A stretch of DNA of 64,000 nt from Lumbricus terrestris (taxonomy: Eukaryota; Annelida; Clitellata; Crassiclitellata; Lumbricidae), in contig OX457040.1 of NCBI GenBank assembly GCA_949752735.1, forward strand, positions 4,865,870-4,929,869, in the 5' to 3' direction. The notes beneath the pieces were generated by a model. That model was not told the DNA's origin. It was given only the letters and a program-made list of their open reading frames with translations, and did no database searches. Position numbers and translations under genes: made by a program. Below, one piece after another: positions 1 through 64,000 of this stretch (position 1 is the stretch's first letter; each line of letters begins with the position of its first letter).

Positions 1-240
1 CTTTCATTGTTTCGGATCCTAGTCCACATTTTGGAACATATGACATGCTCCATGTTCCATGCTCCATGTTCCATGCCTCATGTTCCAACATTACCCAAAA
101 AACTGTTAAATATGGGAATTATAGGTAAAACATAGGCCTATAATTGGATAGTGAATTTCTTATCGAATAGATCAATAGAACATTTCAAGTCATAGTTGGT
201 GCCTCTTTTTCTGAAAAATTTATCTTAGAAAACGGTACTC

Positions 241-1075
241 CTTAAGGGTCAATTATATAACCCCTATTATTTCTTATAATGATAAATGACATACCTATGG
301 AGATAGATGGAGTAGAAATGACCTTGTTTGCTGAAGACAGCTCCATTTATGCCAGCCATTGCAACCAAAATAAATTACAACAAATAATTCAGTTGTCATT
401 GGATGCAATCGATGCTTGGTGCAAAAGGAATGGTTTTAAAATCTCTATCAGCAAACCATATGAGTTTTGTTTACTAAGAAAGGCAGGATAGCAAACATTA
501 ACGTAAAAGTTGGGAATGAACCCATAAAAATTGAAAAAAAAACAGCTAAATTGCTCGGAATAATTTTTATCATAGGCTATCATGGAAACCACATATACAA
601 TATGTTATTAACAAATGTAAGAATCGGATGAATCTTACGAGAGCAGTATCTGGACACCACTGGGGAGCTTCGAAGAAGCCTTAGTTCACATCTACCTGGC
701 CGTTATTATATCAGTCATCGACTATGGCGATGTAGCTTATTCTTGAGCACCTAAATCGCATTTAGATAAGTTATCATCACTTCAGACTGAGGCGCTAAGA
801 TTGTGCTATGGTGCTGCCAAAGGTACTGCTTATTTGGCACTTCAAAATGAATGTGGTGAAATGCCCCTGGGAATGAAAAGATTACAAAATTCCCTAAAAT
901 GTGGTAAACAGATCTTGGGAAATTGCAATCATCCGCTCAGATCTGCTTACCAGCCACATTGGACAAATGAAACAGAATTCGAAACAGAATCCACGTATAT
1001 GAGAACTCATACCTTTTTCTCTTCCATTAATCTCCCTTTTCAATCTCCCACCTTTCCTGCAACTCCGCATGGCTA
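241..1075 (+). pseudogene. Non-LTR retrotransposon reverse-transcriptase remnant
   Basis: Degenerate RT of a LINE, read in several frames. From about 279 it reads INDIPMEIDGVEMTLFAEDSS, which is the RT palm motif region. The catalytic FADD-type box has become FAED. This is followed by LDAIDAWCKRNGFKIS, a typical thumb-side helix region. After frameshifts, a second block near 620-1000 reads AVIISVIDYGDVAYS and LDKLSSLQTEALRLCYGA, which matches the Jockey/CR1-like RT connection region. No intact ORF, endonuclease or 3' tail is visible, so this is an old fragment. Clade assignment is uncertain. Confidence 0.85.
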
Positions 1076-1079
1076 AATA

Positions 1080-2205
1080 ATGATATTAACGTTGATATCA
1101 CTCTTCACAAAGAAATAAGTATGAAAATATGACCGACAATCGTGAGCTTTTAAATCTTGTATCATTAGAACATAATATTATAAACAAATACCCTACTTGA
1201 CTATATTTATCTCATGTAAACATCACTATTTACAGTATAAAATTCCCTCATTGTGAAGGTATGTAATCAGAAGTAATCATTATTTTGCTGTTTGACCGTT
1301 GATGGAACCTTGCTTATTTCACACTCTACTTTACAGTTGCAATAAAGTGTCTCATTGCTCGTTGTAGCCGAATTTCTTCTTAAACCGCGTGACATTCTCA
1401 GGTAAGCTTATATAATTGGAAATGTGTGTGGAAAGGAAGAGAGCGGCGTTCAATATCTTTATGTTGACAGAGTCATTGATGGTCACTAAATAACGTTGAA
1501 CTTAAACACCTCTAACAAATTCTAATTTTGGAAATAAGTACATTGATCAAGTTTTCTAGTAGATTTACAAGACAGAAATAGCTACCATGTCGCCTACCAT
1601 TATTTTAGTATTTGCCGTTCGCGCTAAGGCAGCGCACAACATCTTCATCAGCAACATCAGAGCGGACAGTCCGCCCGGAAAATCAGTTATTCTGCAATTA
1701 TCTACGATTGAGAATTTCTCTGAAAAAAATTAATACATAAATTTTCTGGCATGAAATTTTTGAGGATCTTTTTAGGTCATCCGATTAAAATTTGCTATGT
1801 TTTCCCGATAAAAATTTGTCTGAATATCTTTTCAGTCTTATGGTCCAAAAAATAAAAGTTTTGGTCCAAATTCACATTAACAATTGTTATTAACAAACTT
1901 TTCTCGAATTTGTTCATGTGTTTTGTGCATTTTTGCCTAAAGATATCAATTTTTCGTAAAAAAGTCGGAAAAATCGCTGTGAGAAAAAAGCTAGATCCTG
2001 ACTAAAAAAACCATAGGAACCTAGACAAGACCGAAAAACCTAGATCCAGGTGGGAAAAGTTATGAGTGTCAACCGTCGTTGGTGTCAACCATGGAGCTGC
2101 TGATTGAAAAATTAATAGGTCGACGGCTAGTAATAGCCGATGTTATCTAGTTTTCTAAGGTGTCTAAATAGATAGAAATTTTCGGGACTTGTTCCGCACA
2201 ACGTC
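1080..2205. other. AT-rich stretch, nothing recognised
   Basis: No open frame of interest, tandem repeat or clear transposon end was recognised here. Between about 1610 and 2210 there are paired words (gcgctaag..gcgcacaac and gttccgcacaac..ggtgcgcc) that could be remnants of a MITE, but no convincing terminal repeats or target duplication could be drawn. Confidence 0.4.
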
Positions 2206-2745
2206 GTTTGGTGCGCCTACCTTGAATTTTAACTCACTTTTTTTTAGATATGTCATATAATGAATCAAATCAATCGATCCAGCTTCTACTCGGGCAACAA
2301 TTTGTTTAATCAATTCCGCTCATATTCAGGTAGCAATTATTTTCATTAAATCACTTTTATTTAATTAAAAATTATTTTCATCAACCCCATTTCTACTTTG
2401 GAATGTGTACTTTTATTCACTTCAGCTTCCATTAGCGCAAACATTCCTTTAATCAATCCGGCTTCTACTTGAGCAACAACTATTTTTCAATTAATCCAAC
2501 GTCTATTTAAATGACAATATTATATTTCAGCAATCCACCTCCAATATCAGCAAGAATCTTTTCATCGATTGCGCTCCTAAGTCCTATTTAATGAAAACTT
2601 ATTTATTTTTCTTCTGACTTCATTCAACTTAGAGAGAATTCTTTTCGTCAACGCTAAGCACATGCAGTGTCGAAAAATTTAATCCGCTAACGCGCTATAT
2701 TACCCATATTGTAAGATGCGGTGAATTAAATTTGCATGCAAAATT
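2206..2745. repeat. Degenerate tandem repeat, relative of the 30.46-kb MITE
   Basis: Several loosely repeated units contain words such as TTAATCAATCCGGCTTCTAC and GAGCAACAA. The left edge (about 2212) reads GAATTTTAACTCACTTTTTT, close to the terminal repeat of the element at 30455-30856. The opposite edge near 2720 reads GGTGAATTAAATT. The interior repeat words are the reverse complement of those inside the 30.46-kb element (GAAGCTGGATTGAT). I read this as an older, diverged copy of the same family. Confidence 0.5.
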
Positions 2746-2984
2746 GTATATAATGAGTTCCAGTGCTGTATATGTTGTGAATTAACCGACAAGTAACCGA
2801 ATTTAATGTTGAAAATTGTTATGGACTCTACAACTATGACCATTCGTCCGTGGGACGAATACTCCCAAGACCAATCGTCCGTATACGCCTACACCACGGC
2901 TGATGCCTTTCGTTACCATTCAACAATCGTTGCAGCTGAAACACTTTAAAATAATAATTATTATGGCAATTACGGCAAGTAACA

Positions 2985-3025
2985 CACCTCTAAAGCGCCT
3001 AAATAAACAGTTATGTAGCCTATAT
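2985..3025 (-). promoter_or_regulatory. Weak copy of the GGTGT motif
   Basis: Reads TTTAGAGGTGTGTT on the minus strand, but there is no good TATA box 30 bp upstream. It is listed only as a degenerate member of the dispersed family. Confidence 0.25.
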
Positions 3026-3429
3026 ACGCCAATCTCAAAATTAATATCACATTCGTAGGTGTTTACGAAGCTGAAGATTATAGTCCTTCAAATCGTTTTA
3101 ACAATTCAATCAAGGACTCAAGGCTGATCATTTTGTTAACGCAGACAAAACAATATCCCGCTTTTGTGACGCTGAGAGGTGACTCTCACGCAGTGAGGAA
3201 CATTATTGAGCATGTACAAGAAAAGGGAATTACTGTAATTAAAATCGACGCCTTCGTCCGTAATTAAAAAAGTGAAGGAAGCGAACATTTTCGTGAGCAT
3301 ATCTCGATGTCTTTAAATAACATTATGGTTCATTACTAACAGCGGTTTCGTTCTAAAAGTGATCTGTGTTTTACTCATGTGGTGCCAGTCCAAATATTGG
3401 ATAAATTGGAAGGTTGACGTTAATATTAT

Positions 3430-3815
3430 TAAAAAAATTTCATTCATTCATTCGAGTATTTTCATAGCGTCTCTTCAAGGAAACTACTCAGAGGCGCTTC
3501 CAACTCCAGTACGGACAAAGAGAATAGGTTTTACATGTAAGTGCTTATAGATTGTGTCAGAGAGTGATCTAGGGAACAGGCGCAGCTCAAGTGGGAAGGC
3601 ATTCCATACCACTGGGTCAACCACAGAAAAAGCACGATTCTGCATGATGGAGGTACTAGCAAACGGGACAAAGAGTACTTCCCTATCAGCCGAGCGTAGG
3701 GACCGACCAGTCCGAGCACTTAACACAGGCCGACAAAGATCGAGTAGGTATGACATATGTTTTGTGTGAGCAGAATATTTTGCTTTCAGGTTAACAATAC
3801 TTGCACCTACCAAAC
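3430..3815 (-). mobile_element. L2/CR1-like LINE 3' end (RT C-terminus)
   Basis: Minus-strand reading frame ends in the family's characteristic C-terminus. It reads RTGRSLRSADREVLFVPF, then IMQNRAFSVVDPVVWNAFPL, and stops after RTGVGSASE. The W-N-x-(L/F)-P-L-E-L-R signature marks the end of ORF2 in CR1/L2-type non-LTR elements. The expected 3' tail follows (GCGCTATxAA in other copies, here gagcctc..gacgctatgaaaatac), with short attc/gaat repeats at 3445-3460. It is 5'-truncated at about 3815. The same tail recurs in at least eleven other places in the window. Confidence 0.85.
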
Positions 3816-4684
3816 ACTCGATTCACGTCGTCGTGTAACATCGAGGACCGTTGACGACAATTTGATTATGAAGCCTAAAAATAAAACAAATCAGTGACAA
3901 TAAATTCATTTCGCCACAAAGACACCATTATGCAAATCTTGCAAATCATTGGCGTTTAGTGTTTGTCGCCATGGGTTCCAAGGTAATGGCTGGGAATGGT
4001 GGATCCAGATTTGACGAGGGTTTATGGCATTTTGCAGCAAGGCAATGGCTCTTGACATGACTAGTAGGCCTATATATTATATAAACAAATTTAAAGGTGT
4101 AGAATTGACAGGCAACCAAAGACGAGTTCTCAAAATAAACATTCTGAGAACCCATCAACTAGATCTGGATGCTGTCTCTGTTGTATGGTGATGAAGATTT
4201 GATCCAAGGGAAAGACAAAACATCTGAGGAGGAACTGAAGAAGCACCTCTCAAAGAAACATATCGACAGCTAAAGAACAGCATGAGAGAGATAGTGAGAG
4301 TGACAGACAGAAGCATTTAGACGAATGGATAGAGATAAAGCGAGACTTAGAAACATGGACACAACTATATAATAGGCACCCATCCACGTATTTGTACTTT
4401 TCTCTGAGATCTTTTCGTCTTGAGAGAACTGTATCTGGAATTTACTGGTAAGAACAATAGGAAATAAAAAATAAACAAAGGAGACCTTTGCTAGCAACAA
4501 CTTTGCCCTGTTTAGAAAATTAATTATAATCAACTATCGGCAAAAAAACCACAATGAAAAATATTGTACATCACTCAAATATCCGTTATTTTCAAAACAC
4601 CTTTTAATCAGCGTAATCTGATATTAGATATAATATGTAACTGAAAAATATGTTGTTTTTTGAATCGTCTACATAATTATAGAC

Positions 4685-5385
4685 AACTAGCTGTACCCTG
4701 CCACGCGTTGCTGTGGCTGAAAAGACTCTCCCTCCCACCCTCCCTCCCTACCTTCCTTCCCCTGCCTCCCCATCCCTCCTCTACCCTTCCCCTGCCTCAC
4801 ACCCTCCCTCCCGTTTCCTCCATCACTCCCCTCGCTCCCTCCTTCCCCTCCTTTTTCTCCCTCCCCTCCCTCTTTCTTCCGCTCCCTCCCTTCCCTTCCT
4901 CACTCACTCACCCCTCTCTTCCTCTCCTTTGTCCCTCCGTCCTCCGTCCCTCCCCGTCCGTTGTCCGTCCGTTGTCCGTCCGTAAAACTTTCCGAGATCC
5001 TTAATTGATTTTGTAAAAACCGACATTTACATACATTCGCTATAAACAGACGCGCAGATTGCGCTTTTTTTACAAAGAAGCTTATAAAAACCCGCTCTTT
5101 TTGTTGTATGAAAATTTCAAAGCAATAGGTGAATAAGTTTCCGAGATAGTTGATTTTGTAGAAAGCTATAAATGCGCTATAAAAGGCCGCACGTTATAAA
5201 AAGGCCGCATTGTAAGCAACGTGGGATGGAAATTGAAATCGGAATCGCTGGAGTGGAATTAAAAGTTGTGTTTTTTGGTCGTAAGGATTGCGCTTTTTCC
5301 CAAAAACCAGCTTTTCTTCGAATGGAACGGTTTGCGAAAATTTTCAAAACAATCGGTCAAGAACTTTCCGAGATCCGAGGTAACA
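4685..5385 (+). repeat. Interspersed-repeat tail with polypyrimidine tract
   Basis: Begins ACTAGCTGTACCCTGCCACG, a head seen in many animal interspersed repeats. It passes through about 270 bp of CCCTCC/CTTCC polypyrimidine (4725-4990, ending in TCCGTCCGTTG repeats). It then continues into two diverged copies of a unit containing GAACTTTCCGAGATCC and GCGCTATAAA (4990-5385). Apparent proline/serine ORFs here are low-complexity artefacts. The family is not named with certainty. Confidence 0.5.
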
Positions 5386-5390
5386 AACAG

Positions 5391-5642
5391 CAGCGGCGCC
5401 CGCAGACGTACGCACATAGGTAAGTGCGTACAGCGCGATGACCCAAAAGGTATGTTTTTGGGAAATTCTAGATTAATGACTAAAAAAAAGGTCATTAGTT
5501 TTTTTGGCGGATAGAAAAGGTATGTTTTGGGGAAATTCTAGGTTGATCAGTTTTTTCGGCGGCCTAACGAAAATGTTTCCCTGTTCGCCCCTCCATCGAA
5601 AATTTCTGTGCGTACAAGAAAAAAATCCTGCGGGCGCCGCTG
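5391..5642. mobile_element. hAT-type MITE, short form (CAGCGGCGCC ends)
   Basis: Terminal inverted repeats are CAGCGGCGCCCGCAG at the left and its complement CTGCGGGCGCCGCTG at the right. They are flanked by a perfect 8-bp target duplication ACAAACAG (5383-5390 and 5643-5650). The CAG-start TIR and 8-bp duplication are hallmarks of hAT transposons. There is no transposase. The interior holds two or three units of the GACTAAAAAA..GTCATTAG type, which the sibling at 37171-38428 has amplified to 16 units. Confidence 0.93.
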
Positions 5643-5807
5643 ACAAACAGTAACGTTTTACATTTTTATTTATATAGATGCGCCAATGCCATAAGATAGT
5701 ATTTCAATCTAAGCTAATCCTTTAACGCTTAGTGATGATGTAGGCGTCTGGAGTCAGCTACGGCGCAAGGATGCATGCCACACGGAAGCAATGAACATCG
5801 TTAGTGG

Positions 5808-5850
5808 ATGAAAAATATAAAAAACGATGTGAATACCGTTTTAAAGGTGT
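5808..5850 (+). promoter_or_regulatory. TATA + TTTTAAAGGTGT motif
   Basis: TATAAAAAAC is followed by CGTTTTAAAGGTGTTT, with 32 bp from the first T of TATA to GG. It lies just downstream of a GTCTGGAGTC-type stretch. It is a member of the dispersed core-promoter-like family described in the findings. Confidence 0.5.
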
Positions 5851-5914
5851 TTGGCAAGAATGCTTTAATTGCACCTTACATTGGAATTCTTGGAGTTGCA
5901 ATCATTCATTAATT

Positions 5915-6425
5915 CATTTCACGAATTACATAGCGTTTGATTATATAGCGCTCCTTCAAGAGACCCATTCAGAGTCGATCCCAGTCCAATCTCGGTGATA
6001 GAAATGAGTTTTAAGGATCGCATAAAACACTGACGAGTCAACCCCATTGGTAACAAGCGCATCTCCAACGGGAGACTATTCCATGCAGATGGACCTACGA
6101 CTGAGAAAGCACGACGCTGACAGGTTGAGGATCTAACACAAGGGTCCAACAGATCCCCGTTAGATACAAAGCGAAAAGCTCTGAGAGCTAAGACAACAGA
6201 TACCGGAAAGCAGAACTCACGTCATTAGACCGGAGCACAGTTGAGGAGACAACGCCAAATAAGTGCGAAATTCTGTACTATAGGTGCGCTGTGAAACAGG
6301 GAACCAGCGTAGTACATGTATGCCATCCATGTAAGCTTCAACAGACGTAGATTGATGGTTTCGCCCAATAAGCCGGTCTGCAGAGCGATGAACACGGTCT
6401 AGGAGGGCTGTAATTACTAGAGACA
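5915..6425 (-). mobile_element. L2/CR1-like LINE 3' end
   Basis: The minus strand encodes VSQRTYSTEFRTYLALS, then after a frameshift DPCVRSSTCQRRAFSVVGPS and AWNSLPLEMRLLP. It ends near DWTGIDSE and the tail GCGCTATATAATC. This is the RT connection region plus the C-terminus. The most upstream recognisable part (about 6420) reads VHRSADRLIG, again typical of the family. At least two frame breaks and stops make it a pseudogene. ATTCATTAATTC repeats follow the 3' end. Confidence 0.85.
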
Positions 6426-6567
6426 ACTGATCATAACCGTTATTGTCCAATATTCGAGTAGTATCCTCCCAAATATTGCATTTCATATACCAGTATTTTG
6501 TCATGAACCACCTTTTTAATTGCCCATATATCACATGCATATTAGCTGTGCTAAACACACGCGTTCC

Positions 6568-6696
6568 TAACTCCGCCACTGGTCGCACTCTGCCAGTGCC
6601 AGTGCCAGTCCCAAGCCTGGATAAAGAAGGATGGCGTCGCTATTGGTCTTTGTTACCACACAGTGATGTTAAACTGCAACTACTACAGTGCTACCG
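6568..6696 (+). repeat. A/R box, complete copy
   Basis: A well preserved copy of a dispersed module of about 110 bp. In order it reads AACTCCGCCACTGG, GCCAGTGCCAGTCCCAAG, CCTGGATAAAGAAGGA, GGCGTCGCTATTGGTCTTTG and CCACACAGTGATGTTAAACT. Other near-complete copies lie at 56392, 57591 and 61606. The function is unknown. It often lies within about 100-250 bp of a TATA/GGTGT motif. Confidence 0.75.
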
Positions 6697-7229
6697 ATCT
6701 TAACATGCTTAATTTAGTCTTGGAACTAATTTGTTTTGTCTTCCATATCTTATTTAGACTTCCTATGCTATCCATCGTCTCTTGTTTCTTGTTAAGTTTC
6801 GAACTCCTCTCAATGCAAATATAAGTGTTTATATTATATAATATCTTTATCGTTATTATCTAAAGATATCTAAAGACTAATTCGTTGAACTCATAATATT
6901 ATCATAATTATCTATTTAATTTATGATGCTGTATTCATCGCGGTGGAATAGATTTACTCTAAAATTTAATTAGATATTTTGATTGCCAAAGAAATCCTGA
7001 GACACCGATCGAAGCGAAGTGATCGCATTTATATTAACTAGAAGATGAGAGAAGGTTTACGACATCATCCGCCGAAGCCGTCCCATAACGTTACTGAACA
7101 ATCACTTTGGACACCTTAATATTTGAATACAATTGGGTTAGAAATAAATTCTGTAGCGTTGTTTCAACAATATCACCTCACCAAAAGTGAAACTGACTGC
7201 AAAAAATCTGTCAGACGCTCGATAGATTT

Positions 7230-7830
7230 GGAAGAGAAGAATGGCTTCGCACTAGTAGAAATCTCTTACTATTGACACTAGTGTCACAATACTATCGAGA
7301 AATGTGCCAATCAACACCTTGCGTTTCGCCGATGAAATAGAATTGGTTGCCGAGGAACTGGATCATCTACAAAGTGCAGAGCAGAAATAAAACGCTCAAA
7401 ATCAATGCGGAAATTAAAAGGCAATGACTACCAGGCAATAACATGAGAGTTTGGAGCTGAATCTGTCATGGAGTCGCCGAAGCAAGTCACATAGTTTGCG
7501 CATCTATGAGGATTATTAACAGCGGATGACCAATGCACGTAGGTTAAAAAACGTAGAATGAGACTGGTATTAGCAACGTTTGGAAGACTTAACAAGATGT
7601 GGAAATCAAACAGCATATCGATAAAACCAAGGCAAAGCTGTACAAAGCCTTTGTAATCCAAAGCCGTTGTATGGATCAGAATGTTTGTGTTTGCATAATT
7701 AGGATGAACGTAGACTGCTGGTAGCGGAGAATGAGCTAAGAAGCATACATGGTAAATCCAGAAGAGATAGGATGCGCAACGAGATGACCTCCGAGGATCT
7801 GAGACAATGAAATGGACCATTTTATTTATG
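7230..7830 (+). pseudogene. Degenerate RT of a different LINE
   Basis: Plus-strand fragments read VPINTLRFADEIELVAEELD (RT catalytic box FADD changed to FADE). About 250 bp later comes RMRLVLATFGRLNKMWKSNS, followed by ISIKPRQSCTKPL and a degenerate WIRMF. This order (FADD box, then the 'GRLNKIW..ISIKTKxxLYKAL' type segment) is typical of RTE/craniata-like non-LTR elements. It is distinct from the L2-like family in this window. Multiple frameshifts are present. It ends close to a TATA/GGTGT motif at 7825. Confidence 0.75.
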
Positions 7831-7860
7831 AAGTCGTCTTAAACGTTTTAAGGGTGTCTA
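7825..7860 (+). promoter_or_regulatory. TATA-like + TTTTAAGGGTGTCTA motif
   Basis: TTTATGAAG lies 30 bp before GG in CGTTTTAAGGGTGTCTAG. The core is good and the TATA box weak. Confidence 0.45.
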
Positions 7861-8162
7861 GTAATAAAGGTCGCTGTGTCGTCTGTGATATGAAACGGTG
7901 GCGTTAAAGTCATAGGCGGAGACCTGGTCCGAACTTTGGGGGGGACGGACGAGCGGCCGAATGACGATCGCCGAGGCACAATGCGCCTCGCAGGGGAGGG
8001 TTTGTGCAGAAAAAAAGGACCCAAAACTTCGAAAAAGTTTGATTTTCAGCACCACAATGGTAGCATTTCAGGTAGTCATATTGACAAATTTCCTCGTAAT
8101 TTTAGTGCTTATAGTCTTTGTTTAAGACTTCAAAAGTGTTCCCGCCAATGTCGAAAAGCTTT

Positions 8163-8905
8163 GAATTGATAATTGTTTAGTAAAGTTAAAAGAGGTGTGT
8201 AAGAGACATCCCAATTATAATTCTCTGTTTAAAAATAATAGTTAACTTGTCTGATGATATAAGTTTAGTAATATTAAAAGAGGTGTGTAAGAGACATCTC
8301 CTATTGGAATTCTCTGTTAAAAAATAATAGTTAATTTGCTTGATGATAATAGTTCAGTAAATTTAAAAGAGGTGTGTAAGAAACATCTCCAATTGGAATT
8401 CTCAGTTTAAAAATAATAGTTAACTTGTCTGATGATATAAGTTTAGTAAAATTAAAAGATGTGTGTAAGAGACATCTCCAATTGGAATTCTTGGTTTATA
8501 ACAAAAATAATACTTAACTTGTTTGATGAAAATAGTTTAATAAAGTTAAACGAGGTGTGTAATAGACATCTCCAATTGGAATTCTATGTTTAAAAAATAA
8601 TAGTTAACTTGTTTGATGACAATAGTTTAGTAAAATTAAAAGAGGTGTGTAAGAGACATCTCCTATTGGAATTCTCTGTTAAAAAATAATAGTTAATTTG
8701 CTTGATGATAATAGTTCAGTAAATTTAAAAGAGGTGTGTAAGAGACATCTCCAATTGGAATTCTTTGTTAAAAGAAAATTGTTAATTTGCTTGAAGATAA
8801 GTTCAGCAAAGTTAAAAGAGGTGTGTAAGAAACATCTCTAATTGGAATTCTCTGTTTAAAAAAATAATAGTTAACTTGTTTGATGAAAATAGTTTAGTAA
8901 TTATA
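8163..8905 (+). repeat. Tandem array, 8 units of about 89 bp
   Basis: The word AGAGGTGTGTAAGAGACATC recurs at about 8192, 8281, 8371, 8459, 8553, 8643, 8732 and 8819. Each unit also contains CCAATTGGAATTCTC, TAATAGTTAACTTG and GATGATAATAGTTTAGTAA. Each unit thus contains a copy of the AAAAGAGGTGTG core motif, with a TATA-like GATATAAG/GATAATAG 26-28 bp upstream. The last unit merges into the LINE 3' end that follows. Confidence 0.92.
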
Positions 8906-9045
8906 TTACATTTAACTTGGGATATTAAATCGTACGTCTTTATTACCTATTGTTAATCCGATGTATAATAACGATGTTCTATGTCCCATTGTTCATTTTC
9001 AAGAGGAGTAATAAACAAAATACTTACTTACTAACTTACTTACTT
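8870..9045 (+). mobile_element. 3' end of the second LINE family
   Basis: Shares its sequence with the reverse complement of 23889-24060. Common parts are GTTAACTTGTTTGA, AGTTTAGTAATTATATTA, GATGTTCTATGTCCCATTG, and GGAGTAATAAACAAAATACT ending in CTTACTTACT repeats. At 24 kb the same tail follows a recognisable RT C-terminus, so this is a tail-only copy. Its first 30 bp are also part of each unit of the preceding array. Confidence 0.8.
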
Positions 9046-9179
9046 TCCATATTATTCCCAATGTCCAACTAGAGGGTTGATTCTAGCCGGAAGGAAACCT
9101 GAGGGGAATGTAGCAGAAGCCCGATAATGACGTTGTGGCGTTATTTATTATTATTAATCAGAAGTTTAACGACATCTTA

Positions 9180-9500
9180 TAGCTACAAAGGCTGTTGACG
9201 TCTTTAAAGATTTTTAACTGTGCATTCCACTTTTTTCTCCTCACATTTTTTAAGTAGTAAGATTGGTATATCATTCGTTATACACGCAATCAGCGTATGC
9301 TCAGTTGTTTCAGGCAATTGGCATTTAGAACACAGGTCTGTTGTGCTTTTACCTAACACTTGCAGCCAAGTGTTATTAAGAACTTGCCACAATCCTAAGT
9401 TGGGGAATTTGAACTTCTCTTTTCCTGATGGAGTCCATAAATTTTATATAAGTTGTGACGTTGGGTGTTGGCAAGGTTTTTATAATAACCGGTAATATGT
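9180..9500 (-). pseudogene. Broken RT C-terminus with Cys/His motif
   Basis: Minus-strand frame reads LWQVLNNTWLQVLGKSTTDL, then CSKCQLPETTEHTLIAC. The C-x2-C-x8-H-x4-C arrangement resembles the small Cys/His motif at the C-terminus of some non-LTR RTs. There is no RT palm upstream in frame. It is inside the hAT element at 7911-9777. This is a fragment only. Confidence 0.6.
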
Positions 9501-10019
9501 TAAAAGAGGTATCTTATCCACACAGTATTATGTTCGCAAACTATTCAACGTTGGACTAAATAACTATTGGTTAGAGCCGGATTGCCCGGGAATTCATATC
9601 ATTAGAAATATGAACTTCATCTGCAAAAGTTTTCTTTCCCTAAAACTCTACTGACGTGTTTGTGTAAATGCCCTAACGCTTAAACATTGGGGGGGGGACA
9701 AATGCATGGGCCGTCCCCCCCAACGCCTCCATTGGGGGGACCGTCCCCCCCTGTCCCCCCCTAGGTCTCCGCCAGTGGTTAAAGTGCAGCAAACCAACGA
9801 AGAACGTGCAAACCTACGATAACCTTGAGCGAATGATCTGCATTCAAGATAAATAACTGATACACACTTAATTGTTTTTTTTTATTATAATCAACTGCGA
9901 TTGTGGACTTAAGTTATCGCTTAACTTTTGAAATAATAAACTGATTATCGACTCAATTTGAAATCCACGCCTTTGTAATCGACAAGTGAGAGAATTCTAA
10001 AAAATAACCTATGGTTGGG

Positions 10020-10142
10020 CTATGATCCATCATCATCGGCATCGTCGTCGTTGCCGTCGCCATCGTCATCGTCATCGACATCGTCATCACCACCACAACC
10101 ATTACCACCACCATCTCCATCACAATCGCCATCTACATCATC
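10020..10142 (+). repeat. (CAT/CGT/CCA)n trinucleotide tract, left half
   Basis: Imperfect CAT, CGT and CCA triplets. The tract is split by the hAT element that follows and resumes at 11949-12017. His- and Ser-rich ORFs here are artefacts of the repeat. Confidence 0.9.
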
Positions 10143-11948
10143 CAGGGGCGGATCCACGGGGGCCAATCCGGCTATGGCCCCCATTTCAAATCACCATGGG
10201 ACGTGGCCCCCATCCATGGTGGTCCCCAAAAAATTTTCAGGGTGTCAGTCATGCACAGGAGAATTAATGTATAAATGAAATTAAAATCTATAATAAAAAT
10301 AATGTATAAATGTAACTAAAATCTAATCTAAGTCTCTCACGCAAATGCATTGTCTTAATATAAAGCATCGAAATGAAACAATCTTTCAACAGTATCCAAC
10401 TATGATTTATGGCATGCAATGTATGTTATTCGTATAAATATTCGCAGTAAATTGAAAAAACATTAACACCAATAAACACAATTATAACTAAGTACAACTA
10501 ACTATTAATTACAAATCAAGTTAACACTAACAACAGTGTTTGGGATGTAATTTATTTTTTGCAGATGCCAAAAAATTTCAGGGTGAAACATATTAAGTTT
10601 TGATTTTAGTCTATATGTGCAAGATAATGCGGTGAATGATAACACATGTTTACTCCTTGTTTTTATTTATATCTTACTATATATACCAGGTATCATGCAG
10701 TAGTGGGAAGTACTTTATTTATTCTAGTCTTAAAAAGTCATCAGCTTTTTAGAAGAAAAATTGAACACCTTTTTAAAGATTTCAGACGGTTCACTAAAAC
10801 TTCATACATTTTTGGGAAGCGAAATTGAACACCTTTTTTAAAATTTCGCACGGAAGAATAAAATGTCATCGCTCTTTTTAGACGAAAAATTAAACACCTT
10901 TTTTAAGATTTAGCAGGGATGACTACAAAAAGTCGTCAGTTTTTTGGGATGCTAAATTGAACACCTATTTTTGAAAATTTCGCACGGAAGAATAAAGTCA
11001 TCACTCTTTTTAGACGAAAAATTAAACACCTTTTTTAAGATTTAGCACGGATGACTACAAAAAGTCATCAGTTTTTTGGGATGCGAAATTAAACACCTTT
11101 TTGAAAATTTCGCACGGAAGACTGAAAAGTCATCACTCTTTTTAGACGAAAAATTAAACACCTTTTCAAAGATTTTGCACGGATGACTACAAAGGTCATC
11201 AGTTTTTTGGGATGCGAAATTGAACACCTTTTTTTGAAAATTTCGCACGGAAGAATAAAAAGTCATCACTCTTTTTAGACGAGAAATTAAACACCTTTTT
11301 TAAGATTTCGCAGGTATGACTACAAAAAGTCATCAGTTTTTTGGGATTCTAAATTGAAGACCTTTTTTTGAAAATTTCGCACGGAAGACTAAAAAGTCAT
11401 CACTCTTTTTAGACGAAAAATTAAACACCTTTTTTAAGATTTCGCACGGATGACCAAAAAAGTCATCAGTTTTTTGGGAAGGAAAATTGAACACCCTTTT
11501 TGAAGATTTCCGGCGGATTACTTAAAAAAAGAACATCTAGTTTTCGGGAAAGAAGTTTTTAAGTAAAGTCTATATTTATTGAGACCTTGTGGCACTCTTA
11601 TAAGCACTGAAAAGTACAGCTATTTTGTTAAGATAACAGCTTAAAATGCTACCATTGCAATGTGAAAATTCAAAAAGTTTCTGGTGGGGAGGGGCATATC
11701 CACTCCCCACACCCCTCCCCTACCACTCTCGGCGCTGCGCGCCTCATGAATGTCTTCAGACGGTCAATTATCTACCCCTCCGGAAACCTCAATCCCCCCA
11801 GAGGTGGGGGCTAAATTAAACTCTGGTTTCGGCCAAAAACGGCTAAAAAAGTTCATCAGATTTTTCAGCGAAAGATCAACAAAAAATATTCCGACCCCAG
11901 CCCAAAAATTTTTTGGCCCCCCTTCGAAAAGTTCTGGATCCGCCACTG
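10143..11948. mobile_element. hAT-type nonautonomous element (CAGGGGCGGATCCA ends)
   Basis: The left end CAGGGGCGGATCCACGGGGG and right end TGGATCCGCCACTG form a TIR of 14 bp or more. They are flanked by 8-bp ACATCATC on both sides (10135-10142, 11949-11956). The insertion is inside a (CAT)n tract, so part of that match could be coincidental, but the TIRs and the split tract agree. There is no transposase. About 800 bp of the interior is a tandem array (next entry). The subterminal sequence near 11690-11940 is rich in CCCC and AAAA runs. Confidence 0.9.
10725..11525. repeat. Minisatellite, about 60-bp units in a 120-bp alternating pattern
   Basis: Alternating units contain AAAAAGTCATCAGTTTTTTG with GATGCGAAATTGAACACC, and GTCATCACTCTTTTTAGACG with AAAAATTAAACACCTTTTTT. 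Every unit is followed by AAATTTCGCACGG. About thirteen basic units are visible, with small indels. The AGTCATCAGTTTTTT word is shared with the arrays at 37.2-38.3 kb, although the surrounding hAT elements have different ends. Confidence 0.9.
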
Positions 11949-12017
11949 ACATCATCGTTATCGTTATTGGCGTCGTCGTCGTCATTATCATCATCACCAT
12001 CACCATCATCATCACCA
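11949..12017 (+). repeat. (CAT)n tract, right half
   Basis: Continuation of the trinucleotide tract interrupted by the hAT element. Confidence 0.85.
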
Positions 12018-12024
12018 TAAGCCA

Positions 12025-12140
12025 TTAGCAGTGTGCTCGTAGGTTCCAGCGCTGAGCAATTGCTAGTGAGAGATTTGTCCACGGTCCTAAGCTGCGGCTT
12101 CACGTGGATTCGAACCCATCGACTGCAAGGTATAAATCAT
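12025..12140 (-). mobile_element. tRNA-headed SINE fragment (SINE family 2)
   Basis: On the minus strand this reads GATGGGTTCGAATCC, a tRNA-like pol III B box. It is followed by GCAGCTTAGGACCGTGG, then TAGCAATTGCTCAGCGCTGG. The latter words match the body of copies at 15380, 18330 and 34780, where a tail shared with the L2-like LINE follows. This copy keeps the tRNA-like head but lacks the tail. Confidence 0.65.
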
Positions 12141-12147
12141 CTTCTTC

Positions 12148-12154
12148 GTCATCC

Positions 12155-12237
<83 letters not shown>

Positions 12238-12325
12238 GTCATCGTCATCGTCATCGTCATCATCGTAATCGTCATCATCATAGTCGTCGTCGTCGTTGTC
12301 ATCGTCATCATCATCATCATCAGAT
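12148..12325 (+). repeat. (TCA)n microsatellite
   Basis: Roughly 28 uninterrupted TCA/CAT triplets, followed by CATCGT-interspersed triplets to 12325. The poly-His and poly-Met ORFs on the two strands are translations of this repeat. Confidence 0.97.
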
Positions 12326-12455
12326 CACTATTTTGCAATTGTTGAATAATTAGTGGATAGAAATATTGAGTGGTCATGAATTTTCTTGATTTGGTCTGCA
12401 AGAACAATGATTCAAAAAATTATATTTTGTGTGCTTGTGGAAGAAAGGGTTTTAA

Positions 12456-13485
12456 CACTCGAGTGCCCAAGGTATTTTTTGGTACACGAAGGCCCAAGAG
12501 GGGGTCCGCGCGGACCCCAAGGTTTTTTGTGAATATCTTGAGAAGGGATTGGAATATCGTTACAGAATTTAGTTCTATGTATTCCCAAATGAATTTGCAA
12601 TCGATTGGTTTATCTTATATCACAATAGCACCACCTGGTGTAAAATAATAGTGTAAAAACCTCGTGATACACATTTTATGCCTGCTTGCGTCATTTACCG
12701 AAGAAAGTCTATCGTTTTCATGTTAATATCTTGAGAAGGGATTGGAATATCGTTACAGAATTTAGTTCCATGTAATCCCAAATGAATTTGCAATCGATTG
12801 ATGTATCTTATATTACAATAACACCACCTGGTGTAAAATAATAGCTTAAAAATCTCGTGATACATGGTTTATGCTTGCTTGCGTCATTTACCGAAGGAAG
12901 CTACATGTATACGAACGGCTGTGTCGCTGTGTGGTGTTAGGCCTACTTGTGGGTCAAGTAAGAAAGGTAGGCCACACTGCCGTCTACAACAACACCGGCT
13001 AAGAAGAAAAGCTAAGCCATCTATTCGGGTAACCTTGACAGAACGGTTGGCACCGTTTGTATGAACTGTCCTAAACCCTCCGTTTTGACGCACGCCTGTT
13101 GTATGCAATTGTTGCTGTGATAGGCCTACGCAGACTTGCAGACTTTCAAATTCTGTGCTGCAAATAAAGGCTACAATGTCAGTAATTCTAAGTTCAACAA
13201 TTTATATGATTCTTTCTTTCATATAACGTGCGCTGACCATTTATTTATTGTCCAGTAACCATACGCATGTATGACTAATAGCCGCATACCTTGCGGTACC
13301 CTTAGTATACGATGTGGTTGTGGGGTACAGGGTTGGACAATACTCACGCAAAATATACCATTCGATGCCCAAAAGGTTGCTCTAGGAATACCTAAAAGCA
13401 TTTTTGCAGATCCATGGCCTTTAAAAAGTTATCCGGAAAAAACAGGCCTGGGGTCCGGTCGGACCCCCCTTTGGGCATTCGAGGG
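12456..13485. mobile_element. piggyBac-like MITE 1 (TTAA target)
   Basis: TTAA lies at 12452-12455 and 13486-13489. Inside are inverted ends CACTCGAGTGCCCAAGG and CCCTCGAATGCCCAAAGG (the latter on the reverse strand). A GC-rich palindrome lies inside each end (GGGGTCCGCGCGGACCCC near 12502; GGGTCCGGTCGGACCC near 13449). The interior has two direct copies of a unit of about 195 bp (next entry). There is no transposase ORF. TTAA duplication plus CCCT/CACT ends fit the piggyBac superfamily. Family membership beyond that is inference. Confidence 0.85.
12530..12905 (+). repeat. Two direct copies of a unit of about 195 bp
   Basis: AATATCTTGAGAAGGGATTG starts both copies (about 12531 and 12724). 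Also shared are CGTTACAGAATTTAGTTC, CCACCTGGTGTAAAATAATA and TGCGTCATTTACCGAAG. Copies differ at a few percent of positions. They lie inside piggyBac-like MITE 1. Confidence 0.9.
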
Positions 13486-13671
13486 TTAAGATACGACCGT
13501 ATCAAGGCATCCACAGATTTACCGATTTGCTGGATATGTCTTCCTTTTCTATTCTATACCAGGTGGAACATTTACTGTAGCGGATCTCATTTACTGTAGT
13601 CTAATTTCTTTAATTGTCATTGTCATTTAACAGTTATATCCAATTCAAAGCGATTTTGAGCAGACAAGTAA

Positions 13672-13702
13672 TACTACTACTACTACTAATAATAATAATA
13701 AG
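13672..13702 (+). repeat. (ACT)n/(AAT)n microsatellite
   Basis: Short run of ACT triplets passing into AAT triplets. Confidence 0.9.
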
Positions 13703-13759
13703 AGTAACAATCAAAGGCGTATTTTACACTTCATAATATACATTACGTTTCATATTACA

Positions 13760-13798
13760 CACCTTTAAAAATTTATATTACTGCGCTACAAATAAGGT
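13760..13798 (-). promoter_or_regulatory. GGTGT motif with degenerate TATA
   Basis: The minus strand reads TTTTTAAAGGTGTG with TATTTGTAGC about 33 bp upstream. Confidence 0.35.
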
Positions 13799-14139
13799 TG
13801 GCATGCGATCTTTCTCAGATAGGGCAAAAAAACCGATGTATTCAGCGATGGGATTCAACCATAAGCTCGAAACATAAAGGATTAAGAAAAAAAACAAGAA
13901 TTCCTTGAGTGGATTTCTTCGTTCAAAGTGAAACAGAAATAAACTCAAATTTTTAAAATTTCTATGACGGGATTTTTTTTTAATAACAAATAGCATTTAA
14001 TTGGTCTTGGAGTGTGACTCCGACTATACCAAGTCGTGTGGCAAATCTAAAAGGCTGAATTGATTATGCGGATTTGTCTCTCAATGAGTGGATTTAAAAC
14101 TTATTTTTCAATTGCTATTTGCAATGGGAGCGGTAGCAA

Positions 14140-14385
14140 TGGCAACCACAACTACGTCAACTATTACTTCTATTAGTGCTGCTACCACCATGACCATCAC
14201 CATCCCACTACTACCATTACTGCTACAACTACTACTACTACTGCATGAATTACTAATTACTGTAGCTACTACCACTACGCCCACCACTAGGATTATGCCA
14301 ACTACTACTACAACTACTCCTACCACCATCACCACCACACTGTAACTTCTATTGCTACTACAACTACTCCAATACCATAATCAGC
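14140..14385 (+). repeat. Imperfect (ACT/ACC)n trinucleotide tract
   Basis: Long interrupted run of ACT, ACC, CTA and GCT triplets. The Thr/Leu- and Val-rich ORFs on the two strands are translations of this repeat, not genes. Confidence 0.9.
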
Positions 14386-14489
14386 CTATTTATCACTATT
14401 ACTGCCATTGTACTGCATACTGAGTTGTAAACATAATAATCGCCTTGAAGGCCTACCATTGTACACGGAAAGGCGTGGTGATGACGTTG

Positions 14490-14635
14490 CGGGTAAGATA
14501 CGGGTACGGGTAAACCCGCGGGTACGCCTCGGGTCGGATAGTAATTTTGAGGACGGGTCGAGTTCAGGTGCGGGTAGCAGTCCTACGTCACGGGTACGGG
14601 CTGGGTAGCAAAATGCTCCACCCGCATGCCCCGAA
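14490..14635 (+). repeat. GC-rich ACGGGT/GCGGGT repeat patch
   Basis: Recurring ACGGGTACGGGTAAACCCGC-like words in otherwise AT-rich DNA. Inverted pairs (GGGTACGGGT and ACCCGCGGGT) could fold. This may be the end of an unrecognised transposon; no boundaries were drawn. Confidence 0.45.
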
Positions 14636-15261
14636 AAAGTAGTATTCCCTTGAATTCAAATTCTTAGTTTTGTTCGCGTTATTCTTTCTTCGCCACATTT
14701 CATGCGACGTTTCAGCCGCCACTCATCACCGGGACACCGAGCATGTTTTATTGATGATCAATAGATAAACATAAAAATTATTTATTTATATCCTCGATAT
14801 GTGTGAACTTGTGAGTGATTGTGCTTGCATGCATTGATAGATAAGGCGCTATTTCGATTGCCTTCAATGCACAATCTTGTTTTCTGGAGCAAATGCTATG
14901 GAAACAATGTCAACCGTTTAAAAGAATTCCGTTGAATAGTTTTCATTGAATAGATTGTCTATATGATGGTGTGTGAGTGCAATGCTCGAAGCGATAAACC
15001 GTCACTACTCACTGCAGCTCTCTTCTTTTAAACCGATTCGAATCTTCATTTGACAATGAAGTCAACACCAAACTTTAAATATTTATGTTTAATACTATTT
15101 TCATTTTTATTCAAGAAAGGTTGAATGGTAGTTAATAAAGTCAAAATTACGCTAAACGAGGAAAGTGTATTGTTTAGGATTTAATCATTTAACTTTGGGA
15201 ACAGCAGCGTAGGATTAATTCAAGTATAATTATTTATTATATAAATAACATTTTCATTAGA

Positions 15262-15300
15262 CACCTTTGAAACAATTAGAATCCGGGCAATAAACAAAGA
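15262..15300 (-). promoter_or_regulatory. Degenerate GGTGT motif
   Basis: The minus strand reads TTTCAAAGGTGTCTAA, with TTTATTGCC about 31 bp upstream. Confidence 0.35.
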
Positions 15301-15379
15301 AACCACCGTTTTAATGCTCATCTGTTCGTCGGGATGCAATGTCACAAATTTTACTGGAATACACTGTTGATGTGAACTA

Positions 15380-15535
15380 ATAATTTACACAATTGCTTAA
15401 TAAACCACCTCAAACCACCGCGCAGAACCTTGATAAAGACCTTCACTGGCAATTGCTCAAGCGCTTCCAACGCAGTGTCCGCGCTGTAGTCGGGAGCTCC
15501 TCCGAGTAGTGAACTTGAAGGGGCGCTATAACATG
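15380..15535 (+). mobile_element. SINE family 2 copy with L2-like tail
   Basis: The body reads CTTCACTGGCAATTGCTCAA and GCGCTTCC. The tail reads GTCGGGAGCTCCTCCGAGTA and TTGAAGGGGCGCTATAAC. The tail is nearly the same as the 3' end of the L2-like LINE copies (for example 33960-34010 and 34495-34540). The tRNA-like head is missing or beyond recognition. On the 3' side it abuts a SINE family 1 copy in the opposite orientation. Confidence 0.7.
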
Positions 15536-15589
15536 TACGCATACAAACAAACAAAACAAACTACTAACAGTACAGGCAGCCTGAAATAA

Positions 15590-15700
15590 TTATTGGCGCT
15601 TATAGCAGCCTACAAAGCATGTCCGCCCCATGGGACGCGAACTCGTTATCTCTTGCTCACCACGCCAGCGTGCTTGCCAATGGGCAACCGGTCCCCTGAA
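15590..15700 (-). mobile_element. SINE family 1, 5' part
   Basis: On the minus strand this reads GGGACCGGTTG, CACGCTGGCGTGGTGAGCAA, CGAGTTCGCGTCCCATGGGG, CGGACATGCTTTGTAGGCTG and CTATAAGCGCC. This matches the full copy at 57050-57323 in order and spacing. The B-box-like GAGTTCGCGTCCC is retained. The 3' part is truncated. Confidence 0.8.
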
Positions 15701-15836
15701 GATGGAGAACAACTTCTGATATAATTATACAGAAGTAAAGTGAAGGATTGTCATAATCAATTATTCCGATGTCTAACGTATGACAGCATAAGCTGATGAC
15801 GACAACAATAATGGCATATTAAGCATTTGCATAAAC

Positions 15837-16560
15837 CAGAGGTCTCAAACTCAAGTCAGATTGTGGGCCGCATTTGGAAATTTGTAATGACTCGCGGGCC
15901 GCAAAATATAAAAGTATAATCGTGCATACGAAACTATAGAATTAGTTTATTTGTCATTGCATCATACAATACTGTAATGATGATGTAGCCCTGTAGATTT
16001 CACATAATATTATTTTTAAGTGTACCGGTAACCATATAGGCTAATGCTAGTAGGCCTACTACAAACAAAACTTGAAAATTATGCTATCAGAATTATTGAA
16101 AAATGCGTAGGCGCTATAATTGAAAAATTTATGCTGTAGGCCTAATCAAAATCTAAAATTAATTGACTCTAATTGTTTTAAGTATCTGTCCTATAAGCAA
16201 TGTTCAGAGCAAGGCAACTCGAATTTAGTTAGAGACTGAGTGTTCTTAAGTATTATAAATTTTCTAATTGCTTTATATATAAACCAAAGCCCCCAAAATG
16301 GCCAAAATTATCTAGTAGAAATAAATAGCCTATAACTGTTAGTGTCATTGTTGAAAACAAAGCATATGGAAGTTAATTTGCAAAACAAAAATACGCGGAA
16401 GTGACATTTTTCAACTTCACGTTATCTCGGGAGATACGAAAAGTCTGTTAAACCGATTTCTTTCTTTGAAAAATAAAAAAACCAGGTGGCTGCTCGCGGG
16501 CCGCATTGATCGGGTTCGCGGGCCGCATGCGGCCCGCGGGCCGCGTGTTTGAGACCTCTG
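15837..16560. mobile_element. hAT-type element (CAGAGGTCTCAAAC ends)
   Basis: The left end CAGAGGTCTCAAACTC and right end GTTTGAGACCTCTG are perfect TIRs. They are flanked by a perfect 8-bp duplication GCATAAAC (15829-15836 and 16561-16568). Subterminal GGGCCGC words occur at both ends (about 15868, 15895 and 16497-16545). The CAGNGGTYTCAAACT-type end is well known among Charlie-like hAT elements. There is no transposase. The 724 bp are otherwise AT-rich. Confidence 0.95.
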
Positions 16561-16694
16561 GCATAAACAATACTTTATCGATATTTACACGAACAGACTC
16601 TCGGTAGAAATTATCCGCCCAGTCGGCCCCCTCTTCCCCTCTTTCCGTCTGTTTCACTGATCGTGTCCATCCTCTCATCTCGCCTATCGTCTCT

Positions 16695-17160
16695 CTATCA
16701 TTCATTCATTCATTCATTCATTCAAGAATTTATATAGCGCTTCTTCAAGGCGACTACTCAGAAGCGCTCCCGACTCTAGCACGGCAAAAAAGGACAGTTT
16801 TGAGTTTAGTAAAAAATGTTCCAGTAATAACCCCAGCAAGTAGACGTAGTTCCTGTGGAAGCTTATTCCACACAACTGGGCCGATCACAGAAAAGGCTCT
16901 ATGCTGCATCGTTGCAGTTCGTGCAAAAGGGACCAATAGCAATCCCTTCTGTGCAGAGCGGAGGGGGCGGTGGTCTAGGATACTAGTGGAGCAACAAAGC
17001 TCTTGCAAGTACTGTGGGGCGATTCCACTTGATCCAGAGATAATCGACATCCATATCATCTCTTGGCTGACGACGGGAATCCGTTGATTGCTTCTACAGA
17101 TTTGATTGGGTCCACCGATGACGCAATTCCGTGATGTATCTCGTTTTTGAACTGACATTT
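16695..17160 (-). mobile_element. L2/CR1-like LINE 3' end
   Basis: The minus strand reads DHRPLRSAQKGLLLVPFART, then ATMQHRAFSVIGPVVWNKLP and QELRLLAG. It ends FCRARVGSASE, followed by the tail GCGCTATATAAATTC and (GAAT)n at 16698-16722. This is one of the best preserved C-termini in the window: the frame is open for 134 codons. It is 5'-truncated. The (ATTC)n at the 3' end is the microsatellite tail usual for the family. Confidence 0.9.
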
Positions 17161-17269
17161 AGCATCACGTTGTATGCCAGGAAAAGGCAGTCATTCCTTC
17201 AGCAGCTAATCACACAATTCAGACTAAGTAGCTCTGAGCTGTTCCCGATATTGTAACATCCGTCACAGC

Positions 17270-17350
17270 GTGATCCGGTAGTACCAGAATCAGAAAGGGT
17301 GGAGGGTGACGCAACTCATTTTGTAATGGTGCAGTGTCTTTAAGCAGCTG
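17270..17350 (+). repeat. Diverged A/R box
   Basis: Reads GTACCAGAATCAGAAAGGG, GGAGGGTGACGCAACTCATT, TTGTAATGG and GCAGTGTCTTTAA, in the same order as the A/R consensus. Confidence 0.45.
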
Positions 17351-17407
17351 CTTGCTTGATTCAAGACAGACGATGAGAAACAATGAAATATTTTGTGCCC
17401 AGCCGTT

Positions 17408-17445
17408 TATATAGGGCCAGAGTTTTTATTAAAAGAGGTGTCAAT
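17408..17445 (+). promoter_or_regulatory. TATA + AAAAGAGGTGTC motif
   Basis: TATATAGGGC lies 31 bp before GG in ATTAAAAGAGGTGTCAATA. It follows the diverged A/R box at 17270 by about 60 bp. Confidence 0.6.
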
Positions 17446-17805
17446 AAGCGAACCTCACCACGTTTTTGTAACAGTTTCATTGAAACAGCAACTAAAAACT
17501 ATAGAAACAAAACGATTGGAATGTGGTTTATACTGCTATAAAAACGACGTCATACCAGAGCTAAGGCGATTTTCGCTTACCTCCTTTTTAGTCCAGGCAC
17601 TGCACTGGCACCACCCAAACTGAACAACAACGGCAATGTAAACTCGAGGAGAAAAGGCCGTGGAGTCATGTAGCGACTGCATGGCTTTCAGTCGTTTGAC
17701 GACACCTTCAGGCATCAACGGTCGATGTTATTGAAAGATAAAGATCAGTTGGCTGACCAAGACATTGAACCACGTGACTTTCAGAATAACATTCTTTTTG
17801 ATGAT

Positions 17806-17888
17806 GATGGATCCGATTTGACCAGGGTCTTTGACAACAGAGGCCGTTACCCTGGACAGATATTTGCTCGGCATATTACAGCACTCAA
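17806..17888 (+). repeat. C box copy 1
   Basis: Reads GATGGATCCGATTTGACCAG, GGTCTTTGACAACAGAGGCC, GTTACCCTGGACAG and GCTCGGCATATTACAGCACT. CCAGGGT and ACCCTGG can pair around the ACAACAGAGGCCGTT loop. The TATA/GGTGT motif follows 37 bp later on the same strand. Confidence 0.9.
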
Positions 17889-17924
17889 AGGCTTTCTTTT
17901 TTCGAATGTGATTTAACGTATACA

Positions 17925-17960
17925 TATAATAAAAAATAGACCCTGCTTTAAAGGTGTCTA
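17925..17960 (+). promoter_or_regulatory. TATA + TTTAAAGGTGTC motif
   Basis: TATAATAAAA begins exactly 30 bp before the second G of GCTTTAAAGGTGTCTAC. It lies directly downstream of C box copy 1. Confidence 0.7.
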
Positions 17961-17996
17961 CGTCGTCCAAACAATTATTTGCATGTTACTTGGATG

Positions 17997-18078
17997 GATG
18001 GATCCGATTTGACCAGTGTATATGACAACAGAGGCCGTTACCCTGGACAGAAATTTGCTCTGCATATTACACCTCTTA
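17997..18078 (+). repeat. C box copy 2
   Basis: Same module as copy 1, 190 bp downstream. CCAGTGT replaces CCAGGGT, which breaks one stem position. It is followed by CACCTCTTAAGAGG. Confidence 0.9.
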
Positions 18079-18329
18079 AGAGGTTTTTTTTATGATTTTT
18101 ATTTGAGTCTCTGGTAATTATAGTCTTCGTATCCACCGACATACCGGTAACGCAGTATGATAACAATTCACAGTGTGCACGAATGACAACGTGCGTCAAA
18201 TTTAATTGTTTAATTTTTAATTAATTTAAATTGTAAATTGTCAAATTCAAAATTAAATTGTTAAATATAGTTAAAATAATTAATTTCATTTAATTCACAA
18301 CACCCTCACGTCCTGGTTGTTTGTATGTG

Positions 18330-18475
18330 ACTTATTATAGCGCCCTTCAAACTTACGCGCTCCCCACTACAGCGCAGACACTGCATCGGAATTTCACGCC
18401 GAGGCGCTAAGCAATTGCGAATGCAGGACTTGCCAAGGTCCCAACGATTCGGCTTGAGGTTTTTGATTCTTAAGG
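18330..18475 (-). mobile_element. SINE family 2 copy
   Basis: The minus strand reads GGGACCTTGGCAAGTCCTGC, GCAATTGCTTAGCGCCTCGG, GCAGTGTCTGCGCTGTAGTG, and the L2-like tail GAGCGCGTAAGTTTGAAGGG followed by CGCTATAATAAG. Both body and tail are present. Confidence 0.75.
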
Positions 18476-18684
18476 AGCAAGTTTTTGAAGCGTCCCTTTT
18501 TTGGGAACGCTAGGGTACGTGAAGATTTACACAGTAATATAATTATGAAGGTTATAATATAACTCAAGACTGTTGATACAATCGAGTTAAAGATTATAGA
18601 TAATTTGCACTCAGAGTAATTAAAAATTAAATTTATGGGCAAAATTTCAGCAAAAATGGCATACATGATTGCATTTAATGCATC

Positions 18685-18745
18685 TGTGCATGTATGTATG
18701 TGTGTGAGTATGTGTATGTGTGTGCTGGTGTGTGTGTTTGTATGT
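18685..18745 (+). repeat. (TG)-rich microsatellite
   Basis: Interrupted TGTATG/TGTGTG run. Confidence 0.85.
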
Positions 18746-19164
18746 TCATATATTTTTTTAAAATTTTATAGCATATGTTTTGAGTAGCATAAGTTAACTC
18801 CGCCCCTGTTTGTACTCTGACACTATCCGTTCCCAGACCGGAACAAGGAGCTAGAGTAGAAGGGACGATGCAAATAATCTTTGTTGACACGACATGTCCT
18901 CAAACTGAAACTACAACTCTAACGCTTGAGGCAATATTATATCTCATATTATGAGATGTAGAAGTAAAATTTCCAATTATGGATGTTGGGTCGAAATGAA
19001 CAGAAATAAGATAAAACTTCAAAAATATTAAAATCAAAAATATGGTTTTTTAATATTTAGCAGAGACCTTGGTTTTGTAACTTTTGTTTTGATTGAGATC
19101 TTGTCTTCGCTTAAATTAATTTGTCTATGTGCATTCTCATCTATGTCGCAATGTGTGTGGTTAA

Positions 19165-19600
19165 GTAGGTATAGGTTCTCTCGTCTCTCCACCTAGCAGG
19201 GAATCATCGTGTTTATTCACTCGGACCTTCTTACTACCTACCGGACCTTTCCCATTTTAATGTGTCAACCGATGCTTCTAGAAAACAACCGTCGTCCGCC
19301 TGACTCATAATACAAGACTCGCTGCTGCCCAAGCCTTTGACGCACGTGGGTATCTATCTAGGTTCTCTCGTCACTCCACCTTGTATACGAACCTCGTGGG
19401 CGTGGAGATGGGCCTGCGGGACTACTCAGGGGGGGGGGGCACGTCAACTTTCCGAGCCAGAATAGCTGGTCAAAAAATAAAGAAATTTCTAAATGGGGGG
19501 GGGCATGGCCGAATTGGACCCCTCTGGATCCGCCCCTGCTCATAAATACAGGACCCGCTGCTGCCTATTGCCCAAGTCTTTGACGCCCACGTTAGTCAAC
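19165..19600 (+). repeat. Tandem duplication of about 190 bp with an embedded hAT right end
   Basis: GGTTCTCTCGTCTCTCCACC (19169) and ACTCGCTGCTGCCCAAGCC (19317) recur at about 19360 and 19548-19580. The second copy is interrupted by G-rich sequence ending TGGATCCGCCCCTG (19525-19538), the right end of the CAGGGGCGGATCCA hAT family. No matching left end was found, so that element is truncated. Its interior (CACGTCAACTTTCCGAG, AGAATAGCTGG) is shared with 22850-22900. Confidence 0.6.
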
Positions 19601-19983
19601 TGTTCAGGGTTTCTGTTGAGACTTTGAACCTCGCGTGGCGACCAATTAAGTACTCCAGCATAACTCTCACCACTAATGGCATACAAGTCATGTACTCTCT
19701 GAAGGCGTTTCCCTAATGAGTTGTTGTCCTTATCCTCAACAAGGTGTTGTGTTGTGGATCGGACTTTGAGGGAGAAACTCAATTCATTAGATACCTTATT
19801 TTAATTTGATAAAATACCTCTATTAAGCGTCTGACACAACCGTGTGTAACTTCTGGGAAAATATAACAATTCTTTATTATGGAAACATTGAGGCTTGAAG
19901 TGAATGCAACGATAGGTTGACGACATCTTATGCATTGGTAACCTTCAACATCAACGATTATCAGTATGCCTGAACGCATGCGT

Positions 19984-20018
19984 GCGTGTGTATGTGCGTA
20001 TGTGACTGTGTGTGTTAT
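19984..20018 (+). repeat. Short (TG)-rich tract
   Basis: Interrupted TGTGTATGTG run that generates a Cys/Val ORF of no significance. Confidence 0.8.
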
Positions 20019-20069
20019 GTCTGTTTAACAACGCTGCATCTCAATCTTATTATTTTTCTGTATAATTGT

Positions 20070-20400
20070 ATACGAAAATTTATAAAGCGTCTCTTACAGT
20101 ACTGGTTATTCAGATTCGCCCACAGCGCGACAACCCCTGAAGATTTCAAGCAACGAATGGCAGAAGATGACACCCCCAGTAAGATCTCACTACATATAGC
20201 CTAGAGGGAAGAAGGTCATTCCACACAGAAGGGTAATATTTCAATGTACTTTGCGCTATGGCCACATCAAAGCGAAGACTTCTAATAAATCTATGTACTG
20301 TCGGTGTTAAAAAAATATGCATCGAGGGAGCATTGGCTACTAGTCCACGGTTGATCAGATTTAACAATCTGGCAGCCGTAAGACATAGTTGAACACCTGA
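20070..20400 (-). mobile_element. Probable LINE 3' end, weakly preserved
   Basis: The minus strand reads RFDVAIAQSTLKYYPSVWND and LLPSRLYVVRS, consistent with the 'WNxLP..LR' end of an L2/CR1-like ORF2. The sequence reaches GACGCTTTATAAATTTTCG at its 3' end, like the family's GCGCTATATAAAT tail. Confidence 0.5.
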
Positions 20401-20554
20401 AATGAATTCTTGAAATTACGGCAATTTACACACCTCTAAAACGTTTTTTATTAGTATTCAAATTAATTCAATTTTCTATTTTCCCAAATATACCACACAA
20501 AAATTATGGCAATAAAAAAAGGAATTAAGTAAATTTGTGGGCATCAATTGGAGA

Positions 20555-21500
20555 TAGTGTTGTGAGGCGGAAACTTTCCTCGGAAAGTTTCATATCTTTC
20601 CGGAAAGTTTCGGAAACTTTCCGACGAATCTTTCCGGAAACTTTCCGACATATTTTTCCACCAATAAAATATTATTAAATACATACTCAATTCTAAGGAG
20701 TCCGAAGTTTTCTTTCAATATAATGTTACTAAATACATCAATCACTATCAGAAGTTAGTGTTGTGAGGTGGAAAAATTGTCCTGAAAGTTTCATATTTTT
20801 CCGGAAACTTTCTGACGTATTTTTCCACCAATAAAATATTATTAAATACATACTCAATTCTAAGGAGTACGGATTTTCTTTCAATGTAATGTTACTAAAT
20901 ACATCCATCACTATAAGCAGTCTTAGGTGGTTATAAGTAATAGTTTATTCAATAGATGGCACTGCTAGTGTTAGTGATAATTGTTCACACAACCCAAAAA
21001 TACCCGTACATTTAGGAATTAAATGCAATTAAACTTTGCTGTAAATTTAGAGAAAATATTTTTTATCATTCAGTCACCTTCATATTAATTTTGTGAGTTA
21101 TGAAAATATAAGACAGAAACAGAAAATGATGCTGTATTATTTCATGTTTATATCAGTTTTTTACCCATTTCCTGCAACAGAGGAAACTAGTTGCTTGCAT
21201 GTCTGCAGTCATTGCAGACATGCAAGCAACTAGTTTTCGATAAGTTACTCTAGTCTGAAGTTTTACTAATGAACAGTGTTTATTGCTCATATTAATTATT
21301 TTAAAGTTCAACACTGTTTGCATCGACAGAAGTACTGTAAATAAAAGGAGTTTAAACCATAAAAAAATTTATGAGAGTGAAATTCTTATATTTTCTGAGT
21401 TTAATGTATTTTCTGGTTCTTTGGAAAGTTTCCGGAAAGTTTCCGGAAACTTTCCGGAAACTTTCCGTCAAAATAAATTTCCGGAAAAGCTACATCACTA
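20555..21500. mobile_element. Element with 8-bp duplication (TAGTGTTGTGA / TAGTGATGTAG ends)
   Basis: The left end TAGTGTTGTGAGGCGG and right end AGCTACATCACTA are imperfect inverted repeats. They are flanked by a perfect 8-bp duplication ATTGGAGA (20547-20554 and 21501-21508), fitting the hAT superfamily. The interior is built from GGAAAGTTTCCGGAAAC palindromic words. It includes a duplicated segment of about 195 bp: GTTGTGAGGYGGAAA ... TAAATACATACTCAATTC occurs at both 20559 and 20760. It also includes the hairpin at 21184-21236. No transposase. Confidence 0.88.
21184..21236. repeat. Perfect 24-bp inverted repeat with 5-nt loop
   Basis: Arms begin AAACTAGTTGCTTGCATG and end TCTGCA. They pair perfectly around GTCAT. 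The hairpin lies in the middle of the TAGTG element. The loop is short for a canonical microRNA precursor, and the arms are perfect. Confidence 0.97.
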
Positions 21501-21654
21501 ATTGGAGACCCAGAAGGGATGGGTAATCCCGCTAATATGTCCAGCCAGTAATCACATAAGTAGCCTGCAAAAGCATATGACAGCCAGTTTTAAGAAAACC
21601 TCCGGAAGACAATATAATAAGGCAAAAAAAATTATTAATAAGCAACTTAATTAG

Positions 21655-21707
21655 CACTTGAACAACACTTAACTGATACTAAGTATCAGTTAAGTGTTGT
21701 TTAAGTG
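21655..21707. repeat. Near-perfect inverted repeat, 3-nt loop
   Basis: AACAACACTTAACTGATAC and its exact complement flank TAA (21680-21682). Outer bases CACTTG / TAAGTG extend the stem with one wobble. No enclosing transposon ends were recognised. Confidence 0.95.
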
Positions 21708-22320
21708 TTAAAAAAAGTGTGTGTTAGTTAAGTCTTGACCAACTCATACTTTGTAACACAATGAACATTCAATCAATTTGATTTGTTGCTAAATTCTGTA
21801 ATTCCTGAGACTGCACTAATTGTTGGAACCGAAGCCGAAAATTTATTAAAATTTATGTCGGCAACAAATTTGTTTATCCATCACTATTAATAAATTTCAA
21901 AGGCGTCTAATAATTAAACGTACTTCAGTGACGTCCTTTGATAGCCTTTATGACTTTTACTGTCATTCCACGTCATCTATTATTCTATTTTGAATAGCTG
22001 GTCAAGACTTCAATTCGCTCGTATTCTTTTGCAGCCCCAATTGAGTCTGGATCGGCTGTTATGTACATTTGATGTCTTGATTCGGCTATTGCTGATGGAG
22101 TCTGAAGATTCAATTCGCATTCCTTTTTTTCTAAGTCTGGTTTGTTGTTTGATTTGCCTCGCCCTCCTTCTATTTCAAGGCTTGGGATTGGCATTGCCAA
22201 AGTAGATGCATTGGCTGTCAAATATGTTTGCAGTGCTTGGCGACATCTAGCCGCTTTCAGATCCGTTGACTATGACACCCTCAGTTATTTTTCTATTAAC
22301 AAAGGTAGTTGACAAGGCTA

Positions 22321-22355
22321 TTTATAGAAAAAGCAAATTAGTTTTAAAGGTGTAG
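22321..22355 (+). promoter_or_regulatory. TATA + TTTTAAAGGTGT motif
   Basis: TTTATAGAAA begins 30 bp before the second G of TTAGTTTTAAAGGTGTAG. It is preceded within about 80 bp by GGCGACATCTAGCCG and ATCCGTTGACTATGACACCC, which resemble upstream-module words. Confidence 0.65.
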
Positions 22356-22402
22356 GGACTAATTGAGTCCTGAATTTCATCTGCTTGGCCTTTGATGTTA
22401 TC

Positions 22403-22944
22403 CAGGGCCGGATTGAAAAATGTGGGAGCCCTGTTCGGAACATTCTTTGGGGCGCAAAATCTGAAGACCTTTCTTAGTCGTATGCTCGAAATTTTCTCAC
22501 AATGTACCAATTTTTTCCTCAAAAATTTGTTTCGCATGCGTGGAAAGCCCCTCAAGTGTGAGGGCCCTGTTCGGCCGAACATGTTGAACATGCCTTAATC
22601 CGGCCCAAGGACGGATAAAAAAATTTCAAGCGGGAGGTGGGGGCAATTTTTTTTGTCTTGGTCACCGAAAAATCTGATAACCTTTTTTTAGTCATTTGTC
22701 TGATTTCCTTAAAAAATACCATTTTGTCCGCAAAAATAGTTGACGACCTTTTTTTTAGTCCTACAGTGTTCTTAAGCCCCTGCACGGTCCTCGTCTTTGA
22801 CCTTCGTGGGGCGTGTGAGGGCCTACGAAACTACTCATTGGGGGTAGAGGGCACGTCAACTTTCCGAGGCAGAATAGCTGGCAAAAAAATAAAGACAGTT
22901 CTAAATGGGGGCCATGACCGGATTGCCCCCTGGATCCGCCCCTG
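22403..22944. mobile_element. hAT-type element, composite (CAGGGCCGGATT / CAGGGGCGGATCC ends)
   Basis: The left end CAGGGCCGGATTG and right end TGGATCCGCCCCTG are related imperfect TIRs. The flanks ATGTTATC (22395-22402) and ATGTTAAC (22945-22952) match at 7 of 8 positions. A second end-like sequence, TTAATCCGGCCC, lies inside at about 22596, so one hAT element may be nested in or fused to another. Interior AAAAATCTGATAACC and TTTTTTAGTC words resemble the hairpin unit of the other hAT elements. Confidence 0.75.
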
Positions 22945-23494
22945 ATGTTAACTTTACCTATCTTATACCTTACTAGAAATTGCGATCACTTTTTAATCCT
23001 CATTCGTGTTCTTTCTTTGGTTCAGAACTGCAATATGCCAAAGAAATATTTTGCCCACTGCAAATGCCGACTGAAGGAGTGTGATGCTCTTGTCGTAATA
23101 TGCTGTCGTTAAACTCTGAATCCTCTTGAATTCTTTAGGCACTAAGGTTTAGAATCAGAATGAATACAGACGATGATTAAAGTATCGTTCCTATCCAAGA
23201 TCATTGAAAGCCACATTTTTGCCACTCAAGAAAGTCTAAGTGTATAATGGTTTTGAGATGAGGTTCAGCTACTGTTATTATGTCGTTAATATTTTAATTA
23301 CCATTAATACTATCATTGCTTTTATTATTATTAACTATTTTTAATGTTAGATTTTTAGCATCTAGTCGTTCTCGCTAGCGACACCTGAAGGTCCTACATA
23401 CGCTTATTGAACACGAACTTTTCCATCTACCCCATGCCTGAGAAATATATTCGAATGTGGATTAGTGGGCCCATATAATCATGGCAGTCTTAGT

Positions 23495-23565
23495 TTTAGT
23501 TGACGACACTGTGCGGTTGCAAAGGTCACCCTCCTCCATCGTTCAATCTTGGATTGGTACAACCA
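23495..23565 (-). repeat. Diverged A/R box (reverse orientation)
   Basis: Reads GTTGACGACACTGTGCGG, TGCAAAGGTCACCCTCCTCC and TTGGATTGGTACAACC on the plus strand, that is, the reverse of the A/R consensus. Confidence 0.5.
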
Positions 23566-23888
23566 GAGTTACGAACTGCGGCTTAGTTAAGGTTCAATTG
23601 GATTTCAAGAGGATTTTATCGATCGATCAACGGTCCACAGGGTGGCTCAATAAAAAAAGTCCCACCGGATAAACTGCAATATTTTCGCAACCCTTGAACT
23701 TTTTCTGCGAAAATTTCCCAATAATTATTTGAGGTTTAGTTAACGCTAATTGGATTTCAAGGGATTGTAGCATACCGGGAAATTTTAACAATGCTGTTGA
23801 GCGGGTTGCTTGTAACATATAGAGTATTCTAATTAAGGGTGTATAAGTTGAACTAAGCTTAGTAATAAAGGATCCTGTCAGCGTGTTT

Positions 23889-24500
23889 CTTTCATTGCAA
23901 GTAAGTAAGTATTTTCTTTATTACTCCACTTGCAATCGCACAATGGGACAGAGAACATCATTATAATAAATCGAAGTAATAAGAGGTAATAAAAGCGTGC
24001 AAATTAAAATCAGAAGTTAAATATAATATAATTACTAAACTATTATCGTCAAACAAGTTAACTATACAGCATTCTGGTGATAAATTCCTTTCCAATCAAC
24101 GAATCACATCGTGGTATCTCTAGATTGTGTGATCGAGGTCTAAGGGAGCAACGAGTTACACGTTCAGGCGGAAGAAGATAATGGAGGACAGGCCCTGGGT
24201 CACAGAGGATAGAAGAAAAGAGGCATACATCTGCCTTAGAACATAACATGTCAAAAGTAAGAGTGTCAGTTGGCAAAAATCATGTCGTATTAACTCATCT
24301 GACCCTCATTTGCAAAAACCCACCATGCTGGCGAAGAATAAAGCATTCGCGCGACTGTGGTGGAACGTACAACATCATGGAGTCGGCTGCCTGTCAAAGC
24401 ATGCGACACAAAGATACGAAGTGCATAAAAAGATTGCTTAGCTTTTCAGACAATGTTGTCGATGTGTGCAGAAAAACCCCAATCTATATGAACGCGTGAA
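23889..24500 (-). mobile_element. Second LINE family, RT C-terminus and 3' tail
   Basis: The minus strand reads SRECFILRQHGGFLQMR, then LPTDTLTFDMLCSKADVCLF, CDPGPVLHYLLPPERVTRCS, and LRPRSHNLEIPRCDSLIGKE followed by FITRMLY and a stop. The block 'LLPP.R....LR.RSH.LxIPRC.....FI.RMLY' is the C-terminus of Jockey-like/I-like LINE RTs and differs from the L2-like family. The roughly 170-bp 3' UTR ends in (AAGT)n at 23898-23912, and is repeated tail-only at 8870-9045. Upstream is frame-broken. Confidence 0.88.
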
Positions 24501-25281
24501 ACCAAGAACCTTAACTGCATCAACTCTACTGTAACAGTACTGACATTTTGAGGTTTAAGTGCCGATTATTTACAGTTACGCAATGTTGAAAAAGCAAAGT
24601 GGATAAACAAAATAATTTGCAGCACTGTAGCTAAGAAAAGAAGTAATAAAAAAATCGCGACTTAACTGCTCAGGAAGATAATTTCGAAATCTTTCGACGA
24701 TTACGTGAACGAATGACGTTGTTACCAAATGTTAATCCGAAAAACTTGTATTAAACAAGTGGAAAAATAAAGTCAAAGTCGTGAAGTTCATTGACAAAAC
24801 ATCAAATTAAATTTTTTGCTGATGTTACGGACGATTGCCAAAAAAATCATTGTACATATAAAAATTGCAACTGTGCAATTATCTACATCGTCATAAAAGA
24901 TTCGACACTGAAAATTTAATGGGCTTGGCTAAAGCCTTAGTTTTTCATATCAGATTTTTTTTAATCTGTTCGAAATAATTGAGATATCAGTCGTTCACAA
25001 ATGGGTTGTTTATTGAGTCCATAATTGTTCTGATCAGCTTTTGCAGGTCATGCAATTATTTAATTACCATTGATGCATGGTTTAATGACGTCCTATGCAT
25101 GCTTCACTTTGAATGTTGATGTCTTTAGATTTTTATTTGTATTTCGCTTGTCTGTCTTCTTCGTTTCGTTTGTTGCTAATTTTTACGACATTGCGTCGCT
25201 ACCAGGCTGGATAACACATCTCCTCATTTTTGTAACGCGACAATTAACAAGAAAATCAAATTTACAACGAACAATTATTCA

Positions 25282-25320
25282 TATATAGCATTAATTAAAT
25301 TTACTTTAAAGGTGTCTAAA
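25282..25320 (+). promoter_or_regulatory. TATA + CTTTAAAGGTGTCTAA motif
   Basis: A canonical TATATAGC lies 31 bp before GG in ACTTTAAAGGTGTCTAAAG. This is one of the best matches in the window. Confidence 0.7.
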
Positions 25321-25849
25321 GCTGAATTTCCCTGCGGTGCAATTGGATTTCATAGGACGTGTATGTCAAACATTCGTCATCTAATGAATAATAATTATTG
25401 CTTAATACTTTCTATTACTTGACTTATCGCTTCGTGTTCCGTGTGTCTTCTGCATTCAAAAGTAGTAGAGTGAGTATCCGTTTATAAGATGCAAGAAATC
25501 AAAGGTAAGAAGTTTATGATGTAGATTTGTGAGTTCAAAGATTAGCGATTTGATTTAACGAATAGCAACTGACGTCTTTCTGTCGTCTTCGTAATATCTA
25601 TATTCGTCACTCATTGTGGAGAACGCTATGGTTCTCATCAAGCGATTTTTTACAGCGTTTAGCAACAGATATTTCTCTGCTATTACAGCTGTCTTAATTT
25701 GCATAAATTGTAGCTAATAGCAGAACAGCAACAGAACCGAACAAAATGCACAAAATTTCCGGTCATTGTAGACGACTTTTATTTTCATAACATGTTGCAA
25801 TATAGGTTTACTGTTAGAATAGAATATGTTTGACAAACCCTTGATTTGA

Positions 25850-25905
25850 TGGTGCCAGTGCAAAGCCTCAACAGAAGAGGAGGGCGAAGTCAATAATATT
25901 TTTAC
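25850..25905 (+). repeat. Partial A/R box
   Basis: Reads GGTGCCAGTGCAAAGCCT, GAAGAGGAGGGCGAAGTCAA and TAATATTTTT. Confidence 0.5.
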
Positions 25906-26185
25906 TGGTACGACGTCGTATGTAGATTTTAGGCTACAAACCTTACAGTCACCAGTCTAGCGTAACGTTGTGTTAAAGAATTTGTTCCACATGTGCATTG
26001 TGCAGCTATACTCAGCTGTTAGACCTGGAATATAAACGACTGCCAGAAGTTATCTACATGTAAAAACACAACCCTGTTAATTTCTGGATTTAACTGAATT
26101 ATGTGGAACATAAATATTATAGGAGTCTTTGATCGCAGGTTGTTATATAGAATTGCGTGGTATTGAGTGGAAAAAATAGGGATCT

Positions 26186-26242
26186 ATGACTATTGGTCAT
26201 AGGACTGTTGGTCATAGGACGATTGGTCATAAGGTCTATCTG
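26186..26242 (+). repeat. Short tandem repeat (about 18-bp unit)
   Basis: ATTGGTCATAGGAC-type unit repeated about three times. Confidence 0.85.
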
Positions 26243-26379
26243 TCCTATGTCATTGTAATTTTAATTATAATTACAATTAATTATATAATTATTAACGTCG
26301 CTCATCTCCTTTCAACGCACAGTTCAAGTAATTATTATACTTGTAAAATGTCACCCAGTTTCAGAAGGAGTCTAGTCAC

Positions 26380-26583
26380 CAGGGCTGTTTTTAAGGAATT
26401 TTTAGAACTGCACATCCTCTTCCATCCTTTCTCATCCTCCATGGTAAATTACTCCAAATCTGAGGAAAATGACAATTTTTGCTAGTTTTAACTGCACGAA
26501 ACGTGACGGAAGTGCTTCTACAACTGCACGAATTCATTTAGAACTGCACATTTTGTGTAGAACTGAACGTTAAAAAAGCCCTG
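26380..26583. mobile_element. hAT-type MITE (CAGGGCTGTTTTTAA ends), 204 bp
   Basis: The left end CAGGGCTGTTTTTAA and right end TTAAAAAAGCCCTG lie between perfect 8-bp duplications CTAGTCAC (26372-26379 and 26584-26591). The interior repeats AACTGCACGAA / GAACTGCACATTT four times. There is no coding capacity. Confidence 0.95.
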
Positions 26584-26775
26584 CTAGTCACATCGAGCGA
26601 TGAAACACGTATGTGCAATCTAAATCAAAGTTTTTTGTGACGAGAGCGCCTCTCAGCAGTCATTTTCCCGTTGAGATGATTTTGGAAAAATCTGGTATTA
26701 ATAATTATTGCTTAAGAAAACGTGTAGAAAAGGTCGATCATTGTAAACGAGGTGGACCTGAAATAACGAACCAAT

Positions 26776-26811
26776 TATACACCTCTTTCTTGGTTCTCAA
26801 CGCGCTTATAA
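26776..26811 (-). promoter_or_regulatory. TATA + AGAGGTGT motif
   Basis: On the minus strand TTATAAGCGC lies exactly 30 bp before the end of AAGAAAGAGG, followed by TGTATAATTGG. Confidence 0.55.
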
Positions 26812-27308
26812 GGTCGTTGAAGATAACCTTGATTTTAAGCTCTAAAAGTGCATTCACCCGACGGGGAAACAGAAAAGAAAATGATTTTTTGCCACATTAT
26901 TGTTACGTTATAAACTAGCACTATATCAAACATTTCTCAGAATTTCTTTCTCAATTTAAGAATATATTCTTTTGCTTACAACACCAGAATGCGCAAATAC
27001 GATGATTTCGAACGCTAAGAGCTCTATACATCTATGACGTTTCGATTTCACATTGCAATCTTAAGATATCGACCTATAATTGTAATGTATAACTAAAAGA
27101 AATAACTAATCAATGATCTTACAGCGCAACGTGCAATTTCATCTGATAGTTTATCTTCTACAATGGCATCTATCGGTTGTCAAGGTCGTTGATGATGTTG
27201 ATCTGAAATTCCTCTATTACGGTTCGTTTTCACTCTTTGCGTGAATTATAGCGTTTGCGTTAATCCCATCACCGAACTTTAGCAAATCATGTCGTCCGAT
27301 TATGATAA

Positions 27309-27344
27309 TTATATAGAAATGAGACCGATAATAAAGGGTGTGCA
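27309..27344 (+). promoter_or_regulatory. TATA + AATAAAGGGTGT motif
   Basis: TTATATAGAAATG lies 30 bp before GGG in GATAATAAAGGGTGTGCAA. Confidence 0.65.
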
Positions 27345-27408
27345 ATCTGAGCGGTTATTAGGTTTTAATAATAAATGAAAATCAAGTCATAAATGATTTT
27401 CCATTATA

Positions 27409-27800
27409 CAGGGCTCTTTTTATCGTGCAGTTCTAAACAAAATATGCAGTTGTAAATGCGTTTGCGCAGTTGTAAAAGCAGTCATGTGCAGTGGAAATCA
27501 TTGAAAAAGGTATTTGCTGTCCGGTTTACAGCGATGTGCATTGAAAAATAAGCAGGAAGTGAAATAAATCAATTTGTTAAGTTGATGACTAAAAAGACGT
27601 GTTTCTCGTCGCCGACTTGCGATATTTCTGTGGCATAAACTTTTTAAAAGCGACTAAAAAAGGTGATCAGTTTTTGTGCCGACTTGAACATTTCTCGGGA
27701 ATTTTTTTTGAAGCGACGAGAAATTTTCGTCAAACAAAGCCGCACTTAAAAAGTTCCTGGTTGTGCAGTTCTACCAATTTCTTTAAAAAGCTCGGCCCTT
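27409..27800. mobile_element. hAT-related fragment (CAGGGCTCTTTTTA start)
   Basis: Starts CAGGGCTCTTTTTATC, with internal GTGCAGTTCTAAAC words like the 26.4-kb MITE. It has GACTAAAAAAGGTGATCAG and GACTAAAAAGACG units (27590-27670) like the 37-kb array. It ends near TTTAAAAAGCTCGGCCCT. No matching 8-bp duplication was found, so the boundaries are uncertain. Confidence 0.6.
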
Positions 27801-28208
27801 ATGTTGTCAATGACATAATATGTTTTGTAATTTATTGGTGTAAATAATAATGTACAGTAAGCATGCTTTTTATGCACGACATCGATGAATGTATGCATAT
27901 ACGCAATAACGCATGTTTGCGTCCCCGACTTTATCGCGTTGAGAGTGTCTCTAAATTGTCATTCTGTGAGAATTGCAAACATTACATTTGGACTCAGTCT
28001 ACCGCGCGTGCGCACTCATACTTAAAGCCGTAATGCAACACGTCGTTGAACGAAAGGGAATGCCGTAATTATGGAAATACGAAGCTTGTCGCATTCTAAA
28101 CTCGATAGTATCATTATCTCAAATACGATGGAAATGGATGTAATTTTACCAGGTCACCACTCGTACTCTCGATTGCAACTAACAAGTGCAAAACAAATTT
28201 AAACAAAT

Positions 28209-28247
28209 TTAGACACCTTTAACACGGTTTTGCACAGATTATATATA
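28209..28247 (-). promoter_or_regulatory. TATA + TTAAAGGTGTCTAA motif
   Basis: On the minus strand TATATAATCTG lies 30 bp before GG in CGTGTTAAAGGTGTCTAAAT. Just upstream is a perfect palindrome GAAATTCCGGAATTTC (28252-28267). It is divergently arranged to the motif at 28734. Confidence 0.7.
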
Positions 28248-28733
28248 CATAGAAATTCCGGAATTTCTGTTGTTCCATGATCGTCTTCACTTTCAAAATA
28301 TTGTGCAGCAAGATTTTACTAAGTGTAAGACAATCGTCACTTATCGAAAAGCATTCTCGTTGATGTGATTGAACTTTTTAATCATATTCTATTCCCAGTT
28401 GCCACTCATTCAGCTGTTTATAAGAAGACCAAGTTAACATCAACCGAACTGATGACCACATTATAGCGTCTAATTCTGAGGAGGAGGGCGACGGGATTCA
28501 GTTGAGTGGACTAAAGGTCGCATCGTCCTGCTAGCTTTATAAAGGTAGAGTCAACCTTCCATTCACCAAATGGCGTTGGTGAGCAAATTGTTGAACCTTG
28601 CATGGCTGCCGGACATTTAAATAAAACTCCTCTAATAATATTATTATAAGTTGCGATAATTGAGATTACTGTCTTATGTTATAACACGCCACGGATGGAA
28701 ATGAGAGTTAGCATCCTTGATAGCTGATCTTTA

Positions 28734-28772
28734 TATATAATGATGATGAAAGCTTTTAAAAGGTGTGCAAGA
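28734..28772 (+). promoter_or_regulatory. TATA + TTTTAAAAGGTGTG motif
   Basis: TATATAATGATG lies exactly 30 bp before GG in AGCTTTTAAAAGGTGTGCAA. An A/R-like GAGGAGGAGGGCGACGGGAT lies about 260 bp upstream (28478). Confidence 0.7.
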
Positions 28773-28849
28773 ATGAGTTCACATTCTTTATTATACTATT
28801 ATAATTATATCATGGTCATTCAGAGCCCCTCTGCCCTCTTTGAAAAATC

Positions 28850-29320
28850 CTTCTCAGGCTTTCCTCTCTCATCTGAAGCCCCATCCCCTTCCGCGCCCAC
28901 CACACCACGATCCACCCAGCTTCACCCCGCCCCACTGCGCCTTACCCAACAAGACCGTCATCTCTAGGGTATCTGGCGATGCCCAGTAAATTCAAATTGT
29001 TTGCCCCTACCCCGCCCCACCTTCGGCCCCGTCCTACCTTCGAACCCTTCTACCCCATCCCGCTCACAATTCTCCCGATCTGACTAGAATCCACACTCCG
29101 CCCGCAACTCTCTCACCCAGCCCCACTCTCAGCGGTTTTCAGCGTTGCCCGGGAAATTTCGATTGTTCGCCCTCCCCATTACCCCATCCTCTTCGTACCC
29201 ATACAATGGCTTCACCCAAACCCAACACCTGTGCCGTAACAGGCGATGCCCGGGAAATGTGGGACACCCTTGCACATTTTGGTTCACTCTCCCGCCGCAC
29301 AAACAAGCCCAGACCCGCTC
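28850..29320 (+). repeat. C-rich repeat with three diverged units of about 140 bp
   Basis: CGATGCCCAGTAAATTCAAA, GCGTTGCCCGGGAAATTTCG and GCGATGCCCGGGAAATGTGG mark three unit starts. Each is followed by CCCC-rich sequence. Similar in style to the 4.7-kb repeat (CACGCGTTGCTGTGG..). Pro-rich ORFs are not considered genes. Confidence 0.55.
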
Positions 29321-29764
29321 CTGACTTACATTGAATTTATTTCGGCAGTGTCAGACCCAATCATGAAGTAGAAGGATGGCGATGCTAATCGAGCAACAAA
29401 CAAGATTAAGAGAAAAGAAAATAGAATATGATTTTAATCTTCACACATCAACAGCTTTATACTACAGCGGAAACAAGACGCCGTTAATCTGTGCGGCAGC
29501 AGAACTGAAATTCTGGAAATCCAATTTATATAACGACTTTAGTCGAAAATTTATAAAAGCATGTCCAGACCTATATATTGATGACTGAACAATAGCACGT
29601 GCTGATAGAAAGGGATGCACATGCTATTGCAAAATAGATAATGTGCTAATTGTAATCGTAATTTCTGAATTTCCAGAGCGCAGGTCACCAGCTTATTCAG
29701 GAGCGCTGTGTCAAGTCAGAAGGGTTGCCCAAAAGAATTGTCCGAAGGCGTCCGTAGTCGAAGT

Positions 29765-29860
29765 TTAACGACACTGTGTTATAGCAAAGATCATTGGCAT
29801 CCTCCTCCTTTATCCAGGCGCGGGACTGGCACTGTCAGAGAGCGAGCAGTGACAAGAGTT
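29765..29860 (-). repeat. A/R box (reverse orientation)
   Basis: The plus strand reads GTTTAACGACACTGTGTTAT, AGCAAAGATCATTGGCATCC, TCCTCCTTTATCCAGGCGCG and GGACTGGCACTGTCAGAG. A TATA/GGTGT motif follows about 105 bp downstream. Confidence 0.75.
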
Positions 29861-29965
29861 GCTCAAATCTAAAACCGTATTCCACCGTATTTCATTTTCT
29901 GCTGTTTGATAGACAACGGCAATGGGGCGGAGTCGAACTAATTAGCAATGCCAGATGCTCGTAAG

Positions 29966-30005
29966 TATAAATAGCGAAAATGAAATCGTTTTAAAGGTGT
30001 CTTAT
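29966..30005 (+). promoter_or_regulatory. TATAAATAGC + TTTTAAAGGTGTC motif
   Basis: TATAAATAGCG lies 32 bp before GG in TCGTTTTAAAGGTGTCTTA. It is downstream of an A/R box. This is a canonical member. Confidence 0.7.
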
Positions 30006-30239
30006 AAGAGTATTTCTATGGCAGTCTATACTTATTGAACTTAATTTGCATTATTATAGAGTGCATATTTAGGTAGTAAAAAATGTAAACAGGACCGTAT
30101 AAATATTGAATTATACAACCTTTAAATTTACAACCGTCATGCCAAGTTTTTTGTTTGATGTCCAAATCCACGATCTTGATGATTTCAGCATAATTATGTC
30201 TATAAAAAATGATTTTATTGAATCAAACCTGTTAAATAT

Positions 30240-30330
30240 GCACACCTTTAATAATTATAATTATTAAGATGCGACATTCTGCTAAATAAATTTTCCTAGC
30301 CATTGAACTGTTACAATAACAGTACCGACG
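30240..30330 (-). promoter_or_regulatory. GGTGT motif with upstream GAACTGTTACA palindrome
   Basis: The minus strand has ATTATTAAAGGTGTG (30240-30254). About 60 bp upstream lies the near-palindrome AACTGTTACAATAACAGTAC (30305-30324). No good TATA box. A very similar word occurs at the same distance from the motif at 57953. Confidence 0.4.
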
Positions 30331-30454
30331 ATGTCAATATCTATATCACTGTACATTGTACATTGTACATCCCTAACATACAATGAAATGTCACCAGTTT
30401 TCACGAAACCAGTTACATATCGAAAATTTCATCACGTAAAAAATGACCAAAAAC

Positions 30455-30856
30455 GGTACTATAATTTTAATTCACCCTTTTTATTTATTTCAGCGTGTCG
30501 ATGTAGGTTTCGTGTATGACCCCACAGAAATAGAAATTCGATGAAAAATATTTCCTCACGAAGTAGAAGCGGGATTTAGCGCGTGAGGGTCGGTTAGGGC
30601 TCAGGTTAGGCGTCGTGAGGGTCGGTTAGGGTTAGTTTTAGGGTTAGTGCAGTCATTCTGCTGAAATTGAAGCTGGATTGATGAAGAATAATTTTCAATG
30701 TAAAATTGATGAAAAATATATACTGACAAAATAGAAACGGGATTTATCGAACAAATTCTTGTCTAAGCAGAAGCTGGATCGATTAAAAGGGTTCTGGACA
30801 AACTAGAAGTTGGCGAAATTAAATCGAAAAAAAGGGTGAATTAAAATTATAGTACC
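30455..30856. mobile_element. MITE with perfect 28-bp TIR and 8-bp duplication
   Basis: A perfect 28-bp inverted repeat starts GGTACTATAATTTTAATTCA at the left and ends GAATTAAAATTATAGTACC at the right. It is flanked by perfect 8-bp duplications CCAAAAAC (30447-30454 and 30857-30864). The interior has diverged copies of GAAGCTGGATTGATxAA and a patch of GGTTAGGG words (30590-30650). No coding capacity. An 8-bp duplication fits hAT or P-type elements, but the ends are not CAG-type, so the superfamily is unsettled. Confidence 0.93.
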
Positions 30857-31050
30857 CCAAAAACTATTAATAACTAATAATAATTCACTATTAATGCTAG
30901 CTTTTGCCGACGTCAACAGCATAATGTTGCATCAGGAATTAAGACAAACACAAACTCTGCCACAGACCGTGCAATTCTAAGAATGCAGTGCTAGTGCCAA
31001 TGTCAATGGACTTTTGATTTCTCGATGGTTCGTAATTCATACGTGAAATT

Positions 31051-31085
31051 ACACACCTTTAATTATAGAATTTGATTATTATAAC
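31051..31085 (-). promoter_or_regulatory. TATA + ATTAAAGGTGTG motif
   Basis: The minus strand TTATAATAATC lies about 29 bp before GG in CTATAATTAAAGGTGTGTAA. Confidence 0.55.
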
Positions 31086-31264
31086 TATCGCAATCGGCGT
31101 AATACTATTTAATAATAATGGCTGTTTCTGCCGAGCTCACAGGCTATAAATTCCAAGCATCGTCTGGTTTATTACTGGAATCAGTAAAAAAAACATTCGA
31201 AATACCGAAATATTCGAAATATCCCAAGTTTAAATAACAATCATGTTCCTAATCGCATAACATA

Positions 31265-31655
31265 AAATGCTTTAGTTGGATGTAGATAATTGCATGGCTT
31301 GTACAATAATTCGTTCATTCGGACATTTATACAGCGCTCCTTCAAGAAAAAAACTACTCAGAGGCGCTCCCGACTCCAGCGCGCACAAAAAGAACAGTTT
31401 TAAGTTTAGTAAGGAAGGATCCCGGTAGAGTCCCAGGGTGTAGGCGTAGCTCAAAAGGAAGGCCATCCAGACCACTGGTCCAACCACAGAAAAGGCTCGA
31501 TTCTTCATGGTAGTAGTACGAGCAAAAGGAACTAAGATGACTCCCTTATCAGCAGAGCGTAACTGACGACGTCCTTGGATACTAAATGTAAAGCTGCATA
31601 GCTCTCGGAGTTTATTATGATGTTTACAATGCTATACAGTTTAAGTAACAACGAT
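31265..31655 (-). mobile_element. L2/CR1-like LINE 3' end inside a duplicated target
   Basis: The minus strand reads SLRSADKGVILVPFART, MKNRAFSVVGPVVWMAFLLS and the tail GCGCTCCTTC-type sequence (31325-31345). The flanks (GTAGATAATTGCATGGC, TACAATAA and TTATGATGTTTACAATGC) match a contiguous stretch at 32675-32745 that lacks the LINE. The latter is a paralogous empty site. Confidence 0.85.
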
Positions 31656-32217
31656 AATGATCTTACTCCCGCAGTGTCAATTTCAATCCCGATCTTACGA
31701 TGAGTGGAAATATCGGGGTTTTTTCATGTACACTTGCGAAGCGATAATATCATTTACTCACCAAAATCGTTTTATCCATGTGACCCCAGCGCCGCTCAAC
31801 AATATATTCTACTCTCCTCATTACCAACGCAAATTCACAGTTGACCGCGTCCTATGGCTGCTTTTGCTTTTGCTATTAGAATAATTTTTTATTTTTTACG
31901 AACTTTTCATCTTTTCTCTTCTAAATCTCAGCTGGGATTCCTTTTCTACGTTTGTCGATATCTTGCAATTGCAAGTTCTATTGACAATAATATTGGAGGA
32001 AGGCAACGGGAAACCACCTCCCTACTTATCCCGAGGAATATGTTAAATGACGACAAAATTGCACAAAACAGATACGCTTGGCGTCATTGGACATATTCAG
32101 GAACCTGTCTGACGGCAGAGAACTAAAGAAGATGAAGATTGACAATTGAACGGCCAATGTAGGGCCCACCTAGTAAATAGCGTTAACTAAAATATTTATA
32201 CCAAGTTGCTAATTTGT

Positions 32218-32232
32218 TTTAGAGGTGTCTTA
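32218..32232 (+). promoter_or_regulatory. TTTTAGAGGTGTCTTA motif
   Basis: TTTATACCAAG lies about 31 bp upstream of GG. It is a moderate member of the family. Confidence 0.5.
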
Positions 32233-32535
32233 ATGTTGGTTCTTAAGCAAGTCTCTGTATTGCATCATGCATTTGAAGTCGGTCCATGTTATTTGTTTCG
32301 CCACATCCGTTGAAGCCAATTTTATTCGATAGCGGTCATGAGTTATGTCTAAAATATTTCTGAGCGTTCTTTATTGAGTTTTGGAATAGGATCGTCACAC
32401 AAAGATGCAATTGCACTAATTTTTTTTACTGTTGTTGGTGTTTGCGAGTTTATTTCGTATACTTTCAAATTTGTTTCTTCTAAATCAGGATATTTGTTCT
32501 TATCCGTCGCTGTAACAATATGAACGATATTAGTT

Positions 32536-32590
32536 GTCCTCCTCCAGTTTCCAGGATTTGCACTGGCATTACCAACGTACAGGCATTGTA
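32536..32590 (-). repeat. Partial A/R box (reverse)
   Basis: Reads GTTGTCCTCCTCCAGTTTCC and AGGATTTGCACTGGCATTAC. Confidence 0.45.
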
Positions 32591-32674
32591 ATCTAAGCTT
32601 TGATTATCTTCTGTGGTACACTACATATTGCGAATGCGAGATTCATTAGTGAAGAAGTCACCAAAGTCGCCTAC

Positions 32675-32745
32675 TTTAGATGCAGATAATTGCATGGCGT
32701 CTACAATAACTATGATGCTTACAATGCTATACAGTTCAGTTCAAT
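32675..32745 (+). repeat. Empty-site paralogue of the 31.3-kb LINE insertion
   Basis: GATGCAGATAATTGCATGGC, TCTACAATAACTATGATGCT and TACAATGCTATACAGTT form an uninterrupted stretch. In the 31.27-31.65 kb copy it is split by a LINE 3' end. Confidence 0.75.
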
Positions 32746-33001
32746 GCTATACAGTTCATTTTAATGGTGTGTTATTGGAGGTATTCATATACGTTATGTT
32801 AATGCCTGAGCCAGCGATTTCAATTCTGCCTGCCTATACCATTCTATCATAATTCCAATTAGCCTACTTGTTTTTTTCACTCGAAATCTCTGCTTGTATT
32901 ATATAATCAAACGACATTATTCAAGGATGAAACTTTGTGCAGTAAGATCGACACAAAATAATGTAATATTGATGATAGAGTCAATAAAGAGCGTCGAATT
33001 T

Positions 33002-33036
33002 GGACACCTGTAAAAGAGTTGTAACTTTGCGTTATA
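33002..33036 (-). promoter_or_regulatory. TATA + TTTTACAGGTGTCC motif
   Basis: The minus strand TATAACGCAAAG lies exactly 30 bp before GG in ACTCTTTTACAGGTGTCCA. Confidence 0.65.
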
Positions 33037-33645
33037 GTTGTTCTTTCGTGATGAGTTAATAATATAGTCTTCCAGAAGGCCGCTGAGGTAGTTAAATAAC
33101 ACGACACACTCAGGACCCAAAAAGCAATGTCCTCATTGCAAACCAATCATACGGTGGCGCTAGTTATGCAAATTTTCAGCGTCGACAAAAAAATGTATCA
33201 AAATTTCCAAAGAAATTATGGTAGGTCAAAGCACAGGTCAAGCGTAATGGGCAGAATGTCAGATTAGCTGCCGCGACATATGGTAGCGAAGACGGTGTTG
33301 CAACCTTAGCTCCACGTAAATCAACGTCTGAACATTCAGGCATTTTCTTTTCATTAATGTGTGTAACATCAATACAGTAGTTATCAAGATTTCGAATTTG
33401 TCCATCTGAATAGCCTTATCGATTGTTTCCTTTGAAACCAATAATTGACTACATTGTCTCGAGGCAGTTTGTTTGTATAGGCCTACATCGGTTATCCCCT
33501 CACATGATACACAATTTACGGTGACCAATTTCAAACACACTGAGGATTGGGGTAACACGAATGGCTAACACATGATTATGGTTATAAATTTTGATTCAGA
33601 GAAGAAAACATGTAATATCCAAACGGTCGATGATTTACGCAATAA

Positions 33646-34045
33646 TTGTCAACGCCAATCGATCCTTTCCCGCAGCGCATCTCATATAGGTCTGAATTTT
33701 TTCAGTGGCGATGCTTATCAGTCTGTGAACCCTCTTATCTGTGTGAGCTTTGCCTTCCCATTTCCACTGGCATAGGCCGCTTCGCACTGCGCTCTGCTGC
33801 CCATGGTGACTTAATGGTTCCTTTCACTTGCTTTGCAACAATGCAGAGGCGTTCGTTCCCTGTGGTTGGTCCAACGACCTGGAATGGACTTCATTTGACT
33901 ATGCGAAACCTCCTAAGCTGTTCTCAATTTCACAAACTGTTGAAGACAGTTTTTTCGCTTGATCTTGGCCGGGAGCGTCTCTGAGTAGGTAATTTGAAGT
34001 GGCGCTATATAACTTCTGATTTATTTATTTATTTTCATATGTGCA
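33646..34045 (+). mobile_element. L2/CR1-like LINE 3' end
   Basis: The plus strand reads PSYLCELCLPISTGIGRFAL, RSAAHGDLMVPFTCFATMQR, RSFPVVGPTTWNGLHLTMRN and FHKLLKTVFSLDLGRERL, then a stop. The tail GAAGTGGCGCTATATAAC and (TTTA)n at 34020-34035 follow. The C-terminal domain is nearly complete and open for 112 codons. It is 5'-truncated. GRERL replaces the GSASE end seen in other copies because of a frame difference in the tail. Confidence 0.9.
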
Positions 34046-34429
34046 AATCCTAATGGTTTCACTTTTTCGGACACAGTGTAGATACATGGATAATAAACTT
34101 GCAGCCGCCCTTGTATACCATTAAAACGTTTTAGTACCCACATATATAAATCTGGGTGATTATTCGTCAATTATAGTCTTCCGGATGTTGACGTCCAATA
34201 GTGAGGTAGTCGTCAATAAGGTAAACGTCGTCAAGCGCTTGTAAAAACAGGTCTTAACAAAAGGTTTGGGAGGTTCAATCGAGTACATGAATTCTGCTTC
34301 TTTTTTCGAGAATGCGCCTATTATAATAGTGAGACCGTGGAATGAAGATTATTTTAACATCTTTTAGTTGCAATGCAACGTCAAAATATCACACTGTTAA
34401 AAATTGCACTGTTAAAATTTTACACTGCG

Positions 34430-34575
34430 CTTAATTCCCAGGGGTCACTCCACTGTGTTCCTTAAGAACCTAAAAACTGTTTTATTTAGCCGTGGTTGGG
34501 CCGGGAGCGCTTCTGAGTAGCCTACCTGAAGAGGCGCTAAATAAATTTCTGAAATATAGAAATAAATAAATAAAA
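34430..34575 (+). mobile_element. L2-like LINE, extreme 3' end
   Basis: Only the last roughly 40 codons (LKNLKTVLFSRGWAGSASE type) and the tail GAAGAGGCGCTAAATAAATT with ATAAATAAATAA repeats. Confidence 0.8.
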
Positions 34576-34779
34576 TTTAATGACCTTGACCACGGGATGG
34601 TTTGGCCGCGACAGTTTTATCGTTAGAAACCTCATGTAGCGCAGCAGCCAGTACTGTTACAGTAGTCAATGATATCTAAGAACCCGGTGGACGTACAGGA
34701 GCTGGAGAAAGACTCAATAACCCAAGTAATGAGCATGGGTGCATCGTTCAATGACGTTAAACTTCGGACTAAAAATGAC

Positions 34780-34930
34780 GTGAAATACGAGTTAAATCGA
34801 AACCAACAAGTCCTTTACTCGCCATTGCTCTACGCATCGGCGTCCAGCTTGGAGGCAGTGTCCGTGCTGACAGTAGCCGGGAGCGCCTCTGAAAAATAAA
34901 CTTGAGGGGCGCTGTAACAAATGCAAAAAA
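34780..34930 (+). mobile_element. SINE family 2 copy with L2-like tail
   Basis: The body reads CAAGTCCTTTACTCGCCATT and GCAGTGTCCGTGCTGACAGT. The tail reads AGCCGGGAGCGCCTCTGA and CTTGAGGGGCGCTGTAAC with an A-rich end. It lies 200 bp downstream of an L2 3' end in the same orientation. Confidence 0.72.
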
Positions 34931-34964
34931 TAAAAAATTATGAATGCTCAAAACGAGGCTACCT

Positions 34965-35000
34965 TAGACACCCTTAATACGCTTGCAAAAGCTTTATATA
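34965..35000 (-). promoter_or_regulatory. TATATAAAGC + TTAAGGGTGTCTAA motif
   Basis: The minus strand TATATAAAGC lies exactly 30 bp before GGG in CGTATTAAGGGTGTCTAAGG. An A/R box lies about 210 bp upstream (35208-35285). Confidence 0.7.
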
Positions 35001-35207
35001 CAACGATCAATTAGTACCGTTGCAATTGAACGACGGAAGGTGCCGAATCAATTATATAGCAAGAATTTACTAAAATAATGCAGAACAGAGCAATTAAACT
35101 AAAGACCGTCCTATGTATACATGTACATGACATGCTTATAATAATTATTGTACCAACGATTGTGTCAATGGTCACATATTTAGAAAACTTCACGAGCGCT
35201 CGCACTT

Positions 35208-35285
35208 TAGCATTGCCAGTCCCAAGCACGGCAACCGAAGGAGGGCCAGGCTAAGCGTCATTCCTATCACACAACAGTGGAATAA
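35208..35285 (+). repeat. A/R box, diverged
   Basis: Reads GCATTGCCAGTCCCAAGCAC, GGCAACCGAAGGAGGGCCAG, GCTAAGCGTCATTCCTATCA and CACAACAGTGG. Confidence 0.65.
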
Positions 35286-35439
35286 AAACAACAATTCCTG
35301 GGGCAGTTGCGATCCACTGCGTCATCTGGGCCATTGGCGTTTCTGGGTGAATGGTTTTTCTGGGATGAAGGGGTTTATGCATGGACCAAATTGCACTCAA
35401 TGACCTCGTGACGTCATTCAAACTCTAGTTTTGGGACAA

Positions 35440-35594
35440 ATGCGAACGCACGCACGCACACGCACCCATATCATTCGCCAATACACAACACACCCACACA
35501 CACACACGCAAACGCACACACACTCACACAAACGCACGCACACACCCACACCACCCATACACACATGAACACATACACACACACACAGAGGCAA

Positions 35595-35633
<39 letters not shown>

Positions 35634-35640
35634 TAAACAT
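35440..35640 (+). repeat. (CA/ACGC)n microsatellite
   Basis: Imperfect ACACACGC run of about 200 bp. The Cys/Val ORF on the minus strand is an artefact. Confidence 0.95.
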
Positions 35641-35799
35641 ACATACGCGCTCTTGATATAACATAGCCACCAGCTGACTCTCCTACGGGCTCTCGGCAAT
35701 TAACTGAACCGACGAGTTTCGATGGATTGAAAAAGACTTGTTTAAGAAATGCTGTTGATGGTCATCAGAAATTTTATAGATTAGAGTTAGATATAGTTT

Positions 35800-36055
35800 T
35801 ATTTTTTGAACCTTTTAGACCGCCTCGTACTTCGGTCCCGTGTGACAGTCCGCTGTCACTAAGTGGTCCATATTATCGTCTTGTCTGGAACGATGCAGAA
35901 CCGCTTTTCTCTAACAACCTGAAATGGTCTTAACTTGACTTTACAATACGCCCAATCTGTTCTCAGTTTCCACAACAGTACTGTTGAAGACTGTGTTTTC
36001 TCTTGAAGCGCCTCTTAATAGGGGTTTAGGGGGCGCTATATAAATTCAGATAGGT
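35800..36055 (+). mobile_element. L2-like LINE 3' end, strongly degraded
   Basis: Fragments correspond to NRFSLTTxNGLNLTLQYAQS-type C-terminus in shifted frames (GCAGAACCGCTTTTCTCTAA, ACCTGAAATGGTCTTAACTT). These are followed by TTGAAGCGCCTCTTAATAGG and GGGGGCGCTATATAAATTC. Confidence 0.7.
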
Positions 36056-36176
36056 TGATCGAAAGCTGGCACGAAGTTTCATGGAGCTGAACTATTATAA
36101 AGGCGAAGCGTACCGTAGTTTAAAACTGACAGCTCTAACAGGAAACAGCCCACATGGACAGTTATGGACGACGGAT

Positions 36177-36264
36177 GGATGGATCCGATTTGACCAGGTT
36201 CTATGACAACAGAGACCGTTTACCTGGACAGAAATTTGCTCGGCGTATTACAGCACTGATGAGC
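36177..36264 (+). repeat. C box copy 3
   Basis: Same module with CCAGGTT and TACCTGG in place of CCAGGGT and ACCCTGG. The two changes at stem position 6 together preserve pairing (G-C to T-A). Position 7 is lost. A TATA/GGTGT motif follows 36 bp later. Confidence 0.9.
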
Positions 36265-36299
36265 TTGCCAAACGGTTGTGGACCACGTAAGTTTTAAAA

Positions 36300-36336
36300 T
36301 ATATATCATACTAACAAAGGTTTTGCGGGTGTTTAA
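36300..36336 (+). promoter_or_regulatory. TATA + TTTTGCGGGTGTTTAA motif
   Basis: TATATATCATAC lies 30 bp before GGG. It faces an inverted copy 40 bp away (36364-36402). Confidence 0.55.
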
Positions 36337-36363
36337 AAGAAGCCTTGTTTTGATATTTTCACA

Positions 36364-36402
36364 TTAAACACCTTTAAATTAGTTAAACCGATGTTATATA
36401 TA
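36364..36402 (-). promoter_or_regulatory. TATATATAA + TTTAAAGGTGTTTAA motif
   Basis: The minus strand ATATATATAACATC lies about 30 bp before GG in CTAATTTAAAGGTGTTTAAT. It is convergent with the motif at 36300. Confidence 0.65.
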
Positions 36403-37170
36403 TTTCTCAGCATCACGACATTGTCATATTGATTTTCGGGTATAATGTAAGGGAATTTAGGTCATAACAGATATTAATATAGGCATGATGATTTCTCGTG
36501 CAATTGATTTTATTATAACAGTACTGACTGAATGCAGTGTAATTACAATTGATGGAATGAACGGCTGATCACAACTTATTACAAGAGTCAAATTTCTTTT
36601 GGTTGTCACGCAAGGCGCTCGTCATCTCCTCTTGTAATTTTAACAACGACATCTAGCGAATGAAAGGCTTAGTCATCCTTTGTAAGGGTAGTGGGAAGAG
36701 ATCCAACATTCGTGATGGTCTTCTGCTTTTCGTGTCTGAGTGTGGAAATCATCATTTACTCGGTCATTTACTCCACATTTATCAAAGCGTGGGACTGGCA
36801 CAACCAGACAAGGCGGTAGCTAGAGGGTGTTTCGGGTGTATGAAGAGCCCCGAAATAAAATAATGCTGTCATAAAATAATGCATTACCAACACAATCCTG
36901 ATGTTTGGACTAAAAAGATTCCATTTGAAGCCGTTTCCATCTGCCGTTTTACTCTAAACCCCCTTAGTCAGTTGATTCGGTTGCTTGTCGACTTGCTCCG
37001 CCGACAATGAAACCCTGGATACTTCCTTGTAGCCAGATAAAAATTATTTACACACACGCACCCACACACACAGTTGACCGTAGAACTCAACGGCCTTTTT
37101 AAAATACGTGTCCTGTTTTTCCACATTGTTTCCTCAGTGTTATCACTCAGTCTCGATCTATAATTGTATT

Positions 37171-38428
37171 CAGCGGCGCCCGCAGACGTACGCACGTACG
37201 CAAGTGCGTACAGCGCGATGACTAAAAAAAAGGTCATCAGTTTTTTCGGCGGATGGAAAAGGTATGTTTTTGGGAAAATTTTGGCTGATGACTAAAAAAA
37301 GTCATCAGTTTTTTCGGCGGATGGAAAAGGTATGTTTTTGGGAAAATTTAGGCTGACTAAAAAAAGGTCATCAGTTTTTCGGGGGATGGAAAAGGTATGT
37401 TTTTGGGAAAATTTTGGCTGATGAATAAAAAAAGGTCATCAGTTTTTTTGGCGGATGGAAAAGGTATGTTTTTGGGAAAATTTTGGCTGATGACTAAAAA
37501 AAGTCATCAGTTTTTTCGGCGGATGAAAAAGGTATGTTTTTGGGAAAATTTTGGCTGATGACTAAAAAAAGTCATCAGTTTTTTCGGCGGATGGAAAAGG
37601 TATGTTTTTGGGAAACTTTTGGCTGATGACTAAAAAAAAGTCATCAGTTTTTTCGGCGGATGGAAAAGGTATGTTTTTGGGGAAATTTTGGCTGATGACT
37701 AAAAAAAGTCATCAGTTTTTTCGGCGGATGGAAAAGGTATGTTTTTGGGAAAATTTTGGCTGATGACTAAAAAAAAGTCATCAGTTTTTTCGGCGGATGG
37801 AAAAGGTATGTTTTTGGGGAAATTTTGGCTGATGACTAAAAAAAGTCATCAGTTTTTTCGGCGGATGGAAAAGGTATGTTTTGGGGAAATTTTGGCTGAT
37901 GACTAAAAAAAGGTCATCAGTTTTTTCGGCGGATGGAAAAGGTATGTTTTTGGAAAAATTTTGGCTGATGACTAAAAAAAGTCATCAGTTTTTTCGGCGG
38001 ATGGAAAAGGTATGTTTTTGGGAAAATTTTGGCTGATGACTAAAAAAAAGTCATCAGTTTTTTCGGCGGATGGAAATGGTATGTTTTTGGGAAAATTTTG
38101 GCTGATGACTAAAAAAAAGGTCATCAGTTTTTTCGGCGGATGGAAAAGGTATGTTTTTGGGGAAATTTTGGCTGATGACTAAAAAAAGTCATCAGTTTTT
38201 TCGGCGGATGGAAAAGGTATGTTTTGGGGAAATTTTGGCTGATGACTAAAAAAAGGTCATCAGTTTTTTCGGCGGATGGAAAAGGTATGTTTTTGGAGAA
38301 ATTTTGGCTGATGACTAAAAAAAAGGTCATCAGTTTTTTCGGCGACTTTGACGAAAAAATTTTCCCTGTTCCTTCCCTCCATCGAAAATTTTTGTGCGTA
38401 CAAGAAAAAAATCCTGCGGGCGCCGCTG
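37171..38428. mobile_element. hAT-type MITE expanded into a minisatellite
   Basis: TIRs CAGCGGCGCCCGCAG and CTGCGGGCGCCGCTG match the 252-bp sibling at 5391-5642. They are flanked by perfect 8-bp ATTGTATT (37163-37170 and 38429-38436). Subterminal regions (CGTACGCAAGTGCGTACAGC on the left; TTTTTGTGCGTACAAG on the right) are conserved between both copies. The 1.1-kb interior is an array of about 16 units. There is no transposase. ORFs through the array are chance frames. Confidence 0.97.
37220..38345. repeat. Minisatellite, about 16 units of 68 bp
   Basis: The unit reads GATGACTAAAAAAAGTCATC, AGTTTTTTCGGCGGATGG, AAAAGGTATGTTTTTGGGAA and ATTTTGGCT. Units differ mainly in the length of the A run and in GGG/AGG positions. 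CTGATGACT and AGTCATCAG pair within every unit around the A run, so the array contains serial short hairpins. Confidence 0.97.
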
Positions 38429-38699
38429 ATTGTATTGCTTCAATATCGTTGACTCCTCTTATTGAAATGCAGTTTCTCTTTCTGCTCGAACTAGAATTGT
38501 ACCAATCAGACACTCCTCCCCTTCCTATTTCCCTTTTCTCTGAACTTGCTCTTTCTCCCGGGGTCTTGCCGCAAGACTCGTGCAATGTAAGTGCTCGCGC
38601 GCAGCTTACAGGGAACGTTGTGTAAAGCCCTGAAGTGCTTCTGAGGTTAATCTCACACTCCGACCTCCACCGGTACGCCACCCGAGAAATTTGTGTTTT

Positions 38700-39245
38700 C
38701 TGGAAAATTTCCTCGTCTCATCCCCTCACTTTAACCCTCGCCTCCACCCCCAACACCCCCACCCTTCCACCTCACACCCCATCCCACCTACTTCACCCCA
38801 CGCCCCGTCACCCCTCCCAACAACACCACACTCCGCCCCCATCCCACCGCTCCATCCCTCCGCCCCTCCACCCCCATCCCACCCACCCCTCCACAATCCC
38901 CTCCATCCTCCTTCCACCCGCCCTCCACCCCCACCCAAGACACGACCCCACACTCCCCCTACCCCCACGACCCCCAACTCCCTCCACCCCACCCTTCCAC
39001 CACCCCTCCACCCACCCTAACCCCTCGCCCCATCCCACGACCCTCGCGCTCCCCCACCCATCCCACTCCCACCACTCCCCCTACCCCACGACCCCACCCC
39101 CGCCCCACCTTCACTCCCTCCACTCCTCCACCCTCCACCACCCCTCCACCCCACCTCAACTCCTCTCCCACCTCACTGCCCCAGCTCCACTCTTACCCCT
39201 CCACTCCCCACCTCCTTCCCTCCCTCCCTTCCTCCCTCCCTTGCA
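38700..39245 (+). repeat. C-rich strand-asymmetric tract, about 540 bp
   Basis: Composed of CCACCCC, CCTCCACC and CCCATCCC words with almost no G. The 286-codon Pro/His/Ser ORF and the Gly/Trp ORFs opposite are artefacts of composition. It could form triplex, G4 or i-motif-like structures; this is inference only. Confidence 0.9.
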
Positions 39246-39365
39246 CCCGGTCAATATGAAAACTCGAACATCTGACATTACATTTTCATTTTCGCTGCGG
39301 ATTCAGATAGGTAGCTGTTTGATAGATTATATAGAATTTCTTATGAGGTCAAAAACCGGGACACA

Positions 39366-39490
<125 letters not shown>

Positions 39491-39504
39491 TGTGAGTATG
39501 TGGT

Positions 39505-39565
39505 GGTGCCAGTCCAGAGATTGAAGAATGGGAGGAGGCCAATGGCATTGTCTACATGTATGTTG
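39505..39565 (+). repeat. A/R box, variant
   Basis: Reads GTGGTGCCAGTCCAGAGATT, GAAGAATGGGAGGAGGCCAA and TGTTGTGAAAC. It is paralogous to 50281-50352. Confidence 0.65.
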
Positions 39566-39656
39566 TGAAACGCTATCTCTGACGTTGAGCAACAACTATA
39601 TTCTTTCCGATAGAGAATTCCGAAAGAATATTCGTTGCATTTGCTGACTGAAAGCA

Positions 39657-39694
39657 TATATAGCAAAGAAGAAACTTTATTAGAAGGTGTCCTA
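39657..39694 (+). promoter_or_regulatory. TATATAGC + ATTAGAAGGTGTCC motif
   Basis: TATATAGCAAAG lies 31 bp before GG in TTATTAGAAGGTGTCCTAAG. It is downstream of an A/R variant. Confidence 0.65.
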
Positions 39695-40289
39695 AGTCAA
39701 TTCAATTTTTGCAACAATCGAAACGGTAAGATTGTTCACGGTGTTTTTAATTCAACTCAACATGTTTATTGATCGCACGAGAAGGCAATTACACATGTAT
39801 AGTCAACGATACATCGAAATGATTAGCCGTAGTTAACAATAATTATAATATACAACATCACCTTGTCACCTTGTGCCGTCGATTCTTTGAATCTTAGCGA
39901 CCGCCATGGTCAACCTTCTCCACTTGCTACGATCTTCCGTCGCGTCTCTCAGTTCCTCCAAGTTCGTCTTCGTTCTCTCGTGTATCTATCTACAACATAA
40001 ATTGCCTTAATAAAGTGGTATTTACGGTCCTCAATTATAGCGCCGCTCCCGATAGACCGGTCCACAACGTGATGTTATCGAGCCAGAATATTCTAGGTCT
40101 ACCGCGGCCACGAACACTCTCCATCAGTCCCGCCATGACACTATTTTCAAAATTGTCCTGCTGTCGCAGGTTGTGACCAAAGTATCATAATTTTCGGGTT
40201 TTGACATGGCCTAGTGCTCTAGTAACTCGCATGTTGTCCTTGCTAGTTTGTAAACTCGATTCACCAATTTATATATTCGAGTTTCACAA

Positions 40290-40332
40290 GCATATTAATA
40301 TATTCGATTCAAAACATTTTACAGGTGTTTAG
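40290..40332 (+). promoter_or_regulatory. TATA + TTTTACAGGTGTTT motif
   Basis: AATATATTCGATTC lies about 30 bp before GG in ACATTTTACAGGTGTTTAG. Confidence 0.55.
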
Positions 40333-40747
40333 ACAAACGTTGGATAATTTTTTATGAAAAATTGACTCAGTAAATTTTCAGGAAGTAAAGAATTGACAGA
40401 GTTGTTAAGTATACCCCGCTGACGAAAACACCAAAAGTAACCATAAATCCATGCTGTACTTTAGCCGCCATCTTGGAAAGTGGCTACCTAAATTTGGTTT
40501 ATGGGCAACAGAGAGAGCAACTCAGAAATATAAAATGGCAGGAAAGTTTGAATCTATTTTATTTTACGAGAGCACTAGTGTCTGAGGTGCGAGGTGAAAA
40601 GAGAGAAGTTAAGAAAACATAAGAGTTTCTATGTCAGTTGAAATCTCCGAAAATATCGCTGCATCATTCACATAGACGAGTCAGACATAATTAATCGACA
40701 CCCTGGAGTTCGATACATGAACATGTATCCGGCGTTTAACGACAGCT

Positions 40748-40795
40748 AATGACAACAGAGGCCATTTTTGACATATTACGGCTCTTTGAACAACT
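40748..40795 (+). repeat. Partial C box (copy 9)
   Basis: Retains ATGACAACAGAGGCC and ATATTACGGCTCTT. The stem sequences are lost. An AAAAGGTGTC motif without a good TATA box follows at 40815-40826. Confidence 0.55.
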
Positions 40796-40824
40796 TCGAA
40801 GTAATTCTTTAGATGGAAAAGGTG

Positions 40825-41100
40825 TCAAACGAATGCCCTTCATTTATTAGTCGTGTGACAACAAGATCATTAGCGACGTCCTCTTTATATTGTTTGAGAC
40901 TATAATTTGATACAGATGAACCTACAACTGGGAAAGCACGACGCTGACAGGTTGATGTGTCAACACGAGGTATCAACAGCTCCCCACTGGAGGCAGAGCG
41001 AAAAGCTCTGCGAGTCAGGACAATAGATATTGGACAGCGGAGCTCACATAAATAGACCGAAGAAAGGAAGTCAACGCCAAACCAGTTCAGCAATATTGTT
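40825..41100 (-). mobile_element. L2-like LINE C-terminal fragment
   Basis: The minus strand reads DFLSSVYLCELRCPISIVLT, RRAFRSASSGELLIPRVDTS and TCQRRAFPVVGSSVSNYSL. It is then interrupted, without the usual tail. The conserved W is replaced. A TATA/GGTGT-type motif (AAAAGGTGTCAAA) directly abuts it at 40817. Confidence 0.8.
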
Positions 41101-41235
41101 TTCGATGTTGGCGGAGTTATTGCGCATAATTATAAGCATCGTCCTGAAACATGAGTATAAAAAGAGTGTTTAATAGAAAGGGAGAGTGGAAATTCACGAT
41201 GTCACGACTTTGCAGGAACGTAATTTTTATTGATT

Positions 41236-41280
41236 GACAAGTTATTATAGGCGACTTGAGCTATTATTTAAGGTGTTTAA
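41236..41280 (+). promoter_or_regulatory. TATA-like + ATTTAAGGTGTTTAA motif
   Basis: TTATAGGCGACTTG lies about 29 bp before GG. Confidence 0.5.
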
Positions 41281-41392
41281 TATCCACGTGTACCTAAATC
41301 CATGATTTGTTACCTTACGACATAAGGGGCCATTGCAGAATTACGTAACGCCGCAATTACGCCAAATTGTACGTGACGTCACCAATAACTCA

Positions 41393-42083
<691 letters not shown>

Positions 42084-42400
42084 GTACTTTATATAGCGCC
42101 CCTTCAAGAACTCTACTCAGAGGCGCTCCCGACCCAAGCCCGGTCAAAAAGAAAAGTCTTAAGCAATCCATAGAAAGAGCCCGACGTGTTCCAAGGGTGG
42201 GAACGAAGGTTAGAGGGAAGGTCATTTCACACGGAAGGCCCAGTGACCGAAAATGCTCTGCACTGCCTAGTGGCAGTGCAGGCGTAAGGAACCATAAAGT
42301 CACCTCTAGAGGCCGAGCGCAGAGATCGGCGACCCACAGTAGTAGAGGTGAAAGTGAATAACTCACAGAGATAAGGTGTTGTGCCCAAGACACAGCGCCA
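42084..42400 (-). pseudogene. LINE ORF2: C-terminus and 3' tail
   Basis: YLCELFTFTSTTVGRRSLRS and TRQCRAFSVTGPSV match the C-terminal domain. A frameshift near 42225 is followed by the TGLGSGAPLS-type end, which in the other frame is the usual GSASE. The tail GAAGGGGCGCTATATAAAG follows. Confidence 0.88.
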
Positions 42401-42986
42401 AGCAAAAGAAGGAACCCTGAAGTGGATGCGGGACTGAACCGGAAGCCAGTGTAAGACATCACGAATGTAATCAGAGATGTAAGACGCCACCCACCAGGCG
42501 AGCAGCCGCCGGGAGGACCCACTCCAAACCACGCAGACGAACCTGAGGAAGGCCAAAGTAGAGAGAAGAGCAGTAATCCAATCGATTAGCAATAAAGGCA
42601 TGAACCAAGGTGGAAGCGGATGAGTAAGACAGAGAACGAGACACGACTCGCAACTGACGCAAATGGTAGTAGCAAGAACGACTCAAGGCCTTATGATGAT
42701 CAACAAAGGATAGCTCCTGGCCCAGGATAATACCCAGATTGCGCACAGAGGTGGAAAAACAAAGGTGGTGAAATCAGAGGCTAGAGACCCTAGATCTAGT
42801 TTAGCCAGCTGTTGACGAGTTCCAAGCCAGATATATTGAGTTTTTGAAGGGTTTAAACGGAGTCGTTTGGACGACATCCAAGCAGTAAGGCAGTCAGTGG
42901 CATGTGACATATTTCGGACAGCAGAGGCAGCTTGGTACGCTGAACAATGAGTGTAGGACTGCACATCATCCGCGTAAGAGCGACTC
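42380..42986 (-). pseudogene. LINE ORF2: RT catalytic box and connection
   Basis: The minus strand reads SRSYADDVQSYTHCSA, with the RT motif C YADD intact. Then come CLTAWMSSKRLRLNPSKTQY, NLGIILGQELSFVDHHKALS and FIANRLDYCSSLYFGLP. Order and spacing match L2/CR1 RT motifs 5-7 and the connection domain. Frame changes at about 42740 and 42600 break it. Confidence 0.9.
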
Positions 42987-42990
42987 TTAA

Positions 42991-44150
42991 CCCTCATCCT
43001 ACCAAGTGGGGTCCGTTCGGACCCCAAGCGCATAAACTGCTGTGCAACTTTTTTTCGATAAATGATTAAGAGTCGGCATTTTATGAATTTGTCTATAGGT
43101 CTGTCCTACATGATATGCTGTAGCCACTTTTTTGAAAAAAATTATTTTGAATTTTTAATATTTTTTTCTCTTTTGGGGTCCGAACGGGATTTCTGCAACT
43201 CTGCACTGCAATGTTTCGTTCTAGGACTGTTTTTCAAAGGACAATTCGTCAAGGTAATGTTATTTATGTACATAACCCAAAAAATACATGCATACATACA
43301 TACAAACATACACACAAACATACATACAAACATAAATGCACACATTCATATATCACGGATATATGTACATAAAAGTAAAACTACATGCATGCATACATGC
43401 ATGATGAATACTAACACATATTCAGACACGAATACAATCAAATATGCACACACATGCAAGCATACATACAAGCATACATACATTCATACATACATACAAA
43501 CATAAATGCATACATTCATGCACAAATACCTGCATGTTTGACAATTGTTTGCTTATCATGTATTTATGCACATTGATGTATGTATGAATGTATGTATGTT
43601 TGTATGTATGTCTGTATGTATGTATGTATGTATGTATGTATGTATGTATGTATGTATGTATGTATGTATGTATGTATGTATGTATGTATGTATGTATGTA
43701 TGTATGATACATATACATGTACATGCATACATACATACATACATACATACATACATACATACATACATGCATGTATGTATGTATGTATATATGTATGTAT
43801 GTATGTATGTATGATACATATACATGTACATGCATACATACATACATACATACATACATGCATACATACATTCACAGGCACATACATAATATTACATATA
43901 CATGTATATTATACATACATGCACCACTGCATGCATGCATACATACTTACCTACAAACATACATACATACATACATACATGCATTTATACAGACATGCAT
44001 ACATACATGCATAGGCTACATATATACATACATGCAATAATATATGTATGTTTGTGTTTATATATACAAGTATGTATGCATACATGTCTGGGGTCCGTTC
44101 GAACCCCAGTTGGTAAACAACGTATGTAAAACGTGTTGGTAGGATGAAGG
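42991..44150. mobile_element. piggyBac-like MITE 2 nested in the LINE (TTAA target)
   Basis: TTAA lies at 42987-42990 and 44151-44154. The inverted ends are CCCTCATCCTACCAA and CCTTCATCCTACCAA (reverse strand). A GC palindrome lies just inside each end (GGGGTCCGTTCGGACCCC at 43009; GGGGTCCGTTCGAACCCC at 44089). Removing the insert re-joins the RT reading frame across a single TTAA, which confirms the insertion point. The interior is mostly ATAC/TATG microsatellite (43260-44080). There is no transposase. Confidence 0.95.
43270..44080. repeat. (ATAC)n/(TATG)n complex microsatellite with inverted blocks
   Basis: Runs of CATA change strand to TATG at about 43575-43705, back to CATA at 43720-43770, then TATG at 43770-43812 and CATA again to 43865. 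ATACATATACATGTACATGC occurs twice (43707 and 43814). The alternating inverted blocks could form long hairpins. The Tyr/Val/Cys/Met ORFs are translations of this repeat. Confidence 0.95.
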
Positions 44151-44154
44151 TTAA

Positions 44155-44625
44155 GGAAACAAGAGGCAAGTAGGGCCTCTATGTCAGCCGTGAAGAGGAG
44201 GTAAAGAAGAGGCCCCAGGACGGAACCCTGGGGGAGGCCAAAAGAAGCATGACACCAAGGAGACCGAGTTGAGTGAAAGATAGTTGAGGTGGTGCGCTCC
44301 GATAGGTAGGAAGTGATCCATTCAAGTGGCAAATCCCTTATCCCAAAAGATAAGTAAAAATACCGGCCTATATCTAGACGGAACAGCCGGGTCCAATGCC
44401 GGCTGCTGAAGGATAGGAGTGATGATCGAGCGCTTCTGGGAAGACGGCAGGACCCCTTCACGAAGCGAAGTGTTGCAGAGAAGAGTGAGGAACGGCAGAA
44501 GGATGTCGATTGATTCCTGAATAAGGAACGGAGGAAGAGGATCTAGCTCCGAAGACTTGGGCGGCGAGGAGAGGATCAGACGGCGAAGATCACTGTCCGC
44601 AACCTCGGAGAGAGTGATGAAGCGT
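44155..44625 (-). pseudogene. LINE ORF2: N-terminal RT part, with deletion
   Basis: Frames give LRRLILSSPPKSSELDPLPP, then REGVLPSSQKRSIITPIL. After a break come SFGIRDLPLEWITSYLSERT and GLPQGSVLGPLLYLLFTADI. The LPQGSVLGP motif is RT block 4. The preceding palm segment that should carry the first catalytic aspartate (motif A) is missing between about 44340 and 44400, so this RT cannot be active. The frame ends at the piggyBac-like insertion. Confidence 0.88.
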
Positions 44626-45395
44626 CAGTCCGAAGAGGTGAAGATAGGAGGAAGAGATTGAGCAGTGTCGTGACGTATGGAGGAGATCTTAGACTCGTAG
44701 TAGTCAGCAAAAGCGGCAGCTGTGAAAGGTGCTTTCTGTAGACTGGAGGCCCGAGGCCGCCCAAGGAGATCCTTGAAGGTAGCCAAGAGCCGTCGAGAGT
44801 CTCCAGCACTGGAGATTAAGTTCTCCCAGTATTCGCTCTCCTTCTCCCTGTAACGTCGGTGGTTAGAACGTACGAAGAGTATCCAGGTAGACCTGTCTTC
44901 TGGAGAGCGCGTTCGTTGGTAGACACGCTCAAGTCGTCGAGCTTGACGGCGTAGAGAATGGCACTCTCCGTCAAACCAGGCAGAGAGAGGATGCGATCGA
45001 GTCTTTGCTGGGCGAACCGGAAGTAAGCGATCGACGATGTCGATCATTGAACGGTTGTAGATTTCGAAGAGGTCGGCAGTAGATTTACCATGTAAACGGT
45101 CCGGATCCGAGAAGGCCGAGACTGCTGTTAGCGACGTCGCAAAGGCCTGCCTGTCCAGATGTTTCCAACCACGAATCTGCCTCAAGGCGTACGTTGGCGC
45201 CTCATGTAGGAAAGGAAGACTTGCCACCACGAGGCCATGATCGGAGATGACCGGAGGACAGACGGTTACGGTCGGGACGCAGTCATCACGAGTGATGACC
45301 AGGTCCAGCCAACCACCAGCTTGATGAGTAGAGGCTGACATAATGTTGCGCCATATGCAGAGAATAAACAGTTCAGACTCAGAGAATAGCATTAA
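44620..45395 (-). pseudogene. LINE ORF2: endonuclease end and linker
   Basis: The open frame of 255 codons starts inside the endonuclease. THQAGGWLDLVITR and PPVISDHGLVVASLP are the last two conserved blocks of the apurinic-type endonuclease, with the catalytic Asp-His of SDH present. A basic linker with LSAWFDGECHSLRRQARRLE and TWILFVRSNHRRYREKESEY follows, typical of CR1/L2 proteins. The first ten or so residues (MLFSESELFIL) are probably a chance start after truncation. Confidence 0.9.
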
Positions 45396-45670
45396 GTCGG
45401 ATATATACTAGTCAGTAGATTGAGCCATAGTTATATTGTTGCTAAAATTATTTTATTGCCGTTATAATGTTATTTAGTTGAGTAGCAAAAATCCAAGTAA
45501 AAAATCCAAGGCCCTGTGAAAAAGGAAAATATCCAAAGATACGATTGAAAAGCCAAGTTCTCGTGAAAAAGCCAAGCAGCAGAAACACTGACTATTATAA
45601 TTTTTATTATACGTTTCACCTATAGAATTTGGAAAAAGACACTCAATAAAAATGTTTTCGGTCACTTCTT

Positions 45671-45706
45671 TATATAAATTCGGTGCAAATGTTTTACAGG
45701 TGTACT
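45671..45706 (+). promoter_or_regulatory. TATATAAA + TTTTACAGGTGT motif
   Basis: TATATAAATTCGG lies exactly 30 bp before GG in AATGTTTTACAGGTGTACTA. A reverse A/R box begins 15 bp after it. Confidence 0.68.
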
Positions 45707-45717
45707 AGAAAACACTC

Positions 45718-45810
45718 CTGTTTAACGTCGCTGTATCATCTACGAAGACCATTAGCGACGCCCTCCTCCTTTTCAGGCGTGGGACTGGCACTGAACAGAC
45801 GATATGCAAA
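45718..45810 (-). repeat. A/R box (reverse)
   Basis: The plus strand reads GTTTAACGTCGCTGTATCAT, ACGAAGACCATTAGCGACGC, CCTCCTCCTTTTCAGGCGTG and GGACTGGCACTGAAC. Confidence 0.8.
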
Positions 45811-46184
45811 GCCTGGACATCCAGTGGCGGTGGTAACGCTGCCCTTGCGTGCTTGGTCGTCGACCCTTATCTCCGTAGAAGTCAGAGTCGGCTAGAGTTC
45901 CTCGCCACGACAAGGCGTACAATGCATCGGACATTCACACCGTCGAGTGGACCTACATGTATGAGTCAGTCACTCAAACGGCGCTTAGACATAGTGAGGA
46001 ACAGGAACGCAGATTATATTATTTTCGAACTATGGACAACACTTAGTAATAAAAGTTAAACCTTCTCGCAGTTTATATAATTATACTTGACTACGTAGAT
46101 CATCTTTTTTCAAAGCTTTGTCGTTAAACAGAAAGGAGAGTAGCCTACACAATCGTGGAACTTGAGAATATACAAGTCTACGGT

Positions 46185-46223
<39 letters not shown>

Positions 46224-47330
46224 GTCATCATCATCATTAATGATGCTGAAATTCAGTCAATTATTTCTTACCAGTTTTTAACGGAAAGGAATTGAAATAC
46301 GATATTTCAAAGACAGTAGAACAGTGATTTCGTTCCATTCAACCAACACCTAAGGTTCTTCAAACTGCATCACTCTTGAACAATCGAGAAAAAAGTTGTT
46401 AATTCGCGCTTGGCTCTCCAATGGCGCTTTAGAAGTTAGGAGAATAATATTACGATGACATTTTCAGAAACGTCTAACCATCAAACTGGTTGAGGTGATC
46501 GTTAATCGAAAACAACATACAAGAAGAGCTGCTAAACGTACAGCATCCATCAACGAAACAGACGTAATGGTCGCACTACGTCCATCGTAGAGGAGTTTAT
46601 CGTTTGGTTTGACAGCAGCGAAACAATCAATTGGCTAACTGAGTTCCATGGCCAAGTCTATTCAACTTCACACAAAAATACAAATATTTTCAATGTCTGA
46701 AGGAAATGATTCACAGGTGAAATTGATTGGCTTGTCGATGTCCAACCACTTTTAATTTATATGAATGTGCCAATGTTTGTTTGAATATATGTATATCATA
46801 GACGTCCTTCTATATTATTGAGCTTTGATTTAATCTGACAAAGACGCTGCACAATAAACAAGAATGCTTGGGTATAGTGGGAGTGAATGCAAGTTGGCGA
46901 GGCTAACTGGATTATTTCCACATGATCATCTACGATGATGGGAACATAATTGATTTGTCCACACCGTACTGTTTGATAACACCTACGTTCTAGCACAAAA
47001 TCAAGCATCAAACTAAATTCCAAGTTTACCAACAATTATCTCAAGATTTGTTAAATGTCGCCATCTCTTTTCCGTTTTGTTTTAAAGTCTTAGTATTTCC
47101 CTAACATGATTGTTTATAGATTAATATCCATACATTCTGACGGCGTGCAATTTGAGGTCCTCAATTGTTCTATTTCTGTCTGTGTAGTTGATACAGTTAT
47201 GTATACGGATTAATAGTTTTACGACAGCCAGTGTTTATGGCATAATATTATTCCGTTGCCGTCGTCGGAATCTATTCTGATACAATTGTTACAATTCCAG
47301 TGGATTTAACTCATTTTTAGATTGAAGATG
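45810..47330. other. Unassigned DNA
   Basis: Contains the (CAT)n tract and otherwise no recognised gene or repeat boundary. GACAGCAGCG and similar words do not build a reading frame. Confidence 0.4.
46186..46245 (+). repeat. (CAT)n microsatellite
   Basis: About 18 CAT triplets. Confidence 0.97.
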
Positions 47331-47336
47331 AAATTA

Positions 47337-47405
47337 TTTATAAGCTCAAAACAAACATTTTAAAGGTGTTGAAATTGATATCATTCGGCAACTTTATTAG
47401 ACCAC
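47337..47405 (+). promoter_or_regulatory. TTTATAAGC + TTTTAAAGGTGT motif with duplicated downstream
   Basis: TTTATAAGCTC lies exactly 30 bp before GG in CATTTTAAAGGTGTTGAA. The following GAAATTGATATCATTCGGCA, ACTTTATTAGACCAC matches 49300-49340, so this and the 49.29-kb copy are duplicates. Confidence 0.7.
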
Positions 47406-47684
47406 ATCATCAATATTCTGCATTATTGTAGTCGTTGATCATCAACCAATTTGGCAAAACGCAACATGGTACAAACGCAACATGGTACAAGCGCAACATG
47501 GTATCTCGATCTACAAATGTAATCAAAACAAATGAATAGTTTTTATGTCTCCGTAAAACTCAAATTAATTTACTCGAACGCGACCGATTTGTCTCTGTGG
47601 CGGAAAATCTAAGGAGAGAAAAATATTTTTAGCTTGATTAAATTTTATGCAAGGCACACTCGTTTAATCAATTCAAGAATTCAT

Positions 47685-47805
47685 TCGTTTATTCGTTCGT
47701 TCGTTCATTCATTCATTCAATCAATCAATCAATCATACGTTCGTTCGTTCGTTTGTTCGTTCATTCATTCTTTCATGCATTCATTCATTCATTCATTCTT
47801 GCTGC
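47685..47805 (+). repeat. (ATTC/GTTC/AATC)n tetranucleotide tract
   Basis: Imperfect TTCATTCATTCG runs. The Ser/Phe/His ORF is an artefact. Confidence 0.93.
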
Positions 47806-47825
47806 TTTCACTGTTTAGTGATTCG

Positions 47826-47910
47826 TTGTGTTCTTTAACATCATTTACGTCCCCTCCTCCTCTTTCTTTCTGCCGCCCTGGGCCTGGCACTACCGGACTC
47901 TTTTCTCGTA
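47826..47910 (-). repeat. Diverged A/R box (reverse)
   Basis: Reads TGTTCTTTAACATCATTTAC, GTCCCCTCCTCCTC and GGGCCTGGCACTACCGG. Confidence 0.45.
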
Positions 47911-48163
47911 GAGTGTGGCAGTGGCTGTTTGTCTACATGCTGTTTAACGACGCTGCTTCGTAAGTATCAACTAATTATATCCTTGAGCCTTGAGACTCGC
48001 CATGCCACAGGTCTGTTGTGTTGGAGTTAGTAGTGGCGGCGCTTTTGCCGTTCGAAATGAGTTTAAAGAGAGCATTTATAGCAACGCAGCGTAGATTTTC
48101 ACAGAGGTTTCCACCGATAGTGAAGCCGCCGAACATTGACCACGGAAGTCCATTGACGAAATA

Positions 48164-48200
48164 TTATATTCAGTGTTACCAAATATTTTAAGGTGTCTAA
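48164..48200 (+). promoter_or_regulatory. TATATTC + ATTTTAAGGTGTCTAAA motif
   Basis: TATATTCAGTG lies 29 bp before GG. Confidence 0.6.
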
Positions 48201-48795
48201 ATGGAACGAATCTTATGTATGTAAAATCCAGAGTGACGTATAATTTGCTACCTTACTGAAGCGTCAGACGGATTTCTCCCCTACTTCTATAGCAGCGAAA
48301 TTATGGGCGTACATTATGGAAATCACACGTACATGCATGCACATAGTCACATTCATCTTTACAGGCATAGATAGAGTTCACCTCTCCTGCCGTCGTTGCG
48401 AAAACGCAACGTCCTGAAACTAGGTCACAACAAAAATAATTTAAATAAAATTGCACTCTCAGAAGTCTATTGGCATCATATTGGTGATAATATTTATACT
48501 ATCAGCCACAGCTTGATGCGTTGGCTATTTCTCATAGCAGCGATAAATGGGCTAATAGTTTTAAAGCTATTATAGGAGCCAAAAACCGAAATGAATAATT
48601 TCTGAATTCACGCAACTTATCCTTTGTATTTTCCCACATAATAAGTGTTCGAGCCCCAATCTAATTTTAGCATGTAGCAGTGTGTAACACCATCTATCAT
48701 GGACAACCGGCTGACCGAACTGGCTGTCTGGAACGGGTCATCCGCTTTTCGACGCGTCTTGTTCGCCAGTAGTAGTAGGCTAGTAGTTGCAATTT

Positions 48796-48875
48796 AATGT
48801 CACTGTGTGGTAACAAAGACCATTAGCGACGCCCTCCTCCTTTATCCAGGCTTGGGACTGCCACTGGCAGATTTA
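48796..48875 (-). repeat. A/R box (reverse)
   Basis: The plus strand reads TTTAATGTCACTGTGTGGTA, ACAAAGACCATTAGCGACGC, CCTCCTCCTTTATCCAGGCT and TGGGACTGCCACTGG. It lies 30 bp upstream of a TATA/GGTGT motif. Confidence 0.82.
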
Positions 48876-48889
48876 GAAAAATTGTCGAA

Positions 48890-49215
48890 TTTCCAAAAGT
48901 TGATTATAAAATAAACATGGAAATAAAAATTAAGGTGTGCGTAGAGCTAATTAACACGTTGGTCCGCATCGCTTTGCCACATACTGTGACATTCAAAACA
49001 CCGTGGACTTGTGTTACCGTACCGTACTAATCGGCAGCTTAACCTTATGGTAGCCCTCCCATTTATCCGTGATTGGGACTGGCGATATCTCATTATTTTA
49101 TGGCATCTAAGGCTTTTGGGAAAATATTTATTTAGTGAACAGCGTTTAAGCGACATCTTGGGTTATCGACGGTTGATCCGAACAATGTCTGCTCTACTTG
49201 CGTCCATTAATCAGC
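48890..49215 (+). repeat. Duplicated segment, copy 1 (contains GGTGT motif at 48905-48940)
   Basis: Matches 49585-49910 over about 300 bp. Shared words include GTGTGC, CCGCATCGCTTTGCCACATA, CTGTG, CTAATCGGCA, CTTAACC, GGGAAAATATTTATTTAGTG, GCGACATC and GTTATCGACGGTTGAT. Its TATAAAATAAAC lies 31 bp before GG of AAATTAAGGTGTGCG. The segment also holds an A/R-like TAGCCCTCCCATTTATCCGT, GATTGGGACTGG. Confidence 0.85.
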
Positions 49216-49284
49216 CAGGCCGGGGGTGGGGAGGGGACGGGAACGGGAACGGGACGGGGAAGGGGGAGGGGAAAGGCTACTTAA

Positions 49285-49340
49285 AACACACATTTTAAAG
49301 GTGTTGAAATTGATATTCTTCGGCAACTTAATTAGACCAC
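49285..49340 (+). repeat. Duplicate of the 47.35-kb motif and downstream
   Basis: ACACATTTTAAAGGTGTTGA and AATTGATATTCTTCGGCAAC, TTAATTAGACCACG. The TATA box is not preserved in this copy. Confidence 0.8.
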
Positions 49341-49487
49341 GTCGACTTTTTATGTCAACCCTACCATGATATGATGATAATTATATTTCTCTTCAAAAGT
49401 GTGTAAAACTAAAATAAAATTCAACTAACTGCTGAATGCTCTTCAGTGAATATAACAGTTATAAGAAGTCCTGAATGAATAAAAATC

Positions 49488-49578
49488 GCTCTCAAGTGCT
49501 GTAATACGCCGAGCAAATTTCTGTCCAGGGTAGCGGCCTTTGTTGTCATAGACCCTGGTCAAATCGGATCCATCCATC
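49488..49578 (-). repeat. C box copy 4
   Basis: The minus strand has GATGGATCCGATTTGACCAG, GGTCTATGACAACAAAGGCC, GCTACCCTGGACAGAAATTT and GCTCGGCGTATTACAGCACT. The stem CCAGGGT/ACCCTGG is intact. Confidence 0.93.
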
Positions 49579-49584
49579 CTGAAT

Positions 49585-49910
49585 GAATCATCGAAATTCT
49601 GTTCGAAAAAACCCAAAATATGATCATAAAAGGAGATGGAAATGAAAATAAAGGTGTGCTCCGCATCGCTTTGCCACATACTGTGGCATTGACAAACCAC
49701 TCATAATTATTACCGCACCGTGCTAATCGGCAACTTAACCATTTGGTAGCCATCCCATTTACCGTGATTTGGACTGGTGATATCTAATTATTTTACGGCA
49801 GCTAAGGCTATTGGGAAAATGTTTATTTGGTGAACAGCATTTTAGCGACATCATAGGTTATCGACGGTTGATGAGGACAATGGGTTGTCTGATATAATTG
49901 CGTCCATTGA
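49585..49910 (+). repeat. Duplicated segment, copy 2 (contains GGTGT motif near 49652)
   Basis: See copy 1 at 48890. The motif reads CATAAAAGGAG with GG of AAATAAAGGTGTGC 30 bp later. The TATA box is mutated to CATAAAA. Confidence 0.85.
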
Positions 49911-50244
49911 TCAGTTGCAATGAGTTAACCGGTCGCACATTGTTCGATGGGAGGATGAAATGGAAGGGAACAGTTCTGACCTCTCGACCTTTCACGCCGA
50001 GTTTATGGTAGTGAAGTCGCTTCTGCTTAATATAAATTTAATATCAATTGACCAACGCTGCTGTTCAACAACAACATTTAAATTTTAAAAATTTATCAGC
50101 TGGGGTGCTGCTTCATAGATCACAAATAGAATTCCATGTGAGGTGAGTTAAGGACTAAACGGAGGTTCGAGACACAGATTATTATTGCGACTGAAAAAAC
50201 GCATTCGAATAGATTGATGACGACATCTAGTGAGGTTAAAGGGC

Positions 50245-50352
50245 GGGAAACAATGTGTGTGTGTGTGTATGCGTGTGAGTATGTGGTGGTGCCAGTCCCA
50301 AGACTGAATAATGGAGGGAGAGGACGGGATTCGTCTATGTTGTGAAACAGTG
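50245..50352 (+). repeat. Short TG run and A/R box, paralogue of 39.37-39.56 kb
   Basis: GGGAAACAATGTGTGTG, GAGTATGTGGTGGTGCCAGT, CCCAAGACTGAATAATGG and TGTTGTGAAACAGTG. Same order as at 39350-39570, but with about 9 TG repeats instead of about 50. Confidence 0.8.
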
Positions 50353-50426
50353 TCGGCGGAGTTGTGCGACTATTATAACTGACGTCACTGATAACTTCAT
50401 ATGATCATTTCCGTTGCTCTCAGAAG

Positions 50427-50464
50427 TATTTATAGCAATAATTAAACTAATTAAAAGGTGCCAA
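50427..50464 (+). promoter_or_regulatory. TATTTATAGC + AATTAAAAGGTG motif
   Basis: TATTTATAGCAAT lies 32 bp before GG in CTAATTAAAAGGTGCCAAA. It faces an inverted motif at 50524 (ACAGGTGTCGAAA on the minus strand), 68 bp away. Confidence 0.62.
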
Positions 50465-50593
50465 AATATCTTTGCACTGATTGTAATGTTATTCAGCCGT
50501 CACTGAACGTAGGCTAAATTTCGACACCTGTAAAAAGCTTTTGATTTGAGGTCTAAGTTTTCGAGTTTCGTCATAAAACTTCAAAAGAAGAAA

Positions 50594-50683
50594 GCTCTTG
50601 AGTGCTGTAATACGCCGAGCAAATTTCTGTCCAGGGTTACGGCCTCTGTTGTCATAGACCCTGGTCAAATCGGATCCATCCAT
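50594..50683 (-). repeat. C box copy 5
   Basis: Near-identical to copy 4. The stem is intact. On the minus strand a TTTTTACAGGTGTCG motif follows about 65 bp downstream (50524-50540). Confidence 0.93.
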
Positions 50684-50689
50684 AAATCA

Positions 50690-51565
50690 GATGTAGTTCG
50701 TAACTTCGTTTCTTCTTAGTGTAGAATTGTTCAAATAGGGCGTACATGCACAAGCAAAAGGGAGGCATATTTTTTCTGGGTTCATTTAAACTGAATTTCT
50801 AATCTTAACTACAATTTTACTTGTGGCATAAATGGAAACAGAATTCTCTTCTCGAGTCCACAATCACGACAGCTCGATATAAGACTTACTAAACAAACAT
50901 CTTTAGCATAATATGAAAGATGGAAAACGATGAACTCTGTTGCTTACGTAATACGTGTGTCACGTTCAATACTTGTTACCATCTTTCGTCTTTTTAACAC
51001 ACACGTGTTCCATTGTCAATGTAAACGCTGAATTTGATGCTATCGATAACATATGGATGCGTCTCCATTTACTGGGTTCCACGTGTGTGCTTGGGTCCAC
51101 CATCCGAAACAGACTTTAATTTTATATTTATTGCTCGCGCTATCGCTTGATTAATAATATTAATAGTCTTTCATTTAATATTATTACAAGAGCAAAAAGC
51201 CATTTAATCCTTCATTGACTCAATTGACTGGTACTATGTTTATAAAGTTCTTGATGAAATAAGACTCAACATAATATTTTTAGCAAAATATTTTGCCGCA
51301 AAAGGCCATTCACAACAATGGAAAAAACTATTTTTTCGAAAGTCTTCACGACATTTGGCTGTTTCCGATTAAAGATGCAGTTGACGCTTACATTCTTAAA
51401 GAACCATTGAACACCTAGAAAATAAATACAAGCCAGAGTATAAATATTCGACTGTTTCCTATGTTTCATTGGGACATTTCATTGGTAACCACATTTGGTT
51501 GAGGCGCTTGTAAGTCGCGCAAAGTAAAATAATCTCCTGCTGCAGAATTAATTTTCCTCCAATCC
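50690..51565. other. Unassigned AT-rich DNA
   Basis: No gene, motif copy or repeat was recognised. It is one of the few stretches of over 800 bp free of the TATA/GGTGT motif and its modules. Confidence 0.4.
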
Positions 51566-51569
51566 CAAG

Positions 51570-51645
51570 GTGTGGCCGTGCCAGTCTCACACCCGAAGAA
51601 TGGAGGAGGGTGACGCCAATCATCACTGCGCCGTTCTCACTATTC
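51570..51645 (+). repeat. A/R box, diverged
   Basis: Reads GTGCCAGTCTCACACCCGAA, GAATGGAGGAGGGTGACGCC and AATCATCACTGCGCCGTTCT. Confidence 0.65.
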
Positions 51646-51849
51646 ACTGCGATAACAAACGACAAGAATGTTCTTCACCGTTGGCGAAATACAGGTCGTG
51701 GTGCTGATTGCTTATAAGCCGGTCCCAGACCAAAAGCTTTTTAAAGCTGTGATGAGAGTTAGGAGTCCATTTTGGCCATTTGCTGTCTGCAACTGAGTTG
51801 TTTCCAGCTTTTGAAGCTAAACTTAAATCCACCACCAGTCCTTGCACGT

Positions 51850-51940
51850 TGGCAATGCCAGACAAAAACCTGGATAAAGGAGGAGGGCGACGCTAATAAC
51901 CTTTTGTTAAGACACTGCGCCGTTGAACGTTAACCACTGC
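51850..51940 (+). repeat. A/R box
   Basis: Reads GGCAATGCCAGACAAAAACC, TGGATAAAGGAGGAGGGCGA, CGCTAATAACCTTTTGTTAA and GACACTGCGCCGTTGAACG. Confidence 0.78.
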
Positions 51941-52011
51941 TGCCAGTGAAGTATCTTGAAGCGATCTTAATTGACGCTGGGACATGGGAATAAATACCCA
52001 GACGATTCAGC

Positions 52012-52092
52012 ACGCGCACGCGCACACAAACACACTCACTCATGCACACACGCACACCCACACTAACACACACACACACACACAGTCACACA
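52012..52092 (+). repeat. (CA)-rich microsatellite
   Basis: Interrupted ACACACGC/ACACTCAC run. Confidence 0.93.
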
Positions 52093-52699
52093 CGCACAAA
52101 TACATACCCACAGTCACACTGAAAATGTGTATGAATATCGACGTTAGCAGACTGTCACGTGACAAGATGTTATTGAAAATGAACCAAATAACAATTATGT
52201 CAGAACTGTAGCCTAGGCCTACTTACCAATTTGAACAGTTCTAACTTTTAATTAAATATTGAAAAACTTTGTGAGTCTATAATATAACCACATAATCGAT
52301 CGCAATGGGAATATCCTGATTATGCACCTTTATAACGCAGCGTTATGTATATGTAAAAACCGCTACCAATATTAGCTTGTACTAAGCCAAACCAATTTGT
52401 ACCGACTGCAACAGCCTCTGTATAATCGGTCTCTAAAAGATGTCGTTGGACTCTGGATTCCTCCTCATCCTCAGTGAATTACTACAGACTCTACATTTTC
52501 ATAGATTGAATTCTTCTGATTATTAATGTGATTAACATCTTCCTGCTTTCATCCCCATACTTGGACTCTGACTGCCCGAGTAGTGTCTTATTTATAATTA
52601 TTATGTGTGCTACGGAGAAGATAATCGGTGATAGTGAGCAAGCTTTCTTTTTTATAATACCGTAGAACCCGGAGGAGCATTGAGAATTGACGTCAACAA

Positions 52700-52740
52700 G
52701 TTAATATTGACAAGAAATTACTTTTAAAAAGGTGTCTAAA
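52700..52740 (+). promoter_or_regulatory. TTTTAAAAAGGTGTCTAAA motif
   Basis: TTAATATTGAC lies about 32 bp before GG. The TATA box is weak. An inverted motif with TATACATA lies at 52321-52352 (minus strand). Confidence 0.5.
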
Positions 52741-53774
52741 TCCGATTCGTCATTTAGTTGTTTAGTTGCTGTTTCATGACATTATGTTGTTCCCTTAATT
52801 ATGCATACGCCTGGAGTAAAAATTACTTATATATCGCCATCCTCATATCTCCATACTTGGGACTGACACTGTCTTATGACGTTTCATGTGCACGCCTCAG
52901 ATTAAAATTTTCACATTTTGGCGTGACTTTAGGCGCGCTTCCAATTTATTATTTAGCACGATTGAGGTGAGGTGGAGTGTGACACACACCAGATCTATAA
53001 TAATTCTACTGTGCACTTTTAGCCGAAAACGTGGAAGCATCTTGCTTTTTTCAACTTTATACAAGGCTTAACGTCGTCGTTTGACATCAAAGGCCGTTGA
53101 CGACAATTTACATATACAGTGCAGTAGAAAATGAATGACTATTGTCCAATTTACACCATTTAACTTAGTCTTAACGTTATGTTCCAATGTCATTATTGTT
53201 CATTACTTTACAGTAAATGTCTTTCAATCAGTATAATATCAATCAACTACACAAGTTACGCTGAATCTTTTGCTTTTGTAAATTCATTGTTAGGCCTACT
53301 CTGCCGATTTTGTCATATGCCATAGATAACATAACATTTTCTTGATGACTTCTCTTAAAACACGTTCATTTTCATTTCTAATTTAACTGAAGGTGTGAAT
53401 CCATCTTGGTTGTTTATGTATAACATAGTGAATATAACACACGGGTGTGCAATTTCAGGTGTTTTGAACGAAAGTTTTTTTATAAGTTTCTTTGGCATTA
53501 AAGTGAAATGGTAAGTTTTTCTTATACTTGTTGATTTTAGTGAATTTATTATAAAAAATAACGACGGGTGAGTGTGCCTTGAACACGTTAATACCTAACT
53601 CACATAACAACATTGTCATGTTAAAAAGAAGTGGTGAGTAGGCCATGTAGCTGAAGCTGGAATCAATAATTATGTAGATTCAGATTTTAATAAGTCCAAC
53701 TTGTCTTTTTGCTGTTGCTGTAAGACAAGTTGATAATAACAACCTTGTGTTATTTGCCATTCTGAATATATTAT

Positions 53775-53860
53775 GATGGATGGATCCGATTTGACCAGGG
53801 TCTATGACAACAGTGACCGTTACCCTGGACAGAAAGTTGTTTTGGCATACTACAGCACTT
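53775..53860 (+). repeat. C box copy 6
   Basis: GATGGATCCGATTTGACCAG, GGTCTATGACAACAGTGACC, GTTACCCTGGACAG. The 3' part has diverged (TTGTTTTGGCATACTACAGC). The stem is intact. Confidence 0.9.
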
Positions 53861-53974
53861 ATTCTATATTAAGTTAAAATGTGAGCTCATCGTCATTGAT
53901 TTCTTCAGAGTTATCCTGACGTTTTTCTCTCGGTTTCGTTGCATTCACTTTTTTCCCGCTCCTTTTCCTTGAAG

Positions 53975-54050
53975 AATGCCAGTCTCAAGATTGAATTAAT
54001 TAGGAGGAGGACGTTAATGAACTTCGCTGTCACATCACTCAGATTCGTAA
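53975..54050 (+). repeat. Diverged A/R box
   Basis: Reads ATGCCAGTCTCAAGATTGAA, TTAGGAGGAGGACGTTAATG and AACTTCGCTGTCACATCACT. Confidence 0.6.
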
Positions 54051-54428
54051 AAAAATGAAACTACTAAAAGGCCTACTATTGCTTCGGCTACCACTACTGC
54101 CACAAATACTGCTGCTGCAATTGCTGCTGCTCTTCATAGTACTGACTCCACGGCTGTTGACAATAGCTATTCTTCTATCTGTTCTCTCTTAATGAGCAGC
54201 AAGTAGATCTATCGAAATACCTATAACAGACAACACCGTACAAAAAATTGACATTCCATGACATGATATGTCGCTAAGCTGTTGAAATGAATCGACCATT
54301 AGACGAACTTTTTGAAGAAAATATTAACGAGGCAGATTTATAAATCTAAACTAAAGTAGTTTATTTTTTAGCTTGCACTGCAAATATTGATCATGGCGCT
54401 GCACAGCATCGGCAAAGGCAATGAAATT

Positions 54429-54462
54429 AAACACCTTTAAAATAGTTTAGAATTATGGTATA
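54429..54462 (-). promoter_or_regulatory. TATACC + ATTTTAAAGGTGTTTAA motif
   Basis: The minus strand TATACCATAATTC lies 29 bp before GG. Confidence 0.6.
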
Positions 54463-54689
54463 GATAATTTTGTAGGCGTCATGATCCATATTTGTATCAT
54501 TTCGAGCACTGTCACCGCCACCAAATCGAATCGTGACTTAGATCTGGCTCCTATTGGTTCTGCACTTGTACATCAAGGCACAATCTGAATCTTGCTGTGC
54601 GCATCACAAAACGGTTCTTTTTGGCCGTGTTGGGGTTGGCGGCTTTTAGAGTAGCCGCTTCGATGGGACGCTATGCAAACTACATGAAT

Positions 54690-54815
54690 GAATGAATGGA
54701 TGGATGAATGAATGAATGGATGAATGAATGAATGAACGAATGAATGAATGACGAACGAACGAACGATGGGACGTTGTGCAGACTATAGCAGCGAACGAAC
54801 GAACGAACGAATGAA
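54690..54815 (+). repeat. (GAAT/GAAC)n tetranucleotide tract
   Basis: Follows CGCTTCGATGGGACGCTATGC (54657-54677), which resembles the L2 tail GGCGCTATATA. It is probably the microsatellite tail of a heavily degraded L2 3' end (about 54600-54690). Confidence 0.85.
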
Positions 54816-54837
54816 CGAACAAATCTGATTCTCATCT

Positions 54838-55225
54838 ACAGGGTGGGCCCAAAAAAGACCCCCCCTAGGTTTTTTGTCAATATCTTGACCAAAAGTAATA
54901 ATTTTCAAATGAAATTTTACAGGCCTATAGACAATTCATATTTATACATGATGACCAGATTTCATAAAAATATTTAAAACACAACAAAAGTTACACCACT
55001 TTTAGTGAGGCCACCACCACCCCCCCCCCCCCCCCCCCGTTTTTGGACGATTCAAAAACGTAACGCAACAAAAAGTAGGTTTTTGCCAATATCTTGGCCA
55101 AAAGTAAGAATTTCGAAATGAAATTTTACAGGTTAATAGACAATTCATAGTTACATATGATGGCCTGATTTCATAAAAATATTTCAAACAGAACAAAAGT
55201 TATATCACTTTTAGTGTGGCCACCC
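54838..55225. mobile_element. CAGGGTGGGCC repeat, two-unit form
   Basis: Starts TACAGGGTGGGCCCAAAAAA and ends GTGTGGCCACCCTA, so short inverted ends are present. It holds two direct units of about 190 bp, each with CAATATCTTGRCCAAAAGTA, GAAATTTTACAGG, TAGACAATTCATA and CACTTTTAGTGTGGCCACC. A poly-C run (55017-55038) lies between units. Ends of this type next to TA suggest a mariner/Tc1-like nonautonomous element. This is inference. Confidence 0.7.
55017..55038 (+). repeat. Poly-C run
   Basis: Homopolymer of about 20 C between the two units. Its length may not be reliable in assembly. Confidence 0.85.
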
Positions 55226-55877
55226 TACCCTTTGTGATGATTATGAAACGACTAAAGTCATTCATTCTATGGATGCCAGAGTTGAAGTCAAAATCTGCTA
55301 ATGTGATCTGACAAAATTCGCCATGCCACAGCTATTTACAAATTAAATAAGAGTATTATAAAAGGTGTGTTTTTTCTAAGCGGAATATCACTCTTGAATG
55401 ATATCTGCGTCCTTGGATTCGTCATAATATCGCAAAACAATTTCTGTCGTAAGCCTTTGTTGTTATACTCTGTCGTTAAACTCTGAATAAGTCATTTATT
55501 AAAGTTGTCTAATTCGAACTGAGTTTATTTACTGACATTGCCGTTGCTCTACACGATTAAGCGATTTAATGTGACTGCTGAATCAAAAGTTATAATGAAG
55601 CCTTATATCATAGATTTTCATTTAGAGCTGTAAAAATCCCAACGGCAATGACCTCTGTCGTCAAACTCTGGATCCTCCTATGTAACGTTGCATTATATAA
55701 CTCCGAAAAGTCCACTAAGAAATTGCGCATAGCTTGAATCAAGTAAGTAAATGACAAAGCATATCCTTGCACAATAGAGTCTTCTCTCAAACGAAACTCG
55801 GTAGTTCTGTAATATGCAAACTAAATGTTCCTATCATTCCGCAACTCCGCCTCAGGATATCTTATGATAGCCTGAGC

Positions 55878-55925
55878 TGAGCCAGTCCCAAGCCAAGATA
55901 AAAGAGGAGCGTTCCGCAGCGGTCT
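55878..55925 (+). repeat. Partial A/R box
   Basis: AGTCCCAAGCCAAGATAAAA, GAGGAGCGTTCCGCAGCGGT. Confidence 0.55.
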
Positions 55926-56115
55926 TGCATCCAACTCCGGTTTTAAAAAAATCTACGCAACTGAAACAACGTGACCGTTGCCTAGTATGCAGACCTGCAC
56001 GGGAGGGACTAAGTACTAAGTAAGCATCTTTAAGTAAGCATCTTTATCGTCCTTTCTTACCATAGCGCTGCTAAAGGAACAAAGAGAAGAATCAAAAATA
56101 TTGTATGACGCAGAA

Positions 56116-56156
56116 TATATATAGCGAAAGGAAGCACCACATTAAAGGTATATTAG
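56116..56156 (+). promoter_or_regulatory. TATATATAGC + CATTAAAGGTAT motif
   Basis: TATATAGCGAAAGG lies 31 bp before GG. GGTAT replaces GGTGT, as in the 60.7-kb copy. Confidence 0.62.
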
Positions 56157-56391
56157 TTGAACATCGAATCCAATCTGAGATTCAGACGCGAAAGATGGAG
56201 AGTTCAAATTAAATCTATTAACATCACCAGCAATAGAGTGAAACTGTCTACCAGTGGCGGGAGTAATCATAATTTTTTTTATTACCAACAAAGGTTGGTA
56301 AGAACCGTAGATACCCTGTAATCGCTTGCTCTGCAATTAACATGCGAAAGTATAAAAGAAATCCGCCTCAAGTCGCCTAGCAGAAACTCCG

Positions 56392-56500
56392 CCACTGGTT
56401 GCCCTCTGCCAGTGCCAGTCCCAAACCTGGATAAAAGAGGAGGGCGTCGCTAATGGTCTTTGTTGCCAAACAGTGGCATTTGACTATAAATACTACACCA
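56392..56500 (+). repeat. A/R box, complete copy
   Basis: AACTCCGCCACTGGTTGCCC, TCTGCCAGTGCCAGTCCCAA, ACCTGGATAAAAGAGGAGGG, CGTCGCTAATGGTCTTTGTT and GCCAAACAGTGGCATTTGAC. Confidence 0.88.
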
Positions 56501-56576
56501 CCACCGCTTATTAGGGACCTTGAGCAAGTCCTTCACTCGCAAATGCTCATGCGCTTGTAATCATGATAGTCACGTC

Positions 56577-56612
56577 ACCACAACCACCACCACCACCACC
56601 ACCACCACCACT
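56577..56612 (+). repeat. (CCA)n microsatellite
   Basis: About 11 CCA triplets. Confidence 0.95.
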
Positions 56613-56775
56613 GTCAGTGATTTGGGGGCGATGGGTGAGAGTAAACTATCACAATGCAAACCGCGCTCGACCTCTCAGTATAAGTTCAAATTCTTGTAAT
56701 TCATTCAGTGCCAATGAATAAACTGAATTTCCTATGACGAGGTTGTCTGATTGAGTTGCTGTATAACGCCATCTT

Positions 56776-56812
56776 ATACACCTTTAAAACGCGATATTCT
56801 ACTGGTATATAA
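56776..56812 (-). promoter_or_regulatory. TATATACC + GTTTTAAAGGTGT motif
   Basis: The minus strand TATATACCAGTAG lies 30 bp before GG in CGCGTTTTAAAGGTGTATAA. Confidence 0.68.
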
Positions 56813-57049
56813 ATTATTGATAAAGCACGGTAACCACTGAAACGGTAATTTCCGATTACATCGTATCAATTATTGTTTAACTGTGAACGACTCTGGCAGC
56901 AGAAAGATGCGCCAACCTTTAGAAACGGATATAGTGACGTGAAAGAAAGAAAACACAAATTAATACTAAAAACATCAACGGCAATGGTCTACATAAATGT
57001 AGGACGCTCTTAAACTCTGCATAATCAATGTTCAAAAACGTTTCCTTTT

Positions 57050-57280
57050 GGGGGCCCGGTAGAGTAATGGTTAACACGCTGGCCAAGAGTGCAACATGTA
57101 GCAGGTTCGAGCCCCGTTGGGCGGATATGCTTTGTAGGCTGCTATTAGCGCCGTTGTAATTGCAAAGCTGTCTGTTCAGTTAGTAGTTAAGTTTAATTAA
57201 GATTACAGCATAACTTGTAAATGTAAAGCGCAGTGCGTTTGCAAGCGCTCAATTAAAGAAAAGATTATTATTATTATTTT

Positions 57281-57311
<31 letters not shown>

Positions 57312-57323
57312 TTATTATTATTG
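57050..57323 (+). mobile_element. tRNA-derived SINE, full length (SINE family 1)
   Basis: Starts GGGGCCCGGTAGAGTAATGG, with an A-box-like TAGAGTAATGG at 57060-57070. The B box GGTTCGAGCCCC is at 57104-57115. The A-B spacing and leading G run are tRNA-like. The body GCGGATATGCTTTGTAGGCT and AAGCGCAGTGCGTTTGCAAG is followed by CGCTCAATTAAAG and an (ATT)n tail (57265-57323). GTTTCC directly flanks both sides (57040-57045 and 57324-57329) and is a likely target duplication. It would be transcribed by RNA polymerase III if active. It needs a LINE partner for mobility. Confidence 0.9.
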
Positions 57324-57411
57324 TTTCCATTCGATCAAAAAGTCAGGGAGATAACTAGCATCGAAACTAGATAAACTTTCGATCATAATAATATTCTTTA
57401 ATTGACCAACT

Positions 57412-57450
57412 GACACCTTCTTTTCTGCCATTGATTCTCAGATAATTATA
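57412..57450 (-). promoter_or_regulatory. Degenerate AGAAGGTGTC motif
   Basis: The minus strand TTATCTGAG lies 30 bp before GG in AAAGAAGGTGTCAG. Confidence 0.4.
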
Positions 57451-57590
57451 ATTCTCAGATGGCTGCGTTACTGCCAGAAAAATCCGCATAGAAAAGTGTT
57501 TTTGAGGAATGTCGATTGGTAGATGTGTGTGCTTTGTGTAAATCTACGTTCTGCCAATATAAAGCTGAATGGCGTCGACCTTCATTCTAA

Positions 57591-57690
57591 ACTCCGCCAC
57601 TGGTTGTTCTCTGCCAGTGCCAGTCCCAAGCCTGGATAAAGGAGGAGGGCGACACTAATCATCTCTTATATGGCAGTGTCATTAAACATA
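57591..57690 (+). repeat. A/R box, complete copy
   Basis: AACTCCGCCACTGGTTGTTC, TCTGCCAGTGCCAGTCCCAA, GCCTGGATAAAGGAGGAGGG, CGACACTAATCATC and GGCAGTGTCATTAAAC. Confidence 0.88.
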
Positions 57691-57949
57691 TAACAAGAGA
57701 GAAACCTTCATTCTACTAGCATATAATCATGCTTCAGTCTGGCACAAGCAAGTGTGAGATATTATAGAGTGGGGAAACCTGTTATTTTTTAAATCCAAGT
57801 ATTAAGAAACATCTTGTAGCAATAAAACCCTATTCGATTATAGTACTTTGGTTATTTACTGGCAATTTGATATAGCGCTCATTCGTATCACTGCCACTAA
57901 GGTAAAATAAAAATATTGCGAGCTTTTATTATACACCTGTAAGACGTGG

Positions 57950-58036
57950 TCGCTGCACGCTATTTAAACAAAAATGTTACAATCGACTGCGACTTCAAGC
58001 CATTCATACTATGAGAACTGTTACAGTAACAGTATC
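57950..58036 (-). promoter_or_regulatory. TAAATAGC + TTACAGGTGT motif with upstream palindrome
   Basis: The minus strand TTTAAATAGCG lies about 31-33 bp before GG in GTCTTACAGGTGTATAA. The word AACTGTTACAGTAACAGTAT (58017-58036) lies about 65 bp from the motif. The same word occurs at the same distance from the motif at 30240. Confidence 0.55.
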
Positions 58037-58039
58037 CGA

Positions 58040-58745
58040 ACAGCATTCAATGTGAATTAATATTGACGTAATTTGCTTCTTTTTACGGCACGCCCAATAA
58101 AATTAGACATAGGCCTATCCTAATTTTGCCTAATTATAATCTTGCGTGATCTTACACATGTCATGTATTTCCGAATTTAATTTCTGCAATGAAATTCCCT
58201 TAATAATTCTCATACAAGGACTTATGAAATGCGTAGGCTTTCCATAAACGACAATTGTGTGTAAACCGACGAGTTAATCCACTTCTAAGCCTTTGTAAAG
58301 GGGGGAATTTTAAAAAATCATCTGTAAAAGACACAGCGTTGTTGATTTAAAAAAGCTACACACCCAAAATTAATGAGATGCGTATAGTTTACAGTGACAT
58401 GGTGTATAATGTAAAGTCCTGCAGTTTCAGTCAAATTCCTGCTTCAATGTTCATAAACAGATAATGTAGGCAAGTTCTTCATTGAGTGCATACGCACTTC
58501 GGGAGCATTATTATAAGAACAGTCTAAGCGAGTACGATCATAAAAATATTCGTGATATGCAATTGAATAATCATTATAATATTAGGCTACAAAACATAAT
58601 AGGCTGGATATCGTTTGAGCTGTGTTTGAGAGAAAGGAAAAGACAAAAGAAAAACAGTACAACGTCACTTGAACAGCATACGTACGTGTGATGAATCTAC
58701 ACCGGAGTAATGCTCACTTCGGATATCACTGGTGGCGAAAAGAGA
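58040..58745. other. Unassigned DNA
   Basis: Nothing recognised. The 69-codon ORF at 58482 is basic and polar but has no domain I know. Confidence 0.4.
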
Positions 58746-58749
58746 ATAA

Positions 58750-58783
58750 GACACCTTTAAATCGACTTCAGTCTACTGTTAAA
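58750..58783 (-). promoter_or_regulatory. TTTAACA + ATTTAAAGGTGTC motif
   Basis: The minus strand TTTAACAGTAG lies exactly 30 bp before GG in GTCGATTTAAAGGTGTCTTA. It lies downstream of C box copy 7 on the same strand. Confidence 0.55.
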
Positions 58784-58829
58784 GTCAGCCTCATCAAGGC
58801 AAATTATTAACTTCGAAAGAAGAAAGTTT

Positions 58830-58912
58830 ATCAGTGCTGTAATATGCCGAGCAAATTTCTGCCCAGGGTAACGGCCTCTGTTGTCATAGACACTGGTCAA
58901 ATCGGATCCACC
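58830..58912 (-). repeat. C box copy 7
   Basis: The minus strand GGATCCGATTTGACCAGTGT, CTATGACAACAGAGGCCGTT, ACCCTGGGCAGAAATTTGCT and CGGCATATTACAGCACTGAT. One stem mismatch (CCAGTGT), as in copy 2. Confidence 0.92.
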
Positions 58913-58919
58913 ACAAATA

Positions 58920-59895
58920 ACATGTCACAGTCAAGACCAATCTTAGCTCGAAACTGGTAAGCTTCTCTTTGTAAGCATCTCTCTGTATTAGCAATGATTT
59001 TTCAGCATCGCCCACCTACAATATCCAAGATTGAGACTGGCGCCTGTTTAATGAAAGGCGGTTTCATTTCAAGACGAAATTGTTGTTAACAATGAATTCT
59101 GAAACCATTTAAAGGTTATAGACCGCGTGTAAGAAAATGTTCACTGAATTATTGAAACAATAATAATACAGAAAACATTGACCACAAATCATAGTCAAAT
59201 TATCTTAAATCTTTCGTTGAGCGATTATCTAGATTCTAGAGCTCATTATAATCGACTGTCAGCCTAAAAGCCGAGAATTCAAAACGCCTCAATTGCAAAA
59301 TTTACGTTCCTATGGTATCACATGGTAAAAGCGAAGAGAGCATGCACTGTTTGTAGGAAGATCGGTCTGTAAACTGTTGTCTGCTCGTCTGTAATTTGGA
59401 ATGGTATTGACGGTAACAACCATGTCAGTCGTAAGATGTCGCTAAGAACGTAAGAGATAAATAAAACACACGAAAACAGGAAATAGTCGTTTTACCTGTT
59501 GGCATCGTGACTTGCTTTCAAAGAAGAAAACGATTTCTCATGCCAAAGGTCAATAATTGTGTCCATACAAATTAAATAAAACCCATCAACTGTTATTATT
59601 GGAAGAGGAGTAAAATTGTTAAACATCATTGCTAAGCAATTGGAGCAATATAATTATATACAGAAGTACGTTTACGTTATCATCACCATGGTCACCGCGA
59701 TATTTTGTCAAACGCTCTGCAAAACAGCATCAAAACGCTAATTGTACGCCTTGAAAATTTTTATTATGCTTCATTCTACCATTTAGTTCAGCAGCCACAT
59801 TAAATCACTAAGTCGTGCAAAAAATTCCGCATGCATGAGCAGCATTGTCGACCAGAAGTTGTCGCTAAACTGTAAATGCGCGCAAACGGACTGTT
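58920..59895. other. Unassigned DNA with one A/R-like fragment
   Basis: At 59005-59060 a reverse A/R-like fragment reads GCATCGCCCACCTACAATAT, CCAAGATTGAGACTGGCGCC. Nothing else was recognised. Confidence 0.4.
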
Positions 59896-59901
59896 CGAAT
59901 T

Positions 59902-59937
59902 AGACACCTTTAATCGATCACTTCATTTTATTATATT
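59902..59937 (-). promoter_or_regulatory. TATAATA + GATTAAAGGTGTC motif
   Basis: The minus strand TATAATAAAATG lies 29 bp before GG. Confidence 0.6.
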
Positions 59938-60190
59938 TACTTACGTTCAGCTCCCACTCAAGCAACGAATTGAGTATAGGATATCTACTCTAGTCGGGTG
60001 CTGCATTCTAGAACTTGATCCTGCCTACCTTTGTGAGCTTTGTAGCCCTACAGTCCCCTACTCTTAGTTCTCGCCACTTCCGCTCCCTTCGTTCGACTGA
60101 ACAAAGTTTTCTCTCAGTCCCTATTGCTCGTTCTTCCACTATATGCAGAACCGTGCTTTCTCGGTGGCAGGACCCTCAACCTGGAATGGT
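59935..60190 (+). mobile_element. L2-like LINE C-terminal fragment
   Basis: The plus strand reads LPLKQRIEYRISTL, then DPAYLCELCSPTVPYS, and after a shift LRSTEQSFLSVPIARSSTIC, followed by the RAFSVAGPSTWNG-type region in a third frame (60140-60185). No tail was found; it runs into short duplications GCAACAGGTCTCTCGAC at 60203 and 60243. Confidence 0.78.
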
Positions 60191-60668
60191 GCAACAGTCG
60201 GTGCAACAGGTCTCTCGACACAAGAATCCCTTTTGTCGAAGCAACAGGTCTCTCGACGCAACGAAACGTTGGTCTTCAAGAGTATCTTGGAACCGCAACG
60301 ACATACAATGACGCTGTGAATCTTCGAAAGCAAGAGCCGTTCCAGAAGGACTGTCCAACCTAAGGAACCTTGAACGTTCAGCAAACCGTGAGGCATAACC
60401 GGAATTGTTGGGGAAGGGGGAAACCTGGGTCAAGAATCGGTCGAGGTTCGGGGTAGTTAAATAGCATCGCATTTGATTATATTATCAACTATCGACTAAA
60501 CCGTGTTATTCACGGGAACTTATCATTTATTTTGATGGTTAAATCATAACTGCTTTAATTTACACTGACTTCAGAATTGGTTTATAAACCCCCTTCCTAA
60601 CCGGCGGGGTGTAACTGATCATACTAAAAAAATAGTGACATAAATTGTTATACATCGTAATTATGATT

Positions 60669-60706
60669 TATATATAGCTGATGTGACATCATTTTAAAGG
60701 TATGCA
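60669..60706 (+). promoter_or_regulatory. TATATATAGC + TTTTAAAGGTAT motif
   Basis: TATATAGCTGATG lies exactly 30 bp before GG in TCATTTTAAAGGTATGCAA. Confidence 0.66.
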
Positions 60707-61347
60707 ATTGGGCGTCTTGAAATAAGTTACTTATTGTTGGACCATTGATTCTTCCGGTATTTGATTCGTAATCAACCTCGAGGCCTCAGATGGGCACACT
60801 TAGGCCAATATATTTATGTTATTATAATCAATAGCAATAAATATCAATGACACTGGACTTATTAAGAATGCTAAAAAGAAATAAATATGATTAGCTGATT
60901 TTTATAGTAGGAAATTGGTTCCGAAGCACACTTTAGGTCGTAGGTCGTTCGATCTTACTGGTGCGTCCTCTGCCAGGTTGCCAAGCCTACTGTCGTCTCT
61001 CGATTGATGTATTCCTCTGCCGTCTGGTGGGTATCACAGCGGGAAGGACCGGTGTCATGCGAAATACTATCCGGGCAACAGAAACTATCCGGCCACGCCC
61101 ACTTCGTTGTCGGATACAATCTCGCACGACATACGTGCGAAATAATATCCGTTGACAAATACTATCCGGGTTGCTTTTCGAGGTTTATTTGGAATAATTC
61201 ACTTCATGAAGCACATAACTCGATATGCAAAGAGTTACTGTAATGCATGCATGCAAATGATATTGTGATCTAGTGACATGGCGAGTGTGCAAGTAAATTT
61301 GGAACAAAACTTGATTCTTATAAACGAAGCGGTGTTAAGTCAGTAGG

Positions 61348-61434
61348 GATGTATCCGATTTGACCAGGGTCTATGACAACAGAGGCCGTTACCCTGGACA
61401 GAAATTTGCTCGGCGTATTACAGCACTGAAGAGC
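61348..61434 (+). repeat. C box copy 8
   Basis: Near-consensus copy with GATGTATCCGATTTGACC and the intact stem CCAGGGT/ACCCTGG. A GGGTGTCTAAC motif follows about 115 bp later (61523-61560). Confidence 0.93.
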
Positions 61435-61522
61435 AATATTACACAACCATAATCTTAAGTCATTAGGGACTTGTTTTTTTTATTTTTAGAATGGAAAATT
61501 CGTTTTGGAAATTGGATCATTT

Positions 61523-61560
61523 ATTAATAAACTTCATAGAAGAAAATAGGGTGTCTAACG
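61523..61560 (+). promoter_or_regulatory. AATAGGGTGTCTAAC motif
   Basis: TATTAATAAAC lies 30 bp before GGG. The TATA box is weak. Confidence 0.5.
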
Positions 61561-61605
61561 ATAACAATTTTATATTTTTAAAATGTTTTTCAAATACATC
61601 TGTCT

Positions 61606-61705
61606 AACTCCGTCACTGGTTGCACTCTGCAAATGCCAGTCCCGTGCCTCAATAAAGAAGGAGGGCGTCGCAAGTGAGCTTCGTTATCACACAGTGACGC
61701 TAAAC
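61606..61705 (+). repeat. A/R box, complete copy
   Basis: AACTCCGTCACTGGTTGCAC, TCTGCAAATGCCAGTCCCGT, GCCTCAATAAAGAAGGAGGG, CGTCGCAAGTGAGCTTCGTT and ATCACACAGTGACGCTAAAC. Confidence 0.87.
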
Positions 61706-61842
61706 TGCAAATATTACCATATATAATATTACATCTCTGCAGATTCTGTGAATAGAAACAGCTGCAACTAACTAATCACCTTAATCATCCATCCTCTCGA
61801 TCGGTTCTTGTCCATCAACCCTTAACTCTGGCAGTTATTTAA

Positions 61843-63091
61843 CCCTCATAGGGTCACGATTTTTCCCAACCGATTTTGGTCACCGGGGGGTAAAAAAATA
61901 CCCCCACTGTGATTCGCATGATTCCTATGATAAACTCCGAGTTTTAAGTATAAAACTAAAAGAAGTTATTTATAGAAGGTTCGCGGAATGCACTGGAACC
62001 AAAGTAACATATGAAGCACTGCAGGAAAATCAAAATGGCGGACAAAATGGCGGCCAGAATCCTAAATGGCTATAAGTGAAGTCATGTATGCAATGGAAAC
62101 ATAATTTCAGAGTCTAAATCAACATTATCGAGGTCAAGGAATGCAATGGAACCAATGTCACATATCTGGCACTGCCCGAAAATCAAAATGGCGGACAAAA
62201 TGGCGGACAGAATATTAAAATGGCTATTAGTGAAGTCATATGTGCAATGGAAATATGATCGCAGGGTCTAAATCAGCATTTTCGAGGTCAAGGAATGCGA
62301 TGGAACCAATTTCACTTATATTGCGCTGCAAGGAAACCACAATTGGGATAAAATGGCGGCCAGATTCTTGAATTGGCTATCAGTAAAGTTCTGTATCTAA
62401 TGAAAATATGATTTAATAATTTCTTGGTCAAATAATTTCATGAAAGCCACGTTCTATATGTAGCATTGAGCCTATTGTGCAATGAAATTATCATATTATC
62501 TAGTCGCAATTTTTAGTAGTATGTGATTTCACTGCAGTTTAACTATTGCTGTCATTATATATGTGCCATATTCATACTTCAATGTTTCATAACTTGATCT
62601 ATCGATAGTTTCAATGTTTCATGACTTGACAGATAAAAGGTAAACAGTCTATTCAGGTCTTGTTGCTGTCAATGCAATTGCGTTCAAGTGTCCATGGCAA
62701 GATCGCACTTCGACAGCATTAGGGCTTGATGCTATACTTGCTAACTTCGCGTCATTTTCTGTATACAATTTCATTTATTCATCCTAATTTTCTGAAACCA
62801 AAACGATTGATAAGGAGACATTGTAAGTAACAGCAAGACACTCGTGTGTAAAGCATGCATAATGCTATGTTTAAAAATTCCTGAGTAAAATAGTTAGGAC
62901 TTGGTACATTTTCGTACTTTATAGCTGATTTGGGAGCATGAATAACTAATGAAACTATATGCATTCTGTGCATAAAACATATTTAGGAAAGTCATGGTAG
63001 CGATTTCTTCAGCTATTTTCAGGGAATAAAATTTCCGTGAAAAACCGAGATGGGGTATTTTTTTACCCCCCCCCCGGTGACCCTATAAGGG
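61843..63091. mobile_element. piggyBac-like MITE 3 (TTAA target)
   Basis: TTAA lies at 61839-61842 and 63092-63095. The inverted ends are CCCTCATAGGGTCAC and CCCTTATAGGGTCACCGG (reverse strand). Subterminal GGGGTA/TACCCC palindromes (GGGGTAAAAAAATACCCCC at 61887; GGGGTATTTTTTTACCCC at 63052) take the place of the GGGGTCCG palindromes of the other two elements. The interior has three units of about 150 bp. No transposase. Confidence 0.93.
61975..62400 (+). repeat. Three direct units of about 150 bp inside piggyBac-like MITE 3
   Basis: AATGCAATGGAACCAA, ATCAAAATGGCGGACAAAAT and GGCTATTAGTGAAGTCATAT recur at about 61988, 62138 and 62296, with increasing divergence. Confidence 0.88.
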
Positions 63092-63134
63092 TTAAGTTTA
63101 ACAACATTACAAAAGAGGATAAGGACTACATTTC

Positions 63135-63170
63135 CACACCCTTAATATGTAATTATTAAATTTTATATTT
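63135..63170 (-). promoter_or_regulatory. TATAAAA + TATTAAGGGTGTGG motif
   Basis: The minus strand ATATAAAATTTAATA lies about 30 bp before GGG. Confidence 0.55.
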
Positions 63171-63233
63171 ATTTTTCAATCGCGGTGAAACCCAGATGTA
63201 AGGTTATGCACAATCATTTCGACGCAAACGAAT

Positions 63234-63680
63234 ATACAGGGTGGGCCAAAAAAAGTAATCCCCTAAGGCGTTTTGTCAATATCTTGGCCAAAAATAGGAA
63301 TTTTTCAAATCCAGTTTTTCGGGCTTGAAGGTAATTCATATCTACGTAGAATAGCCAAACTTCATCGCCATATATGAAACAGAACAACAGTTATATCACT
63401 TTTAGTGAGGCCACCCACCGTTTTTTGACGATTCAAAAACGCGACGCAACAAAAAGTAACAAAAAAGCAATTTAATTATTCTGGCCAATATCTTGGCCGG
63501 AAGTAAGAATTTCGAAATGAAATTTTACAGGCTTAAAGACAATTCATATCTGCACATGGTGATCAGATTCTATCAACATATTTCAAACAGAACAAAAGTT
63601 ATGGCACTTTTAAGGAGACCACCCACCGTTTCTTGACGATTCAAAGACGTAACGCAGCAAAACGTAGCAAAAACACGATT
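63234..63680. mobile_element. CAGGGTGGGCC repeat, second copy
   Basis: TACAGGGTGGGCCAAAAAAA starts it. Two units share TCAATATCTTGGCCAAAA, GAAATTTTACAGGCTTA and CACTTTTAGTGAGGCCACCC with the 54.84-kb copy. The right end is less clear (AGGAGACCACCCACCG, then GACGATTCAAAGACGTAACG). Confidence 0.7.
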
Positions 63681-64000
63681 TTAATAAGTCTCATCTCAAA
63701 TAATTGTTATCAAATAGGCTTTGATAATGCCAGATGATCATTATTATTACTATTTAAGAAAGGAACAGAGTACCAGCGTAGCTGCACGTCACTGAGAATT
63801 CACTTAGCAAATGATAATCAAATTGGTAAATAAGAAATCGGTCAGATTAATCAACAGGTCCATCAAGAACTTTGCAAAGAGACTCAAAAGAAGTTTTGGC
63901 ACGGGTGGTGGGCACATTGAACACAAGTTGTGAATCACTATCAATTTCAGTTCCAAACAGTTATTTGAGATATGACTTGATAAAGTCGGGTTTTTGTTAC

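Follow-up and report, generated by a model that had tools for sequence, protein, structure and literature searches.

What is the short, bipartite motif that recurs throughout this stretch of Lumbricus terrestris DNA (64,000 nucleotides; hereafter the window), in which a TATA box is followed at a nearly fixed distance by AGGTGT? An earlier note on the same sequence had counted about 45–50 dispersed copies between positions 5808 and 63170, 16 of which it regarded as clean. A two-part model trained on the window, consisting of a TATA block, 12–13 bp, and the core TTTTAAAGGTGTNTAA, with sites scored in bits, recovers all 16 and identifies 53 sites in the window (Table 1), 47 of which fall into that interval; simulated windows yield approximately 0.1–0.7. 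The gap between the two parts is 9–14 bp in 49 of the sites; the other four, with odd gaps (4, 4, 22, and 23 bp), are doubtful. At a threshold of at least 21 bits, the window contains 51 sites, compared with a mean of 0.125 and a maximum of 2 in simulated windows (Markov-3, n = 40) and none in the reversed window. The cluster extends past the window: the addition of 100 kb on each side raises the count to 146, with 95 sites outside the window and none in the reversed sequence. The cassettes occupy both strands in mixed orientation, at a density of one per 1.2 kb in the window, and are sparser elsewhere.

Table 1. Sites identified in the window by the two-part model (gap, distance between TATA block and core in bp)
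Feature	Position	Strand	Bits	Gap	Remark
cassette	1226..1266	+	23.1	13	
cassette	1502..1541	-	24.6	12	
cassette	2127..2167	+	26.8	13	
core, TATA off-phase	2980..3029	-		22	doubtful
cassette	4068..4104	+	23.6	9	
cassette	4593..4633	-	24.7	13	
cassette	5815..5854	+	25.3	12	
cassette	7107..7147	-	25.2	13	
cassette	7824..7861	+	24.5	10	
cassette	9476..9516	+	22.2	13	
cassette	13755..13795	-	33.1	13	
cassette	15257..15297	-	29.2	13	
cassette	17920..17961	+	27.5	14	
cassette	20426..20463	-	24.2	10	
cassette	21872..21910	+	23.6	11	
cassette	22318..22357	+	26.8	12	
core, TATA off-phase	23815..23846	+		4	doubtful
cassette	25279..25319	+	34.8	13	
core, TATA off-phase	25646..25696	+		23	doubtful
cassette	27307..27345	+	22.4	11	
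cassette	28209..28248	-	34.8	12	
cassette	28731..28770	+	31.2	12	
cassette	29965..30004	+	34.9	12	
cassette	31049..31088	-	30.5	12	
cassette	32192..32232	+	34.3	13	
cassette	33000..33041	-	27.1	14	
cassette	34111..34151	-	21.1	13	
cassette	34964..35001	-	29.9	10	
cassette	36297..36336	+	26.4	12	
cassette	36364..36403	-	36.0	12	
cassette	39654..39694	+	28.7	13	
cassette	40294..40332	+	27.3	11	
cassette	41241..41280	+	28.3	12	
cassette	45668..45707	+	26.5	12	
cassette	47334..47373	+	31.7	12	
cassette	48160..48200	+	25.6	13	
core without in-phase TATA	49277..49308	+		4	doubtful; 90.6% match to 47334 cassette, 64 bp
cassette	50426..50465	+	27.8	12	
cassette	50520..50560	-	23.9	13	
cassette	51407..51447	-	25.1	13	
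cassette	52320..52360	-	22.0	13	
cassette	52700..52739	+	25.2	12	
cassette	53428..53466	+	20.7	11	
cassette	54427..54467	-	33.2	13	
cassette	55332..55372	+	20.3	13	
cassette	55472..55512	+	21.3	13	
cassette	56115..56155	+	28.0	13	
cassette	56774..56814	-	35.7	13	
cassette	57929..57969	-	28.2	13	
cassette	58747..58785	-	26.5	11	
cassette	59900..59940	-	30.7	13	
cassette	60668..60707	+	31.1	12	
cassette	63132..63172	-	27.9	13	

The cassette common to the 20 full-consensus copies compared (see below) is about 40 bp long (TATATAGCATCGGTTGACANCGTTTTAAAGGTGTCTAA), and the best copies show a complete 38-bp consensus that includes the spacer. Among the TATA boxes located 10–80 bp upstream of AGGTGT in the window, 14 of 22 TATAWA motifs lie at a distance of 27–29 bp. 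The gap is 12 or 13 bp in 100 of 127 non-redundant sites in the 264 kb, so that the TATA block starts (first T) 30–31 bp upstream of the leading G in GGTGT. Conservation extends further than the note had assumed, since the best copies show a weakly conserved spacer (ATCGGTTGACANCG) and the NTAA on the 3' side of GGTGT is conserved among the 127 sites. The spacer variation among the best copies is transition-rich, suggesting common descent and not only an independent origin of promoters. An A-rich stretch at −51..−48 of the core frame (127 sites) is seen again in another 40 sites, with 49% A compared with 31.5%; a T-rich, G-poor segment at +24..+31 of the 127 sites did not replicate in those 40 (p = 0.19 and 0.15). 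At +20..+60, a floating TTYARYRACRNY motif occurs eight times among the 127 sites and twice among the 40 others.

The motif is widespread in the genome. Exact copies of TATATAGC...TTTTAAAGGTGTSTAA occur 92 times and those of a second pattern (TATTTATA...) 62 times, and neither is found backwards. Genome-wide, a strict pattern of in-phase TATA and degenerate core has 4,436 matches versus 11 backwards; this number scales, very roughly, to 27,000–33,000 cassettes. An out-of-phase control pattern has 1,268 matches versus 15 backwards, with an unrelated satellite making up 87 of 100 among the matches listed, all on a single contig (C1). The motif is present on many contigs, and on several of them towards both ends. 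Of the exact TATATAGC...TTTTAAAGGTGTSTAA copies that could be placed, 69 of 89 are no more than 7 Mb away from a contig end (expected, 23%), and two chromosomes (C14 and C15) account for about half of the exact copies. Among the 59 placed copies of the second pattern, 29 are equally close to an end, one is in the central third, and none is in the central 20%.

A comparison of 20 full-consensus copies, drawn from the 92 and distributed over 13 contigs, documents that the information content from −350 to +350 is at background outside the cassette and that the copies have only about 40 bp in common, except for one related pair (L065/L066). A few pairs among them share other repeats, located at differing distances. 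Downstream of the cassettes, there is no clear excess of open reading frames, splice donors, or poly(A) signals (127 downstream kilobases compared with 127 taken at random; AATAAA, 34 vs 27 in the first 200 bases), which are the signals that should follow the promoter of a protein-coding gene. The cassette is retained above neutral expectation. In 24 paralogous pairs, some of which use the same loci, the partner scores 22.6 bits on average, compared with 16.7 bits under simulated neutrality (Wilcoxon p = 4e-4); the score is higher than simulated in 20 of the 24 pairs and under the simulation mean in four. The core letters are 94.5% identical between paralogues, whereas the far flanks are 84.7% identical; the TATA letters (82.1%), the spacer (81.6%), and positions +16..+49 (85.5%) are not clearly above the flanks.

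The best explanation is that the cassettes are autonomous TATA-plus-initiator mini-promoters, each of which produces one short non-coding RNA; we assign this reading a probability of roughly 0.55 and infer transcription from the arrangement of the DNA. It is supported by the fixed TATA–initiator geometry with its small wobble, the absence of shared sequence beyond the cassette in all but one pair of full-consensus copies, the retention of the cassette in paralogues, and the lack of excess gene signals downstream. The metazoan TATA box lies at the same distance from the start site as the TATA block from the core, and the tight spacing would fit a core promoter of RNA polymerase II if transcription starts where we place it, at about AAAGG, 30 bp past the TATA box. 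The minimal promoter would then comprise the A-rich stretch about 28 bp upstream of the TATA box, the TATA box itself, and TTTTAAAGGTGTNTAA as an information-rich initiator. Such promoters, in the number extrapolated above, would be located on both strands in large domains mostly near chromosome ends, and each would give rise to a separate RNA whose sequence differs at every locus. The cluster of tiny transcription units envisaged in the earlier note is partly supported, by geometry, retention, and the absence of a shared body and of gene signals; its piRNA-like product, putatively a small guide RNA, is suggested only by the arrangement.

Instead, though this is unlikely, the cassette might be the binding site of an architectural or meiotic protein, without any promoter function. 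The meiotic pairing centres of Caenorhabditis elegans contain a short motif, a zinc-finger site, that is clustered near chromosome ends, and the cassette likewise is a short motif with thousands of matches, a location towards chromosome ends, mixed orientation, and near-even spacing of about 1.1 kb. However, the bipartite TATA geometry and the presence of one motif on many contigs, on several towards both ends, differ from the situation in pairing centres. The two blocks are a TATA box and a second element 30 bp further on, and their spacing wobble of one base, split 50:50, is what a preinitiation complex would naturally allow, whereas a single protein that reads 38 bp would not usually do so. 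Moreover, A and T are freely interchanged at two TATA positions, a tolerance that is also typical of TBP sites.

Slightly less probable still are type-3 promoters of RNA polymerase III, as in U6-like small RNA genes. They would have a TATA box at −25 to −30, which the cassette matches in its geometry, and the A-rich block at about −57 occupies the place of the proximal sequence element. By contrast, the position profiles (121–127 sites) reveal no such information-rich element around −55 but only the weak A-rich signal at −51..−48. There is also no fixed terminator (TTTTT at +20..+39 in 6 of 114 sites, as elsewhere), and the first bases of a type-3 transcript are not normally conserved.

The old transposon terminus that the earlier note had offered as its alternative, here extended to solo LTRs and taken to survive as relics of one conserved end of a very old family, is largely refuted. 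A complete 38-bp consensus that includes the spacer, together with transition-rich variation, is what decayed copies of a single ancestor would look like, but no second terminus or common body was found from −350 to +350 in the 20 full-consensus copies, which speaks against a transposon. Also the TATA–core gap of 11–14 bp with both parts kept, the retention beyond neutral expectation, and the concentration of exact copies towards contig ends are at odds with this origin.

The least probable rival, that the cassettes are the only parts still constrained, for some other function, of decayed and shuffled ancient tandem-repeat units of 1.1–1.2 kb, draws on the quasi-regular distances between cassettes (median 1,153 bp; 63% of the gaps at 500–1,700 bp vs 37% at random), an array of five pattern matches at intervals of 1,214–1,217 bp (C13:6.888–6.893 Mb), and paralogous blocks of 0.3–2.7 kb in the region, but it accounts for the growth of the domains and not for the keeping of just about 40 bp, and the distances are similar whichever of the four orientations is considered. 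Tandem repeats and mini-promoters are mutually compatible. The quasi-regular spacing of about 1.1 kb is not predicted by the mini-promoter model.

If the cassettes are mini-promoters, the nearest known arrangement would be that of the motif-dependent piRNA genes of nematodes, although the motif differs. The type I piRNA genes of C. elegans occupy both strands, and nematode genes of this type give rise to a short capped precursor and a PIWI-bound small RNA with a 5' U. The earthworm cassettes resemble them in that thousands of units are scattered over domains of Mb scale, on both strands and without a common downstream sequence; unlike them, they combine a TATA box with an initiator. According to published accounts, the type I (21U) piRNA genes on C. 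elegans chromosome IV are tiny autonomous units that yield well over 15,000 piRNA sequences, located mostly in two Mb-scale clusters, and their upstream motif serves each of them as a promoter of its own (PMC3597512, PMC6436959). This motif is described as the GTTTC/Ruby core, which lies about 42 nt away from the 21U site and goes back to the SNAPc site, and the same source reports that no TATA box was found at the piRNA loci of P. sambesii (PMC6436959). In the cassettes, whose logic would be the same with the TATA–initiator pair replacing the Ruby/SNAPc motif, the position profiles (121–127 sites) consist of the A-rich stretch, the TATA block, and the core and nothing else; a GTTTC block at a fixed distance is absent. 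The cassettes share with metazoan polymerase II promoters a TATA box at about −30 and the fixed spacing; the usual metazoan initiator, however, is a short YR-type element, whereas TTTTAAAGGTGTNTAA is far more information-rich and is followed by no clear excess of gene signals.

A limited literature search revealed no description of the motif, and to our knowledge, within the same limits, the production of piRNAs from thousands of autonomous mini-genes is restricted to nematodes; other animals process their piRNAs from long cluster transcripts. It is conceivable, if somewhat short of even odds, that a non-nematode animal independently evolved tens of thousands of one-promoter–one-small-RNA genes, driven by a TATA–initiator cassette of about 40 bp and restricted to domains of Mb scale in the outer parts of the chromosome arms, with the two chromosomes named above carrying around half of the exact copies. 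A second, unrelated cassette with the same arrangement would mean that this mode of guide-RNA production evolved more than once. Even with another product, a genome whose arm domains contain tens of thousands of selected, stand-alone core promoters would be organised in an unusual way. The cassettes would also provide a ready list of testable loci, each with a start site predicted to a precision of a few bases, and they would represent a natural library for the requirements of a minimal TATA–initiator promoter.

The cassette was modelled as a two-part position weight matrix, consisting of a 12-bp TATA block, a variable gap, and a 16-bp core, which was trained iteratively on the window with the exclusion of the tandem arrays at 8100–8950 and 10700–11500. 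At a threshold of about one chance match per window, the trained model recovers 53 sites in the window, among them all 16 of those that the earlier note had singled out as clean combinations of TATA box and core. A score of at least 21 bits is reached by 51 sites, compared with a mean of 0.125 in 40 Markov-3 simulated windows and none in the reversed window. Since the window served as the training set, the flanking 200 kb provide the better test: the window and its flanks (264 kb) contain 146 sites of at least 21 bits, including 95 in the flanks, and the same window-trained model finds none in the reversed 264-kb sequence. With the reversed sequence devoid of sites and the simulated windows nearly so, chance matches in AT-rich DNA are rejected as the source of the cassettes.

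Removal of near-duplicates reduced the 146 sites to 127, in which the gap between TATA block and core is 12 bp (50 sites), 13 bp (another 50), or at least within the range of 11–14 bp (114 in total). The gap of 12–13 bp places GGTGT, counted from its first G, 30–31 bp downstream of the first T in the TATA block. The core follows the consensus TTTTAAAGGTGT and then NTAA. Although the sequence between the two parts had been regarded as unconserved in the earlier note, the best copies do have a spacer consensus (ATCGGTTGACANCG); its variation is mostly C/T and G/A, and 84 strings include 67 different spacers of 14 bases. A weak A-rich stretch at positions −51 to −48 (core frame) of the 127 sites recurs in 40 sites from outside the discovery set, drawn in equal numbers (20 each) from the 92 full-consensus copies and from the 100 in-phase matches listed on contig C1, where A represents 79 of 160 letters versus 31.5% (p = 3e-6). 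In the same 40 sites, neither the T-rich stretch at +24 to +31 of the 127-site set was replicated nor did a floating TTYARYRACRNY motif downstream of the core hold up. EM motif searches up- and downstream of the cassettes yielded no confirmable motif: in the first round, which covered seven regions, 16..60 and 16..120 exceeded each of their own six null runs, and all three regions exceeded their own three null runs in the second, most clearly 22..100 (98.9 versus 82.9 for the best null) and the remaining two by a few points.

The alternative that the cassette is the terminus of a transposon, also raised in the earlier note, is rejected by a comparison of 20 full-consensus copies from 13 contigs, fetched with about −400 to +600 bp, in which the information per 10-bp bin is 0.46–1.83 within the cassette and falls to 0.05–0.22 outside. 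One pair of these copies (L065 and L066) is related across ~230 bp around the cassette, and a few other pairs have repeats in common, at differing distances. A coding gene family is likewise rejected: among the ORFs listed, ten were scanned, eight of which lack any match and two of which match a reverse-transcriptase family below its cut-off. ORFs, GTAAGT, and AATAAA show no clear excess in the kilobases following the 127 sites relative to 127 random kilobases. A known structured RNA in the window is rejected by the absence of Rfam matches at gathering scores and of tRNAs in a bacterial-code scan. The same applies to a viral promoter family, since a looser pattern has a single match in each of 14 viral contigs and a tighter one has no viral match; prokaryote genomes gave no pattern matches. 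The T-box consensus has A or G after AGGTGTN, and a T-box site is rejected because the cassettes have T or C there.

In the entire assembly (1.056 Gb, 331 contigs), the exact core TTTTAAAGGTGT occurs 5,499 times, versus 973 times backwards; the 20 occurrences in the 264 kb correspond to ~15 times the genome density. The in-phase pattern TATAN{14,17}WWTWARAGGTGTNYWA has 4,436 matches (some sites counted twice owing to overlapping TATATA) versus 11 backwards, and 24 in the 264 kb. Scaled from the 146 model sites and presuming equal degeneracy throughout the genome, the total would be ~27,000 cassettes by the strict pattern or ~33,000 by the exact core after subtraction of the backwards count, which indicates the order of magnitude only. 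On average, a cassette occurs every 1.2 kb in the window, every 1.8 kb across the 264 kb, and, by the same scaling from 100 in-phase matches listed, about every 4 kb in C1:1.62–4.11 Mb. An out-of-phase control pattern has 1,268 genome matches; visual inspection of the 100 listed assigns 87 to a single satellite dispersed along C1, and the remaining 13 rows, representing 11 sites, are all located at C1:1.64–7.09 Mb, with the matches listed reaching 62.98 Mb.

The best copies are concentrated toward contig ends. The full consensus TATATAGC is present in 92 exact copies (none backwards), and 69 of the 89 placed copies lie within 7 Mb of a contig end, versus 23% expected. Exact TATTTATA has 62 copies (none backwards); the 59 placed copies all lie within 19 Mb of an end (44 of them within 10 Mb and 29 within 7 Mb), and the middle third of a contig contains one copy and the middle 20% none. 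Contigs C14 and C15 represent 8.8% of the genome, yet carry 45 of the 92 TATATAGC copies and 36 of the 59 placed TATTTATA copies; some C15 copies with identical spacers are local duplicates. Seven 5-kb samples were scanned, six from C6 and one from C2; C6 is 69.6 Mb long and bears the window at positions 4,865,870–4,929,869. Sites above 28 bits are present at 3.0, 4.5, and 8.0 Mb of C6, single sites of 21.6 and 20.2 bits at 5.2 and 30 Mb, and none of at least 19 bits at 1.0 Mb of C6 or 10 Mb of C2. From these samples, the C6 cassette domain is probably several Mb long.

The region expanded through duplicated blocks of 0.3–2.7 kb, and selection was assessed by picking a cassette in one paralogous copy only and reading its partner via the block alignment. 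The partners score 22.6 bits on average, versus 16.7 bits when simulated at the block's own divergence (24 pairs, with some loci in several pairs), and 20 of the 24 lie above the simulation (Wilcoxon p = 4e-4). In 35 rows, among which are reciprocal pairs, core letters are 94.5% identical between paralogues and those of the far flanks 84.7%, and identity is not clearly above the flanks in the TATA block (82.1%), the spacer (81.6%), or positions −49 to −26 (81.4%) and +16 to +49 (85.5%). The part that is clearly kept is thus the core rather than the subsequent putative RNA sequence. Of the positions compared between paralogues in the 264 kb, those upstream of the cassettes at −110 to −51 are the least conserved, markedly below the far flanks (74.6% versus 84.7%). 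Neighbouring cassettes have a median distance of 1,153 bp, with 63% of the gaps in the range of 500–1,700 bp versus 37% for random placing, and the medians are alike in all four orientations (1,118–1,304 bp). The spacing of ~1.1–1.2 kb is taken as a trace of domain growth.

A TATA box at a fixed distance from a conserved element resembling a start site is the geometry of a core promoter. Each cassette may represent such a promoter; because there is generally no common sequence past the core and gene signals are absent there, each would make its own separate RNA, and the selected property may be that an RNA is made. We infer transcription of the cassettes, together with its start site, polymerase, and product. 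Each nematode type I piRNA gene is described as a tiny autonomous unit, with well over 15,000 piRNA sequences reported, mostly in Mb-scale clusters (PMC3597512; PMC6436959). The cassettes would share with these genes the principle of one promoter per RNA, but they lack the GTTTC motif and possess a TATA box and are therefore not members of the nematode type I family. A literature search, mostly at the level of abstracts, found no description of the cassette motif or a similar system.

Several other repeats occur in the window and elsewhere in the genome (Table). The LINE remnants and the CA and ATCT repeats would fit an animal genome. The units of the arrays with 89-bp and 67/132-bp periods bear either TAAAAGAGGTGT or TAAAAAAGGTGT, which resemble the core, together with a TATA that is poor or slightly off-phase, and both arrays are possibly amplified degenerate cassettes. 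By eye, the clean 68-bp array looks like the array with the 67/132-bp unit. The C1 satellite also has AAAGGTGT, with its TATA out of phase.

Table. Location and structure of additional repeats
Feature	Location	Structure	Sequence
Tandem array	window 8167–8900	89-bp unit ×8	
Tandem array	window 10731–11510	67/132-bp unit ×6–12	
Clean 68-bp tandem array	window 37217–38344	16.5 copies, 95% matches	contains AAAAGGTATGTTTTT
Long (TATC)n microsatellite	window 41393–42083		
Long (TG)n microsatellite	window 39377–39482		
LINE reverse-transcriptase remnants	window ~44.0–45.4 kb, minus strand	near the (TATC)n/(TG)n microsatellites	
C1 satellite	C1:2.03–62.98 Mb (87 of 100 matches listed)	rows often 119 bp apart	unit part TATAAAAAGTCAACCATGGACACAGACTCGAGATCCAAGTTGTCACAATAAAAGGTGTCCAA
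Tandem array	C13:6887759–6892662	five pattern matches 1,214–1,217 bp apart	

U6 has 16 matches in the genome, seven of them scoring 115.7–118.2 bits. Three of these seven genes (C8:8.99 Mb, C10:52.99 and 53.27 Mb) are located in or near arm regions with full-consensus cassettes (C8 2.2–10.9 Mb, C10 53.5–53.8 Mb), and the other four lie elsewhere.
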